This document shows, piece by piece, positions 1-64,000 of a DNA stretch of 64,000 bases. The notes below the pieces were generated by a model. The model made no database searches and had not been told where the DNA came from. It saw only the letters and a program-made list of their open reading frames with translations. Made by a program: the position numbers and the translations under genes. Source of the stretch: Notamacropus eugenii (taxonomy: Eukaryota; Chordata; Mammalia; Diprotodontia; Macropodidae); NCBI RefSeq assembly GCF_028372415.1, contig NC_092877.1, positions 386,929,342 to 386,993,341 on the forward strand. The letters are read 5' to 3'. Within the stretch, counting starts at the first letter, position 1; every line of letters starts with the position of its first letter.

Positions 1-462
1 AGTTCAATATAGGTCATACATGTGTAACAACGCAAAGCACTCCCGTAATAGTTAGGATGTGAAAGACTAGCCACATTTCCCTCTGTTCTGTCCTGGCCTC
101 CATTCATTCCATTCTCTCCCTTGACCCGTCCTCCCACAATAGTGTTTGCTTCTGATTATCCCTTTTCCCAATTTGCTGTCCCTTCTATTATCTTCCCTCT
201 TCTATCCCCTTCCTCCTTGCCTTCCTGCAGAGTATAATAGATTTCCATATCCAATTGAGTGTGTTATTCCTCCTTAAAGCAAATCCCCTGAGAATAAGGC
301 TCAATTATTTCCTTTCATCTCCCCCCCTTCCCTCTTTTATGTGAGATGATTTGCTACATTCTACCTCTCCCTTCCTCTTACTCCTAGTACATTCCATTCA
401 ACAGTAAATTTTATTTTGTTTAGACATACTCCCTCAATTCAGCTCACCCTATGTCCTCTGTC

Positions 463-604
463 TATATATACATATATATACATACACCCATGTACATATA
501 CATATCTACACATATATAATACACACACATACACATACACACAAACACACACATATATATACATATATGTGTATATATATACATATATATATGTATATAT
601 ATAT
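463..604. repeat. TA/CA-rich microsatellite
   Basis: Alternating TATA and CACA steps lie inside the 3' region of the HAL1-like LINE. The equivalent place in the second copy (about 61046-61078) has a shorter ATGT-type tract, so the simple repeat appears to have grown from a seed in the element. Confidence 0.8.
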
Positions 605-1522
605 TCCCTCTAACTACCCTAACACTGAAAAAGGTCTCATGAGTTACAAATAGCATATTTCCATGTAGAAATGTAAACAGTTAGACTTTAAAGAGGTCCT
701 TAAGGCTTCTCTTTCCTGTTTAACTTTTCATGTTTCTCTTGATTCTTGTATTTGAAAGTCAAATTTCCTATTCAGGTCTGGTGTTTTCAACAGGCAGGCT
801 TGGAAGTCCTCTATTTCATTGAAATTCCATTTTTTCCCCTGAAGTATTATACTTAGTTTTGCTGGTAGGCTATTCTTGGTTTTAATCCTGTCTCCTTTGA
901 CCTCTGGAATATCATATCCAAGCCCTTTGATCCATTAGTGTAGAAGCTGCTAAATCCTGTGCTATCCTGATTTCCACAATATTTGAATTTCTAAAATACT
1001 TGAATTGTTTCTTTCTGGCTGCTTGTAATATTTTCTCCTAGACCTGGAAACCCTGGAATTTGGCCACAATGTTCCTAGGAGTTTTCCTTTGGGGATCTTG
1101 TTCAGAAGGTGATTGGTGAATTCTTTCTATTTCTATTTTATTCTCTGATTCTAGAAGATCAGGGCAGTTTTCCTTGATGACTTCTTAGAAGATGATGTCT
1201 AGGCTCTTTGTTTCAACATGGATTTCAGGTAGACCAATAATTTTAGATTATCTCTCCTGGATCTATTTTCCAGGTCAGCTGTTTTTCCAATGAGATATTT
1301 CATATTGTCTTCTATTTTTTCATTCTTTTGGTTTTGTTTTGTGATTTCTTGCTTTCTCATAAAGTCATTAGTCTCCATCTGTTCCATTCTAATTTTTAAA
1401 GAACTATTTTCTTCAGTGAGCTTTTGAACCTCCTTTTCCATTTGGCTAATTCTGCTTTTTAAAGCATTCTTCTCCTCATTGGCTTTTTGGACCTCTTTTG
1501 CCAGTTGGGTTAGTCTATTTTT

Positions 1523-2305
1523 TTAAATTTAATTTAATTATTATTATTTTTTAATGTTTTACAATCACTGCCATACAATTGAGATTTTATCCCCCCCACG
1601 CTTACCTCCCACTACCCCCCTCCCTCCCCATGACAGCATACAATTCTGTATAGGTTCTACATATACTTTCCTATTGAGTACATTTTCACTATAGTCATGC
1701 TATGTAGTCAAACTAAAATAAATGGAAGAAATCATATAACAAATCAAAACGTGATACACAAAAACACACACACACACAAACATGATCTGCTACATTCTGC
1801 AAATGACTGCCATATTTCTTTCTCTGAGTGTGGAAGGCATTTTGCCTTAGAAAACCACCACTGGGATTTTTTTTTAATAAGTTCTTGCGTTATTATGAAA
1901 TTCCAAGTCTACCAGAACAAACTCTCGCACACTGTGGTTGCTGCTGTGCACAAAGTTCTCCTGGTTCTGCTCCTTTCACTCAGCATCAGATCATATAAGT
2001 CCTTCCAGGCCTCTCTGAAGTCTTCTTGTTCATCATTTCTTATGGCACAATAGAACTCCATTACATTCATATACCATAATTTATTCAGCCATCCCCCAAC
2101 TGATGGGCATCCCCTTGACTTCCAGTTTTTGGTAACTACAAAGAGAGATGCTATAAATATTTTTGTACATGTGGGACCCTTTCCCATTTTTGTGATCTCT
2201 TGGGGATACAGTCCTAGAAGCGGTATTGCTGGGTCAAAGGGTGTGCACATTTTTGTAGCCCTCTGGGCATAGTTCCAAACTGCTCTCCAGAATGGTTGGA
2301 TGAGC
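1523..2305 (-). mobile_element. 5'-truncated L1 3' end nested in the HAL1-like LINE
   Basis: The minus strand encodes the C-terminal tail of L1 ORF2 (words PFDPAIPLLGLYP and NEQEDFREAWKDLYDL-like text at about 1909-2250), followed by a short 3' UTR and an A/T-rich tail. The insert is flanked by a 16-bp direct repeat, GGGTTAGTCTATTTTT, at 1507-1522 and 2306-2321. The second HAL1-like copy has the matching unbroken site near 61974, so this is a target-site duplication from target-primed insertion. Confidence 0.85.
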
Positions 2306-3335
2306 GGGTTAGTCTATTTTTAAAGGTGTCATTTTCTTCAGCATTTTTTTTTGGGGGGGGTCTCCTTTAGCAAGCTGTTGATTCATTTTTCCATGATTTC
2401 CTTGCTTTGCTCTCATTTCTCTTCCCAGTTTTTCCTCCACCTCTCCTACTTGATTTTCAGATTCCTTCTTGAGCTCTTCCATGGCCTGAGACCATTGCTT
2501 ACTTTTTTGGAAGTTTTGGATGCAGAAGCCTTGACTTTGATGTCTTCCTCTGATGGCCTGCTTTGTTCTTTCTCATCCAAAAGGATGGAAGAAAATACCT
2601 TTTCACCAAGCAAGTAGCCTTCTATAGTCTTATTTTCCCTCCTTTTTTAGGCATTTTCCCAGTTAGTTACTTGACTTTTGAGTTCTTTGTCAAGTGGAAG
2701 GTATACTCTAGGGATCTGTAAGTTCTCAGTTCCTCCAAGGTGGCACAATCAGGGGAGAGGAGTTTACTCCTCTCCTGCCCTGCGCTCTGGTCTGGGAGCA
2801 ACCACAAGCTCTTCTGCCCAGGATCTGTGAGTAGGGTTCCCTCTCCACTGTCACCACCAGCTCCACCACACCAGAGCTCCTCCTCACCCTAGGACCTCCA
2901 CCCCGGAGTGAGATCCAGATCAGCTGCTCGATTCTCCTAGGGTTGTTAGGCCAAGGCTCCAAAAGGAGACTTACACTTCCCTGGGGCCAGGGTTTGGGCA
3001 AGACCCCATACCCCCCTCTCACCCAGGTGAAAGAGTTTTCTCACTGAGCTTTGAAGCTATCTTTGATGTTTGTGGGTTGAGAAATCTGGGAACCACAGCT
3101 TCTACCCATGATTCCATGCCCTGAAGCCTGCTCCAGTCCTGTCTGAAAAGGCTGGGCTGCTGTGTGCTCCTATCCCGGTATTTCCTGTTGGCTTTCCAGG
3201 CTGTCTTGGGCTGGAAATCTCTTTCACTCTGTCGTCTTGTGATTTCTGCTGCTCTAGAACTTGTTTAGAGTCATTTTTTACATGTATTTTGTGGGTTACG
3301 AGGATAGAGTTAGAGCAGGTCTGTCTTTCTACCCC

Positions 3336-4149
3336 CTCCCAAATTCTTAGTAGTAAGGGTGGTCCACAAATGGAAGGACCTGCCTCAGTAGGTAGTGGGC
3401 TCCTCCCCTGGCTCCCCTGTGGGAGTCATCTTCTTGGTGTTTGAGCATTTACACCTAAGAAACTGGCAAACATTATAAATTAGATCTGATTTCTTGTTTT
3501 GTTGATTGTCTAGACTTAAAGTATTGGGGAAAATATTGGTAATGCAGATTAAACTTGAATGTAAAAGTATTCCATGAGATTCCTCGAAAATCATGTTGTT
3601 AAACACTTGCCAGAATACCCCTGGCTCCTCTCCTCTCCTCTCCGGTAAGTCAGTGAATCAGTCCACAAGCCTTCATTCTGTGCCTAGATGGGTGTGCTGA
3701 GGGTGGTAGCCCATGAAGAGTGGTTTTCTTTTTCACCCAGAGAGCTCCTGGTAGATGGCAACCAGGTAGGGGGGCTTTCAATACCAAACTAGGAGCAACA
3801 GGGAGCCACTGAATTCAGGAGGATGGGAGTGACATGGTCATATCCATGCTTTAGGAGCATCAATGTGGGGGGGAGGGGGATGGGCTGGAGAGGGAGAGAG
3901 ATTGGAGGCTGGAAGGAGCCAACTGGGGGAGCTGTTTCAACAGGCCAGGTCAGAGGTGATGAGGCCCTGAACTAGGAGGAAGGCAGGTGAGTGGGGATTT
4001 AGCTACAGCTGATTCTATGGGAGGGGTGAAGATGGACAAAGAGTCAGGGCAGGTGTGGGAGGCTTGAGGCCAGAAGAGAAGGCTGGGAATAACAGCTCTG
4101 GGGAATGGGAGAGACAAGAAAGACTCCCCCCTATAGTAAAGGCCCAGTT
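3336..4149. other. Intergenic stretch with faint old repeats
   Basis: No gene seen. About 3345-3420 resembles the 5' part of CR1/L3-type LINEs. About 3745-4000 (a G-rich block with the word GGGAGTGACATGGTCA) resembles an ancient mammal-wide repeat also seen near 37.7 kb and 63.4 kb. I could not name the family. Confidence 0.4.
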
Positions 4150-4497
4150 GAGATGAGATAACAAATTATTTCTTGAAGTGATGCCTCTGTTAATGCAATC
4201 CCAAACTGAATTAACCATATCACACAGCTGACTCCTACAGAGCTTGTGGTCCATTAAAACTCCTAGATCTTTTTCAGATGAACTGCTAGCCAGCAATGCC
4301 TCTTCCATCTTGTGCCTGTAAGGCAGATTTTTTTGAACCCAGGGGTAAGACTTCTCATTTATTCCTACCAATTTTAGTTTGAATAGATTGGGCCCAATTT
4401 TCTATCCAGTCAAGATCTTTTTGGATCCTGATTGTCATCCATTGGTAGTTATCCTTCCCACATCACTGCTACTTGCAAATTTGGTGAGTAGGCATGA
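4150..4497 (-). mobile_element. CR1/L3-type LINE fragment, left part
   Basis: The minus frame reads SSSSEKDLGVLMDHKL, the reverse-transcriptase C-terminal word of CR1/L3 LINEs (family form EKDLGVLVD). The plus strand carries the antisense hallmark CAAGATCTTTTTGGATCCTG. The element is cut by an L1 at 4498-6174 and resumes at 6175. Confidence 0.6.
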
Positions 4498-6174
4498 GTG
4501 GACCAAGCCAATATAATAAAAATGACAATTCTACCTAAATTTATCTATTTATTCGGTGCCACACCAATCAAACTACCAAAATTAATTTATAGAGCTAGAA
4601 AAAATTATAAAATTCACCTGGAAGAACAAAAGGTCATTTACGGAGATATTTAGGGAGTCTGAAAAAATTTGAAGGAAGGTGGCCTGGTAGCACCAAATCT
4701 CAAACTGAATTATAAAGTGGTAATTATCAAAACAATCTGGTGCTAGCCAAAAAATGGAGTGATGGATCAGTGGAAGAGATTTGCTACCCAATACATTGTA
4801 ATGAAAGAACCTAGTAATTTAGTGTTTGATGAACTCAAAGATCTGAGCTTTAGGAACAAAAACTCATTATTTGACCAAAACTGCTGGGAAAACTAGAAAA
4901 CAGTATGGCAGAAACTAGGAATAGACCAACATCTCACACTGTATACCAAGACAAGGTCAAAATAAGATGATGCCATAAGCAAATTAGGGGATCATGGAAT
5001 AGTCAGATCTGTGGATAAGGGAAGAATTTAGGACCAAAAAAGAGCATCACAAGTGGAAAATTTTGATGATATAAAATTTAAAAGTTTTTGAACAAATAAA
5101 ACCAATGCAACCAAAATTAGAAAGAAAGCTGGGAACATTTTTTTTTACAGCAAGTACCTCTGATAAAGACCTTATTGGTCAACTATGTAGAGAAATGAGT
5201 CAAGTTTATAAGAATACAAGTCATTCCCCAAATGATAAATGGTCAAAGCATAGGAACAAGCAATTTCCAAACAAAAAAATCAAAGCTATCTATAGTCATA
5301 TTGAAAAAAATGCTCTGAATTACTGTTGATTAGAGAAATGCAAATTAAAACAACTCTGAGGTACCACCTCACACTTATCAGAATGGATAATGTGATAAAA
5401 AAGGAAAATGTTGGATGTCAGTGGGGATGTGAGAAAACTGGGGCACTAATGCACTGTTGGCAGAGTTGTGAACTGATCTAACCATTCTGGAGAGCAACTT
5501 GGAACTATGCCCAAAGGGCTGTAAAATCATGCATACTTTCCATCCAGCAATACCACCACCAGATAAACATACAAAAAATGGGCAGGGGGAGAACCTACCA
5601 TTACAAAATTTGTACAAAAATATTTTGTGGTAATTAAGAATTGAAAATTGATGCCCATCAATTAGGGAAAGACTGAATAAGTTGTGGCATATGATTGTAA
5701 TGGAATATTATTGTGTTATAAGAAATGACAAGCAGGATGATATCAGAAACCCTGGAAAGACTTACATGAGCTGATACAAAGTGAAGTGAGCAGAACCAGG
5801 AGAACATTGTACACAGTAACAGCAACATTGTATGATAATCAACTGTGAAAGACTCAGCTCTTCTCAGCAGTACCATGATCCAAGATAATCTCAAAGGACT
5901 TAAGATGAAAAATGATATCCACCTCCAGAGAAAGAACTGATGTCTGAATACAGACTGAAGCATGCTATTTTTCACTTTCTTTCTTGTTTTTGTTTGAGTT
6001 TTCTTGCATAAAATGGCCAATATGGAAATGTTTACATGTAAAACCTGTATCAGAATGCTTACTATCTCAAAGATGGTGGAGGGGAGGGAGGGAGAACTCT
6101 AAAAAAATGTTTAAAATTGTTATGTATAATTGGGGGAAAATAAAATATTATTTAAAAATAAATATTAAAAAATA
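4498..6174 (+). mobile_element. 5'-truncated L1, ORF2 3' part plus 3' UTR
   Basis: The sequence follows the 3' third of marsupial-type L1: degenerate ORF2 C-terminal coding, then a 3' UTR and an A-rich end at about 6140-6174. It lies within a CR1/L3 LINE. Similar words on both sides (GGTGAGTAGGCATGA at 4483-4497 and GATGAGCAGAGCATC at 6175-6189) look like a decayed target-site duplication. ORF2 frames are heavily broken, which suggests an old insertion. Confidence 0.75.
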
Positions 6175-6290
6175 GATGAGCAGAGCATCTCTGCTTTCAT
6201 GACAATGATACAAATGTTCCACAGCACAGGGCCATGCTCAGATTCCTGGGGACACATCCCCTGACCCTCATCCAGTGCTTTACAGAGCTA
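6175..6290 (-). mobile_element. CR1/L3-type LINE fragment, right part
   Basis: Continues the element at 4150-4497 after the L1 insertion. The antisense words CCACAGCACAGGGCCATGCT and CCTGGGGACACATCCC match the known layout of CR1/L3 repeats. Confidence 0.5.
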
Positions 6291-6439
6291 TACCAACGCC
6301 TCAGCTCTCATTCTCCATCTTTGAACTGTGGATCACTCAACTTGGTTTTAGGACATTTTTCTCTCTCTCCCTCCCCTCCATTCTTCTCCTCCCTCTTTGA
6401 CCATTTCTCTTTCTCCTTTGCTGGATTCTTCTCTAGATC

Positions 6440-7565
6440 ACACCTTCTAACCATAAATGTCCTCAGGGTCTGTCCTGGGCCCTCTTCTCTTCTCCTACTA
6501 CGTGCCTTCACTTGGTGACCTCATCATGGATTTAATGACCATCTCTATGCTCATGGTTCTCAAATCTACCTCTTTTGCCCCCAACCTCTCTGCTTGCCTT
6601 CATTCTTTCATTTCCAACTGCCTTTCAGATATCTCAAACTGGATGTCCAGTAGACATCTTAAACTCAAAATGTCCAAAGCAGGATTCATCATCTCTCTCC
6701 CTAAACCCTCCCCTCTTCCTACCTTCCCAGACCCTCAGGCTCTCCCAGCCTAGGACCCCCAGGTCCAGGCTGTGGTCAAAGCTGATCAATTTCACCTGTG
6801 CAACACCTCTTGTCGACTTCATCTCTGGAGCATTTCTTGTAAATTTCACCTCCCCTTAATTTCATGCAAGTTTCGCTTTTGCAGTATCTCTCCAAAGCCC
6901 CCTCCTCTCTTCTGACCCCGCCCCTTCCTGCTGCAGCCCCTCATCACCTCACACCCTGACTGTGGCAACAGCTGCTGAGGGTGGGTTCTACCTGCCTCAG
7001 GTTTCTCCCCATCATTCAGCTCTAAAGTGATATTCCTACAGCGCTGGTCTGATTATGTCACTCTCTTGCTCGGTAAATTTCAGGAGATCCCTCTGACCTT
7101 CGGGATCAAATACAAAATGCTGTTTGGGCTGCAAAGCCCTTTATAGCCTGCCCCATTTCTGTTCCAGTCTCCTTATACCTTCCTCCCCCCACATACTCTT
7201 TGATCCAGTGCCCCTGGCCTCTTGACAGCTTCTCAGCTTCTCAGACAAGACCCTCCATTGCTGGACTCTGAACATTCTCTCTGGCCATCCCCCTGCCTGG
7301 AATGCTCTCTCTCCTTCTCTCCAAATACTGACCTCCCAGGCTTTATTTAAGCCCTACTAAAATTCCATTTTCTATAGGACGACTGTTAATTATTTTCTAT
7401 TTATCCTGTCCATAGCTTGCTTTGTATACACTTATTTACATGTTGTCTCCATTAGATTATAAGCTCTTTGAGGGCAGGGACTGTCTTGTGCCTCTTTTTA
7501 TATCCCTACCTCTCAGAATACTGCCTGGCATACAGTAAGGACTTAATGTTTACTGACTGACTGTA
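6440..7565 (+). mobile_element. L2 LINE
   Basis: The reverse-transcriptase word SGSVLGPLLFSYYVPSLGD, then ISNWMSSRHLKLKMSKA, are L2-type. The block ends with the L2 3' tail: a GAGGGCAGGGACTGTCTTGT-type segment near 7470 and short TGACTGACTG repeats near 7553. The frames are broken. This is ancient and non-autonomous. Confidence 0.7.
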
Positions 7566-7589
7566 CAATTTTCATCACTCTTGAAGGGA

Positions 7590-7735
7590 CGAATTGTGGG
7601 AAAAGAGTTAGGAGAGCTGGGTTCTAGTCTGGTCTCTGCTTCTCAGGAGCTGTATGACCATGGGTAAGTCACTTGGTCTCTGTGATCCACAGAATAAGGA
7701 GAATGCCTGGGAAGATTACCCAGTGTTGTCTCAAG
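7590..7735 (+). mobile_element. MIR-type SINE
   Basis: The text runs from GAGAGCTGGGTTCTAGTCTG through TGACCATGGGTAAGTCACTT, the core of MIR SINEs. Old and partial. Confidence 0.55.
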
Positions 7736-8429
7736 GAAGCACTCTGAAGACCTTGAATCACCCCAGAAACCTGTGCAGTTCTCATTATTTGTAGGACCTT
7801 GTATGGGGCCTTGCACTGAATTAATGCTGAAAGAATGAATGAATGAATGAAGGACTGTCACAGGTAGAGGCTCAGTCCCACAAAGGTCCAGAAGAGGCCT
7901 CACCACAACGCAGAAGGACCGGGTTAACAATCTGCCCTTTGGAAATTTGTTTCCCTATTCAAACTAAACCAAACCACACTCTATCAGGCTGCCACCACTG
8001 TGGCCATGCTCTTGGATTTCTCAGAGAATGGCCCAGTGTGCAGGGGCATCCCGGGCCCAGCGCATCCCTCACAGGGCCCCAGTGTCTACATCCTCAGGGG
8101 CCCTCAAAGAGCTCTCAGTTCTCCTGGACAAAAGAGAACCTGCTGATCAGGAGGGACAAGGCTTCAGCAGCTTCCGTGGGGGCCCCTCTGTCCCTCAGCC
8201 TCTGGAGAAGGCACTTTTATTTTCAGAGTCCAGCCATGTGGGGCTCTTTGTTGGCCGGTGGAACAATAGACCAGAGATAATGCAGTGGTCTCTGGAATCC
8301 TGCAAGGATTTGAGGTCAGAGACCCTCAAAGAGGGGCCTGTAGGAGCTGAACTCCTGGGAGGGAAGGATGCTTCAGGCTCAGTCCCAGCATATTGCTGGG
8401 GAGACAAAGTGAAGGACAAGCAGCATTGG

Positions 8430-8825
8430 ACTCTGAGGGAATCAAAAGGGACTCAGAAGCCATCTAGTCTTCCCTACTCCCACCCCCACCCCCATTTTAC
8501 AGATGACAAATCTGAGGCCAAGAGGGCCCCAATGGCTTAGAGATGCAGATCTGGAGTGAAAAGACCCTCAGAGGTCATCTTTGGAAACCTGGAGGTGATA
8601 TCTAAATGTGCGCTGTCCAGTACCCCCACCCCTACTTTACTGATGAGGAAACTGAGGCCCCCAGAGAGGTCAGTACAGAAAGGGAGCCAGAAGGACCTCA
8701 GAAGACTACTAGTCTATGCCTTCATTTGCCAGCAAGGAAACTGAGACTGGGGAAGGTAATGATGTCACATGTTCCAGGCTGCCCAGGTTGGAGTGGCAGA
8801 GGTGAATCTAAGCCCAGATCTGCTC
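8430..8825 (+). repeat. Cluster of three MIR3-like arms
   Basis: Three successive segments each carry the MIR3-like word for an allele near 'TTTTACAGATGAGGAAACTG' (about 8495, 8635 and 8725), preceded by forms of 'cagaggtcatct'. They may be separate insertions or one local duplication. Confidence 0.5.
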
Positions 8826-8829
8826 CTGC

Positions 8830-9400
8830 TTCCCAAGGTCCCAGTGGCAGCAGAAGGTGCTGAGCCAGCACCAGCTGACTCTAGCCTCAATGCCCTTCCC
8901 CCATGGCACCTCCTCTATCCTCTCAGGAGCTGGAGGCTCGAAAAGGAGACAGAGGTGGGAGGCTGCAGAGACACTTGGGCTTGTTTCCTTGGGAGGTGGG
9001 GAAGGTGACTCTCTGGATCAGAGATAAGACCTCTGAGACTAAGTTCTAGTTGGAAATATGGGAGAAACAATGCAGAACTTCATTGAATAGCCTCAAACTC
9101 TCTTGCCTTTCCTGTATACTGTGCAGGTCAAGGGGTACTAAATGCTTTCCTCAGTTATGGGGGAGAAGGCTCGTTCAGGGCAGTACTTTAAGTTCTGGGT
9201 GACTGTAGATTCCTGAGAGGTGGGGCTCAACAGAACGCTGATTTACTCCCCAGCAATCATGAGTTCCCAACCCCAGTGTAAGACCCTAAGTCCTGATCAC
9301 CATTAAAAATGCCCGGGGAAGTGGGACAAACCAAAGTGGAAAGGAGAGTTGCCTTGCCTATTTCTCTGAGTGTTGAATCCTTTGCATTTTTGGTTGCAAT
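8830..9400. other. Unique-looking sequence downstream of the ACADVL-like gene
   Basis: I see no gene or clear repeat here. It lies past the likely 3' end of the ACADVL-like transcript. Confidence 0.4.
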
Positions 9401-9418
9401 AAAAAAGCTTGTCCTATA

Positions 9419-9424
9419 TTTAAT
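9419..9424 (-). promoter_or_regulatory. ACADVL-like: Candidate polyadenylation signal (ATTAAA) of the ACADVL-like gene
   Basis: The minus strand reads ATTAAA about 355 nt past the stop codon at 9779. No AATAAA on that strand was seen between the stop and this point, so it is the best candidate and gives a 3' UTR of roughly 0.37 kb. RNA data would decide. Confidence 0.35.
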
Positions 9425-9778
9425 GCTCTGTCAGCCTGAGTGCTTGAATGGGAGATGAGGGCTCTTTTTTTGCTTTAGAAATCCAGATATATGTCAAATT
9501 CTAATGTACTCAGAGGAAACCTTAATTAGAGGTAAAATGAGTCCCAAGAAATGTCCCCTTTTTCAGCCCTTCCAAGGCATTTCACAGCACTTAGTACAGC
9601 GTTCTGCAAGGGGGGAGCTTGTGGAGCCGGACCTCGGTCCAAATTTTGAGCTTCAATTTCTCACAGCCAAGACTTAGGTAAAAGCCTGTAATCTCATTAT
9701 TTTTCTAGCGTCTCTATAAATGCATAAGTGCTTGGGGTGGAGGGTGGCCTCAAGTACACTCCAGGAAATGAACCCTTT

Positions 9779-9916
9779 TCAGAAGCCCATGGGGCGCGAA
9801 TATACAACTCCTCCATTCCTTACAACTTCATTAGAAATAGTCTTCATGTTCTGGTAGTAGCGGTTCCAACTCGAGGCTTTCACCGCCTTGAGATTCCATC
9901 GAACTCGTTCAGAGGC
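9779..9916 (-). CDS. ACADVL-like: ACADVL-like coding exon 19 and stop
   Basis: Residues 585-629 and TGA at 9781-9779. [20 protein letters not shown] then VYSRPMGF matches the human C-terminus [20 protein letters not shown] then VTSNPLGF. Acceptor TCCTTTAG. Confidence 0.92.
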   Translation of the reverse strand, partial: ASERVRWNLKAVKASSWNRYYQNMKTISNEVVRNGGVVYSRPMGF

Positions 9917-12900
9917 CTAAAGGAGAGAAAGAGACCCCCATCCCCTCTCAGGTCAGTGCTAAACTGCTTAGGTAGCCTCTTAATTAACACTGACAGGGTA
10001 TAGGGCTTGGAAACCCGCCTGCCCCAGACCCAGCTTCCCCCATGGATTTGAGGTTTGCCTGAGGCTCATCTCAGTATAATCCTTTCAACTCTCCTAGCAA
10101 GGTGGCTTTGACCCTGACCCAATCTCCAATTCTGTTTCCTCTAACCCAGCCCAGCCCTCTTCTGTACCTGGTCCTAACCTGAACTAACACTCTTTACTTC
10201 CTTCAAGAACCCTTCCATGAGGCCCAGGTGTTCACTGGGTCACCCAGCCTTTCCAAGTCCTTCTCTGTTGCCTCCCAGTCACCCCAGACTACTTGGCCAT
10301 TCCTAGATCCTTCCCACAGTCTTTCTTATATAAGGTCCATCCAGCCCCCCATTAAAATGCTCAGATTCCTTAAGAGTATGGCCAATATGGTGGATTTTTA
10401 CAATCATGTCCATACTGACTAGTAGTCTAAAAAACCTTCTCATTGGTTGCAAGGCAGCTTGGGCCACATTCATTTGAGGCACGACCTATAAGTTGCTGTT
10501 TAGGGATCCCAGCAACCCCAAACCTCAACAACGTTAGCCACCATTTCAATAAGCAAGTATGTTCACACATGTGCGCACACTTGCAGAGACATGCATGCCA
10601 AACACCCACTTCTTGGGAAGGGAACCAGCTCAGAATTTAAGTCTCCCCATGTCAGGGGGTTCTAGTCATTTGGTTCAAAGAAGGTTTATAAAAAGTTACC
10701 CAACCTGTCCCCAGTCAGTCTTTCCAGCCTCACTGGACATGAATCCCCCTCCTAGGATTCAGCTAAGCTGGCCTTCTCTCTGCTCCACACAGAACATACC
10801 ACATCTGCCCCCTCTGGCCCCGGGGTGTGGCCCTCACCTCCACCTAGTAGAATAGCTGTGTCAAATAGAAACAGATCCCTACAGGCCATGTATTGACTTA
10901 GAAAACCAAAAATTTACATCTTCTATGTTGTTTTGTATTTTCATTTATTTTGCTAAACTTTTCCCAAATACTCTGTGATTAGACTGTACTCAGGAGAGGG
11001 ATGTCACCTCTGTTATGTAGTTTTCCTCTTTAAGATGCTCTGACACCATGTTGCTCTTCCTCCTCCCCCTTCTCTCTTCCTTACACAGGTCTTTGTATTT
11101 CATTATTTTAGAGCCCATTATATTCATCTATACTTTTATATGTAACTGTGTCTCCTGTCATTGACTGTGAGCCTTCTGAGGGCAGGGACTGTCTCCTTAT
11201 TGTATCTCTAGCACTTAGCACAGTTTCTGGCACACAGGAGGAGCTTCCGAAGTGCTCACGAATGGATATCTTAGAAAGGAACTGCATCTGAGCCGCATCC
11301 CTGTTCTCTGGAATCTTGGGAGCCTGGGTCATTTTGTAGAAGATCCCAAAGCTCAGACCCCACTTTATGAAGAGAGAGACAAGAGGACAGTGGGTGGGGT
11401 TGGGGCAAAGGAAGCCTGTCCTACCTTATAGCACCAGGACTCACAGAGCAGCTTCTCGTGGATCGCTGAAGGGAGGTTGTGGTTCAGTGAATACGTTGCC
11501 CTGGAAGGAAAAGAGACCCAGACCCAGTGTGGATGCAGAGATTCCACGTAGCTCAGCGCTCTCAAGTTCTGGCCTTTCATTGACTGACCCAGATCTCAGC
11601 CCCTGGTGATTCTATGCTCGGCTTAGCCCTCCTGGTGGGGAGCTCCTTTCACTTGGCCAGACAATGGGTCTCCTGACCTCGGCTTCCCTCCCACAGCCTG
11701 AGACAGCACAGTGTCTCTTGTAAACCATCATGACACATTAAAGTTAGCATCAGCAGAGTGTGATGGATATTGGCTTCTCCAACCTGAGGGTGTGTGGGGA
11801 TTGGTTGAAAGGAGCAGGGAAGTCAAGTGTTTCAGCAGAGGCTGTGCTCATCTCTCATTCTCATGGAGAAGATGGAGAGGGGTAGGGGGAGAGTGGAACA
11901 ATGAGATGGTCCTATGATACTGGAAGCATGGAGATTCCTTGAATACTTTCACTAAGGATCTGTCTTTATTTACTGACTGTCCTGTGTTAACAGAGGTCAT
12001 AGGCCAGTTGCTTCTGAAAGCCCAGATTCGTCTCCCATAACTGCCTCTATCTCCTGAAGGTCAAGCTGGTTCAGCATAAAAGACTCAACACTGGAAGGGG
12101 GTCCCAGTCCCAGCAGCTCCAGAGAGACATGAAAAGGGAGCTTCCATCTGCACAATGGGCTGGTCACCCCCCGCCACGGGGCAATGCAGGCTCAGAGCAC
12201 TGAAGTGTTTTCTATGACCACATCAGAAACGCGATCAGACATAAACGAGACAAGCGCCGCTCAGTCCTTGCCATGAAGCGAGATTTGAAAGTTCTCTGAT
12301 GAATATGATGAATCAAAAAGGCACCCAAGTGTTTTCTGTGTACAGGGAGACAGCCCCAGCCCCAGGGAGCTCATGTTAATATGAGGGAGTGGTGACCAGG
12401 GAACGTAATTTTGTCCTGGGACAGTGAATTCAGTCTTTGACTGACCCTTCCAAAAGCAATTGATTTGATAATTCTCAGAGCAAGAGGGAGATAGTAAGAG
12501 TGTCTGGTGTATATACGGAGGCAGTTCCCTTCCTCCTCCCCATAATCCATCTCTCTGGGCATTCCTTCCTTCTAGGTCTGGGTAGTTCCTATCTACACCC
12601 TCCCAAAAATCTTGTATAGATGATCCAAGCAAGGGGGCTCAGACCTGCCTTGAGGTTAGATTGGTTCAATTAGTCCCCAGAGTGAAACTTGTCCCCTGCA
12701 TCATTAGTTAGTCCTCTTGTGCTGGTCACAGTCGCTCAGTAGGTGAATTCCAAATCCCACCAGGTGAAGTATTGTACATGGTCAGATCTTCAGCAGCAGG
12801 AAGTTAAAATTGTTGGCAGCTGCTTCTGACCCATATGACACTAGTGACCTAGAGCCACAGTTCACACAAAGGGGCTAAATCAGCTTTGAATGCCTGCCAG

Positions 12901-15900
12901 ACAGTCTGTGAGGCAATGCTTCTCCCCAAGGATACCTGTAGGGGATTGCAGAGATGAGTGGTTCTAGGGAAGGATCAGGGGGTTCTTAGACTGTGATGAG
13001 GTCCATTGTTGGGTGCCTTGGGGGGCTGGCTGCCGCCCTGGTCTTCCTTCACTTGCCAGAGAACAAGTCTCGGCAGAGTCAGGGTTGGACCCACCTGGAC
13101 TTTGGATCATTTCTGGCCTGTTAGATGAGCACTCTTGGCACCTTGGCTCTGTTGGGAAGTTCATAGGTCATCTGCGAGGTTATTGTCAAGGGAGATCTGA
13201 GGCAAAGAGCTCTAGTATGGACTTTGGAGACCCTCCAGTGTCCACTTGACCTTGAGGGAGGCAAGACCTAGTTGCCCTTCAGCTTTGTAGAATCTCAGAG
13301 CACTAAGGGACCTCCTGATACATCTAATAGACCCAATACTGGAGTGAGAATCACCTGCCTCGCACCCCTATGACTGGTCATCTGGTTTCTGCTTGGAGAC
13401 TTCCAATGTTGGGAAGCTCACTACCTCAGGAGGAGGCCCACTCCCCCTTTACAAAGTTTCCTGACATTCAATCTAACGCTACCTCTTGGTGATTTCTATG
13501 CCATTGCTTCTAATACTTTCTGTGAGTAAGAGCAGAAAAAGTCTAATCCTTTCTCCACATGACTGTCCTTCACATTCTTGGAGAAAGACCCTACTGAGTC
13601 TTCTCTTGTCCAGGCTAAATGCCCCTTCCTTCAACTGATGCTCAGAGAGCTAGAGTTTGAGGATCTTCCCCATCCCTGTTGCTTTTCTCTGGATGCCCTG
13701 GGCAGGGGAGTGGGGCAGGGAACAGCCCAGTGGTCCCAAGAAGCCAACTGGATTCCATCTGGCCAGGGTCAGTCCAATGGCTTTTTCCTTCATCACAGAG
13801 CTTGGCCCTTCCTGGTGCAGCCTCAGCTAGCACTGGCTGCTTCAGCCGCAGAGCCAGTCTCCATTCTGGTGGAGTTCCCAGTCCACTGAAGTCCCTCTCT
13901 CTTTTTCCGATGAACTGGTGTCATCTAACTAGGTTTTTCCATCTCTGACCAGCGAATTTGATTCAGGGGATCCCAAGCACAATATTTCTGCATCTGCCTA
14001 CTTAGCCTCTGATGAGATTTAGACCCCTGTTCTTGTCTGGCAAAGTCTCGGAGTCCTGATGTCTTCCTCCAGTAAAGGAGCACTGAGTGTTTTATGTGTC
14101 CTACATCTCTGGGGTGGTCTTGTCCTATGGACTGCTTCTGAGAATAATAGTTTCTAGTGCATAACATATAAAATACCTGTGACTACAGGTCTCCCTGAAA
14201 GGCAGTTATGTAAAGATGTAAAGAAGCTCACAGGCCCATTGTTAGCTCCCCCTTAGGCTGATATCTGCAAATGTGATGAACAGTCCTGTGCCTTAAACCA
14301 GATCACTGATACATATGCTAAACATAATAGACCCAGCACACATTCCTGTGGCACTCCACTGGAGACTCCTGCCACGTTTTTAAAGGGCTATTCCTAGCTA
14401 GTTCTTTGGTCCAGTCATGCAGCCAGCTGTCCCGCTGATTGGCCTATAGCTCTTCAGCTTTCCTACGAGAATGGAATGGGAGACTGGTACATTTTGTTAA
14501 AAATTAAGAAAGCTCTGCATATAGGATCCCCCCAATCTGCTAGTCTAGTCACAAACATCAAATAAGCAAAAAGCAGACACCTCATTTCTGTCAGCACCAG
14601 AAATTTCTGTTTTTGACAGAATTGAGGTTGGTCTGGCCCTTGATCCAGGCTGTCAGCATTTCTCACCTGAACTAGGGCACAAGCCTCTGGGTTGCTCTTG
14701 CTTCCAGCCTATCCCCTCCAGGCCAGCTAGGCACCCTCCTAAAGGCCAGATCTGACCAGGTCATTCCCCTAAGGCCACACATCCCTCACCAAGGATAAAC
14801 ACCACCTCTCTGCTCTGGCCTCCCAAACCCCTCTCTCCTGGCTCCAGCCTCTCTTTCCCTGCTGACTAACCTCCTGTGACTTCTGCTTTCATACACTACC
14901 TTCTGGTACACCTGGTGTCTTGCTGTTTTCTGTGTGCATTATCCCATCTTCCACCTCCACACCTTTTCCTCAGTGGTGTTCCACACCTGCCATGCCTTCC
15001 CTGTTTATCTCTCCTTCTTGGAAACCCCTGCTCCATGCAAAGTTTGGTTCTGGTTCAACTCCTTCCACAAAGCCATGGCTCCTCTGTGATGGACATGGTT
15101 TCAGATTTATTTGGGCTACTCGGTACCAGCCCAGAAGAAGGGTCCTTGTGAGCCTGCATATCTTGTGTGGCCAAAGCAATGACCCACAAGAAGAAGAACT
15201 AAGGAGCTGCTCATGGGAGGACATGGAAGAGAAGAGATTGGCAGAGACTTGGGCGCCGGCGCCGACATCGTGCTGAGCACGTGGTGGCTGCCAATGCACA
15301 GCCAGCCCTGGGGACGCCGGCAGAAAGCCCGGCTTGGCTGCTGTGTCTGTCTTGGTTTGATTCCTGCGCTGAAGGCTTCTTGGTGCAGCTCCCAGAAGGG
15401 CCTGCACCTTGTATGCCCTCCCTGAGATGACATGGAGCCCCATGAATATGGGTCCCCCAGGGGTGGATGCTCCCATGGGTCCTTCCTCACAACTGCACTG
15501 ACTCTGGGTCTGCCTGGAGAGTTACCATTGTCTCTACCCAGGGGAACGGGAGCTTCCGAAGGGCAGCAAAGGTTGGGGAGTCCTCTGGCCCCCAGCCGGT
15601 GCTGAATGCGAGAAAAAGGCCCGTGCAGAGGAAAGGAGTTAAGCCGCCAAGATGCGTTACACATGGTGGTATCCTCTCGGCTGTCCACACCACCTCCTCA
15701 CCACGGTATGTGGGCAAAGGCAGGAAGAGGGGTGTGCGTGTGTGCATGTCTGGGTGCCAGCGTGCGTGAGAACATGTGTGCTCATGCATGTGTGTATACA
15801 CATGTGTGCATGTGTACACGTGTGTGCTCATGAGCAGGGCCTCTGCATGTGTGGGGCTCTGCCTCCATTCTGAGTGGCTGCTCAGAGGGTCTCCTCTGCT

Positions 15901-18900
15901 CCCACAACCTCCCCTCCATCAGTACCTGGAAAGCACGACCCCCATGGAGTAGATGTCCATGGCAGTATCAGCCACTCTCTTCAGGTGAAACTGCTGATCT
16001 GAAATGGGAGCAGAGAAGGGGCGCCTGGCTGCCTCACCGAGAGAAGCAGGCATCGGTGCCCTTGCTTCCTCCTTCCTCTCTCTCCCTCCCTCTTTCCCTC
16101 CTCTTCCTTTTTCTCCCCCTCTCCCATTTTCTCCCTTCTTTTTCCTCCCCTTCCCTGTTCTCTTTTCCCTCCTCCCCACCTCTGCAGTCTGAAAGCCTGG
16201 GAAGGGCACACCATTGGAACTCTGGGAGCCAGAGAAGTTTATAGCTTTGGAGAGGCAGAGAAGGGGCAGTAAATGTTTTATGAAGAGCAAGAAACGAATA
16301 GTTTCCCCTTTTTGTTCCAAAAAGCCATCTTTCTGAAGTTTCAGGACCGGTCAGAGCCCGAGCTGTGCCCAGAAAAAGGGCAGAGGCAAACCAAAGGGAG
16401 GGGACTTACGGATCACTTCTGTGCCAAATTTTAAAAGCAGGTGTTCTACAGCCTCTGAAAGCAGGTCCACGCATTTTGTCACCTTTAAGGAGGAAGGGAA
16501 GGAAGTCAGGTCACCAGGACAGGCTTTGTAGAAGGATGCCTTTCTTATGGTAACCAGAAGGCCCCACCTGGGAAAGAGCAGCATTGACATTTATCATGGC
16601 TCATGTACCATCCTCTTTAGCTCTCCCAGTGTTAGCCCTCCTGGGGCACTGTCTTCCTAAGTTCTCCTGGGACACTGAACATGTCAGCCTACTGGGGGCA
16701 CCAGCCACATTGGTCCAGCTAAAGGCCTTGACCACCTTACTCACAACTTTTACTCAATGAAGTTTCCAGGTCCCCTATCACTGTCCAGTGATGAGAACCT
16801 GTAGATCCCTGATGACCAAGGGGAAGACTCTATACCAGCCTACCCTCCTCCAAAGTGGGATTGGCCTCCCAGCTGGGTGATGGCAGTGCCTTCCCGCCAA
16901 GCCAGAGGTCAAGTCTTTATGGCTCATTAGCCCAATTCTGTCCTCATGCTCCATGTATCGCAGAGACCCTGGAGCTTGCTTTGCATGCCCAGAGCAAAGA
17001 GGAATTACTCCTTAATTAAGGAGATGAATCCTAAATATGATAAGATGCATATTAAAGCAAGGATGGGATAAGAAAAAGAATCCAGAGAGTATGGTAGAAA
17101 GTAGTAAAAACCTAGAAATGGGTTCAGGGGGCATGATAGCCATGCCCATGATGTGAAATGGATGGAGGAAGCACAGAGTGGGGCTTGAGTGTGACCCCCA
17201 TGACTCTGCACAAGTGAGTGCCCATTCCAAGCTGGACCTGGCATTCTCCCTCACTGAGGCAGCATGCTGGGGCTTACAAAGTACATGCAAGTAGCCTCAC
17301 CCTCTCTTCCTCAAGGCTCCCATGCCAAGCCTACAGGGTGGCTTCCAAAACATGGACATGGATGTTAAGGAGAATTCAGGATTGGAGAAGAGCCCCACCA
17401 GGAGAGGACTGTATTCTAGAAGGGGAGGGCTCTTGATCCCTCCCCTGATCCAAGTCACTAGGGAAGTGTCTGGCATTTGGAAAGCTCAGAGGGAGCTCAG
17501 GAGATAACTTCATATTCAGGGGTCAGGAAGGGATGAGGCAAGGGAGGTAGCCAGCTCCAGTCAGCAGCATGAGCATGCCAGGCTTCCCAATCTGTCTGGG
17601 AAGATCTTGATCTCATTCAAAAGCTGCCCCATGACTAAAGAAGGTCTTACCAGGCTGGCAGTGTCCAGCAGGTGCCCATTGACCACTCCATCGAGGGAAA
17701 TGCCCGTTGGTATCCCTATTATGCTGGAAGAAGAAATAAAGGATTAGATCAGCTCTGGCAGGCTCATGTCACAGGTCATCTAGATAAATTCCATTTGGAT
17801 AAATCAAGGCAGGCTCTGAAAGTTCTCAGGATCCAGCTCAGATCTTGGGGTCTCCTACAGCACAGCAGCCCCCTAAAGTCTCACCTCAGGCCTCACTCTG
17901 GAGGGTCTGAGGTTTGAACCAGCCTGAATCAGCACAGGGAATAGAAAGGGTGAGCTTGACCTGCTTTAGCCAGGAGCCACAAGTTGTAGCTGAAATAGAT
18001 CTCCTCCTGGGGTGCCCTTGAGAAGGAGGCAGAACTGTGAGGAGAGTGAGACTCAGAGGAGGAGGGCATGGAGCCCAGAAGGTGGGATGAATCCATGCTG
18101 GAGGCACCTTGGCACCACAAAGAGAGAGTCTCAAAGTTCTGCCGATGGAAGGCAAGGATGGAGAAGGGAATCCTCCCCTCCTCTTGAACCTCATCACTGA
18201 GTAGGAGGAAGATGTGCTCCCCAAAGCTCCTCCATTAGTGCAGGTGCCAGAAACAGCACGCTGGTCCTTAAAGGGCCTGAATGGAGCCTGTCCAAGTCTG
18301 GACCATTTTACCCCAACATTAAGCTGCTTCTTGAAGCAGAACATGGAAAGCCAGCATTCGATTAGGAAACACTTTTTTTAGTGGAAGTTTAGCTAAAAAT
18401 GTCCAGGGGGCTGCATTTCTCCAAATCTTAGAAATTGTTCCTTCTTTTATTACTAGCTATAGGTTAATTAGTAATTCAAGCCATCAAGAGTTCGTTTTTT
18501 ATGGGGAAAGCTTATCCAATCTCTCCCAGAATTGTGTGTTGATTCCTGTTGTCAGTTCTCCCAAGGCAGAGGGTACCCATGTCTCCGATGGATGTCTTCC
18601 ACCTACAAGCTCTGCAAGGACAGAGACTGTGCCTTACTCTGTCTTGATCTCCACCACCCAGGGATGCATTGAAAATAGTGAGGGCTTAAGCAATGTTTTA
18701 TGAATCGAATTAAATCTTTCCTTCCATGGTATGCCGTGTGAGGGCAAGCCCTTACATTGCATTTCTTTTGCCTTCCTCCAGGATGGCACCTGGTACAGTG
18801 CCTGCTAACTGGGTGGGGTGATACGTGAACAGATAGCAGCCACCCATGAGGACCAGTTGTCTTTAAAGGGTTTAGACTACATTTCCTGTCCTGTAGTAGC

Positions 18901-21348
18901 CCCAGGGCCCAAGCTTCCTTGAGCAAAGAGAAGCCTTTTCTCTCATTTCTGCCCTAGCTCCTGCAGGGTCTGAGGTGTGTGCTGTGGCCTCTGACCCCGG
19001 AAAGGCAGAGGGGAGCATCCACCCACCCCACACCAACACTGCCATACCCGGCTTCCAGGTGGGTGGGAACAGCAGTAAACCAGTGCCAGCCCCACCAGTC
19101 GGCCCCACCATCCTCCTGCTGCCAGCCCCACCAAACGGCCCTACCGTTTTGCTCTGAGGCCAAGTTCAGTGAAAAGGACTGCAGTATTGTTCAGTGGGTC
19201 TTCCAAGGTGTGTTGAAGCTCCTGTAACTGGGCCCCTGCATGCTAATGGATGTGATGAAAACAGAAACAGAAATAAAGCTCTGTGAATGCAGGCCTCCAG
19301 CTCTATTCCTCTGGCTGGTCCCCTGTGACACAGTAGGAGCAGCGCACGAGTGCTCATTGATAGATGCAGATTCACATGGACCCTCTAGGAAGGGCTGGGG
19401 CACCTTAGCCCAGGGCCTGGTCCCTACTAGGGGCCTAATCCATGCAAGTTGAGTCAAAGCGCTTGAATGATGATAATTCCTTGTGCTTCTAGGTTAAAGA
19501 CCAGAGAGAGATAGAACTCTAAGCAGTCATGTCTATGCCCAGGGTGTGTGGCAAGGCCACAGGCCCTTGCCTCAGTTACAGGGCTCAGAAGCCTGGGGTT
19601 CCCAGAAGGTGAGAGAAAGCTGCACCCTAGTACTTGGAGTATGGTAGGGGTGTGGAAAGCTGTGGTATTGGGCCACCTCTGCTCTGACACATCCAGGCTG
19701 GTGACTCTGGCTCTGTCACTGGCCTCATAGCACCAGCAGACTCGCTAAGAAGCAGCTCCAGAATTGGTGCTGGTCTGCATGGCAGGGGAGGAGACTGTTC
19801 ACCCCAGGAGCTTTGCACACTGATGAAATGACAGGGAGAGTATGAATTACCTGCAGACCTGCCAAAGCTACAAATATCCGCAGGATGTCATTGGTACCCT
19901 CAATAATGCGGAAGATGCGAAGATCCCTCATGATCCTCTCTACTCCAGCTTGCTGAGGGAAGAAAGGGGCATTATGGAGGGAGGAACCTTTTGGAGACCC
20001 CTGTGCAGAAGCCCCCACTGGGGATCACCTGAACCAGGGGGAAGGAGGGACCCCATTTCCCTTCTCCTGGGTCTGGACCTTGTCCTCATTCTGCCACAGC
20101 ATGGGCCGTCCCCACCTCCCAAGTAACCCAGGCTCCAAGGGTCAGTGGAGAGAAGGGAATTGTCTCTTTAATCAAGTGTTGTATGATATAAGAAGCTGTC
20201 ATCTGTGGACCCCTAGCTCCCTCCGTTCTCCAGGGAGTTATCCCCCATTTCATGATTTCTCTGTGCTCTAATGATGCAGCAGCAGCAGAATCACTGGGGA
20301 AGATGGCGGGCTGGGATTTGGGGCACCAGCCTTCAGGCAGGGTCTCACCAAGGACAGCAGGCATCGGAGACCTGGGCCTCCTCAGCCCTGCTGCTCTGAG
20401 GCTCTGGTCACTCTCCATTCTCATCAGGGGGCTTGGCTGGGATAATGCTTCCCGATTTCTCCTGGGGCCCAGCTTTGTTCTGGAAAGCTAATAGCTCATC
20501 TCCCTGCTCCTTGCTTGAGGCTCGGTTACCCAATTCCCTTCTCAGGGATTCTTGACCTTGTTTCCTATGGGGCCTTCTCAGCTTCCCACAGACCCTGATT
20601 CCCCCGTAGACCTTGGCCAGGGGTCTTGGGCCTGACTCCTGACCACTCCCCTGTTGGAAGTGAGAGTAACCTCCCTGGGTTGTCCATCCCCATAGCTCCC
20701 AGCCAGGGCAGACTCTTTCCATCCTGCTCCCTCTGCCTGTAGGAAATTCTGGGCCTGGAGAGAGGCCTGATTTATTATACACTAGGGATGCCAGAGTTGT
20801 TGGGGGACTTCAGGGAGCCTCAAGCTTGATTCATGAGCAGGACATCCCTCCATAGCTGCCTAGTCAGTAACACCCCTGCCCCCCACAAGCAGCCCAGTCT
20901 GCTTTTCTAGGCTATCATGGGAAGGAAGGCTTTTCTTCCATGAGTCTAAACTGGCTTCTTTGCAGTTGCTCTCTCCTGGGTCTGCCAAAGTTGCCCTCTC
21001 CTGGGTCTGCCCTCAGGGCCAAGCAGGACAAAACCTTGGCTACATGAAGCTTATTCTACTCCAGGCTGGCTATGCCCAGCACCCTGGAGGTCTGCAGCCT
21101 CCCAGCCCAGTCATCTAACCCCTCAGTCCTCAGTGCTACCCTCTGAGGAAGCATCGAGGTGGTCCCCAAGATGTCACCACCTCACGCACATGCATGTGAC
21201 TTGCACACACTAGTGAGTATACACATCCTGAGAGAACTGTGTGTCTGACCATGTTGTCTTGTGAGGATTGGTGAGCAAAGATGGACAGTGGATTGAGGTA
21301 TGGCTCTATGGCCATGCACACCTGGGAACGCATGTGCATGTGCACGTG

Positions 21349-21400
<52 letters not shown>

Positions 21401-24400
21401 CAGCAAACCACAGGAATCATCCTGGACTGCCATTGTCTTTGCTCACGGGGGGTTCAGATCTTCACCTTCATATAACCAACACCTCCAAGGATCTGAATAC
21501 ACTCATCAGTGACTTCCCAGGCAGCCTCCTGAGACAAACAAACCAATAAATCCAATGAGCACATCAGAGGGTCAGTGAACCTGGACACTGCGGGAACGCT
21601 TCCTGTGCCCACTCCTGCACCCAGAGCTCCCCCTCCTGGGTCCCATAAGGCTGCATTGCCCTGACTCTCTTCCAGCCTGAGCCTCTTAGAAAAAGGTTGG
21701 CTGGTCATCCCTCATCCCTCCCCCAGGTTGTCTGGGTGGGATCAGGGAAGGGTCCTTCAGCCCTTTCCAAATGCAGTCTGTAGTCCAGTGTTAGAGCTGG
21801 CAGGGCCAGTCCTTAAACATCAGTCTAGCTGACTTCTGAGACATCTTCCACCTCAAAGTCATCCTCCAAAGTCTCAGATCATCTAGTCCAACTTTTTCAT
21901 CTTTTGGATCAAGAATGTGAGGATGGAGGAGATGAAATGATTTGCTCAAGATTGTATAGGGAATAAATGGCAAATTCAGCATTTGAACCCAGGTCCTGGC
22001 ACTTACTGGAAATGCAGTCCCCTTTGTGAGAAAAGAGATTTTCTTCAAGCGAGGAAATCCCCCCTTCTCAGCCACCACTTGACCCATTAGACTGAACTGT
22101 CATGACAAGGTACTTTGACTTTAACTGAGTCTACTCCTGGGCACCAGTGGTCCCTAGACCCAGGTCTCTCTCCCCTTTGCACCTCAGATTAGCCCAGTGC
22201 TAGCTCCCTCAGAGGTCCTGCTCTGCCTTGGGCTCTACTTGTAAAGAAAGTCTATGGATATTCAGGGACCTCAGCAAATAGGCTGGCCCTCACTGGACAG
22301 GGTATGTCTGAGGGGAGATGCCATGCCTCTGCTTCCCTGGCAGTCCCCCTGGCCCCATACAAAGTTGGAGACATAGTATCAATGAGAGGGTGACTTCCAC
22401 CTGTCACAAGCAAATATACTCACAGAAGCAAAAATCTTGCTGATGGCTGCTTCCAGATGGAAATCTTGGACTTTCATGTCCATGTTCCCACTGATCAGGT
22501 ATGCCATTGACTGTAGGAGAAAAGCACATTTGCCTCAGAGTGTTGATGGTGCTCGGACTGGTAGGTGGGAAGGCACCAAGCAAGCCTCTGACTGAGACCC
22601 TGAAAGCTGGCAGGAGCTCGGGGCCGTGCCTCTCCCCCAGGCTTCACTTCTCTACACCAAATATGACAGTTGTGGAAAGGTCTAGGACAAGACTTGAAGA
22701 ACTTTTAAAAAGAAGTATAGTGACATCAAGTCACAGAGAAAAAAATGAAGACCACATAATAGAAAGCCGGTGATTAAAAAAAAAAAAAGGACCTGATTTT
22801 CCATCTGATTTCCAAGGTAATGGAATGGAATATGAAATGGAATTGAATGGAATATTCAATAAACAAAGCATATAACCTGATATATTTCTCTTTTTAAACT
22901 TTATTTTCAGTTCCAAATTCTCTCCTTCCTCACCACCTCCCCTACCCACTATGAAGGCAAGAAAAACCAGAACTCATTACAAAAACATATAGTCAGACAC
23001 ACCAGATCCCACATTAGCCATTCCCTCTCCCTGAAAAAAGACAGAAAGAAGGAAGGAAGGAAAGAATCTACGCTGTCACCTGCACCGAGGTCATAATTTC
23101 TCTATAATCGGGTGTATTACAACTTAAAATCAGTGAAGTAAGGGGGGGAGGAGAGGGAGAGACAGAGACAAATAAAGGAAAGAGGAAGATAAAGAGGACA
23201 CAGGGAAGGAGAGGGGAAAGAGACAGAAGAAGAAGGAAAAGAAGGAGAAGAAAAAGGAGGAGAAGAAGGAGGAGGAGGAGGAAAATAATTCTGGGTTTCA
23301 AGGTCAAGCTTCCAAACTCAGAGCTGTCAGACTATAGTGTCTTCCTGGGATGACCTTTGCCCTTTCCCATTCTCTGCAGTCTTTTAGAGGTCACTGACTA
23401 AGCCTGGGTACCCATATCCAACAGCTCTTTCTGTATCTTGAGGCTGCGTGGGTCACCTGTTCTAGTCACCTTCTCCTCTACCCGACTGGGTTCTTCAAAC
23501 ATTCCTCCTTTGTTGCCTTTGTGTCTCCATCCATCCATGCTCTTCTCTCCCCCTGGCATCTCCTTCCCTCCATCCTCTCTGGGCAATCTCTACCAAAAAA
23601 CCCCCAGCCATCCTTCAAGCCCCCACTTCCTGTAATGTGACCTCTTTCTGATCTCCCCCAGTCAGAAGCACCCGCCCTCCCATGACCTTCCCCCCCACCC
23701 CCGGGCACCCTTCTCCTTCTGCCTTGGTCTCGACCCTCTGTGTCCCAGCCTCATTGCCCCATCTCAAGTGAGAGCTACATGAGGTCAGAGAGGACATCTG
23801 GATCATTCCTTCCTCCTCAGCACCAAGCACAGAGCCTCTCATGCACATCATAGATGTCTAATCAGTGTGCTGGATAGAGTCCACACTGCTGGACTATCCT
23901 GCCCCCCAGCCCCTTCAGGTCTGACCCCTCTCTGGGAGCTCTTACAATCCTTTGAAGGCAGGGTATCTCCTAGCACTTTGGTAAACAGTGTTTAACAAAT
24001 CTTTTTTCAGTCAATCAGTAAGTCAAATATCCTGGGAAACACATTCTTCAAAATGTGTCTTGGCATGACAACTCCATATTGCCGCCTCCTGTCATCTGAA
24101 GCCACTTGAATGCTTACCTCGGCGACATAGTGATACATGGCCATGTGGGCCAACTTCTCCTGGATGATCCCATACTCGCAGATTTTGTTCCCAAACTGCT
24201 TCCGTTTTGCAGCATGGTTAACCTGGCATCCAAGGAGAGAGAGCAAAGAGAGCCTCTATCAGAGGCTGGAGGTCAAGAAGTGAGGAGCCTGTCCAAAGAG
24301 CAGCTCTCCCCGGAGGATTCCAAGTGGCTCTCATTTATCTGAGGCTATTATCCTAGAGAGAGAGAGAGTCCCTGGGGGGACTTAGCCTTCCCTGGCCAAT

Positions 24401-27400
24401 GTGAGCCTAGAGTGACTGATGCCTAGGGCTTGGAGAGAGACTTTGTGGTCCAGGGAGTATTATCATCCCCCTTTTATGGAGGGGATCAGGAGGACCTGAT
24501 CTGGGTTCACCCAGCTGCTAAGTGGCTCTAGCAGAACCAGGTCTCCTGGCTTTTGGCACAGGGCACCTTCTACTAAGAAAAGAATGATCCCAAGGAGTAC
24601 TCAGTAGGATTGCACCCTGAGCATCCTCCTTCTCTAAAGTGCCAGTGTGGCGTTGCTCCTTCTTAGCACCTTGTACAACATAGCTGTTGTTGTCATTTTC
24701 AGTTGTATTGGACTCTTCATGAGATCATTTGGGGTTTTCTTGGCAAAGATGCTGGAGTGGTTGGCCATTTCCTGCTCTGGTTCATTTTACAGATGAGGAA
24801 ACTGAAGTAAACAGGATGAAGTGACCGGCCCAGGGTCACCTGGCTGTGAAGTGTCTGAGGCTGGATTTGGACTCATGAAGACGAGTCTTTCTGATCCCAA
24901 GTCCAGCACCCTATCCACTGCAGTGCCACCTAGCTGTCATTGTAGGTTCAATTATTTCTTGACTGAATGAAGGACTGTCCACAGTCTTTTGAACTTTTTT
25001 CAGTCTCTCAGAATGTCCATCACCTCTAAGGAAACAGGCCTGGGAGCCAGGAAATCTGGCCTCTGCTCCCAGTGCTGCTGCCAACAGGTCAGGTCACCTT
25101 GACAATTGTCTTTCCTTCTCTGGGCATCAGGCTCTTCTTGTGTCAAAGAGGGATGATAGCTGGCCTCCCTCCCTCCTGCTTAGGTTGTAAGGTTTAGACC
25201 AGATAGTGCGGTGTCTGAGAAAGTCCACCAGAAAGTCCAATTCGGAACCACTGTAGGCTCTAAGTAATTCCCCCCCCCCCCACTCCCACCCTCTTCATGT
25301 ACTCCCCTTCCCTGTCCATGGTCCTGCCTAGCTCCAGGTCAGCCCTGAGCATCCTTGTTTACTTGGTCTAATGGGGAAGTCCCATTCCTTCCACCAGGCA
25401 CCCATATAAAGTAGGATGGGCAAAGATCACCACCACCACTCTGCAAAAGAGGAAGCCAGGCTTGGGGAACAGTGACTTCCTCAGTAGTGACAGCCAGGAG
25501 GATTAGCACCTGAAGGTTGCTGGTCCTGGCTACAGAGCCCAGGGTATGGTGAGCACAAGATGGTCATAGGGTGTGACTGGGATCAGAGGCTACCCCTCAC
25601 CTTCAAGGATGGAACACCATGTTGGCTTGAGAAGGGGTAAAGTAGAAGCTATGAAGAATGAATGGAAGGACAGGGCAAAGAGTACCTTCCACCTGCATGC
25701 CTTCAAACTCAGAGCAACAGAGACTTGTCCAGCAATAGAGTGGGCCACTGGCCCCTGAGGGGCTGCCCAGCTCTGAGGATCTAGGACTTAGAGCAGGAAG
25801 GGATCATAGAAGTCATCAAGTCCAATCCCTTTGTTTTACAGAAGAGAAACTGAGGCCCATGGGGGGTGAAGGGACATGTTACAAGGTAGTAAGCTGTAGT
25901 GACAGAGTTTGAGCCCCCTAACCCCAGTAACTCACAGAATCACAATGTTCAAGCTGGCAGGGATCTTGGGGGCCCTAGTCCAATGCATAATGGAAAAAGA
26001 ACCCATCTCCAAAATACCTGACAAGAGGTTGGCCAACCTTCCCTGGAAGACTTCCAGGGATGGGGAGCTCACCACTTCTTCAGCCTCCCATTGCATTCTG
26101 GGACAGTTCTCATGGAGAGGACACTCCCCTTCACATCCCCCTAAATCCAGCTCTTTGCTGCTTTCCAATGTGGCGCCTGGTCATCAGAGGCCAAGCAGGC
26201 AAAGTCTACTCCCTTTTCTGTGCATTAGCTCTTGAGAGATGTGGGAACAGCTATCATGTCCCTGAATCTTCTTCAGGCTATGCCCCCCCTTCAGTCAGGG
26301 GATCCTTCAATGACTCTTAGGTCTCTCCCTTTCCTTCACCTAAGCTTGAATCATCCCATCTGCCGTTTTAAGACTTTAGGTCCAGAACTGTCAAATGAAC
26401 AGGCGTGGTAAGCATTGCCCTCAACTCCAAATGACTCAGGGCTCTAACTTCAGGCCCATTTCGAGTGGCCTGAGGGAAGGACTCAGAGGATGGAGGTGCA
26501 CTTCCAACTCTGTCTTGGAGCCTCTGTTTCCTCCTCTCTGAACTAAGAGGGCTGAGCTCTCCAATCTCTGAGGCTCCTTCCAGATCTGACCCCCATGGCC
26601 CACAAGTCTCACTACATGTCCCTGTTCCCCTGCCAGAAGTGTCCTTGCACTCCCTCCCAGGAGGGCCTGACCTCTGAGTCCCCAGCTCACCGCTTTCTTG
26701 ATCACTCTGCGTATGGTGCCCACCAAGGCGGAGACAGTCCCAAAGCGACCATTGTTGAGAACGTTCATGGCCACCTTGAAGCCATTCCCAAAGCCCCCCA
26801 GTAAGTTCTCAACGGGTACTTTCACATCTTTGAAGGAGACTGAGGTGGTGTTGGAGGCCCTGATGCCCATCTTTTTCTCTGGCAGACCACTGAGAAAACA
26901 CAAGCACCCATTTTTCCCAAGTGAACACCCTCCTTCCCCTCTTCTTCCCTCCTACAAACCTGTCAAGCCCAGTAACTATTTCCCCACAAGACCTCTGAAT
27001 CGTTCATCCCTAATTCATCCTAATGATCCGCTCCGATCATTGAGCCTACAAGGCACAAAGTGGGAGATTGGTATTTTGTCAAACTAACTGAATGAGTATA
27101 GACAGCCCATAATTCCAAGCCTGGAGGGTCGAGTTCTTCCAATGATGAAGTGACCCAGTTTCACAGTCTACATCCATCCAATGGCTTCTCTAATTTTCCA
27201 AGTCCATTCCATTGAATGGGCCAGACTAGACCTGCACAACTTGGCAGTAGGGAGAGACCAAAACTAAAACAGGCTAAACTTCTTTGGGCTGCAGATAGGT
27301 TTTTAGTGGCTCACTTTCTAAATAATGGTACAGTTAACAATTATACCATTTTGCAAATAAAGATTATTTTTAAAAGGAGAAATTTCAATTAATATCAATT

Positions 27401-30400
27401 AATTATACTTATTACTTTAGATTTTTATTTATCATGAAATTACATTAATGTTTAAAAAAACATGACTTTGCTAAGAGGTACAATTTTTAAAACATTTTTC
27501 AGGTTTTGTTACCGTTTACATTTTAGTAACAACTGAAAACACAGTGAAGACTCGATTCTCCCTCCTCTCAGACTAGGGACAGACGGATGGTTGGGTGCCA
27601 TGAGTCACTTGACAAACAGGAGAGTGTGTGCAGGGACACCCCATCTGCCACTTTATATGATGGACCCTGGAGTGGGGGACTGAGCTGGGTCTGAACAGGC
27701 CTCAGGTTGGTGCCTTCTTTGTCTGGCCCGGTTTCACCCGCCTTCCACTACTCATGATTAGGCCTGTCTAGTCACATCTTAACCTTCTTTTTATGCTCTA
27801 CACTTTTCAAGGGTTACCTGCAGTACTTTGGCAGCCTGTGGGCTGTATGTTGTGCAGGCCTGGATTAGGCATGGGGCCTTGATGCCAAGGGCTGCCAGCT
27901 CAGGACAGCCTTAGATTTAAGTGACACCACTTTTTTCCAGTAGCCAACAAGGGCCTTGGAGTCAGGCCTCACCCTACGTTGTCCCTTTGATTCTAGAAGG
28001 AGCAGTTGTTCAGCTGCCCCCAGAGCGTGCTCAACATTTCTGATCTACAGTATGTGTTAGGCTGTCCCCCTGGGGTTTGATTTGGAGGGGCCTCTGTGGG
28101 AAGCAGGTGCTACTGTCAACACTGAGGTCATACTGCAATTTCAGGGAGGAGAAAGGGTTTTTCTATCTATACAAAGGACTGAAGACCTTCATCTTTTCAA
28201 CCTTCACAGAAAAGAGAAAAGTAGGTCATTACTCCATGGACCTCCTCTCTGTCCCCCAAATAGAACTGCCCCATTCTGACGTACACATCTCTAAAACGCA
28301 TCAGAGCAGCCTAGGCGGGAGGTCACCAATGGACAGCTTTGAGGATGGGCCTACCTGGTCACACCCTCAAAGGCTTTCTCCACGATGAAGGCCGAGATCT
28401 TTCCATGGACTTCTCCTGTGGCCACATCCTTCACTTGGGTCTTGGCAAATACCGTAAATACATCTGCAACCCCGCCATTGCTTGGATATGAGAATATTAT
28501 TGCAGTCAGCCTTTCCTCTTCATCCTTTTCCTCTTCCCTCCTCCTCCTTTCCCCTGTGCACCATTCTTAGGTTGCTAGCTAAAGCACCCAGAGTGCTGTC
28601 TTTCCCACACTTTAAACCCATTGATGTCTTGGCTTTCTCAGCCATTCAAAGACCCACATGGATACTTCTCACCATGCTCTTTGCGGCTGCTTCTTGCCCC
28701 ACCTGGATCTGCCAACGTGCACATGGGAAAGGCTGGTCTCAGGATAAAGGAGCCAGGGACCAGGCTGGCAATAAAAATGGGCCAAGGCAGCTCCCAGAAG
28801 ATGATTTAGTGATTCCATGAGTACAGAAAAGGTACCTTTCACAGATGTTGTGGGTTCCGATGGAGAGTCATAGATGACAGAGGTCAGAGCTGGTGGGGCA
28901 GCTCTGGGAGGAGGGTGCAGATTGGGAGGGCCCTGGGGGGAGCTGGCTCTAAGCAGGCCTCCAGGACTGGTGCCTTCGGTGCCAGGGGCCCTTCCCTCAT
29001 GCTCTGAGGCTAATCACTTCACTTGCACTGCCTGAAATCCCTCCTTGTAGGCCAGCTTTAAAAATGCAAATACTTCTAGGAGGCATCACTGGGCCTTTGT
29101 CCCATCTATCCCTTCTAAAATCATCTGTACCATAAGGGAGGCTGTGTTGATTACGGGGTCCAAAAGAGGAAGGGGAGACAAGCAATTCTGGAGGATGGAA
29201 ATGATGATGAGAAAGGCATTGTGACACTGTAGAGGGTTTAAGGTGACAGGAGGTCACTGGGGGTCTAAGGGTTCCCAAGAGTAGGGAGGGGATAAGCATT
29301 TATTAAGTGCTTACTATATACCAGGCCCTGCACTAAGCACATTATAGATATTGTCCTGTTTGATTATCAAAATTCTTCAAAGCTAAGGGCTATTGTCCTC
29401 ATTTTACAGATGAGTAAACTGAGGCAACCAGAGGTGAAGGGATTTGCCCAGGACATGTAGCTAGTAGGTATCTGAGGCCAAATTCAAACTCAGGTCTTTC
29501 TGACTCCAGGCCCAGCTCTCTATCCACTGTGCTAGAAGTACAGAAAAGAACAGGAAGGAGGATCCCAGAGAGGTCAGACTTTCCCTCTGTGACTGTGGCT
29601 GTGTGTGTTTGGGTAAATCCCTTCCTGCTCTGGGCTTCAGTTTCCTCCCCTGGAGACTGAAGACTGTGGATTCAAAACCTCCTCTAGAGCCTTGGCCTAG
29701 TGACGTCCATCCCCTCTCGGCCAGCTCTGGGAGCCTGGAATTTTCGGCTGGCCAGGCCCCAGTAACATCCCAGACAGCCCTCACAGGCCCCGATCCCCTT
29801 GAAAGGGCCTCACCTGATCCACATTTTTTGGCCATTCAGGATGTAGAATTTCCCACACTGGCTGACCTCAGCGGTGGTCTGGATAGAGGCTGCATCGGAG
29901 CCACTCATTGGCTCCGTCAGGCAGAAAGCGGCCAGGGATTTCCCTTTCAACACAGAATCAAAGGGATTGGTGTTCACCCCGTGGAAGTACAGAGCATCCC
30001 CTTCCAGGGACAGGCCTTGGTGGTGGGGCAGGTGCCGCCATTGGTCCAAGGGTGCATCCTCTGTGCCCCCCAATGCCCTTGTCTTCTGGTCCTTTAGGAG
30101 ATGTTTTGTGTCTTTGCAGCCAGAGGCCCTCAAATGTTAGGGGACCCTTGTTTTTTGGCCATCAATTATGAAGAATCCCCGGACACTGGAGACTCTGGAA
30201 CCAGCCTAGCCATACTCAGCAAGAGGTGCTTTGCCCATCTCATGGGTCCACAGGCCTTGATGCCTAGCCTCCCCAGCTGTTTAAGGCCCAACAGGGAGTG
30301 TCCATCCTTTTCCTGTGGTTAAATGTAAACTAGGGAGTCTTTCATAAGGGAATAAAGGAGCTGGCTGGGGGCAAGAGTTAGCCTGAGGCTGGGAGCAGAT

Positions 30401-33400
30401 CAGGGCTGAGCAGCCCCTGGGCCAGAGGCTGTCCTGGAGTTTCCCTGCTTTCTTCATGGTCACCTTTGTTCTAGCATCCATTCTCCTTGGACATGAGTAA
30501 AATCGGGGCTGCCTTCCTGAAGGGGTGCCTTCTTTCACCCAGCTGTCCCCCCCCACCTCACAGGCTTCTCCTTCATGCATTCTCTCAACCAGATTTTTCT
30601 GAGCCCTTACTGGGTGCAAAGAACCCCGGGAAGGGCCGTGGGGGATCTGTGTGGCCCCCACCCTCAGTGAGCACTCTAGCAGGGGATATAGGACTGGGGA
30701 CATTCAAAGTTAAAGGAGGCAGAAGGCACTTTCGGGCTGGGAGGCCGGCTTTCCTGTGACTGGGAGGAGGGTGTATGGGACTGGACTGTGCAGGAAGGAA
30801 GGGATGGGTGTCGCAGGTGGAGAGGCTAATCCAGAGGAAGGGAATAGTAGGGAGGGAGTCAAGTGTGTCTGGAAGATGTGGAATTCATTGGCAAGTAATA
30901 GAAGCAAGAGCTGGAAAGGCTGTCTGGGGCCAGACTGTGGAGGAAAGGCCTCGAATGCCAGGCTGAGGCCCTCTGAGCCCTGACAGGGCTATATGCAGGA
31001 AGGGTAGGCTCCTCACCAGAGGCCAGGTCTGGCAGGTATTTCTTTTTCTGATGCTCGTCTCCAAACAGCAGGATGCCCTTAAAGCCACTGGACTGATGTG
31101 CTCCAAGAACGACACCCACAGCCAGGTCGTGCCAGCCCAGGATTTCCACCATGCGAGCATACTGCCAAACAGGGATGGTGCCAGAACCGTCAGGGGGAAG
31201 GGACAGAGGGGGAAAGAGGGGGCTCCCACCGGGCTGGAGGAGGGGACAGCTTCAGCCTGGCTTGGGTGGGTGGGGGTCTCAGCCCCTTCATCTAGAAGCA
31301 AGATGCCCCCAAGCTTGCTCTGGCTCAAAATCTGGGACCCTCAGGGCTCAGAGTACACAGGAGCCTGGGCCTGAGCTTGGGGACCACATTGTTGGACCGC
31401 ATGTCCCCCCTCAAGCTTGGAGGCTGTGCCTCTCTCGTCTTACCCTGCCCCCCCTCCACCTCCCTCCTCACCTGGGTGTTTGTCAGCCCTGTGCCACCTA
31501 GTTTTTTTGGCACTTGTAACCCGTACATTCTCAGCTCCTTGAGCCCTGTTAGGGTTTTTGACGGGACTTCTTCATTGCTGTCATTCCAAGTCGGGTCATT
31601 AACTTCCTTCAAAGATAAAATTTTAAATAGTCATTGAAAATGAGACATCCTGTAACTCTGTGGCCTGTGAAGAGATTCCCTTACCTTCTAAACCTCATCT
31701 GTGAAATGGGGTGAATATGACTGCCCCAGAGCTGGGAGTCCCGCAGTCACAGGGACAATCTCCCTCGGACCTTGCCTTCCCCCTTGCCTTGCTCCCCACC
31801 CACAACCAGGCTAGCTCAGGCTGCCCAGGATTCAGAGAATGCTGATGCCTGACCCAAGGCTGAACCAACTTTTATCCAAGGCTTTGTTTTGTTGTGTCTC
31901 CTGGGCATGGTTAGGAGTACATTAGGCCTCAGTTTCCTCGTCTGTACTATCAGTTTCTTATATTATTTGCCCTTCATGAGTCCATGAGGCTCTGCCCCAG
32001 GCCTTCTCTCCCCTGGCCCTCCATCTTCCATCTGTCCCACCAGATGGGGTGTCCCCATTTCCCCTGACTAAGCAGAGCAGTGGCTTTTCGGACAGTAGCT
32101 GCTGAGGTCCATGACTCATTCAGCATCTCTGCAGAAGCCAAGCCCTCCTAATTTCTCTCCTTTGGGACCAAAGAGCTGGGAGTGCCATGCAGCACCCACC
32201 TCAAAGAAACGATTGCAGGGCTCGTACACCATCTTCAGGAATGAGGTCTGTTCCTCACTGAGAACTAGGGGAGAACAGAGAGGCCATGAGGCCCTTCCGC
32301 AGCCTTTAAGGTCCTGCCACTTGGGCCATTTGACTCAGGGGGTACCGCTCCACTTCTTACCTGATGGAAAGGGGAACATGTTGTTCACAACAACTTTTCC
32401 CTTGAAAATGTTCGCCACGAAAGAAGTTGATTCCTGAGTGGTGGGAGATGATGTGGGGGAGAGGAGGACAGAAAAACGGGGGAAAGAGTAGATGTTTTAA
32501 AGTTTACTGGGAGAGGCCCAGAGAGTCCAGAAGCCTCCTGGCAGATGGGAGGAGTGAAGAAACCATCCATCTCCACCAGGTCTGAAATCTAATCCCCTAG
32601 ACTGGGCCCTCCTCCATCTCTATCACAGCCTGCAGACAAAGCCAAAACCAGCAAAATTTTCACCAGTTAAGGCAGCCCTAGACTGAGATCTCTTCACCCC
32701 CTTCCTTGTAGCTGGGCCTCCAGTGGGACAATGGGGGCCAGACTAACTTGTTCTGAGATGGGGCCCAGACTTCTGCAAGCACCTGGGGGCTCTCTTGGTT
32801 CTGCTTTCAATGACTGCTGGGTTCTACCACCCACAGACCCCAGGGCTGATGGGGCTCCCACCCAGGAGACTTCCAAGCCAAGCCTCATGGTGCTGCAAGC
32901 CAGGTGCTTGTGTCATCTCCTTCCAGTGTTCAATTGGAATGGCATGACTCAGGGCTCCTCAGCTCATGGAGCTGCCTCTGACCCCCACTGGCATGGGCCC
33001 TGGACAAGTCACCACCACTCAGGGTCCCTCCCAGAGCCATTGTGGCTCTACATTGGTGAGTGGAGTTTGTACACTGGGAGTTCAATTTAAATGGATGAAA
33101 CCTCAGCCAATGAGTTTAGACCAAGAAGAAAAAAAGACCCAAATCAACATCTGGAAATGGGATTTTTGCAACAGACTCACTGGTCTCATAGTAAAGGGCT
33201 GAGGGGAACAGGTAACTCACCTTCACTTTGGAAAAATAGGTCTTCTTGTGTGTCATGAAATGAGAAGGAGAAATTAGTCTGCTGGAGAAAAGCATGAAAT
33301 TCAACTAAGACTAGAGGGCAAACAGGCCCTCCCAAAGTGCAGTCACGGTTTGGTCATGGCCCCCTGTAATATCCTTTCCACAGCAACCATCCAGGCACCC

Positions 33401-35400
33401 ACAACCCCACATGTCCACAGCTAGACATGTCTTTCAACTCCAATTTGGCAAGACATCAGTCCATCTTCAACAAATGGAGAGCTAATTACTGCTTGAATAC
33501 CAGCACTGCAGAGGAGCTCACTACCTCCCCTGGCAGCCTATTCCTGTTACTAAAGGCCTAGAAGATTTGGGACTCAAAAACACCTTGGATCATCTGACCC
33601 AGGAGTTCATATTTTGGGGTCCATAGATCATCAATGAGTCTACGATCAGTTTTTGGTAGGGAGGGTGTCCATGAATTTGTATGGGAAATGATATTGGTCC
33701 CCTGGCAGATAAAAGTCTAGCTAATCCTCTCACTTTTCGGAGAATCCTAAATGCCCAATGATAGGAACAGACTGACTCACTGAGGAGGAAGCAGCAATGC
33801 CAGGGCTGACTGTGGGTATTAGGACTCTTTACATCACACCATCTCCTCTGGGCAGTGAGCTAACGCCAGCGATAGGATTGGCACACCATGAGGAGTTAGG
33901 GGGCCAAAGGCTCAATCCTGCCTAAGAAGCACCTACACTTCCTTCCCCATTGCCTCCCTCCCTTGGCAAGCACCTGAGCCTGAGGAGGTTAACTCTGGGA
34001 ATTGTGGAGACTGAATGACACTGATTGGAACTCGGTTCTGGAGCTGTTCAGTTATGGGTTTGGTCCAATGCCTGTCCTGTGAGAGACTTCATTCAACTGG
34101 GGGAAATGAAAACCAACTTGATTGCCTCATTGGAGCCTAGCGCTGCGCGGCTGCCCGCTGCCCAGAGACCCTAGACCTGGGGTCTGCTGACCAGAAAACA
34201 AGGCAGATCCAAAGACTGATGGGAGGGATTTTCCCTCAATTATAGGTCTCAAGCAACCCTATGGCTTATCTGAAATATCCTGATCAATTATTGTTTTCAT
34301 GTTCCTTGCAATGAATAGAGGGATGGGGGGACAGAACTCCTCTTTTTCTGATCCCAGGGAATTGTACGTGTTCATCCTTCTAGTCCAATCTATCAAAAGG
34401 TTACAGCTGAGGAAACTGAGGTCCAGAGAGGGTTTGCCCAGGGTTGCAAGGTTCGAACACAAGTCTCCTGAATCCTGGCAATGTGCCCTCTGCAAGCAGG
34501 CCACCTTCCTTGGCCTCAGTTTCTTTCTCTGTAAAGAGGGCTAATCCAACCGGCCCTCACTCTCTCACAGGAGCCCTAGGGGACAACTTACGATATTATG
34601 GAAATGTGGTATATTATCAATTTACTTTTAAAACCAAAGTTTCAAAAAGCACCATGATCAGAATCAGATTCTCAGGATCTCTGAGCTAGAAGGGGCTGAT
34701 CCAACCCAAACCTGGAGAAGAAACTCACCCGCCCCCATGCCTGCCCCCTTGGGAGTGGCCATTCAGCCTTGGCATAAAGGCCTGGCTTTGTGTCCAGTTT
34801 TCAGGACAGTTATCACATTCCCCTGGAACTTGTCTTCTCTAGACTCATGATATCCATTTCCTTTGCCTGGAGCTCTCAGGGCCCTCCTCATGCTGACTGC
34901 CCTTCTCTGGACACTCACCAGGGTGCCCAGGTCTGACCACCAGAGCCCAGATATGGCCATGCATTCCCTAGTAGGCTTATGTCAGAGACACATTTTTAGG
35001 GGAACTGTCTGAGATGGATGGCTCCTGTTTTTCTCTCCTGGCAGTCGGGTGGCAGAAGTCTAGGACCAGAATCCCTGAGACTGAAGGATAATCACAGCTC
35101 CTCTAGACCTGGGAGGGACTCAAAACCACGGAGACCACGGCCCTTATTTTACAGAGGTCACTGAGACCCAAAGAGAAAGAGTCTCCCAGGTGGCAAGAGG
35201 CAGTGGGCAGAGAATGAGCCCAGATCCACTGGCTCTAGAGTCAGGGACTTTTGCCCACCACTGTCCAGTCTGGCCACTCTGCCCCTCCCCCCTGCTGCCC
35301 ACAGGAAGCGCTTCTACCTGAGCTTCGGTTTCCTGGGCTCTGCTAGGAGACGCCGCCACAGATCCAAAGCGGCCCGATTCCCAAGTGCAAGCAACCTCAT
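9779..35400 (-). CDS. ACADVL-like: Mitochondrial very-long-chain acyl-CoA dehydrogenase-like protein (19 coding exons)
   Basis: Flavoprotein of the VLCAD family, expected to catalyse the first, FAD-dependent step of beta-oxidation of long acyl-CoAs at the mitochondrial inner membrane. Nineteen exons (total 1890 nt with stop) join in phase to 629 residues; human VLCAD has 655. Order: basic N-terminus (1-30, [20 protein letters not shown]); helical N-terminal domain (about 60-190); FAD/substrate motif [15 protein letters not shown] and [13 protein letters not shown] (about 193-245); KASN-like [11 protein letters not shown] (about 275-285); C-terminal dehydrogenase helices with the catalytic Glu at about 442 in [11 protein letters not shown]; then the VLCAD/ACAD9-only C-terminal domain (about 459-629) ending [11 protein letters not shown] (human ends SNPLGF). 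All introns are GT-AG. By eye it is about 60% identical to human VLCAD over the best exons and clearly less to ACAD9, so I infer a paralogue and not the orthologue. An upstream non-coding exon is missing. Confidence 0.92.
9917..11424. other. Intron 18 of the ACADVL-like gene
   Basis: No exon seen. About 10960-11260 is an L2 3' end on the plus strand (word GAGGGCAGGGACTGTCTCC near 11178). The rest, including a short TG/CA-rich patch at about 10560-10600, shows no clear family. Confidence 0.5.
11425..11500 (-). CDS. ACADVL-like: ACADVL-like coding exon 18
   Basis: Residues 559-584. [15 protein letters not shown] matches human TAQHEKMLCDTWCIE. Follows a 4.4 kb intron, the longest in the coding part. 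Donor GTAGGA. Confidence 0.9.
11501..13289. other. Intron 17, left part, no repeat recognised
   Basis: The open frames here are short and lack family motifs or codon-like structure. I see no RNA gene or mobile element. Confidence 0.4.
13290..14460 (-). mobile_element. Degraded CR1/L3-type LINE
   Basis: On the plus strand the text runs in the antisense order of CR1/L3 LINEs: GCTCACTACCTCAGGAGGAG (13410), TCTTCTCTTGTCCAGGCTAA (13599), TGTGGCACTCCACTGGAGAC (14349). The segment at about 13880-14250 is unclear and may hold another insertion. Coding capacity is gone. Confidence 0.5.
14700..15085 (+). mobile_element. L2-type LINE fragment
   Basis: Text such as AGATCTGACCAGGTCATTCC and CCTCCCAAACCCCTCTCTCC follows the 3' half of L2. 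The terminal GAGGGCAGGGACTG-type tail is missing, so it is partial. Confidence 0.45.
15086..15925. other. GC-rich patch in intron 17 and TG-rich tract
   Basis: A CpG-containing patch at about 15240-15380 (with GGCGCCGGCGCC at 15252-15263) supports long open frames on both strands, but none has a known motif. About 15735-15835 is an imperfect TG/CATG simple repeat. Confidence 0.4.
15926..15998 (-). CDS. ACADVL-like: ACADVL-like coding exon 17
   Basis: Residues 535-558. [20 protein letters not shown] matches human [20 protein letters not shown]. Donor GTACTG. Confidence 0.9.
16065..16175. repeat. Pyrimidine-rich (CT)n tract
   Basis: About 110 bases almost wholly C and T on the plus strand, just 5' of exon 17 in transcript sense. 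On the minus strand it is a GA-rich intronic tract. Confidence 0.75.
16410..16482 (-). CDS. ACADVL-like: ACADVL-like coding exon 16
   Basis: Residues 511-534, [20 protein letters not shown] then TEVI: a helix of the C-terminal domain. Matches the spacing of human [20 protein letters not shown]. Donor GTAAGT. Confidence 0.87.
17651..17723 (-). CDS. ACADVL-like: ACADVL-like coding exon 15
   Basis: Residues 486-510, [20 protein letters not shown] then TASL. Human VLCAD has the looser [20 protein letters not shown] here. Acceptor TTCTTCCAG, donor GTAAGA. Confidence 0.85.
17724..19144. other. Intron 14 of the ACADVL-like gene
   Basis: About 18600-18720 and 18725-18835 are two L2 3' tails in a row on the plus strand. 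At 19085-19145 a block with CCAGCCCCACCA is repeated and touches the donor of exon 14. The rest is unassigned. Confidence 0.45.
19145..19227 (-). CDS. ACADVL-like: ACADVL-like coding exon 14
   Basis: Residues 459-485, [20 protein letters not shown] then ELGLRAK. Aligns to the human KELSGLGSALKNPFGNAG region and opens the C-terminal domain. Acceptor GGGCCCAG has a weak pyrimidine tract, but phase 0 is forced by the neighbours. Confidence 0.78.
19851..19952 (-). CDS. ACADVL-like: ACADVL-like coding exon 13 (catalytic Glu)
   Basis: Residues 425-458. [20 protein letters not shown] carries the catalytic base Glu at about residue 442 (Glu462 in the human precursor), so the active site is intact. 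Donor GTAATT. Confidence 0.94.
19953..21335. other. Intron 12, no gene seen
   Basis: A short direct duplication (CTCTCCTGGGTCTGCC) lies at about 20970-21012. I recognise no exon and no mobile element here. Confidence 0.4.
21344..21398. repeat. (TG)n microsatellite
   Basis: About 25 nearly perfect TG units on the plus strand, within intron 12 about 70 nt from the donor of exon 12 (minus strand). Confidence 0.9.
21466..21528 (-). CDS. ACADVL-like: ACADVL-like coding exon 12
   Basis: Residues 404-424, [20 protein letters not shown] then K: the ACAD Q-I-x-GG-x-G(Y/F) motif that binds the flavin at the subunit interface. Human splits the same text [20 protein letters not shown]. Confidence 0.93.
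21880..22015 (+). mobile_element. MIR3-like SINE
   Basis: Runs from TCATCTAGTCCAACTTTTTC to GCATTTGAACCCAGGTCCTG, the MIR3-like order. Old and diverged. Confidence 0.6.
22424..22510 (-). CDS. ACADVL-like: ACADVL-like coding exon 11
   Basis: Residues 375-403, [20 protein letters not shown] then AAISKIFAS. Human has [20 protein letters not shown] then AAISKIFGS. Confidence 0.92.
22884..23060 (-). mobile_element. L1/HAL1 3' UTR remnant
   Basis: The plus-strand words TTTATTTTCAGTTCCAAATT and CTATGAAGGCAAGAAAAACC resemble the antisense 3' end seen at 60230-60570. The element reads on the minus strand, and no coding part is left. Confidence 0.5.
23110..23285. repeat. Purine-rich (GA)n / (GAAGAG)n tract
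   Basis: Nearly all A and G on the plus strand, with GAAGAAGG and GGAGGAGGAG steps. On the transcribed strand of the ACADVL-like gene it is a long pyrimidine tract. Confidence 0.85.
23400..24015 (+). mobile_element. L2 LINE fragment
   Basis: L2-type text (GCCTCATTGCCCCATCTCAA near 23748) and a 3' tail (CAGCACCAAGCACAGAGCCT at 23818, ending in short repeats near 24000). It ends about 100 nt from exon 10. Confidence 0.5.
24118..24222 (-). CDS. ACADVL-like: ACADVL-like coding exon 10
   Basis: Residues 340-374. [20 protein letters not shown] matches human [20 protein letters not shown], the FAD-contacting RxxFG helix of ACADs. Donor GTAAGC. Confidence 0.93.
24681..24937 (+). mobile_element. tRNA-type SINE of the marsupial kind
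   Basis: The order GGACTCTTCATGAGATCATT, GGGTTTTCTTGGCAAAGATG, TTTTACAGATGAGGAAACTG, CTATCCACTGCAGTGCCACC is a SINE family I know from marsupial genomes (MIR3/WALLSI-like; exact name not certain). It is nearly complete. Confidence 0.7.
25015..25920. repeat. MIR fragments in intron 9
   Basis: About 25015-25200 is a MIR with CTCTGGGCATCAGGCTCTTC. About 25785-25920 is MIR3-like with TTTTACAGAAGAGAAACTGA. A run of C occurs near 25270-25280. The part between is unassigned. Confidence 0.5.
25925..26375 (-). mobile_element. CR1/L3-type LINE fragment
   Basis: Plus-strand text GGGGAGCTCACCACTTCTTC (26059) and GCTATCATGTCCCTGAATCT (26250) is the antisense of a CR1/L3 LINE, as in the 13.3 kb copy. Confidence 0.5.
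26691..26889 (-). CDS. ACADVL-like: ACADVL-like coding exon 9
   Basis: Residues 273-339. [40 protein letters not shown] and LNNGRFG run from the beta domain into the C-terminal helices. Longest internal exon (199 nt), as in human ACADVL. Confidence 0.94.
27227..27862. mobile_element. hAT-Charlie-like non-autonomous DNA transposon
   Basis: The ends are inverted: the left end reads TAGACCTGCACAAC and the right end, reverse-complemented, CAGGCCTGCACAACATACAG, close to the Charlie8-type terminus. The inner 0.6 kb is A/T-rich and has no transposase frame. The 8-bp flanks (GGCCAGAC and GATTAGGC) do not match, so the insertion is old or the ends are misjudged. Confidence 0.5.
28355..28480 (-). CDS. 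ACADVL-like: ACADVL-like coding exon 8
   Basis: Residues 231-272. [20 protein letters not shown] then [15 protein letters not shown], the middle beta domain; human [20 protein letters not shown]. Donor GTAGGC. Confidence 0.93.
28481..29290. other. Intron 7, unassigned sequence
   Basis: No exon or clear repeat found. Short CT-rich patch at about 28505-28560. Confidence 0.35.
29292..29536 (+). mobile_element. tRNA-type SINE
   Basis: Begins TAAGCATTTATTAAGTGCTT and ends CTATCCACTGTGCTAG. Inside are TTTTACAGATGAGTAAACTG and TTGCCCAGGACATGTAGCTA. Same family as the copies at 41603 and 52535. Confidence 0.7.
29814..29943 (-). CDS. ACADVL-like: ACADVL-like coding exon 7
   Basis: Residues 188-230. 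Holds [20 protein letters not shown], the flavin and substrate loop signature (PROSITE-type ACAD motif 1), and [11 protein letters not shown] across the next junction. Confidence 0.94.
29944..31016. other. Intron 6 of the ACADVL-like gene
   Basis: A repeat with TGAGCCCTTACTGGGTGCAA (about 30560-30980) resembles the ancient unnamed repeat near 63.3 kb. The remainder shows nothing recognisable. Confidence 0.35.
31017..31161 (-). CDS. ACADVL-like: ACADVL-like coding exon 6
   Basis: Residues 140-187. [20 protein letters not shown] and [14 protein letters not shown] match human VLCAD closely; ACAD9 has AAHQAIGLKGIILAG here. This exon best separates VLCAD from ACAD9. Confidence 0.94.
31472..31606 (-). 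CDS. ACADVL-like: ACADVL-like coding exon 5
   Basis: Residues 95-139, 45 whole codons. [20 protein letters not shown] matches human [20 protein letters not shown]. Begins EVND as in human. Donor GTGAGG. Confidence 0.93.
32200..32264 (-). CDS. ACADVL-like: ACADVL-like coding exon 4
   Basis: Residues 73-94, [20 protein letters not shown] then FE; human [20 protein letters not shown]. First helix of the N-terminal domain. Donor GTGGGT. Confidence 0.88.
32361..32433 (-). CDS. ACADVL-like: ACADVL-like coding exon 3
   Basis: Residues 49-72, including [20 protein letters not shown]. Human VLCAD has [20 protein letters not shown] at the start of its mature chain. Donor GTAAGA. Confidence 0.88.
32434..33220. 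other. Intron 2 of the ACADVL-like gene
   Basis: No exon, RNA gene or known repeat seen between coding exons 2 and 3. Confidence 0.35.
33221..33281 (-). CDS. ACADVL-like: ACADVL-like coding exon 2
   Basis: Residues 28-48 ([21 protein letters not shown]), a linker between presequence and mature protein that aligns loosely with the basic RKKPAKAESKSF region of human VLCAD. Acceptor CTCCAG, donor GTGAGT. Confidence 0.8.
33430..33565 (-). mobile_element. CR1/L3-type LINE scrap
   Basis: Plus-strand word GAGCTCACTACCTCCCCTGG matches the CR1/L3 antisense layout. Short and diverged. Confidence 0.4.
34370..35300. repeat. MIR and CR1/L3 fragments in intron 1
   Basis: About 34370-34545 is MIR3-like (GAGGAAACTGAGGTCCAGAG). 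About 34790-34965 is CR1/L3-like antisense (CCCTTCTCTGGACACTCACC). About 35095-35260 is MIR3-like (TTATTTTACAGAGGTCACTG) and ends near the start-codon exon. Confidence 0.5.
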
Positions 35401-35408
35401 CTCTGTGA
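35318..35408 (-). CDS. ACADVL-like: ACADVL-like coding exon 1 (start codon at 35400-35398)
   Basis: Encodes residues 1-27 plus two bases: an Arg-rich presequence without a family match. The ATG lies 8 nt after a strong acceptor (long T/C tract, then CTCCTAG), so the exon starts at 35408 and needs an upstream exon. A stop precedes in the frames tested. Donor is GTAGAA. Confidence 0.8.
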
Positions 35409-36430
35409 CTAGGAGAGTGTTTAAAACAGAAAAAAAGGAAAAGTGGGACCTTGGTCCAGCCTCAGCCTCAACCTGGTCCTACCCTGACCCCTACTGGCCC
35501 CTGGATCGAAAGTCACAGAGAGGCATCCTCCCAAGCCCCAAGAATGTAACGTTCCTTTCTGAAGGATACCAGGAGGCTCTGTGGCCTCAAATGGGAGGTG
35601 ATGTAGAAGGTCGGTGGGAAGCTTCTCTGGGGCTTGGGAGCCTCTCTCAGGACAGCCCATTTCAGGGTCACCAGTATTTAGTTCCAGGGCAGAGGGAGCA
35701 CCTTGTCTGAAAGTGAAGACAGACCTCCGAGGGTTGATCCCTGGGAGAAAGGCAGCCTCTTGTCTCCTGGGCTGCCTCTGGGAAGCCGACCCTGGATCAT
35801 TGTGAGGTCAGTCTTGGATTTTCCCTTGGGTTCCGTGTACTTCCTAGGTCAGGTCATTGAGGTTATTGAGATAGGGATGTCTGGGCATGTTGACATCTGA
35901 ACCACGGTAAGTGAAATGGAAAGGCACCCACTACAGATGCCTGGGAAACCCTTAAGGTTAGACAGCCAGGGGTGGTGTGGGGGTGGGCCTGAGCCTCCCA
36001 GTCCTCTGCCCAGTGAGGGGGGACCCCTGCTCGGAAGGTGAAGTCTAGCGTGTGCTAACTGACATAACCCCGAGGCTTCCCATCAATGTGGGATGGTCAC
36101 GCTCTGGACAATGTCAGAAGCCAGGGGGACAAAGGCGTTAGAGACTGGAGGGGTCAACAGCAACTCCGGGAAGTCTTTAGTCAGAAGTCTTTGTGGGGCC
36201 ATTTGATCCTGGAGGCCTTCACCACAGGCCTGGCAAGGGTCTGGACCAAGAGTCCCACCAGGGCAGCTGCATGGGGAATGACCATCAACCGAATTCTAAA
36301 GGGGTTGCAATCAGCTTCATTGGAGGGAAGATGGAGCCCAGAAGTCCAGAAGGGCTCTTGGCAGTCCATCTTGGGGAAAGAGGCTTTGGGCCCAAGGCTT
36401 TATCTTCTTGGCCACATATCTCCTTCAGGC
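35409..36430. other. Sequence upstream of the ACADVL-like start exon
   Basis: Intron 5' to the start-codon exon in transcript sense. It has a T/C-rich 3' splice tract on the minus strand next to 35409. No other exon or repeat was recognised. Confidence 0.4.
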
Positions 36431-36439
36431 CATGCTGTT

Positions 36440-36610
36440 CTAGTAGGAGTCCAGACTCTTCGGCTGGAAGGTCATAGGACACAAGGGAGAGAGCCTGGGC
36501 TCCCATCACACCTCCAGGAGTGTGACTTTGGGCAAAGACTCTGTGTCTCAGGACTCAGTTTCTCTCTTTGCTAATGGATTGGGCCTCTTGACCTCTAGGG
36601 TCCCCTAGGA
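36440..36610 (+). mobile_element. MIR-type SINE
   Basis: CTCCAGGAGTGTGACTTTGG and TCTCAGGACTCAGTTTCTCT follow MIR order. Confidence 0.5.
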
Positions 36611-36859
36611 AGTAATGATCCCATTATTAAGACCAAATCTTAGCCTGTAGGGCCATCAGGGTGAACCCCTCATCACACTAAGCTCCTGATGGGTGAAATG
36701 GCTGGCCCATGTGGGCGGTTACCACATGAGTCTGTGGTAGCTCCCCCAGAATCTCCAGGGCTCCTTCCTTCCCAATTGTCCCTAGAACCCAAGGTTTCAC
36801 TTCTATGGGGCTGCCCTGAAGAACCCCTGGCCCCCTGAGCAGAGGCCCGGGCCACTTAC

Positions 36860-36985
36860 TACTCCCTTTCTTTCTGCAGGGCAGGCTGCGCCTCCATGTA
36901 CTTGCCCCACTGGAGCATCCTGAATTCTGACTTCCCCGCCAGCTTCAAGCCATGCCCACTCAGCACTGTCTCCTCTTCCCAAGCA
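36860..36985 (-). other. ACADVL-like: Candidate 5' non-coding exon of the ACADVL-like gene
   Basis: On the minus strand an open stretch (GKSEFRMLQWGKYMEAQPAL in one frame) ends at a strong donor, GTAAGTGG, after GGGAGTA at 36860. It is the nearest good donor I see upstream of the acceptor at 35409. If spliced, the frame leading into the start ATG contains no upstream in-frame ATG, so it would be 5' UTR. The other frame could be a short upstream ORF. The upstream border is a guess. Confidence 0.25.
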
Positions 36986-37064
36986 GTGACTGGACTTCAC
37001 TCAGGAGCCTCCCTGGGCTCTGACAGGTGAGCTTGGCGCCTCCCATCATGCACTGGGCCCATGC

Positions 37065-37420
37065 CTACACGTTTAAAGTGTGAGGTCCTTGAGGACAGCC
37101 ACTGGTGGGTTAGATTTGGATTTGGCTGTAATCAAATCTGCAGAATCTGACTCAGGTGAGTGAGTCATGGATCCTCTCTGTCCCTCTGTCTCTATCCATC
37201 TGTCTCTCTCTCTCCCTCTGTCTCTTTCTATCCTCCTCTCTTTCTCTCTCTCTTTTCCCCACCCTGCCCCTACCTCTCTCTTTCCTCTGTGTAGTGGTCC
37301 GAGCACCTGTGCATGGCCTCTAGCCCTCATCCCTTCCCATCCTGTCTGCTTCTTGGCCATGTTTTGTCCTCCTCCTCCTGCTAGTGTGGTAGTCCTCAAG
37401 TTCCTTTAAGATGTTGTGGA
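37065..37420. repeat. L2 scraps around a (CT)n tract
   Basis: GTGAGGTCCTTGAGGACAGC at 37080 looks like an L2 tail. About 37165-37285 is CT-rich (TCTCTCTCTCCCTCTGTCTC). Further weak L2-like text follows to 37420. Confidence 0.45.
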
Positions 37421-37639
37421 CACAAGGATTCTGAAAGCTAGAGCCAAGGAGATGGCATTCTTGGTGGGGGGCACACTTGTGCACATACAGAGGTGGGCAA
37501 TGGAATGATGAGAGGGAGTCTGGGAAACCAGAAGCATCTAGCTTGCCTGCAACAGGGCTCATGTGGAATCCGGTTGGAAAGGTAGTGTGAGTCAGCTGTG
37601 GTGGCCTTCCAGGCTAGGCTAAGCCTGACCCCACAGGAG

Positions 37640-38040
37640 TCAGACCTGTGCCTTGGGGAGAAGGATCTGGGAGGAAGGCAGGGGGGCTGAAGAGGAGGCT
37701 GTGGAGCTGTCCAGGTGCTAGGAGATGAGGGCCTGAATAAAGCCCAGCCTGTGTCAGCAGAAGGAAAGGGCAGAGACGGGGAGATGCTGGGGACTGAGGA
37801 GACTTGGGAACTTGACTTCAGGGTGAGTGCAGGTGACTGAGCTCACAAAGCTGGGTGACCAGGAGGAGGAGACTAGAAGTCTGGAGGAAAGGCAGGCTAA
37901 GAAGAACAATACATGGGGGGAGGAGAGGTGTTTGAGAGGCTCACCTTATACTCCGAGGATGTTCCCAGAAGGCACTGAAGCTGCCCCCCCGGACCTCAGG
38001 AGAGCAAAGCAGTGGGGTTGGTAGTCCTGAGGTCCTAGGG
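37640..38040. repeat. Ancient unnamed repeat
   Basis: G/A-rich text (GCTAGGAGATGAGGGCCTGA and similar) resembles the blocks at 3745-4000 and 63.4-63.7 kb. No coding potential. The family name is not known to me. Confidence 0.3.
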
Positions 38041-39160
38041 GCTCCCTAGTCATCCCCCCAGGCCTCCACAGGTGATTGTGGCTGCCAGCCAGGAGGCCCG
38101 TTCAGCCAGAGGGACAGAGGGTGGGACTCCAACCCCCCTAGGTCCGAATGGGACACTGGGGTGTTTTGATAACGAACTCACCTCATTCGATTCAGCCCGG
38201 CACATCCTTGCAGAGAGGACTCTGGGATGGACCTGGGTCTTCTAAGCAGATCTGAAAACCCTTTGACCCTGAGCGCTGCATGCCTCATCATCAGATACCA
38301 AGTGATTTTTAGGAAAAGTGAGCTTATGATAAATGTTGGTGAGACCGGGGCTCAGGGTGGGTTCCTAACTCATGGCCACTTTAAGTGGGTTACATGCATT
38401 TTAAAGGTGAGGAGATCATTTGAAATTCATGGAAGGTCACCCTGAAATGCTCCAGACAAAGCCTTTGCAGGCTTAGGAATCTGACTGTGCCTTGGATCCT
38501 CAGCCTAACGGCTGTCTCACACCCCCGAGCAACTGTTTCTTGGGGTGCCTACCCAAAACGTCCTCAAAGCCTTGGATCTTGTCTGAGCCTAGTAAACACA
38601 GAATCACAAGCTGTCAGGGTTTCGATGGCTTCACCTCATGATACTGGCTGATAGGTAGATGCCAGGAACACAGTCTTATGTGTGGGAGGGCCGGCTCCAA
38701 TAACCTGCTCCTGGCAATGCCCCTCACCCTTGGGGGCCTCTAGGCCAGCCAAGAAACACAAAGCCTTAGAGCTCTGGAAACTCCAAGGTCTCCTCCTTCC
38801 TCCAAAACAATGCCAGCCCCTGGTTGGGGGGACTTCTCAGGTTCATGATCAGGCACATAAAGGCCGAGGCAAGATAAGACAGCTTTGATAACCAGTAGCC
38901 TACCAGCTCGGGAACCAGATGCCAGCTGACTGCAGGAACCAGCCCAAGGTCACAGGGCAAGGCCAGTGAAGCTCCCTCCCCGCTCCTCCCTGGGCTCTTG
39001 TCCCCGGGGATTTCTCCATGCACCGGACCATCCGCTTGGGGGGAGGCTTCCACACTGATTCAGTGGGGGAAAGGAAGAAGAAACCCCAAGAATAGAGCAG
39101 ATGGAGAAAATGAGGCTCAAAGAAAGAGTCGGACAAGCTCGAAGCGACTTTTCTCCAGGA
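38041..39160. other. Intergenic, nothing recognised
   Basis: No gene, RNA or clear repeat. A scrap like the start of a CR1/L3 repeat (CAGAATCACAAGCTGTCAGG) is at 38600. Confidence 0.35.
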
Positions 39161-39164
39161 CGTA

Positions 39165-39363
39165 GCCACTGCTCTCCTCTGCCCCTCCCCCTCCCCTGAT
39201 CTGCCTCTCCCCCTACTCCCCTCTGCCCCTTCTTATCCCCTCTTCTGCCCCTCTCTCCAGTCCGGCTGGAGGGGGCTCCCTCCCACTTTGGGAATGCTCT
39301 TTCTTACCAGCAGATCTGATCATGGCACTTCCCCCTTGCCCCTCCCCCCCCCCCCCCCCCCCC
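39165..39363. repeat. C/T-rich tract with a 20-base poly-C run
   Basis: CCCCTCCCCCTCCCC-type sequence at 39178-39280, and an uninterrupted run of about 20 C at 39344-39363. Confidence 0.85.
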
Positions 39364-39554
39364 GATTCCGCCAGAAGTCTCCTGCCCCTCCTTTCAAGCT
39401 CCCTTCAACCCAGCACCTCCTGGCTGCCTCCCACATCAGGTCCTCTCCACCGCTGTGCTTCCGGGGCTGACCCTCTGAAGGAGGCCCTCATTTGGGCACT
39501 TCTGGGAATCTCCGATGCCCCCTGCGGAGATTGAGGATGGACATGGGGGTCTCT

Positions 39555-40035
39555 GCATTTCCAGGGCTTAGTGCACAGTCTGGCATGCAGTAGACGCTTA
39601 GTAGGTGCTGCTCCATTTCAAGGACAGAGTGCAGGGCTAGAGTCTGGAAGGCATGAGTTCAGATCCCACCTCCAACACTTACAAACCCTGTGACCTAACT
39701 GTGCAAGAAGTCCTTCAACTTGTTTGCCTCAGTTTCCTCATCCATAAATTGGGGGCAATAATAGTGCCTGCTTCCCGGGGTTGTTAGGAGGGTGAAATGA
39801 GGTATTCTTTATAAAGAACGCTTAATGACTCGCTCCAGCCAGCTGATCAGTCCTTCATGTCTGACACTTCCCAATCCAGTGCCCGGCCCTCCTGGCTGCT
39901 CCACGGAACGTGGTGAGGGCCCCAGGACCGGGCCAATGGGGGCTTAGCTTAAGAGACCTGGGCAGGTCACTTCGTCCTGTCGGCCTCCATTTCCTCATCT
40001 GTCAAATGAGCAGGAGAAGGAGATGGCAAACCGCT
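39555..40035. repeat. L2 tail and MIR/SINE fragments
   Basis: About 39555-39620 is an L2 3' tail. About 39630-39830 is a MIR (TTTGCCTCAGTTTCCTCATC at 39722). About 39955-40035 is a second MIR/SINE end with AGGAGATGGCAAACCGCTCC. Confidence 0.55.
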
Positions 40036-40910
40036 CCCCTATCTTTGTCAACGAGGGGCAAATCTGGCCTCTCCCCCACCCTGGGTCACCAGACAGGCCC
40101 GTGGGGGACAAGCCCTCCCACGGGAGCAGGGGAACCTTGGCCCCATGTGCTCTAGCCTCTTTTTTACCCTTTTCTGCCGGATGAACCGGACCCGGGCTCT
40201 CTTTCCCCCTCCCCGGGGGCCCTTTATGAATTCGGACCTGTTCCCCACACCCCAATTATTTTCTGGCCCCAAGAAAAGAATCTTCCTTCTTATGAGAGGA
40301 AAAGAGAAGCCTTAAGACACTGAATGGGAGCCCAGGGGGCTCTGCCCTCAGGGACCCTAGGAGGCCCAAGATGTGCTCCCCCTTCCCCAAATCTTGGGTG
40401 GGTTTGACTGCTCCGAATCTGGGGAGGGGTTGTCTTCGTGCCCAGTGCAAGGACTTGACTGAATTCTCCTTGGCCCCTTTCCAATCTCCCTCTCCCCACC
40501 CCCTCCCTCTCCTCCCAGTCCCTGCGGTTTGTGGCTCCTCCCCCTTGGCTTTGGGGTCACCCCACTAGCTCGGTTCTCCCTAGGCATCCCTGACAGCTTT
40601 TCTTGGCTTCGACCCTCTTCCTTCTCCTCCGAAAATGGACATTCCCTGGGCTCTGGCCTCATTCCTTTCCCCCTCCCTCTTTCCCCCTCCTCTCACAGAT
40701 TTGTGCCAAGCCTGGAGGCCGGACTCAGCTCCCCACTAGCCCCTACTTTTCTCCCGGGATTCAGATCTGCCCCTAGGCAGGCTGAACCTCCCAAAGATCG
40801 ATGCAGCAGGGACAAGGACAGCGTCCTTCTGGCTCTTTGCCTCTGGTCAGTGGTCCAAAGCCTGCTCCTCCTCCACCTGGACCTTGAACCTTAAACTCAG
40901 GCCCCTCCCC
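40036..40910. other. GC-rich intergenic sequence
   Basis: Moderate CpG content and overlapping open frames on both strands, but no family motif, splice pattern or repeat that I can name. Confidence 0.35.
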
Positions 40911-40919
40911 CCAATCCCC

Positions 40920-41570
40920 TCTATCATTTCTCCCTCCCACTTCTAGCCTCTCCAGCGTTATCCCCCCAAGGAACTGTCCTCAGATATCTCTTCCACGAAG
41001 CCCCACCACTGCTCAAAAGCCCTCAGTGGGTCCCAGTGGCTTGTCCCCATCCAGTGTCACATCTCACTTATCCTGCCGGGTGACATCTCTGGGATCTCTC
41101 CCTCCCTCTCCTCACCCCTCAAGGCCTTGCCCACCCACAGCCCATCCTTCACACAGATACAAAAATCCAGCTCAGGTCTGACATGTCTCACACCTGCCCC
41201 AACCTTCAGGGCTCCCTACTGTCTTCAAGATGAAATACAGACTCCTCTGTGCCTGGCATTCGAGGCCCCCTGAAATCTGGCCCCCTTCAGCCTTAACTCC
41301 TTCATGCCAGTTGCTAGCCTGCCAAACTGGAGGCAGACTCAGCCTCCCATCTCCAGCCTCCGGCTATTTGCCCTGGCTGTCCTTCAGGCTTCTCAGCATC
41401 TTTGTCCTCCCTCAGGCTTAGCTTTGCTGAGGGTCACCTCCCCTGTGAAGCTGCTTCATTGTTCCTCTTCCCACACTAGTGTGTGTGAGTCTGTGGGGCA
41501 GCATCTTCCAGGAGGAGGCAGGGAAGGGGATCCATTTTTACTTTGTGTTCCCAACACCAGTCATTCCTGG
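40920..41570 (+). mobile_element. L2 LINE fragment
   Basis: Text such as CTTCAAGATGAAATACAGAC and CAACCTTCAGGGCTCCCTAC follows L2 3' order on the plus strand. Confidence 0.5.
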
Positions 41571-41602
41571 CGCATCCAGGAGGAGGGGGTGGAGCAGGCA
41601 GG

Positions 41603-41840
41603 GCAGCACCTACTATGCACCAGGCATTCTGTGAATCAGTTCACAATGATGTTCTTATTCCACCTTGGGAGTTACATACTGTTATTATCCCATTTTACAG
41701 ATGAGGAAACTGAGGCAAATGGGGGTTAAGGGACTTGCCCAGGATCACACAGCTAGGAAGTGTCTGAGGATGAATTTGAACTCAGGTCTTCCCAACTCCG
41801 GACCCAGTGTGCTATCTGCTGGGCCATCTGGTTGCCCACC
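41603..41840 (+). mobile_element. tRNA-type SINE
   Basis: Starts CAGCACCTACTATGCACCAG. Contains TTTTACAGATGAGGAAACTG and GACTTGCCCAGGATCACACA, and ends near GGGCCATCTGGTTGCCC. Same family as 29292-29536. Confidence 0.7.
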
Positions 41841-41844
41841 CACT

Positions 41845-42250
41845 TTAGTGGGTCATTATATGAATTCAGTGGACTTGAATCTTCTTGCCCTCCAATGACC
41901 CCCAAACAATGTGGGCCACAACCAGCCGAATCTCCTCCCTGCCCCCTAGCAGAGAGGCTGTACTCCACAACGAAGGGAGAGCTGACCTAGAAGACTGTAG
42001 GGTTCAAAGGCTGTATCACCCTAGCTAGCAATTCTTCTCTCATTCTGGGCCCCTCTCTAAGTAAGTGACCATGAAGGGGCTGAGACACCCTGAGGGGCAG
42101 AGGACATCTCCTCACCCAGGAAGTCTTCATGTCTGTTAAGGCACTGGCCTGGTCCCAGCCTCTGAGGCTTGGTCCTGCTGCCTTTGTGAGCGCTTTTTTG
42201 ACCACACGGACAAGAATGTTCTGAGTCACCAGCCACACACACCCTGTACA
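41845..42250. other. Intergenic, nothing recognised
   Basis: No gene or repeat that I can support. Confidence 0.3.
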
Positions 42251-42254
42251 CAGC

Positions 42255-42385
42255 TTCCTTCCTTTTTTGCTTTCTTTTTCTTTCTTTCTCTCTCTCTTTC
42301 TTCCTTTTCTTTCCTTCTTTCTTTCCGTTCCTTCTTTCTTTCTTCTTTCTTTCTCCCTTTCCTTCTTTCTTTCTTTCTGTCCTGC
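42255..42385. repeat. (CTTT)n pyrimidine tract
   Basis: TTTCTTTCTTTC-type simple repeat immediately before an L1 3' end. Confidence 0.85.
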
Positions 42386-42575
42386 ATTTTATTTCACAAC
42401 ATGGTTAGTATGGAAATGTGTTTATCATGACTGCACATGTAAAACCCATATCACCTTGTTCACCATCCTAGGGAGGGGTGAAGGAGAGAGAGAACTTAGA
42501 ACTTAGAATTTTAAAAACTCAAAGGCTAAAAATTGTTTTGACATGTAACTGAGAAAAAGAAAATATTTTTAGAAG
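42386..42575 (+). mobile_element. L1 3' UTR end
   Basis: ACATGGTTAGTATGGAAATG, CACATGTAAAACCCATATCA and an A-rich tail near 42555 match the L1 3' end at 5990-6174. Confidence 0.65.
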
Positions 42576-42830
42576 ACTGTGAGCTCCTTGAGAGCAGGGA
42601 CTGTGTTCTGTTTCGTTTTGTTTTGTTTGGAAGGGGAAGGAGAGACAATTGGGGCTAAATGACTTGCCCAAGGTCACACAACTAGTTAAGTGTCAAGTGT
42701 CTGGGGTCAAATTTGAACTCAGGTTAGGGACTGTTTTCTTTTTGCTTCTGTTTGTATTCTCAACATTCCAAGTGCCTAGCATTTAGTAAATATTTAATAA
42801 GTGATGCCACTCTGTCTCTGCACATCTGTC
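42576..42830. mobile_element. L2 tail split by a SINE
   Basis: An L2 3' tail (GTGAGCTCCTTGAGAGCAGG) is interrupted at about 42605-42725 by SINE-type sequence with GACTTGCCCAAGGTCACACA. AGGGACTGT at 42596-42604 and again at 42726-42734 may be its target-site duplication. The L2 tail then resumes. Confidence 0.5.
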
Positions 42831-42919
42831 TATCCATCCACCAAACTCTGTCATCTGACAATCTCTTCATCCATCCATTTCTTTCTCCATCTGACACTCA
42901 TTTATCTCTGTACCCACCT

Positions 42920-43075
42920 ACCCAGAAATAGAGACTGAGAAGGAGAGGCAGAGACAGAGAGAGAAAACAGACAGAAACAAGAAAAGGGACTGAGACAGGA
43001 GAAAGAAGAGAAAGACAGAGAGGCAGAGACCCTCCGATAGATAGTTACATAAATAGACATATACAGAGAGCAGTC
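42920..43075. repeat. (GAGACA)n purine-rich tract
   Basis: Imperfect GAGACAGAGA and AGACAGA repeats just before the RTE element. Confidence 0.7.
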
Positions 43076-43084
43076 AGTTATGCT

Positions 43085-45852
43085 AACAGTACAGCCCCTA
43101 TCGTCAACGTGCCAAAAGAGGACAAGTTTATAACTCTGGGCAACTTTAATACTAGAGTAGGCTCAGACTATGAGACTTGGCAGGGAGTCCTAGGGAGGAA
43201 TGGAGTTGGAAACCGCAACAGCAGTGGTCATTTACTGCTGAAGACTTGTGTATCGCATGACCTCATCACCAACACTGTCTTCCATTTACCTAAACGCAAT
43301 AAAACTTCATGGATGCACCCTCACAGCAAACACTGGCATCTAATAGATTATGTGATTGTAAGGAGAAGAGACAGACAAGATGTGAGAATGATAAAGGCAA
43401 TGTTGGTGCAGCGTGCTGGACTGACCATAGACTTATCCTTCCAAGCTAAACATTCACATTTATCAAAAGCGCTGCCCCCCAGGCAAAATGACCACCAGAA
43501 GAATAAATGTCAACAAATTAGAGTCTTCTCTGAGTGTGAACAGTTTGTTGCTGACTTGGAGGGAAAGTTGAGCCTACACACAGTTGGCAACAGTGGAGCA
43601 GAAAAGGAGTGGGCAGCTCTCAGGGATCTGGTGTACAGCACTGCATTTGCTCATCTGGATCAGAACATTTGCAAACACCAAGACTGGTTTGATCAAAATG
43701 ATGGGGAAATTCAGAAGCTGCTGAATGAAAAATAACTCCACAGGATTTACCAGCAGGATCCACCTCTAAGAAGGCAGCATTTAATTCCATCAAAAGCAAA
43801 GTACAAGCAAAGCTTAAGAGAGATGCAGAATTCCTGTCTCAGTAAGAAGGCCGATGAAATTCAGTTTTATGCTGATAGTAACAATCCAAAGCATTTTTAT
43901 GATTCCCTGAAAGCTATTTATGGACCTATGGTGCATCACAACTACTCAGTGCTGATGGAGCCACATTGATTAGTGATAAGGACATGATCCTAGAGAGATG
44001 GGCTGAGGACTTCCATAGTGTTCTCAACAGACCATCATCAATCAATGCTGAGGCCATGACCTTTTACCTCAGGTTGAAGTCAATCCCTCCTTAGCTGAAC
44101 TTCCAACTGAAGAAGAGGTTTTGAGGGCCATTAGGGTTCTTTCATGTGGCAAAGCACCTGGTGCTGATTCTATTCCAGCTGAGATTTAAAAGGCAGGGGG
44201 ACCATTGCTCATACAAAAGCTAATTGAAATTTTCCAGGTTATATGGCAAGAGGAGGTTATCCCCCAGGAGTTCAAGGATGCCTCCATTGTCCGTCTCTAG
44301 AAGGGTAAAGGGAATAGATTGTCCTTCGACAATCACAGGGGGATCTCTGTCTTAGTCATTGCTGCCAAAATTTTTGCTAGAGTTCTTCTTGATAGGCTGA
44401 TCCTTCACCTGGAAAATGGTCATACACCTGAGAGCCAATGTGACTTCAGGAAGGGCTGAGGAACAGTCAATATGGTGTTTGCTGCCCAACAACTTCAGGA
44501 GAAATGCCAGGAGCAGAACATAGGTCTGTACATATTTGTAGACCTGACCCAGGCCTTTGACACTGTTAGTCGTGAGGGCTTATGGAAAATTATGTCAAAA
44601 TTTGGTTGCCCAGAGAAGTTCATCAATATTGTACGTCAATTTCATGATGGCATGTTTGCCCATGTTCTGATAATGGGCAAAGCTCTTGTGCCTTCCCAGT
44701 CATCAACAGAGTAAAAAAGAGATGTATGCCTGCTCCCATACTTTTTAGCATGATGTTTTCAGCCATGTTGACAAATGCTTTCAATAAGGATGAAGATGGC
44801 ATCAAGGTCAACTACCATACTGATGGTAAGTTCTTCAATTTGTAAAGGCTCCAAGCCAAGACCAAGGTAGAGGGAGTGTTGGCGCATGATTTTCTGTTTG
44901 CAGATGATTGTGCACTCCATGCAGCCTCTGAAGCTGAGATGCAACAAAGTATGGAGCAATTCTCTGCTGCCTGTGCTAGTTTGGGCCTAATAATTAACAC
45001 CAAGAAAACACAGGTGCTCCATCAGCCACCAGCACACCATCCACACGTGGAACCATCAATTACAACAAATGGAGAGACCTTGGTATGTACACATTGATAA
45101 TGAGGTAGATGCACTCATTGCCAGAGCTAGTTCAGTGTTTGGGAGGATCTGAAGAAAGGTTTGGGAGAGAAGAGGTATTAGACTGACTACCAAACTGAAG
45201 GTCTACAGAGTCGTTGTTCTGACCTCATTGTTATATGGTTGTGAAACAAGGACAGTCTACCAGTGCCATGCCAGGAAACTGAATCACTTCCATTTGAACT
45301 ATTTTAGGAAGATTCTGAGGATCACCTGGCAGGATAAGGTACCAGACACTGAAGTCCTTGCTCAAGCTAAAGTACCAAGTATTCAAACTATGCTTTAGAG
45401 AGCGCAACTCGGATGGGCTGGCCACGTTGTTCGAATGCAAGATGTACGCTTGCCAAAATGACTATTTTATGGAGAACTCACATGGGGCAGGCCATCACAT
45501 GGTGGTCAGAAGAAACAATACAAGGACACTCTCAAGGTCTCCCTCAGGAACTTTGGATTTGACTGTACAACATGGGAGACCCTGGCACAGGACCGCTCAG
45601 CATGGTGTGTCCACATCAGAAAGGGTGTTGTGCTCTATGAGCAAAGCAGGATTGAGACAGCACAAAGTAAACATAGGATGCACAAATTTGGAATATCCAC
45701 CCCAAATATTCACATGGACTATCTGTGCCCAATCTGTGGCAGAGTATTCTGAGCTCATACTGGTCTGATCAGTCACAGTCGGATACACTGAAACTCCACT
45801 TTATTATGGTGATGTCATTTTGGTCCTCTTCGAAGACAAAAGACAACAACTA
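43085..45852 (+). mobile_element. RTE-clade LINE (5'-truncated)
   Basis: Plus-strand remnant of a non-LTR element with an apurinic-type endonuclease (LGNFNTRVGSDYETW), then reverse transcriptase (FVDLTQAFDTVSREGLW; catalytic FADDCALHAASEAEM near 44897), and a C-terminal part with ARKLNHF-like text. It ends in the short GACAACAAC tail that RTE elements use in place of poly(A). Several stops and frameshifts separate the frames, so it is inactive. It lacks the extreme 5' end. Confidence 0.75.
43109..43735 (+). pseudogene. RTE endonuclease frame (208 codons)
   Basis: Longest intact piece of the RTE element. Starts inside the endonuclease domain and includes SKHWHLIDYVIVRRRDRQDV, the conserved SDH-like region word, though the usual DHxLV active-site word is changed to IDLSF. 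Stops at TAA before the reverse-transcriptase part. It is a fossil, not a host gene. Confidence 0.7.
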
Positions 45853-47635
45853 ACCAACATGATCAGTCAGAATCAGCAAACATTATTAAGTGCCTGCTGT
45901 ATGCCTGTGCTGAGCACTGTCCCTGGAACCTCTCCAGCTGTGGAACAGCTGCCAGGGCTGATGTTGGCTGGAAAAGCCTTGGAGAGCCCAGAGGGATGCT
46001 CTGCACAAGTCCTGGTAGGTGCTCCCCAGCTGGAGGCTGACTTGGGAAACCCGGAGCTCCTGGCTTAAACCCTGCTCTGTTACTGATCTTCCAGTCAGTA
46101 AGAGGAGAGGGTTGGCTCAACTGACTTCTGAGATCCCAATCTGTAATCTGGGGGAGCCAATGTTGGAAGCCAATGAGCTGCATTGTATTTTCAGAATGTG
46201 CTAAGGGGCAGCATTTGTACTGGACTGTGGCAGCCAGAGAGGTGTAGGAGAAGAGTGTGTTTGGATGGCATTGAGGATGCCAGGGTCCTCCATCAGTCAC
46301 CATTTAGAGCCACAGCTTTCTTATCCATAAAGAGGAGAGAAAGGCCTGGAACAATCTCTTCTTGCTCCAAGTCCTTGGTGGATGGCATCGTCTTTCTTTG
46401 TAGGAGATTGTTGAGAATATTGTAGGTCCATGGAAGGCCATAGGTGACACTGGCCAGGAAGTAGTGTGACCTTCCACTGACCTGGTGAGGCTCTGGAACC
46501 TGAAGCCCCACCAGCCTGGAGGCTTCCTGGCTTGACTCTCCTTGAGCTGCCATGGGCTTTGTTTTTCAGGCTTTGTGGGTGGCCCCAGCTCCATGACCAC
46601 TCACTGTATGACCTTGACCAGTCTCCTGTCTGGTCTCTTTCCTAAATTCTCAAACCTTTTTGAGACACAGTAATTCCAAGAAAATAAAGGCAAAGCCTCT
46701 CACATTTGGAGCATGGGGTATGTACATCTCATTACCTGGAAATGAAAGCCAGTCCATGGATCTACTCCAGATCCAGTCTGATGTGTCCCCAGCTCAGCAG
46801 TGTTTGCTCCCCTTCTCACCTTTGCTTGGGCTCCCTGTCCCCCATGTTCACTTTCCTGATGTGTTGTGGCCAAACTGTCTCAAAGAATTCAGTCAGACCC
46901 TGTCTAATCCAAGTATAGGCATCTGTTGAGGATTGACGCCCCTCGGAAGCAGGCTAAGTTCCAAGAGGAACCAGCAACTTCACTGAAACAAGATAGATTG
47001 TTATAGGTACAGATGGGATTACATAACAGAAATGATGAATATTAAAAAGGCAGAAGGGGTTTGTGAAAGGATTAGTTCCTGAGGAGGGGTTGCAGCCTCA
47101 GTGGAACTGTGATTACCCACAATGCACACAGAGAAACCCATTCATCGGGGCTCTTACGTATGATAATGATATTATAATGAGCCTTTCTACATCATAAGTT
47201 CACCTAAAGGAAGCTTTTGCTATTGCTGCAAAGAAGCCTACTTAGGGAAAGTCCCCTCCATTGTTTTGGGGTCCACATCCTGCTTGGGCATCCTGGTGGT
47301 GCTGCTTTCTGATTGGCGGACTATTGTGGTCCTGTCTGAGACTAGATGGATGTGGTTGTAGTTGAGTGCATGCACATACCTGCTGCTTCTGTGGGAAATA
47401 TGAGGAATGGGTCTGGGGGCAGCGGCTGGGATCCCATCAAATGGACACATCTGCTGTGCTCATGGCGCATATCTGGGGAAGTTAGGGTATTGAGGGGGGC
47501 AGTGGCTGTATTGGGTCTCAGGGCCTTCGGTGTGGTTAAAGCCAAAGTTCACCCTCCCCCAACGGGTCCTGCCCTGGCCTCTGAGCTGCCAACCTCTTCT
47601 TCTTACTCTCACCTTTACTCCTGTGAGAGCTCCCA
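45853..47635. other. Intergenic stretch upstream of the BDH1 CpG island
   Basis: A SINE scrap (CATTATTAAGTGCCTGCTGT at about 45880). The rest holds short open frames without motifs and an A-rich patch near 46680. I see no gene, and a possible old insertion at 46.9-47.2 kb could not be classified. Confidence 0.35.
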
Positions 47636-47639
47636 AAGG

Positions 47640-49560
47640 GCCCCTGCTCCAGGGTGCCTGCATTTCTCTGCTGCGACTCTACAGATGGGCTGCGGAGGCG
47701 GGGAACTAGTGAGGAGTGAGCCTAGGCAGAAACCCGAGGGAGCCTTTCAAAAGGAGAGAAGGGAGGGGAGGGGAGGGAAGGCGCTTCCGGTCCTCCGGCC
47801 TGGGTACCCTTAAGGATCCGAAGAGTCGGGGGGGGTCCAAGACAGGTGGGGAGCAGGGGCAGGGGAATGGGGAGAGGCGACGATGGGCCATCCAACCTTC
47901 CATGGTGGGGGGGGCCTTCAGGTTGTACCCTAGCTAGCAGTAGACTGCGGCTGGGAAGAGAGCAAAGCTGTGCGCGGGGGCCGCAGGCCAGATGCCAGCA
48001 TCCTCGCAGGAACAGCAGGAGAGACCCTAGAGGGGGTGGGGTCTCTCCTCTCCCCCTCTCATTTGGAAGTGGCGGTCTCCGGCCAGGTCAGAGCCCGAGG
48101 GTGGCCTCCTGCTCTGCCCTTGTCGGGTCACCAGGGACCACCTCTCTTCCCCCGCCTCTCCTCGGCGCTTCTTGGCAGGGGGCGGCCCCGCGGGGCACAC
48201 CTGGGCACAGCCAGCGAGCCAGGGATGGGGCGGGGGGGAGGAGGGAGCGGACCGGAGGAGGAATGAGCTCACTTCCTAGGTGAGAAGAAAGGCTTCAACC
48301 CCACCCCCTTCTCTGAGTCGTCCCGCCCCCCATTCATCCTTTCACTGAACGGGGATCTCTAAGCGCTTCTCCCAATGGTCATGGCAGCCAAGGCTGCGCT
48401 CACCTCCCGGCTCAGCATGGCACGCAGGTAAAGCTCTCGGGGGCCTGGAGGGGGAAGGAGGGGAGCAGGGAGCGGAAGAGAGGGAGGCGGCATGGCTGGC
48501 CAGCCGGCCGCCCAGTCCTCCGGTCCTCCGAGATGCTCAAGCTCCAGAGCCTCCTGGGTATGTGCTAGGGATGCTACAGAGCGGGAGGGCGTCCTCGGCC
48601 GCCTCGGCCGCCCTCCCTACCCTGCAAAGAGGGTGTCGCTGCTTCGCTCTGTGAGGAGGTTAAGGAGGGAGGAGCTCTTGTCCTACGCAATGGCCTTCCT
48701 CCTCCTGCGTCAGGCTCTGCTCCGCCCGAGCATGCTGCGGAGAGCCTGCCATCCACCCCGTCCCCCCATCCCTCCATTCCCTCGTCTCCTCCCCGCTCCT
48801 GTGCCCGTGGAGGGGTGTCTGGCGCTCAGCCCGTGCGCTGCCCCTCTCTGTGCCCCGGGTCTCTGGGGCGCAGACACCAAGGAGCTGGGGTCCCCTGGCG
48901 AGGCCCAGGAAAGACCCTCAAGGGGGCTCTCCGCCCAGTCCGGCCCCTTTGGGCACCTGGGGCCTCGTGAGGGTGAGCGGGGAGGGAGGGGAGGAGGCAC
49001 GGACCTGGTCCGAAACCCCCCTCGGCTGACCCGGCAGAGGGTCGGAGGTGCTCGGCTTCCTCACCCGGGTCTGGGTGGAGCGCGCTGAGTCTCCGGCCTC
49101 TCCACCAGCCCGAGCCCAGCGTTGAGCCAAGCCTCTAGGCGCGGCTGCTAGACTCGCCTTTCGAGGGCTGCGGGCGCGGACCGCGCTCCATCAGTGACCC
49201 GAGGGCTGGCCACCCAGCCCCTAGGTGCGCCTGATGGGAGAGGGGGAGCGCAAGCACTGGCCTCGCTGCTCGCCTGGGGCTCCTAAGGCGCCGGGTGACT
49301 GGCCTGCGCTGCGCCCTCACGTCACCGTGTCCTGAAAGGCTGGGGGGAATGGTGAGCATCTCAGGGCTGCTCTTGGCCGAGCCGTCGCCAGAGGCCCGCG
49401 GAGTCAGCTGAGACACAGCCAAACCTTTGAGAAAATCAGGGCCCGACAATCCCCCTCCCCGCTCCCTGCGCGCTGTAGCCTCCCACCTCCAGGTGAGCGC
49501 CGTGCTTTCCCTGCCGGGGACCGTGCGGGGAAGCGGCGAGCAGGCTTCAAACAATGAACC
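47640..49560. promoter_or_regulatory. BDH1: CpG island, likely BDH1 promoter
   Basis: CG dinucleotides are dense here and scarce in flanking DNA, with GC boxes such as GGGGCGGGG at about 48227. It covers the candidate BDH1 exon 1. Because the ACADVL-like gene points the other way, it could serve both, but its own 5' exon is not placed. Confidence 0.7.
48375..48427 (+). other. BDH1: Candidate BDH1 exon 1 (5' UTR), 3' part
   Basis: Ends with CACGCAG at donor GTAAAG (48428) inside the CpG island. Splicing to 52019 would place ATGs at 48375 and 48381 upstream of the BDH1 start, in another frame. The transcription start is not known. Confidence 0.4.
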
Positions 49561-49599
49561 GAAACGAGACCGGAGGCTGCCCAAGGCATCTTGCCTTTT

Positions 49600-51120
49600 A
49601 CTGGAGGGACTTGAGACTGCTCGGGAGCCGGGGTTGGACCTGAGAGATCATCTGGTCCAAGAACTTCAGAAGGAGGGAGTAAGGGGAAGGCCGGGGTGGT
49701 CACCGAGGAGGACTGGAACTCAGGGCCTCTTTCTTGCATAGACTGCTTTCTTTTTCGTCTTGTTGCCGATCTGAAGCTGTTTGTTTGCTGGCGCTCTGTG
49801 ACTGGGGGCGCCTCCCCTGGGGGCTAACTTTGGGATGGCACGGTCAGACCATGTAACCCCCACCTCACTCCACACTCTCGATATACTCCACTAGCTAGCT
49901 TCCCGTTACCTCCAGTATCACATATAAAATTCTCTTTGGCTTTTAATCCGCTCCCTGCTTTTCCAGCCTTCCTATTCCCCACCCCACCCCCACTCCCCAA
50001 TATTCTATGATGCAGGGTTTACTGGCCCAACGACATCTGAGCTTCCTGAGTCTCTGAGCCCAGGTAGGACCTTGGAGAGCACCGAACTGGAAGAACTGTT
50101 GGATCTGTGCTTGTCTTTGGGTGGAGGCTGGCTTCCTCTTGCTTCCTCCTCCAGGACACAAAGAGATCTCAGAGTCATGTGACTTTTTTCTTAAGGGCAA
50201 AGAAAGAGGCATCAGCAGCCTTTTTCTGGTGGGAACCTCGCTGGCAGACAAGCCATGATTCCAATTCTTTAATGGAAACAAACCAGCTTTGGAGGGTGTG
50301 ACACTGTGGTTGTTCTGAGTGGTCTTTGTACCCAGGCTAAGCCTGAAAGAAATGGGCATCCAGCCCAGGACTGGGTGGAGCTTTCTGTCCAGGGTGATAA
50401 CATAAGACTTCCAGGCTCTTCAGAGTCTTGGCTAGGACCTCTCCTTCCCTTGCTTCCAGGGCTTCAGGTTCTCCCTGAGGGCCCTGGGGCCACCCAAGAA
50501 CAAGAGGCCTCCAGGACCAAGAGCAAGGGCATGAAAGGTGAAGCCACCAGATCTCCTTGGGCCACAGCTCTCCTCATCTGTCAAGTTCTGGGTTTAGGAG
50601 GTGATCTTGGTAATTAATGAAATGGAAAGATCCTGAGCACAGGTTGTCTTTCTACAAAACATTAGGAGAGTGGCCCAATCACTTATTCTCAATGAAAACA
50701 TCCATACCCTTTGACTCATAGATTCCACAGCTAGATATATGTACGCCGAGAAAATCAGTGATAAAAAGAAAGCCCATAGGCCCCCCAATGCTTACAGCAG
50801 CACTGCCTTTTGGTAGTAACTTAGAATTGGGGATGGTTAACCAAGTTGCAGCAAGTGAATGTGATGGAATAGTCACTGTGCCCTAAGAAATGACAAATAT
50901 GGGAGATATGGAGAAACCTGGGAAGATCTACATGAACTGATGCAGAGTGAAGTAAGTTGATCCTAGATCTGCACCATGACCACAAGCCAAGTTAAGAGGC
51001 ATTTATGAAGCCCCGACTGTATGCCAGGCTCTCTGGTAAGTACTGAAGATATAAAGAAAGGTAAACAACCAAACAGAAAACTCTTCAACAGTGAAACTAC
51101 CAAGAACTCCACCATGACCC
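49600..51120. repeat. MIR3, L2 and L1 fragments in BDH1 intron 1
   Basis: About 49600-49740 is MIR3-like. About 49830-49990 is L2-type. About 50640-50990 is an old L1 ORF2 3' scrap on the plus strand (TAAGAAATGACAAATATGGG and CTACATGAACTGATGCAGAG). About 51005-51080 is a SINE start (GGCATTTATGAAGCCCCGAC). Confidence 0.5.
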
Positions 51121-51690
51121 CAACCACAATGGTCCCAAAGGAGAGTCAAGAAAACAATTCTCCATCCCCTCCTCACAGAGGCAGGGTCCTGGGGGGGGGG
51201 GGGCGGGGTTTGAGTGCCTATACTGGGCTCTTAGACATGGTGGGAGGCTTGGTTCCTCTCTTCTTGCTTCTTTGTTCCAAGTCATGGCTCCTTATGGGGA
51301 GATAGCTTGGGAAATGAGGGGGCAGAGAAGCCAAGGTGTCAGCATGAATGAGAGTCAGAAGATGACTGGTGGTGAGATCCAGGGTGGCCCATGGGAGAAA
51401 CAAGAATGCAGAGGGATCTGGAGGAAGCTGGGGAGGCTCCTCCTCTGCTGAGATGTTGCAGCATCAAAGAGACAGAATCGGGAAAAGATCCCAAGAAGGA
51501 AGCCCCCAACCATCCACTGCATCAGAAAAGACCAAGACCTCTCTCCCAGTAGAGGTGGGGACATCTGGGGGCTGAATGATGCATAGGCAGCGGAGGTAGT
51601 TTTGTTGGGTTCTGTAGGGAGCCTTGCCTGGTTCTCCTCCCCCACCCCTCCTCCCTCTGCTGCTTGAGACTTCTTCCCTCTGAGATGCCC
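51121..51690. other. BDH1 intron 1, G-run and unassigned sequence
   Basis: A run of 12 G followed by CGGGG at about 51190-51206. No exon or repeat otherwise. Confidence 0.35.
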
Positions 51691-51694
51691 CCAC

Positions 51695-51855
51695 CCCATC
51701 TGTATACATCTTATATGGACCCTGTTGTGTTCCCCCACTCACATAGAAGCTCCTTGAAGACAGGGGCTGGGTCTTGGCCTTTGTATCTGCAGTGCTCAAC
51801 ACTGGGCCTGGCTCACAGTAAGCACTTCATAAAGGTTGATGTGTTGACTGAATGA
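51695..51855 (+). mobile_element. L2 3' tail
   Basis: AGAAGCTCCTTGAAGACAGG through GGCTCACAGTAAGCACTTCA, then TGAATGACTG, the L2 3' end. Confidence 0.65.
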
Positions 51856-52018
51856 CTGGTTTTGCTTACTTATCATTCTTTGTTTCCAAGGAGGGCACCA
51901 TGGTGGAGGCCCATTGGGAAATGATTGCCATGGCCCAGCCAGAGCTGCCCTTGCCTAATGCCCCAGAGGCTTGTGAGAGCCCACCGCTGGTACCAAGGCC
52001 CTCCTTTCTCTGTTCCAG

Positions 52019-55000
52019 AGCTACTAGAAGAAGTTTGAGGCCTGACTTTGCGGGAGCTTCTTGGAACGATGCTGCCTGCCAGGGTCTCCAGGTCTCTGGC
52101 CAGGCTTGCCAGGAAATCCCTTGGCCTCCTAAATGTTCAGAACACCAAGAGGTAAGGAAGCAAGAGGGTTGAAGGACTAAAGCTTTAGCAGGAAGGTGCC
52201 TGGGGTGGGGGAGCGGCTCCAGGTCTGGGGGAGCTGGTCTGAGCTCCTTTATCCACACCCCACCCCACCCTGTCCCTCCTAACCAAGGACGCTGCTGGTG
52301 TCCTGCCCTGGTCAGGCCCCGTGAATGGATGTGGCCTAACACAGACCTGACTTAGCCCCTGTCTGAAGGCATGGTGGAGGCATGGAAATATCCCGGGGGC
52401 TGCTCTACCCAAGGACATAATCATGTGGAGGCACTGAGAGATTTCTGGGACCTTAGGGGCACCAGGCCCCAGGATGAACTTTGACCCTACGCATCCTTGG
52501 GCACACCCCCTGTCTCTGGATCTCCCTCCTCAGAATTTATACAGCGTAACAACCCTTCAAGGGAAGTGCTATTATTATCCTCCTTTGGCAGTTAAGGAAA
52601 CTGAGGCAGGCAGAGGTGAAGAGACTTGCCTAAGGTCACACAGCTAGTAAGCTAAGGTCACAGAAACAGTAAAGGGCTGTCTGTGACTGGATCTGAATTC
52701 AGGTCTTCCTAACTTTAGCACTTTTCATCTTCAGAGGCAGGATTAGAAGCCAGGTCCCCAGAGGATCCTGTATGTACAGTCAGGTGGCCAGACAGCAGCT
52801 GATGGGATTAAACTGGGCCTGGGCCACGTCTGAAAGCTGAGGTTTTGTTAAGAAAATACCAGGATGAGGGAGGTGACTATTCTCTGTCCCCTGCCCTGGT
52901 CAGACCCCATGAGGAACGTTGTGCTTGGTCCAGGGAAGGACAAGCTGGGAAGAGTCCAGAAGAGAGGGGGAGGACCTTGGGGCCTGACCACCTGGGGCTG
53001 ACTGAGGGGCCTGAGGAGAGAAAACACCTCTATGAGTCACTCAGAACCCAGCTTTTGGGATCATTTACATCTGATTGAGGCCCTGGGGGAGTCATCAGCC
53101 ACAGTGGACTTGGTGGGCACAGTCCTGCGTGGAGTGTCCTCCAGGACCACCTGCCCAGGGCCTTCAGCTTTGGGTCTGCTCTCTGTTCCTGTCTGCTTGC
53201 CCTCTGAGCTCCAGGCCATGTGCAAATCACTAAGGGAGAGGCTTAGGCCAGGTTCCAGCTAAGCTGTCCCAGTATCCAGGGCCCTGCCCTCTGCCCCCTT
53301 CACTGCTACGTCCTTCCTTGCAGGCCTAGTCAAGAGCTCTCCCAGCCGCACTCCACCACGGCTGATCCAAAGACCTTTGGGATCCAAGAGCAAAAGGTAA
53401 GCAGAGCCCCAAACCACACTCTTTCTGGGAAGATGGTGCCCAACTATTCCAGGACTTCAGCTGGGGGGAGGGGGAAAAAGGGTTAGGAACCCCCTGAGCA
53501 GAATTCTCAGCCTTGGTGATGATTCTGGTATCAGGGCCTTGATTTGCATCATGATGTCCCAAGATGCCTTTGGAGGAGGAACCGGGGGAGCAACCATTTC
53601 CTAGATTCTAATGAGGACCCTCTGATTTCTTCCTGAAACCGGGGTCTGAGGAGGGAGCATGGTCAGCAAGAGAACCCCATAAATATAGACAACCATCTTG
53701 TCACAGGCTCCTCTCAGGCAGCTAGCTGATGAGCATTTGTTAAATAGCTACGGTGTACACTGGCTGAGGTCAGCTGCTGGTCAGCGTTGGAGTCAGGATC
53801 AGCACCCATCCCTGAACTCTGGTCCCCTCTGGGATGCAGGCTCAGGCTCCCTGTCTTTTCTCTTGGAGACTTGAGCCCCCTTCGGTGCTGATCACTCAGT
53901 TTCCTGCAGAGTCGGCAGTGTCCCTGGGGTTCCTCCCTGTCCCCTTCCCCGCCCTTTGGGATGCCAGGGTCTCAGAGTATGTTCATTAATAGGCCTCCCT
54001 GGGTCATGTACTTGTACCTCCCTCACAGTTCCACAATAAGGCTGTGCTAGTCACTGGCTGTGACTCGGGCTTTGGTCTCTCCATCGCCAAACATCTGCAT
54101 TCCCAGGGCTTCCAGGTGTTTGCCGGTTGCCTTCTCAAGGTAGGGAAGGGCCACCTGACAGATCCTGGTGGGCAGCCCCGCCCATGGGTCCCTCCTGTAT
54201 GTTCCCCACCTTTCCTGGCCCCTCTCCATCTCTGCACATCAATCCCAGACTCCACATCTCCATGATCTCCCAGGCTGGCTGACTGTTGGTCAAGTGGCTA
54301 GTCAGGATGAGGAGTGGAAGGGGCCTCAGAGACCCAAATCCCCTACTTTACAGATGAGGAAACTGAGAAAAAGGCCTTGCCTAGAGCCAGGATTCAAACT
54401 TGGGTTCTGTTATTCCAAATCCTGAGGTCTTCCCACAGACGTGTGCTAATAGCTGGAAGCCCATGTTCTTGTAGCCTCAGCTTTACAGAAACATGTGCCT
54501 TGGCCCCCTTTGTGTGTACACCCCTAGCAGATGTCTGGGGCACCAAGAAATTTCACTAGAGGAGGTAGGAGCTTGTGGACTGGGCTGTTTGAAGGAAAGG
54601 AACAACATGGGTCTTGTGCCGGGAAGACACTGATTGACCGTGGCCCCACTCCCTGGCCTCTCTCTTTGGGCCAGGGCCTCCAATGGGGCTCTAGGTCTCC
54701 TTCTTGCCCATTTCCAGCCAGGGGCTCCTTCCCTCCCTCTCCTTCCCCTACCATGCTTCCTTTGGGGTCTCTGCTCGGGCTGCTGAGGTTGGCAGTGTCC
54801 CAGCCTGAGTTCATTCCCCCTGGAGGGAGGTCTTCTCTTGGTCTCTTTCTTCTTCTCCACTCTTTCCTGGCCCTTTTCTGCCCTGCCCCCTGCTAGCTCT
54901 AGGTGGCATCACTTCAGAAGAGGGACCCCTAGCCTGGTGGCCAGAGGCTGAGCCACTATCTCCTATTTCCATTAGGTTTACATTCAGGCTAAGCCACTTT

Positions 55001-58000
55001 GGCTGGTCCTTTCCAGAGAAGTGATTGTTCTCCTTGGAAGGGAACAGAGATCCAAGGGAAAGTTCTGCTGTTTCACCATCATGCTTTGGAGCTGGAAGGG
55101 GCCTAGAGGCTGCTCAGTCTAAACTCCACATTTTACAGATAAAGAAGCTGAGGCATTCTTGGGAACTGGTCTTTGGGGTCCCCCTCCTTGGAGGGCTCCT
55201 GAAAGTCTGGGTGGCCTCCCAGGGGGACATTGCAGTGGAATTCCAATGGTCCCCGAGTTCTCTCTCAGTTCCCAAGTATGGTGAGGACTGGATTGGATCT
55301 GGGGGATTTTCCCCTGAGGGAACCCTTCCCCTTCTGAGCCCTAGGATGTTTCTGGGAGTCCCTGTTGCAGGCCCTGCACTGTGCACTGTCGTCTCAGCTG
55401 GGTTTCAAGGGTCCAGAGGACAGTCTTAACCCAAGGCTCTGGTGTGTGTGTGTGTGTGCATGTGTGTGTGCATGTGCGTGCATGTGTGTGCCTAGGATAA
55501 GGGAGAAGCAGGTGCAGAAGAGCTGGATGCCATGAATTGTAACCGAATGAAGACTGTCCAGCTTGATGTCTGCAGTTGTACTGAGGTGGACAGGGCCGTA
55601 GAGGTCATCCAGGAGAGCCTGAAGAAACCCAAGAAAGGTAGAGTGGTATCCCAAGGACCAAGGATTTCCTGAAGTGATAGATCGGAAATAAAGCAGCACA
55701 TCCCCACCCCTGCCCATTTGACCCCCTCCACCGAAAGAGCCCAAGAGGGGCTGTCAGGGGAGAGAACAGTGGGCTGAGGAGAGGCCCTAAGGCCCAAAGC
55801 AGGGGCTGGGCCTCAGTCACTAACCCAGGAGGCCAACAGTTGTCTCCTTCCCCTCCCAAGATCAACTTGTATTTAGGACTTTTTTTGAACATCTGAATTG
55901 TTTCCAACCCATCCCACCCTCATCCAGAATAATAACATTGCCTTTCCTTATCTGTGCACATGTTGGCAAACTCTAGCATCCACCACAATGCTTGGCATAT
56001 AGTAGGTGCCAAATAAATGGGTATTGGATTGAATGGGATTGGTAGGAGAAAGAGGTTCATGGGAAGGGGAGTGGGGGGTTTGAAAACACCATTCAGAAAG
56101 GGTTTTTGCTAAAAAGAATGTATCGGAATATGGATGCATCAGAAGCTCTTAATAATACTTGTTGACTGACTGACAAAACTTTACAGAAAAGTGCAAAATC
56201 AAGTCTGTTCATGGGGGAAAAATCTGAACGTAGGACTTGAATGCCCAGAAGACATACTGTCATGTCTGAGAAAATAGCCCTGGCATTTGTAGATGGAAGC
56301 TTGGTCTTTAATTGCAAAAATAAATAAATGCAAAATTGCAAAAGCTTGAAAACCCCAGGAGATGAGGGGGGAGCTGCTCACCCAAAGGTCAAGGTCAGCC
56401 CGTACCCAAGGGCGGCAGGTGCGGGGCCTCTCTGTCTTCCTCCAGTGCAGAGATTCTCTGACTCTTAAAGGCTTTCCAGGCACACTAAGTCCTAGCTGCA
56501 GGGACCTGGAGAGCCATGTGCAAGGGGGGCTACCGTGATTCACAGAGACCACTTACCTGAGCTGTGGAGAAGACATCCCCAGAGAAGAAAGAATGGGTGA
56601 CCCAGAGGTCATGCTTGGGATGGTCCAAAACCAAGACAGCAGTCTCTCTTTCCATCTCTGTCTCTCTCCTACTCTTTTCTCTGTCTGTGTCTCTCTCTTC
56701 ATTCTCGTTCCTTCCTCCCTCGTCTCTTCTCTCTTCCCCTCTCCTTCATCACGTAGAGAGACAGAGAGACAGAGATAAACAGACAGACATAGATGGAGAG
56801 GGATGGGTGTTTTAAGGAAAAGAAAGTCCAGATGTCCTCAGCCTCTAAGGATCATGTGTGGTGGGATTTTTGAGATAAAAGCAACATCTTGGGGGTGCCA
56901 GGCCTGTCTGCCCAGCTTCCCCTCTTCATGAGGTTTTCCCTTCATGCCTGCCTTTACATTGTGCGCTAGACAGAGATCATTGTCTAGAGAGCCACTCGCT
57001 GCCACCAAGGACCTGGTGACCTTGGGAGAGTTTTCGGCATCCTAAGCCTCAGTTTTCCCTCAGTATGACCTCTGAGGTCCCAGCCAGTTCTAGAGCTCTG
57101 ATCCCATGACCAGCCTTTGGGGGGCGCTGTCCTCCAAGCCATCCTAGTACCCAGAGAAGCCTGCCACAGGTGAGGCATGATGAGGCTGGGCAAGGAGAGA
57201 GCCCCTTCCCCAGAGAATGTGAACAGGTAGCAGTGGTGTTAGGGGCCGGGTGCTGGGGGATCCCGACAACAGCTGCCATTTGTGGAGTTTAATAGAAACC
57301 GAGGGCTGGAGTTAAAGTACCTGTATTCAGATCCTGCCTGTGACGCTTGTAACCTTGGGCAGGTCCCTTCCCTGTGTGAGAGGAGGCTGCCTAAGACTCG
57401 ACAACCTTCGAGCGACACAGCAATGATTAGTTTAGCTCCCTCAAGCCTCCTAACTATCCCCCTATAGACTAGAGGGGTTATGGCTCTGGTTTTACAGGTA
57501 AGGAGGCTGAGGCAGAACCAGGTGGCCACTGGCCCAGCATCCCATAGCTAGTAAAGGTCAGAGGCAGGGTTCAAACCTGACCTCTCCCACCTCAGAGGGA
57601 AGGGCTGAGCCAAGATATAATCACTTAGCAATTATCACATGCCTAGGACGTGCCAGACCCTTTGGGGGCCAATATAAGGACTGTGCAGGTGAGGATGTTG
57701 GGGAGAGCAGCCCCTTGCAGAGACACTGAAGTGGGAGAGGGGATCTGGAAATCGCAAGTGCCTTGTTTGGCTGGCACTGTGAGATGTGAGGCCAGAGGAG
57801 GGGACACTGGTCTACAGCTCCAGCCTTTGGGTGGAGAGGCTCATTCAGTGTGACCTTGGCCCCTCTTCCCAGACTACTCCATTGTGGCTCTGGAGCCCCT
57901 CCCTGCTACCCCACAGTCTTAGACAGAGCTGTGTCTGAAGCCCCGCTGGTATGACTGCCTCCTTTGTCACACAGTAGCTCCCCCTCTGCCCCACCCCAGG

Positions 58001-59505
58001 AGCAGGAACACCATTTACTCTTCCTTGGGGGTGAGTAGTGACCAGACTCATTGACTGTGGGCGTGCCACACCAGCATCTCTGACCCTGCTGGGAACCTCT
58101 GGCCACAGGGCTGGAGGATCTCAGTGGAGTAAGATTTCACGTCAGCATCTCAGGAAAAAGATGCTGCCTGAGCCAGGCATTCGAAGGCCGCCCAGGGAAG
58201 CTAGCCATGAGCTCTGCAGGCCTTGCCTGCTTCCTAGGCAGGGCTGGACTCTCCCCTCACCGGGAAGGAGGCCAAAGGGACATTGTATTGGCTGGCTCAG
58301 GCAGCTGGGCTGGGGTGGGGTCAGGCATGGCAGGGGGCACCTCTCCAATGTGGGGAGGAACAGAGAAATGCCCTTTCCTCCAGACCCTTGGAGTTGGAGA
58401 GAAGATTCCACCTACCCTTTGGCGCTTAGTGATTTCCTTTTCCTAATGAATGCCCTTAATTCTCCTTCAGTGAAGAAACAGGAACCAAAAGGCAGCAGAG
58501 GAAGATTTAATTTGGGGAGCAGGAAAGGCAGGCAGCTTGAGACAATTGGCTCTATTTACCCAAGTGTTCTCTGAGTAACCCCCAAAGGAAAGGCAGGCTA
58601 GAGCCGTGTGTGTGTGCGTGTGCGTGTGCGTGTGTGCGTGTGTGTGTGTGCGTGTGTGCGTGTGTGCGTGTGAATGCACAGGTGACCTCTGGTGGGCCAG
58701 CCAGCACATACATATGCACATGTGCGCACACACACACTCACTCACTCACACTGTCTCGAGCTCACACACACTCATACTCACACACACTCACATATTCACA
58801 CACACTCACACACACATTCGCACTCACACACACTTGTACTCATTCACTCTTATATTTGTGCACACACACACTCTCGCACTCACACACGCTCGTACTCACA
58901 CATACTCTTTCATACACACTCATATATCCACACACACTAGCAACTCACACACAGCTTTGCCCACCCTGCCTAGAATGCCCCACCTTCTCCCCCCTGCCTT
59001 TCAGCTTTCTTCCCGATGAAGCTCAGAGGTCCCCTCCACTGGGAGGCCTCTGCTGCCTCCCTAACCCCACTTCTTGGTACATCAGTTAGATCTGCTTTCA
59101 TGAGTCTCCACCTATAGATGTCAGCATTGAGGGAAAGTTCTCTCCTCTAGTGCCACGCTGGTGCCTGGCACACAGTGGGTGCTCTTTAAATGGGTGCAGA
59201 TGGGTTAGAAGTGTTTCTTTTGGGGTGTTGCCAAAGGTCCCTGGGAGGTGTGACTTGAGGGCCAGAGGACCCTGGGCCAAGGGCAGGCAGGAGGTGAGGG
59301 CCCCAGCTCTGTACACATAGAGGTTGTTCCTTTGTCCCCTGAATCATTCCAGGGCTGTGGGGACTGGTGAACAATGCAGGCATCTCTACCTTTGGCGAGG
59401 TGGAGTTCACCAGCATGGAAACCTACAAGGAGGTTGCCGAAGTGAACTTGTGGGGAACAATCCGGACAACCAAGGCTTTCCTCCCACTCCTGCGAAGGGC
59501 CAGAG
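52019..59505 (+). CDS. BDH1: D-beta-hydroxybutyrate dehydrogenase, mitochondrial (5' half; exons to residue 187)
   Basis: Short-chain dehydrogenase of the mitochondrial inner membrane that interconverts acetoacetate and D-3-hydroxybutyrate with NAD. Five coding exons (52069-52151, 53324-53396, 54029-54139, 55496-55637, 59353-59505) join in phase to 187 residues plus one base. Residues 1-50 form a basic presequence ([20 protein letters not shown]; human [20 protein letters not shown]). The NAD site TGCDSGFG is at 61-68, and the NNAG motif at 143-146 in [16 protein letters not shown], identical to human. By eye about 70% identical to human BDH1 over the mature part. The YxxxK catalytic pair and C-terminus (about 156 residues) lie past the window. 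A 1:1 orthologue is likely; a close paralogue is not excluded. Confidence 0.92.
52069..52151 (+). CDS. BDH1: BDH1 exon with start codon
   Basis: Residues 1-27. The acceptor is at 52018 (TTCCAG), or two bases on (CCAGAG), a tandem acceptor. The ATG (AACGATGC) is 50 nt into the exon. Donor GTAAGG. Confidence 0.88.
52152..53323. other. BDH1 intron with a SINE
   Basis: About 52535-52730 is a tRNA-type SINE (GACTTGCCTAAGGTCACACA). The rest is unassigned GC-rich sequence. Confidence 0.5.
53324..53396 (+). CDS. BDH1: BDH1 second coding exon
   Basis: Residues 28-52 ([20 protein letters not shown]), end of the presequence. Diverged from human, as presequences are. Acceptor TTGCAG, donor GTAAGC. Phases fit both neighbours. 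Confidence 0.8.
54029..54139 (+). CDS. BDH1: BDH1 third coding exon (NAD-binding turn)
   Basis: Residues 53-89. [20 protein letters not shown] then [14 protein letters not shown]; human [20 protein letters not shown]. Rossmann glycine motif. Confidence 0.95.
54320..55160. repeat. MIR3-like fragments in a BDH1 intron
   Basis: About 54320-54425 (CTTTACAGATGAGGAAACTG) and 55085-55160 (TTTTACAGATAAAGAAGCTG). The part between shows no repeat I can name. Confidence 0.5.
55441..55490. repeat. (TG)n tract touching the BDH1 exon 55496 acceptor
   Basis: TG and CATG steps run to within five bases of the acceptor CCTAG, replacing the usual pyrimidine tract. Confidence 0.9.
55496..55637 (+). CDS. BDH1: BDH1 fourth coding exon
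   Basis: Residues 90-136. [20 protein letters not shown]; human [20 protein letters not shown]. The acceptor follows a TG repeat with no normal pyrimidine tract. Confidence 0.94.
55638..56620. other. BDH1 intron, L2 tail and unassigned sequence
   Basis: About 55940-56045 is an L2 tail (GGCATATAGTAGGTGCCAAA). About 56090-56350 is A/T-rich and not recognised. No exon. Confidence 0.4.
56640..56790. repeat. CT tract facing a GA tract (inverted simple repeat)
   Basis: A CTCTGTCTCTCTC block at 56650-56750 is followed by GAGAGACAGAGAGACAGAGA at about 56756-56776, its near complement, so the region can fold back. Confidence 0.7.
57270..57690. repeat. MIR-type fragments in a BDH1 intron
   Basis: About 57280-57380 is a MIR (CAGATCCTGCCTGTGACGCT). 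About 57470-57600 is MIR3-like (TTTTACAGGTAAGGAGGCTG). About 57610-57690 is a SINE start. Confidence 0.5.
58603..58952. repeat. (TG)n block facing a (CA)n block
   Basis: TG/CG steps at 58603-58672, then a CACACACTCACA-rich block at 58716-58952. Together an inverted repeat with a 45-base spacer. Confidence 0.85.
58960..59215 (+). mobile_element. L2 LINE fragment
   Basis: CTGCCTAGAATGCCCCACCT to GCCTGGCACACAGTGGGTGC, the L2 3' order. It ends about 140 nt before the BDH1 exon at 59353. Confidence 0.6.
59353..59505 (+). CDS. BDH1: BDH1 fifth coding exon (NNAG motif)
   Basis: Residues 137-187. [20 protein letters not shown] and [20 protein letters not shown] match human BDH1 nearly base-for-residue. 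Donor GTAAGC. The next exon (human GRVVNISS) is not in the window. Confidence 0.95.
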
Positions 59506-59523
59506 GTAAGCATGGCCTCTTCC

Positions 59524-59690
59524 CAGTAAGCAGGTACCCAGTCAGCGGGCACCTGGTCAGTGGCCACTTAATCAGTGGGCACTTGATCAGTGGGTACCCT
59601 ATCAGTGCATATCTGATCAGCAGGCACCTGGTCAGCAGGCACCCTATCAGCGGGCACTCGATCAGTGGGTACCCAATCAGTGGGCACCAC
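59524..59690 (+). repeat. 15-bp minisatellite after BDH1 exon 59353
   Basis: About eleven diverged copies of a 15-bp unit of the form TCAGTGGGCACCTGA begin 18 nt past the donor. The unit is five codons long and free of stops in the BDH1 frame. Confidence 0.85.
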
Positions 59691-60207
59691 AGAGGTGTGT
59701 CTCCCTGGCCCCCTCGCACTCAGACCCAGGAGAGTTGAGATTGCCACCCAAAAACCAGCAGCCTCACCTCAGAAGAGGAAGTGAGCTGCTCAGGGAAGAA
59801 GTAGGTGAGGGCATTTGAAACCAAGCCCTGTGATTGCACAACTGGGATCTTTGCATTGTAAACAGCTCCTCTATAGAAGAGGAGATGGACAGTGCCTGGG
59901 GGGCAGGGTCATTGAGAAGTTAGGAGAATGCCAAGATGACTCACTTGGTATCTGCCCCAGGGACCTCAGAGACCACCAGATATAGAGAGACAATCCACCA
60001 ACATGCTGCTGACCTCAGAGCCCAGGTCTGACTGGCCCCCCTGCTCCCCACTGCCTCTAGGAACCAATTCTGTCTAGTCAGGCTCCTCCCTGTCCTTCCA
60101 GACTGACCCCTCATGGCTGCCTTCATGCATCATCCTAGGCATTCTCTCAGCTGGTAGTACTCACTGTTGGTTCCAGGGGTCCCCAAAGTCTGGATGGGGC
60201 TGTAACT
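59691..60207. other. BDH1 intron, nothing firm
   Basis: MIR-like and L2-like scraps may be present (for instance CCTCTAGGAACCAATTCTGT), but I could not place them. No exon. Confidence 0.3.
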
Positions 60208-62798
60208 TTTTTTTTCCAATTTATTTATTTATTTTTAGTTTTCAATATTCATTTCCACAAGATTTTAAGTTTCAAATTTTCTCCCCATCTCTTCCCTCCC
60301 CTCACCCCAAAACACCATGCATTCTGATTACCCCTTTCCTCAATCTGCCCTCCCTTCTATCCCACCTCTCCCTTCCCTTATTCTCATCTTCTCTCTTTTC
60401 CTGTAGAGCAACATAGATTTTTTTTCCCCATTACCTGTATTTCTTATTTCTCGGTTACATGCAAAAACAATTCTCAACATTTGTTCCTAAAACTTTGAGT
60501 TCTAACTTCTCTCCCTTCCTCCCTCCCCACCCATCCTCACTGAGAAGGCAAGCAATTCAAGATAGGTTACATATATGTAGCTTTGCAATAGATTTCCATA
60601 ATAGTCATGTTGTGTAAAACTAACTATATTTCCCTCCATCCTATCCTGCCTCCCATTTATTCTATTCTCCCTTTTGACCTTGTCCCTCCCCAAGAGTGTT
60701 TACTTCTCATTACTCCCTCCTCTCATTTGCCCTCCCTTCTACCATCTCCCCACCCCATTTATCCCCTTTTCCCCTACTTCCTGTAGTGTAAGATAGATTT
60801 TCATACCAAACTGAGTGTGCATGTTGTTCCTTCCTTCAACCAAATGTGATGGGAGTAAGCTTCACTTTTTCTCTCACCTCCCCCCTTTTCCCCTCCATTG
60901 AAAAAGTTTTTTCTTACTTTTATAAGAGATAATTTACCCCTTTCCATTTCTCCCTTTCTCCTCCCAATATATTCCTCTCTCACCTCATAATTTTATTTTT
61001 TTAGATATCATCCCTTCCTATTCAACTCACCCTGTTCTCTCTGTCCATATATATGTACGTATGTATGTATGTATGTACAATCCCTCCAACTACCCAAATA
61101 CTGAGAAAAGTTTCAAGAGTTACAAATATTGTCTTTCCATGTAGGAATGTAAACAGTTCAACTTTAGTAAGTCCCTTATGACTTCTCTTTGCTGTTTACC
61201 TTTTCATGCTTCTTTTCATTCTTGTGTTTGAAAGTCAAATTTTCTTTTCAGCTCTGGTCTTTTCATCAAGAATGCTTGAAAGTCCTCTATTTCATTGAAA
61301 GACCAATTTTTCCCCTGAAGTTTTAGACTCAGTTTTGCTGGGCAGGTGATTCTTGGTTTTAGTCCTAGTTCCTTTGACTTCTGGAATATCCTATTCCATG
61401 CCCTTCGATCCCTTAATGTAGAAGCTGCTAGATCTTGTGTTATCCTGATTGTATTTCCACAATACTTGAATTGTTTCTTTCTAGCTGCTTGCAATATTTT
61501 CTCCTTGACCTGGGAACTCTGGAATTTGGCCACAATGTTCCTAGGAGTTTCTCTTTTTGGATCTCTTTCAAGCGGTGTTCTGTGGATTCCTTGAATATTT
61601 ATTTTGCCCTCTGGTTCTAAAATCTCAGGGCAGTTTTCCTTGATAATTTCATGAAAGATGATGTCTAGGCTCTTTTTTTGATCATGGCTTTTAGGTAGGC
61701 CCGTAATTTTTAAATTGTCTCTCCTGGATCTATTTTCCAGGTCAGTTGTTTTTCCAATGAGATATTTCACATTATCTTCCATTTTTCCATTCTTTTGGTT
61801 TTGTTTTGTGATTTCTTGGTTTCTCATAAAGTCATTAGCCTCCATCTGTTCCATTCTAATTTTGAAAGAACTATTTTCTTCAGTGAGCTTTTGAATCTCC
61901 TTTTCCATTTGGCTAATTCTGCTTTTGAAAGCATTCTTCTCCTCATTGGCTTTTTGAATCTCTTTTGCCAGTTGAGTTAGCCTATTTTTAAAGGTGTTAT
62001 TTTCTTCAGCATTTTTTGGGGTCTCCTTTAGCAGGGTGTGGACCTGCTTTTCATGCTTTTCTTGCATCTCTCTCATTTCTCTTCCCAATTTTTCCTCCAC
62101 CTCTCCTACTTGATTTTCAAGATTCTTTTTGAGCTCTTCCATGGCCTGAGCCCATTGCACATGCTTTTTGGAGGTTTTGGATGCAGAAATCTTGGCTTTG
62201 ATGTCTTCCTCTGATAGTCTGCTTTTTTTCTTCCTCGTCTGAAAGGACAGAAGAAAATACCTGTTCACCAAAAAAGTAGCCTTCTATAGTCTTATTTTTT
62301 TAAAACTTTTTTGGGCATTTTCCCAGCCAATTATTTGACTTTTGAGTCCTGTGTCAAGAGGAGGGTATACTCTGGGGACCTGTAAGTTCCTCCAAGATGG
62401 CACAATCAAGGGAGAGGAGTTTACTCCTCTCCTGGCCTATGCTCTGGTCTGGGAAATACCACAAGCTTTTCTTCCCAGAATCTTGAAGCTGTCTTTGGCA
62501 TTTGTGGGCTGAGTAAACTGGGAACTGCAGCTGCTGCTGGGGATTCTGCCTCTGAGTCCTGCTCACTCAGAGCACCTAAGGCTGGCTGCTCTCCAAGGGC
62601 TGCACTCCCCTCTGAGCCTGGTGCAATTCCTGTCCCCCTTCCAGGCTGCCTTGGGCTGGAAATCTCTTTCACTCTGTTGTTTTGTGGCTTCTGCTGCTCT
62701 AGAATTTGTTTAGGGTCATTTTTTATAGCTATTTTATGGGCTGTGTGGGGAGAGCTAGAGTAGGTGCGCCTTTCTACTCCACCATCTTGGCTCCATCC
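60208..62798 (-). mobile_element. HAL1-like LINE, nearly full length
   Basis: Minus strand, 2.6 kb. The 5' end is GGAGCCAAGATGGTGGAGTA near 62798, then ORF1 (61216-62271), then about 1 kb of 3' UTR with a pyrimidine-rich antisense strand, and an A tail at 60208-60218. No ORF2 is present between ORF1 and the tail, and the copy at 1-3335 has the same order. It would depend on L1 proteins to move. Confidence 0.78.
61216..62271 (-). CDS. L1-type ORF1 protein frame of the HAL1-like element (351 codons)
   Basis: RNA-binding ORF1 protein family. Layout: coiled coil at about 45-150 (heptad text such as KANEEKNAFKSRISQMEKEI), RRM-like domain (NRSRRDNLKITGLPKS) at about 180-280, C-terminal domain ending KRKFDFQTQE. 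The family N-terminus (EGYFFGEQVFSSVLSDEEE-like) is upstream in another frame, so one frameshift in an A-rich run probably separates it. It is long and open but is transposon coding, not a host gene. Confidence 0.75.
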   Translation of the reverse strand: MVNRYFLLSFQTRKKKSRLSEEDIKAKISASKTSKKHVQWAQAMEELKKNLENQVGEVEEKLGREMREMQEKHEKQVHTLLKETPKNAEENNTFKNRLTQLAKEIQKANEEKNAFKSRISQMEKEIQKLTEENSSFKIRMEQMEANDFMRNQEITKQNQKNGKMEDNVKYLIGKTTDLENRSRRDNLKITGLPKSHDQKKSLDIIFHEIIKENCPEILEPEGKINIQGIHRTPLERDPKRETPRNIVAKFQSSQVKEKILQAARKKQFKYCGNTIRITQDLAASTLRDRRAWNRIFQKSKELGLKPRITCPAKLSLKLQGKNWSFNEIEDFQAFLMKRPELKRKFDFQTQE

Positions 62799-62879
62799 CT
62801 CCAGTCTATCGGGAATCTCTTCTTAACTGGCAAGAATCCTGGGCCTTCTGATCATGCCAGCCTACAGGGATAGTGTGTT

Positions 62880-63165
62880 GGTTATCTCTCTCTATCCATC
62901 TGTCCATCTGTCTGTCCATCAATAATATATCTATCTCTCCATCCATCTATCTACCCACCCATCTGTCTGTCTATCTACTCATCTGTCTACTACTTATCTA
63001 GCCATCCATCCATCTAACTATTTATCTACCCATCAATCATCTCTCTCTCCATCAATTCATCCATCCATCCATCACTTCACCCACTCCTTCATCCATCTAT
63101 ATTTCTTTCAGGTGCTTCATCCATCCATCCATCCATCCTCCTGTCTGCCTATATCTCCATCTACC
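62880..63165. repeat. (ATCC/ATCT)n tetranucleotide repeat
   Basis: Imperfect CCATCTAT and CCATCCAT units over about 285 bases. Confidence 0.9.
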
Positions 63166-63189
63166 TATTCAATCTTCTCTCTCAGCTCC

Positions 63190-63895
63190 CCACCTTCAGC
63201 ACTACCCCCATTTGTTTAGACCTCCTATGTACAGACCACTCTCCTGAGTGGATAAGATGAAAAACAGTTCTTGTCTTAAAAGAGCTAATGTTGTGGAGCA
63301 AGCACAGGGGGCGGAATAGGAGACTTAGCCCATAAAGGAGAGTACCAGGCAGGATAGCTCCCACTGGAGTGCTCCAGACTGTGAGAGGAGAGGGTGGAGG
63401 CAGAAGGAGGTGGCCCCTGGCCTAACCTTTGTTGAAGGTCAAGAAGATTTCTGAGGAGTGCAAAGGAGGAGAGAAAGCATCCCAGAACTGAAGAGCAGCC
63501 TATGTGAGACAGGAAGGGCAGGCTCAGGCCAGTTGGGCTGCAATGGAAAAGGAGACCCATGGGGGAGATGAGGGCCAGACTGGGCAGGAGGGGCTTTCAG
63601 TGCCAAATGGAAGGTGGTTGATTTTACTGTTGAAGGTGATTGAGCAGAGAAGTGCCACATGAAGGTGAAGGTTTAGGGCTGCTGAGGACAGGATGGATTG
63701 GGGGGAAGAAAGGTGCTGTAATCAGGTTGTCTGAAAGACCTCTGATCCCCCTTGGGAGGGGCAAGGGAAGGACTGACAGAGAAAGATGGTTGAAGGTTGG
63801 AGGGCAAGGTGGGGCCTGGGGGCCCTTTCTGGTTCTCAATTTTCCTGGTAAAATGAGGGAGTTGGACTGAGTGATTCAGATTCCATCTTAGTTCC
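63190..63895. repeat. Ancient unnamed repeat and MIR scrap
   Basis: About 63230-63720 (text like GAAGTGCCACATGAAGGTGA) resembles blocks at 3.8 and 37.7 kb. About 63825-63895 is MIR-like (TTCCTGGTAAAATGAGGGAG). No exon of BDH1 found. Confidence 0.4.
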
Positions 63896-64000
63896 CCTGA
63901 AGGCTGCGCTTCCTGGGTCCCCCTCCCTCCCATAGAAGTGGCCCATTGTCCCTCAGGACTCAAGGATGACCCATAACATCACAGTCTTGGCCTGATCTCT

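Follow-up and report, generated by a model that had tools for sequence, protein, structure and literature searches.

A VLCAD-type gene beside BDH1 in Notamacropus eugenii, probably a 2R ohnologue of ACADVL with altered predicted membrane association

Human VLCAD, the product of ACADVL, which oxidises long fatty acids, and ACAD9 are usually taken as the whole of their branch of acyl-CoA dehydrogenases. In human, ACADVL lies at 17p13.1, head to head with DLG4 and near DVL2 and ACAP1; sox15 is also located at 17p13.1, and DLG1, BDH1, PPP1R2 and ACAP2 are located at 3q29. Sox15, flanked by Fxr2 and Mpdu1, is documented as an ohnologue from the early-vertebrate (2R) genome duplications (PMC8244163). 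On the protein side, PMC9237092 describes residues 440-473 of mature human VLCAD as a modelled hydrophobic hairpin ringed by K440, K442, K452, K467 and R470-R472. According to the same source, acylation of K442, K452 and K467 abolishes the binding of VLCAD to the membrane until removal by SIRT3 or SIRT5, and the crystal structures of human VLCAD use a form without exon 3 (PMC9237092).

We analysed a stretch of 64,000 nucleotides of N. eugenii DNA (the window), in which a gene on the minus strand, running from 35400 to 9779, joins 19 exons into an uninterrupted VLCAD-type protein (Table 1). Spliced alignment of human VLCAD, as a query whose residues 69-655 agree with PDB entry 3b96, to the minus strand of 9000-37000 returned a score of 1767.5. 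First-order Markov resamples of the same region gave 258.5-303.0 in 8 out of 8 cases, ruling out a chance chain of exons. Exons 3-19 were recovered directly by this alignment together with five N-terminal pieces, four of them spurious and one corresponding to exon 2 of a 629-residue model.

This model had been proposed in a preliminary description of the DNA, and joining its exons reproduced the 19 exons and 629 residues with matched phases, GT-AG boundaries in all 18 introns, no internal stop and a terminal stop. The intact reading therefore stands, but the 46-base exon 2 was probably mis-chosen, its donor (AAT/gtgtct) scoring 1.0 on a simple scale and being the weakest of the gene, compared with 3.5 for exon 1 and 3.5-8.0 for exons 3-18. 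Candidates for this position were single exons, 20-200 bases long and lying between exons 1 and 3, with an open frame, a compatible phase, an acceptor score of at least 0.5 and a donor score of at least 0. The top-ranked one, of 61 bases and with a stronger donor (AAG/gtgagt, 8.5), replaces the 46-base exon and leads to a protein of 634 residues. Basic residues number 12 and acidic ones 2 in the N-terminus of the 634-residue model, as against 11 and 5 for the 629-residue model; its hydrophobic moment is 0.65 versus 0.66 for human VLCAD, and it looks like a mitochondrial presequence, cleaner than that of the 629-residue model. Exons 1 and 2 are the least certain part of the gene model, and the start codon is a candidate. 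A counterpart of the N-terminal exon 3 of ACADVL was not found in the window gene, which need not be a defect since the crystallised form of human VLCAD lacks exon 3.

The catalytic Glu, aligned to human E462, had been placed at about residue 442; this is its position in the 634-residue model, but in the earlier 629-residue model it is residue 437. The two models differ only at the N-terminus, and the 629-residue one underlies the Pfam, tree, invariant-residue, dN, dating and hairpin results given below. Within 1500 bases downstream of exon 19 we found one ATTAAA (at about 9424) and no AATAAA.

Table 1. Exons of the VLCAD-type gene and the neighbouring BDH1, in positions of the window.
Feature	Position	Strand	Remarks
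Exon 1	35318..35400	-	83 nt; putative start codon at 35400; basic, amphipathic presequence; donor CAG/gtagaa
Exon 2, revised	33221..33281	-	61 nt; codes for 21 residues together with the end of exon 1
Exon 2 of the 629-residue model	34992..35037	-	46 nt; probably not the true exon 2
Exon 3	32361..32433	-	73 nt; same length as exon 4 of the species' own ACADVL
Exon 4	32200..32264	-	65 nt
Exon 5	31472..31606	-	135 nt
Exon 6	31017..31161	-	145 nt
Exon 7	29814..29943	-	130 nt
Exon 8	28355..28480	-	126 nt
Exon 9	26691..26889	-	199 nt
Exon 10	24118..24222	-	105 nt
Exon 11	22424..22510	-	87 nt
Exon 12	21466..21528	-	63 nt
Exon 13	19851..19952	-	102 nt; carries the catalytic Glu (residue 442, 634-residue model)
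Exon 14	19145..19242	-	98 nt; contributes to the equivalent of the membrane hairpin
Exon 15	17651..17723	-	73 nt
Exon 16	16410..16482	-	73 nt
Exon 17	15926..15998	-	73 nt
Exon 18	11425..11500	-	76 nt
Exon 19	9779..9916	-	138 nt including the stop
BDH1, N-terminal exons	52069..64000	+	alignment runs past the window to about C23:386994176

The protein carries the three acyl-CoA dehydrogenase domains PF02771 (73.8 bits), PF02770 (82.2) and PF00441 (138.6), all above the Pfam cut-offs, followed by the C-terminal domain PF21343 (ACAD9-ACADV_C) with 149.5 bits against a cut-off of 27.8 over residues 504-621 of the 629-residue model. The Glu-Gly-Thr-Asn motif with the catalytic base Glu is also present. 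The identity amounts to 55-57% with the species' own, human and mouse VLCAD and to 43-44% with ACAD9; the values for the human proteins, 57% and 44% respectively, are close to the earlier estimate of about 60% for VLCAD with ACAD9 further away. Family-invariant positions were evaluated on 18 of the 22 other rows, leaving out L057, L059, L061 and L040, and the window gene keeps 69 of the 72 columns invariant in these 18 members. In the same test losses were 1 of 70 for the species' own ACADVL, none of 69 for human VLCAD, 2 of 71 for human ACAD9 and 3 of 72 for the species' own ACAD9.

The three VLCADs (own, human and mouse) share with the window protein the Pfam architecture, the Glu-Gly-Thr-Asn motif and the C-terminal domain, their genes having likewise DLG and ACAP-family neighbours, and the internal exon lengths of the window gene are identical to those of the species' own ACADVL on contig C2 in all 16 cases compared. 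The window gene differs from them in its separate locus and in the Ile preceding the catalytic Glu, which replaces a Phe common to the five rows of VLCAD and ACAD9. ACAD9, a complex I assembly factor, both the human protein and that encoded on C4, has the C-terminal domain family in common with the window protein, and 16 residues, LQHA among them, are common to both ACAD9s and the window gene against all three VLCADs. However, the window gene and the VLCADs agree against ACAD9 at 60 sites, exon lengths in ACAD9 are different, and ACAD9 falls outside the group of VLCAD and the window gene in the tree. ACAD9 and VLCAD agree at 40 sites changed in the window gene, compared with 16 for the reverse, an excess that speaks against the reading proposed below.

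Phylogenetic analysis was carried out on 23 rows, consisting of 17 out of 80 bacterial relatives, including L057 with a long branch and L040 with a run-on frame and odd composition, and 6 animal sequences. The VLCAD/ACAD9 group, including the window gene, was separated from the bacterial relatives with support of 99/97. Within it the window gene was sister to human, mouse and the species' own ACADVL (100/100), ACAD9 coming next, and the three ACADVLs excluded it with 100/99; a six-sequence analysis also placed it outside therian ACADVL in 98 out of 100 bootstraps. Since the gene is sister to all three ACADVLs, it appears to be a paralogue predating the marsupial-placental split. The marsupial-placental split is dated at 160 My, and setting it at this value a rough clock based on the length of the ACADVL stem returned 655 My for the duplication (5-95% 411-868), a wide interval obtained from 6 rows and 533 columns, 98 of the 100 bootstrap trees entering the ratio.

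On C2 the order is ACAP1 (minus strand, 78.669-78.686 Mb), DVL2 (plus, near 78.839 Mb), ACADVL (minus, 78.844-78.851 Mb) and DLG4 (plus, 78.863-78.876 Mb). On C23, which contains the window, ACAP2 (minus, 386.764-386.789 Mb), PPP1R2 (minus, 386.906-386.916 Mb), the window gene (minus, 386.939-386.965 Mb), BDH1 (plus, 386.981-386.994 Mb) and DLG1 (plus, ending near 387.275 Mb) follow one another. The names of DLG1 (95% in the best-matching exon), BDH1, PPP1R2 and ACAP1 were assigned by similarity to human query sequences, and DLG4, DVL2 and ACAP2 are family members named by the place expected from human. Of DLG1 only the end with the kinase domain was located; a query for its N-terminal part matched nothing within the 50 kb of C23 that follow the window on its right. 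BDH1 is indeed the neighbour, as first described; it begins at a distance of 16.7 kb from the window gene, forming a divergent pair with it, and its alignment leaves the window and extends as far as residue 341 of human BDH1, the tiny N-terminal pieces being surely spurious. A short tandem repeat, with 1.9 copies of a 75-base unit, occupies positions 59542-59682, just after a BDH1 exon.

ACAP (minus), ACADVL (minus) and DLG (plus) therefore follow one another with unchanged order and strand on both C2 and C23, the window gene being the C23 copy, and three families so arranged on two chromosomes indicate a block duplication, for which the 2R genome duplications of early vertebrates offer the best explanation. 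These would have left one copy beside DLG1 and ACAP2, the canonical ACADVL staying beside DLG4 and ACAP1. The 2R date would rest on this synteny and not on a tree with fish, and the rough clock is in line with it. The block is imperfectly kept, as the matching genes on C23 are separated by PPP1R2 and BDH1, and a Dishevelled search listed no further duplicated neighbour of this family on that contig. An ACAP gene and a Dishevelled gene occur together on C15 (34.63-34.78 Mb), and no VLCAD match was among those listed beside them. Elsewhere on C15 (158956316-158957434, minus strand) we noted an intronless ACAP relative with a stop-free frame of 850 residues, 69-73% identical to a stretch of human ACAP1, which is possibly an intact retrogene.

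On these grounds we consider it likely that the window gene is a protein-coding 2R ohnologue of ACADVL, encoding a mitochondrial FAD-dependent acyl-CoA dehydrogenase with altered membrane association. A paralogue of ACADVL was already the reading of the preliminary description, and it is supported by the position in the tree and by the second ACADVL in the genome; a paralogue simply kept in this lineage should instead be read as very probably a 2R ohnologue from the duplicated ACAP-ACADVL-DLG block. The interruption by PPP1R2 and BDH1 would also fit a younger origin, in which ACADVL was duplicated singly or as a segment in early tetrapods or mammals, the copy landing beside BDH1 and then evolving fast. 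The window gene is in fact somewhat faster, its branch being 1.56 times the VLCAD path (5-95% 1.10-2.53) and its own changes numbering 52-64 versus 35-43 in VLCAD, with relative-rate chi-square values of 2.2-5.0, above 3.84 in two out of four comparisons. However, we regard a later origin as unlikely, because it needs a chance landing exactly between ACAP2 and DLG1, whose paralogues flank ACADVL itself, with order and strands that agree, and because the VLCAD stem is long (0.21-0.25) and the bootstraps place the gene outside therian ACADVL.

The 2R ohnologue reading brings the gene close to sox15 (PMC8244163) and crh2 (PMC9353778), both described as copies from early-vertebrate duplication unevenly retained among mammals, although sox15 is a transcription factor and crh2 a hormone gene, whereas the window gene encodes a metabolic enzyme. 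Among the matches listed from open-access titles and abstract openings, no ACADVL ohnologue or paralogue beside BDH1 or DLG1 was described. To our knowledge, humans have no copy of the window gene. Automatic annotation may well name the gene 'VLCAD-like', and its points of interest are the ohnologue reading and the change in the hairpin.

A second alternative, an ohnologue recently dead or dying, with readable exons and no expression, seems even less probable. It would agree with the low scores at some splice sites, with the change of 3 of the 72 family-invariant residues, a loss equal to that of the species' own ACAD9, and with the lack of a CpG island around exon 1, where the observed/expected ratio of CpG is 0.23 over 500 bases starting at 35001; the 5' region sampled for BDH1, however, has no higher ratio and is not a CpG island either. 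Against it, the frame of 634 codons, the 18 introns and the stop have all survived some 0.45-0.55 changes per residue along the branch of the window gene. As about 3.8% of single-base changes in the coding sequence would create a stop, prolonged neutrality is unlikely and any neutral period would be recent, although a loss within the last few million years would be conceivable. Compared with the species' own ACADVL, third codon positions differ at 63% and dN is 0.38; dS is saturated and yields no dN/dS ratio. A DNA search of the genome with the 1758 bases of exons 3-19, in which the best candidates were scored, matched only the gene's own 17 exons and one ACADVL stretch, and thus returned no second copy and no retrocopy hinting at germline transcription. 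An intronless copy near C2:423135000, considered as a copy of the window gene, turned out to be an old ACAD9 retropseudogene, a decayed sequence with several stops at C2:423134936-423136580 (in L039).

It is hardly credible that the window gene is the marsupial ACADVL or ACAD9 itself, merely diverged, in spite of the same domains and of a hairpin start as in ACAD9, since both orthologues, provided that their loci are correctly assembled, are found elsewhere in the genome and the tree separates the three genes. The separate ACADVL that the preliminary description had suggested looking for is on C2, with a Dishevelled and a DLG gene as neighbours; it is compact, with 20 exons in the alignment, and 83% identical to human, and the window gene lies at another locus and outside the mammalian ACADVL clade. 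ACAD9 on C4 is 75% identical to human over the modelled part, the model stopping at human residue 572 of 621 and having an unsure start.

As for function, the acyl-CoA dehydrogenase core is kept in the window protein, with both its catalytic Glu and the Arg that aligns with human R366. The most evident change concerns the hairpin, whose seven ring positions are all kept in ACADVL of the species itself, of human and of mouse; in the window gene they read A, A, E, L, K, R and I, with positive charge at two of the seven, K480, K482, K492 and K507 (precursor numbering) being replaced by A, A, E and L. The net charge of the hairpin is -1 in the window gene, whereas VLCAD has +5 to +6 and ACAD9 has +3 to +4, and the cationic ring of VLCAD-type membrane binding is thus largely missing from the window protein. 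As the cationic rim, including the SIRT3/SIRT5 target lysines, is mostly gone, membrane association would be altered. At the start of the hairpin ACAD9 and the window gene have LQHA and VLCAD has CMDK, and for this reason K440 looks like an innovation of VLCAD.

Judging from the sequence, the product is most likely a mitochondrial FAD-dependent acyl-CoA dehydrogenase with the extra C-terminal domain of VLCAD. It would work on long acyl-CoAs as a dimeric enzyme whose base is the conserved Glu, and would probably associate with the inner membrane in a manner unlike VLCAD, more loosely or by hydrophobic contacts. We infer from the hairpin a VLCAD-type enzyme relying less on charge for membrane binding and outside the same lysine control; mitochondrial targeting, dimer formation, substrate, membrane behaviour and expression are all predicted features.

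More speculatively, and with less than even confidence, the gene might represent a third member of the VLCAD/ACAD9 clade, 'ACADVL2', present since 2R in marsupials, perhaps in other non-placentals, and lost before or within placentals at a rearranged 3q29-type locus. It would be a long-chain enzyme with weakened anchoring and without the sirtuin-regulated lysines of VLCAD, long-chain beta-oxidation being split between two enzymes. An ancient third member in a mammal provides a comparison for distinguishing ancestral parts from those of VLCAD's own, such as the hairpin lysine K440. It also raises the questions of what placental mammals lost and whether the loss of a second enzyme increased their dependence on ACADVL, the gene of VLCAD deficiency.

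Finally, some observations were made on the mitochondrial contig C121 (82,343 bp), which contains two COX1 copies 38.3 kb apart. Its tRNA cluster beside tRNA-Tyr (L121, 1-701) is interrupted, by eye, by a TTAGGG-like repeat array, and the layout may stem from an enlarged mitochondrial genome, from a copy in the nucleus or from an artefact of the assembly. Directly after tRNA-Ser, the tRNA-Asp slot holds a tRNA with the anticodon GCC, a hallmark of marsupials.
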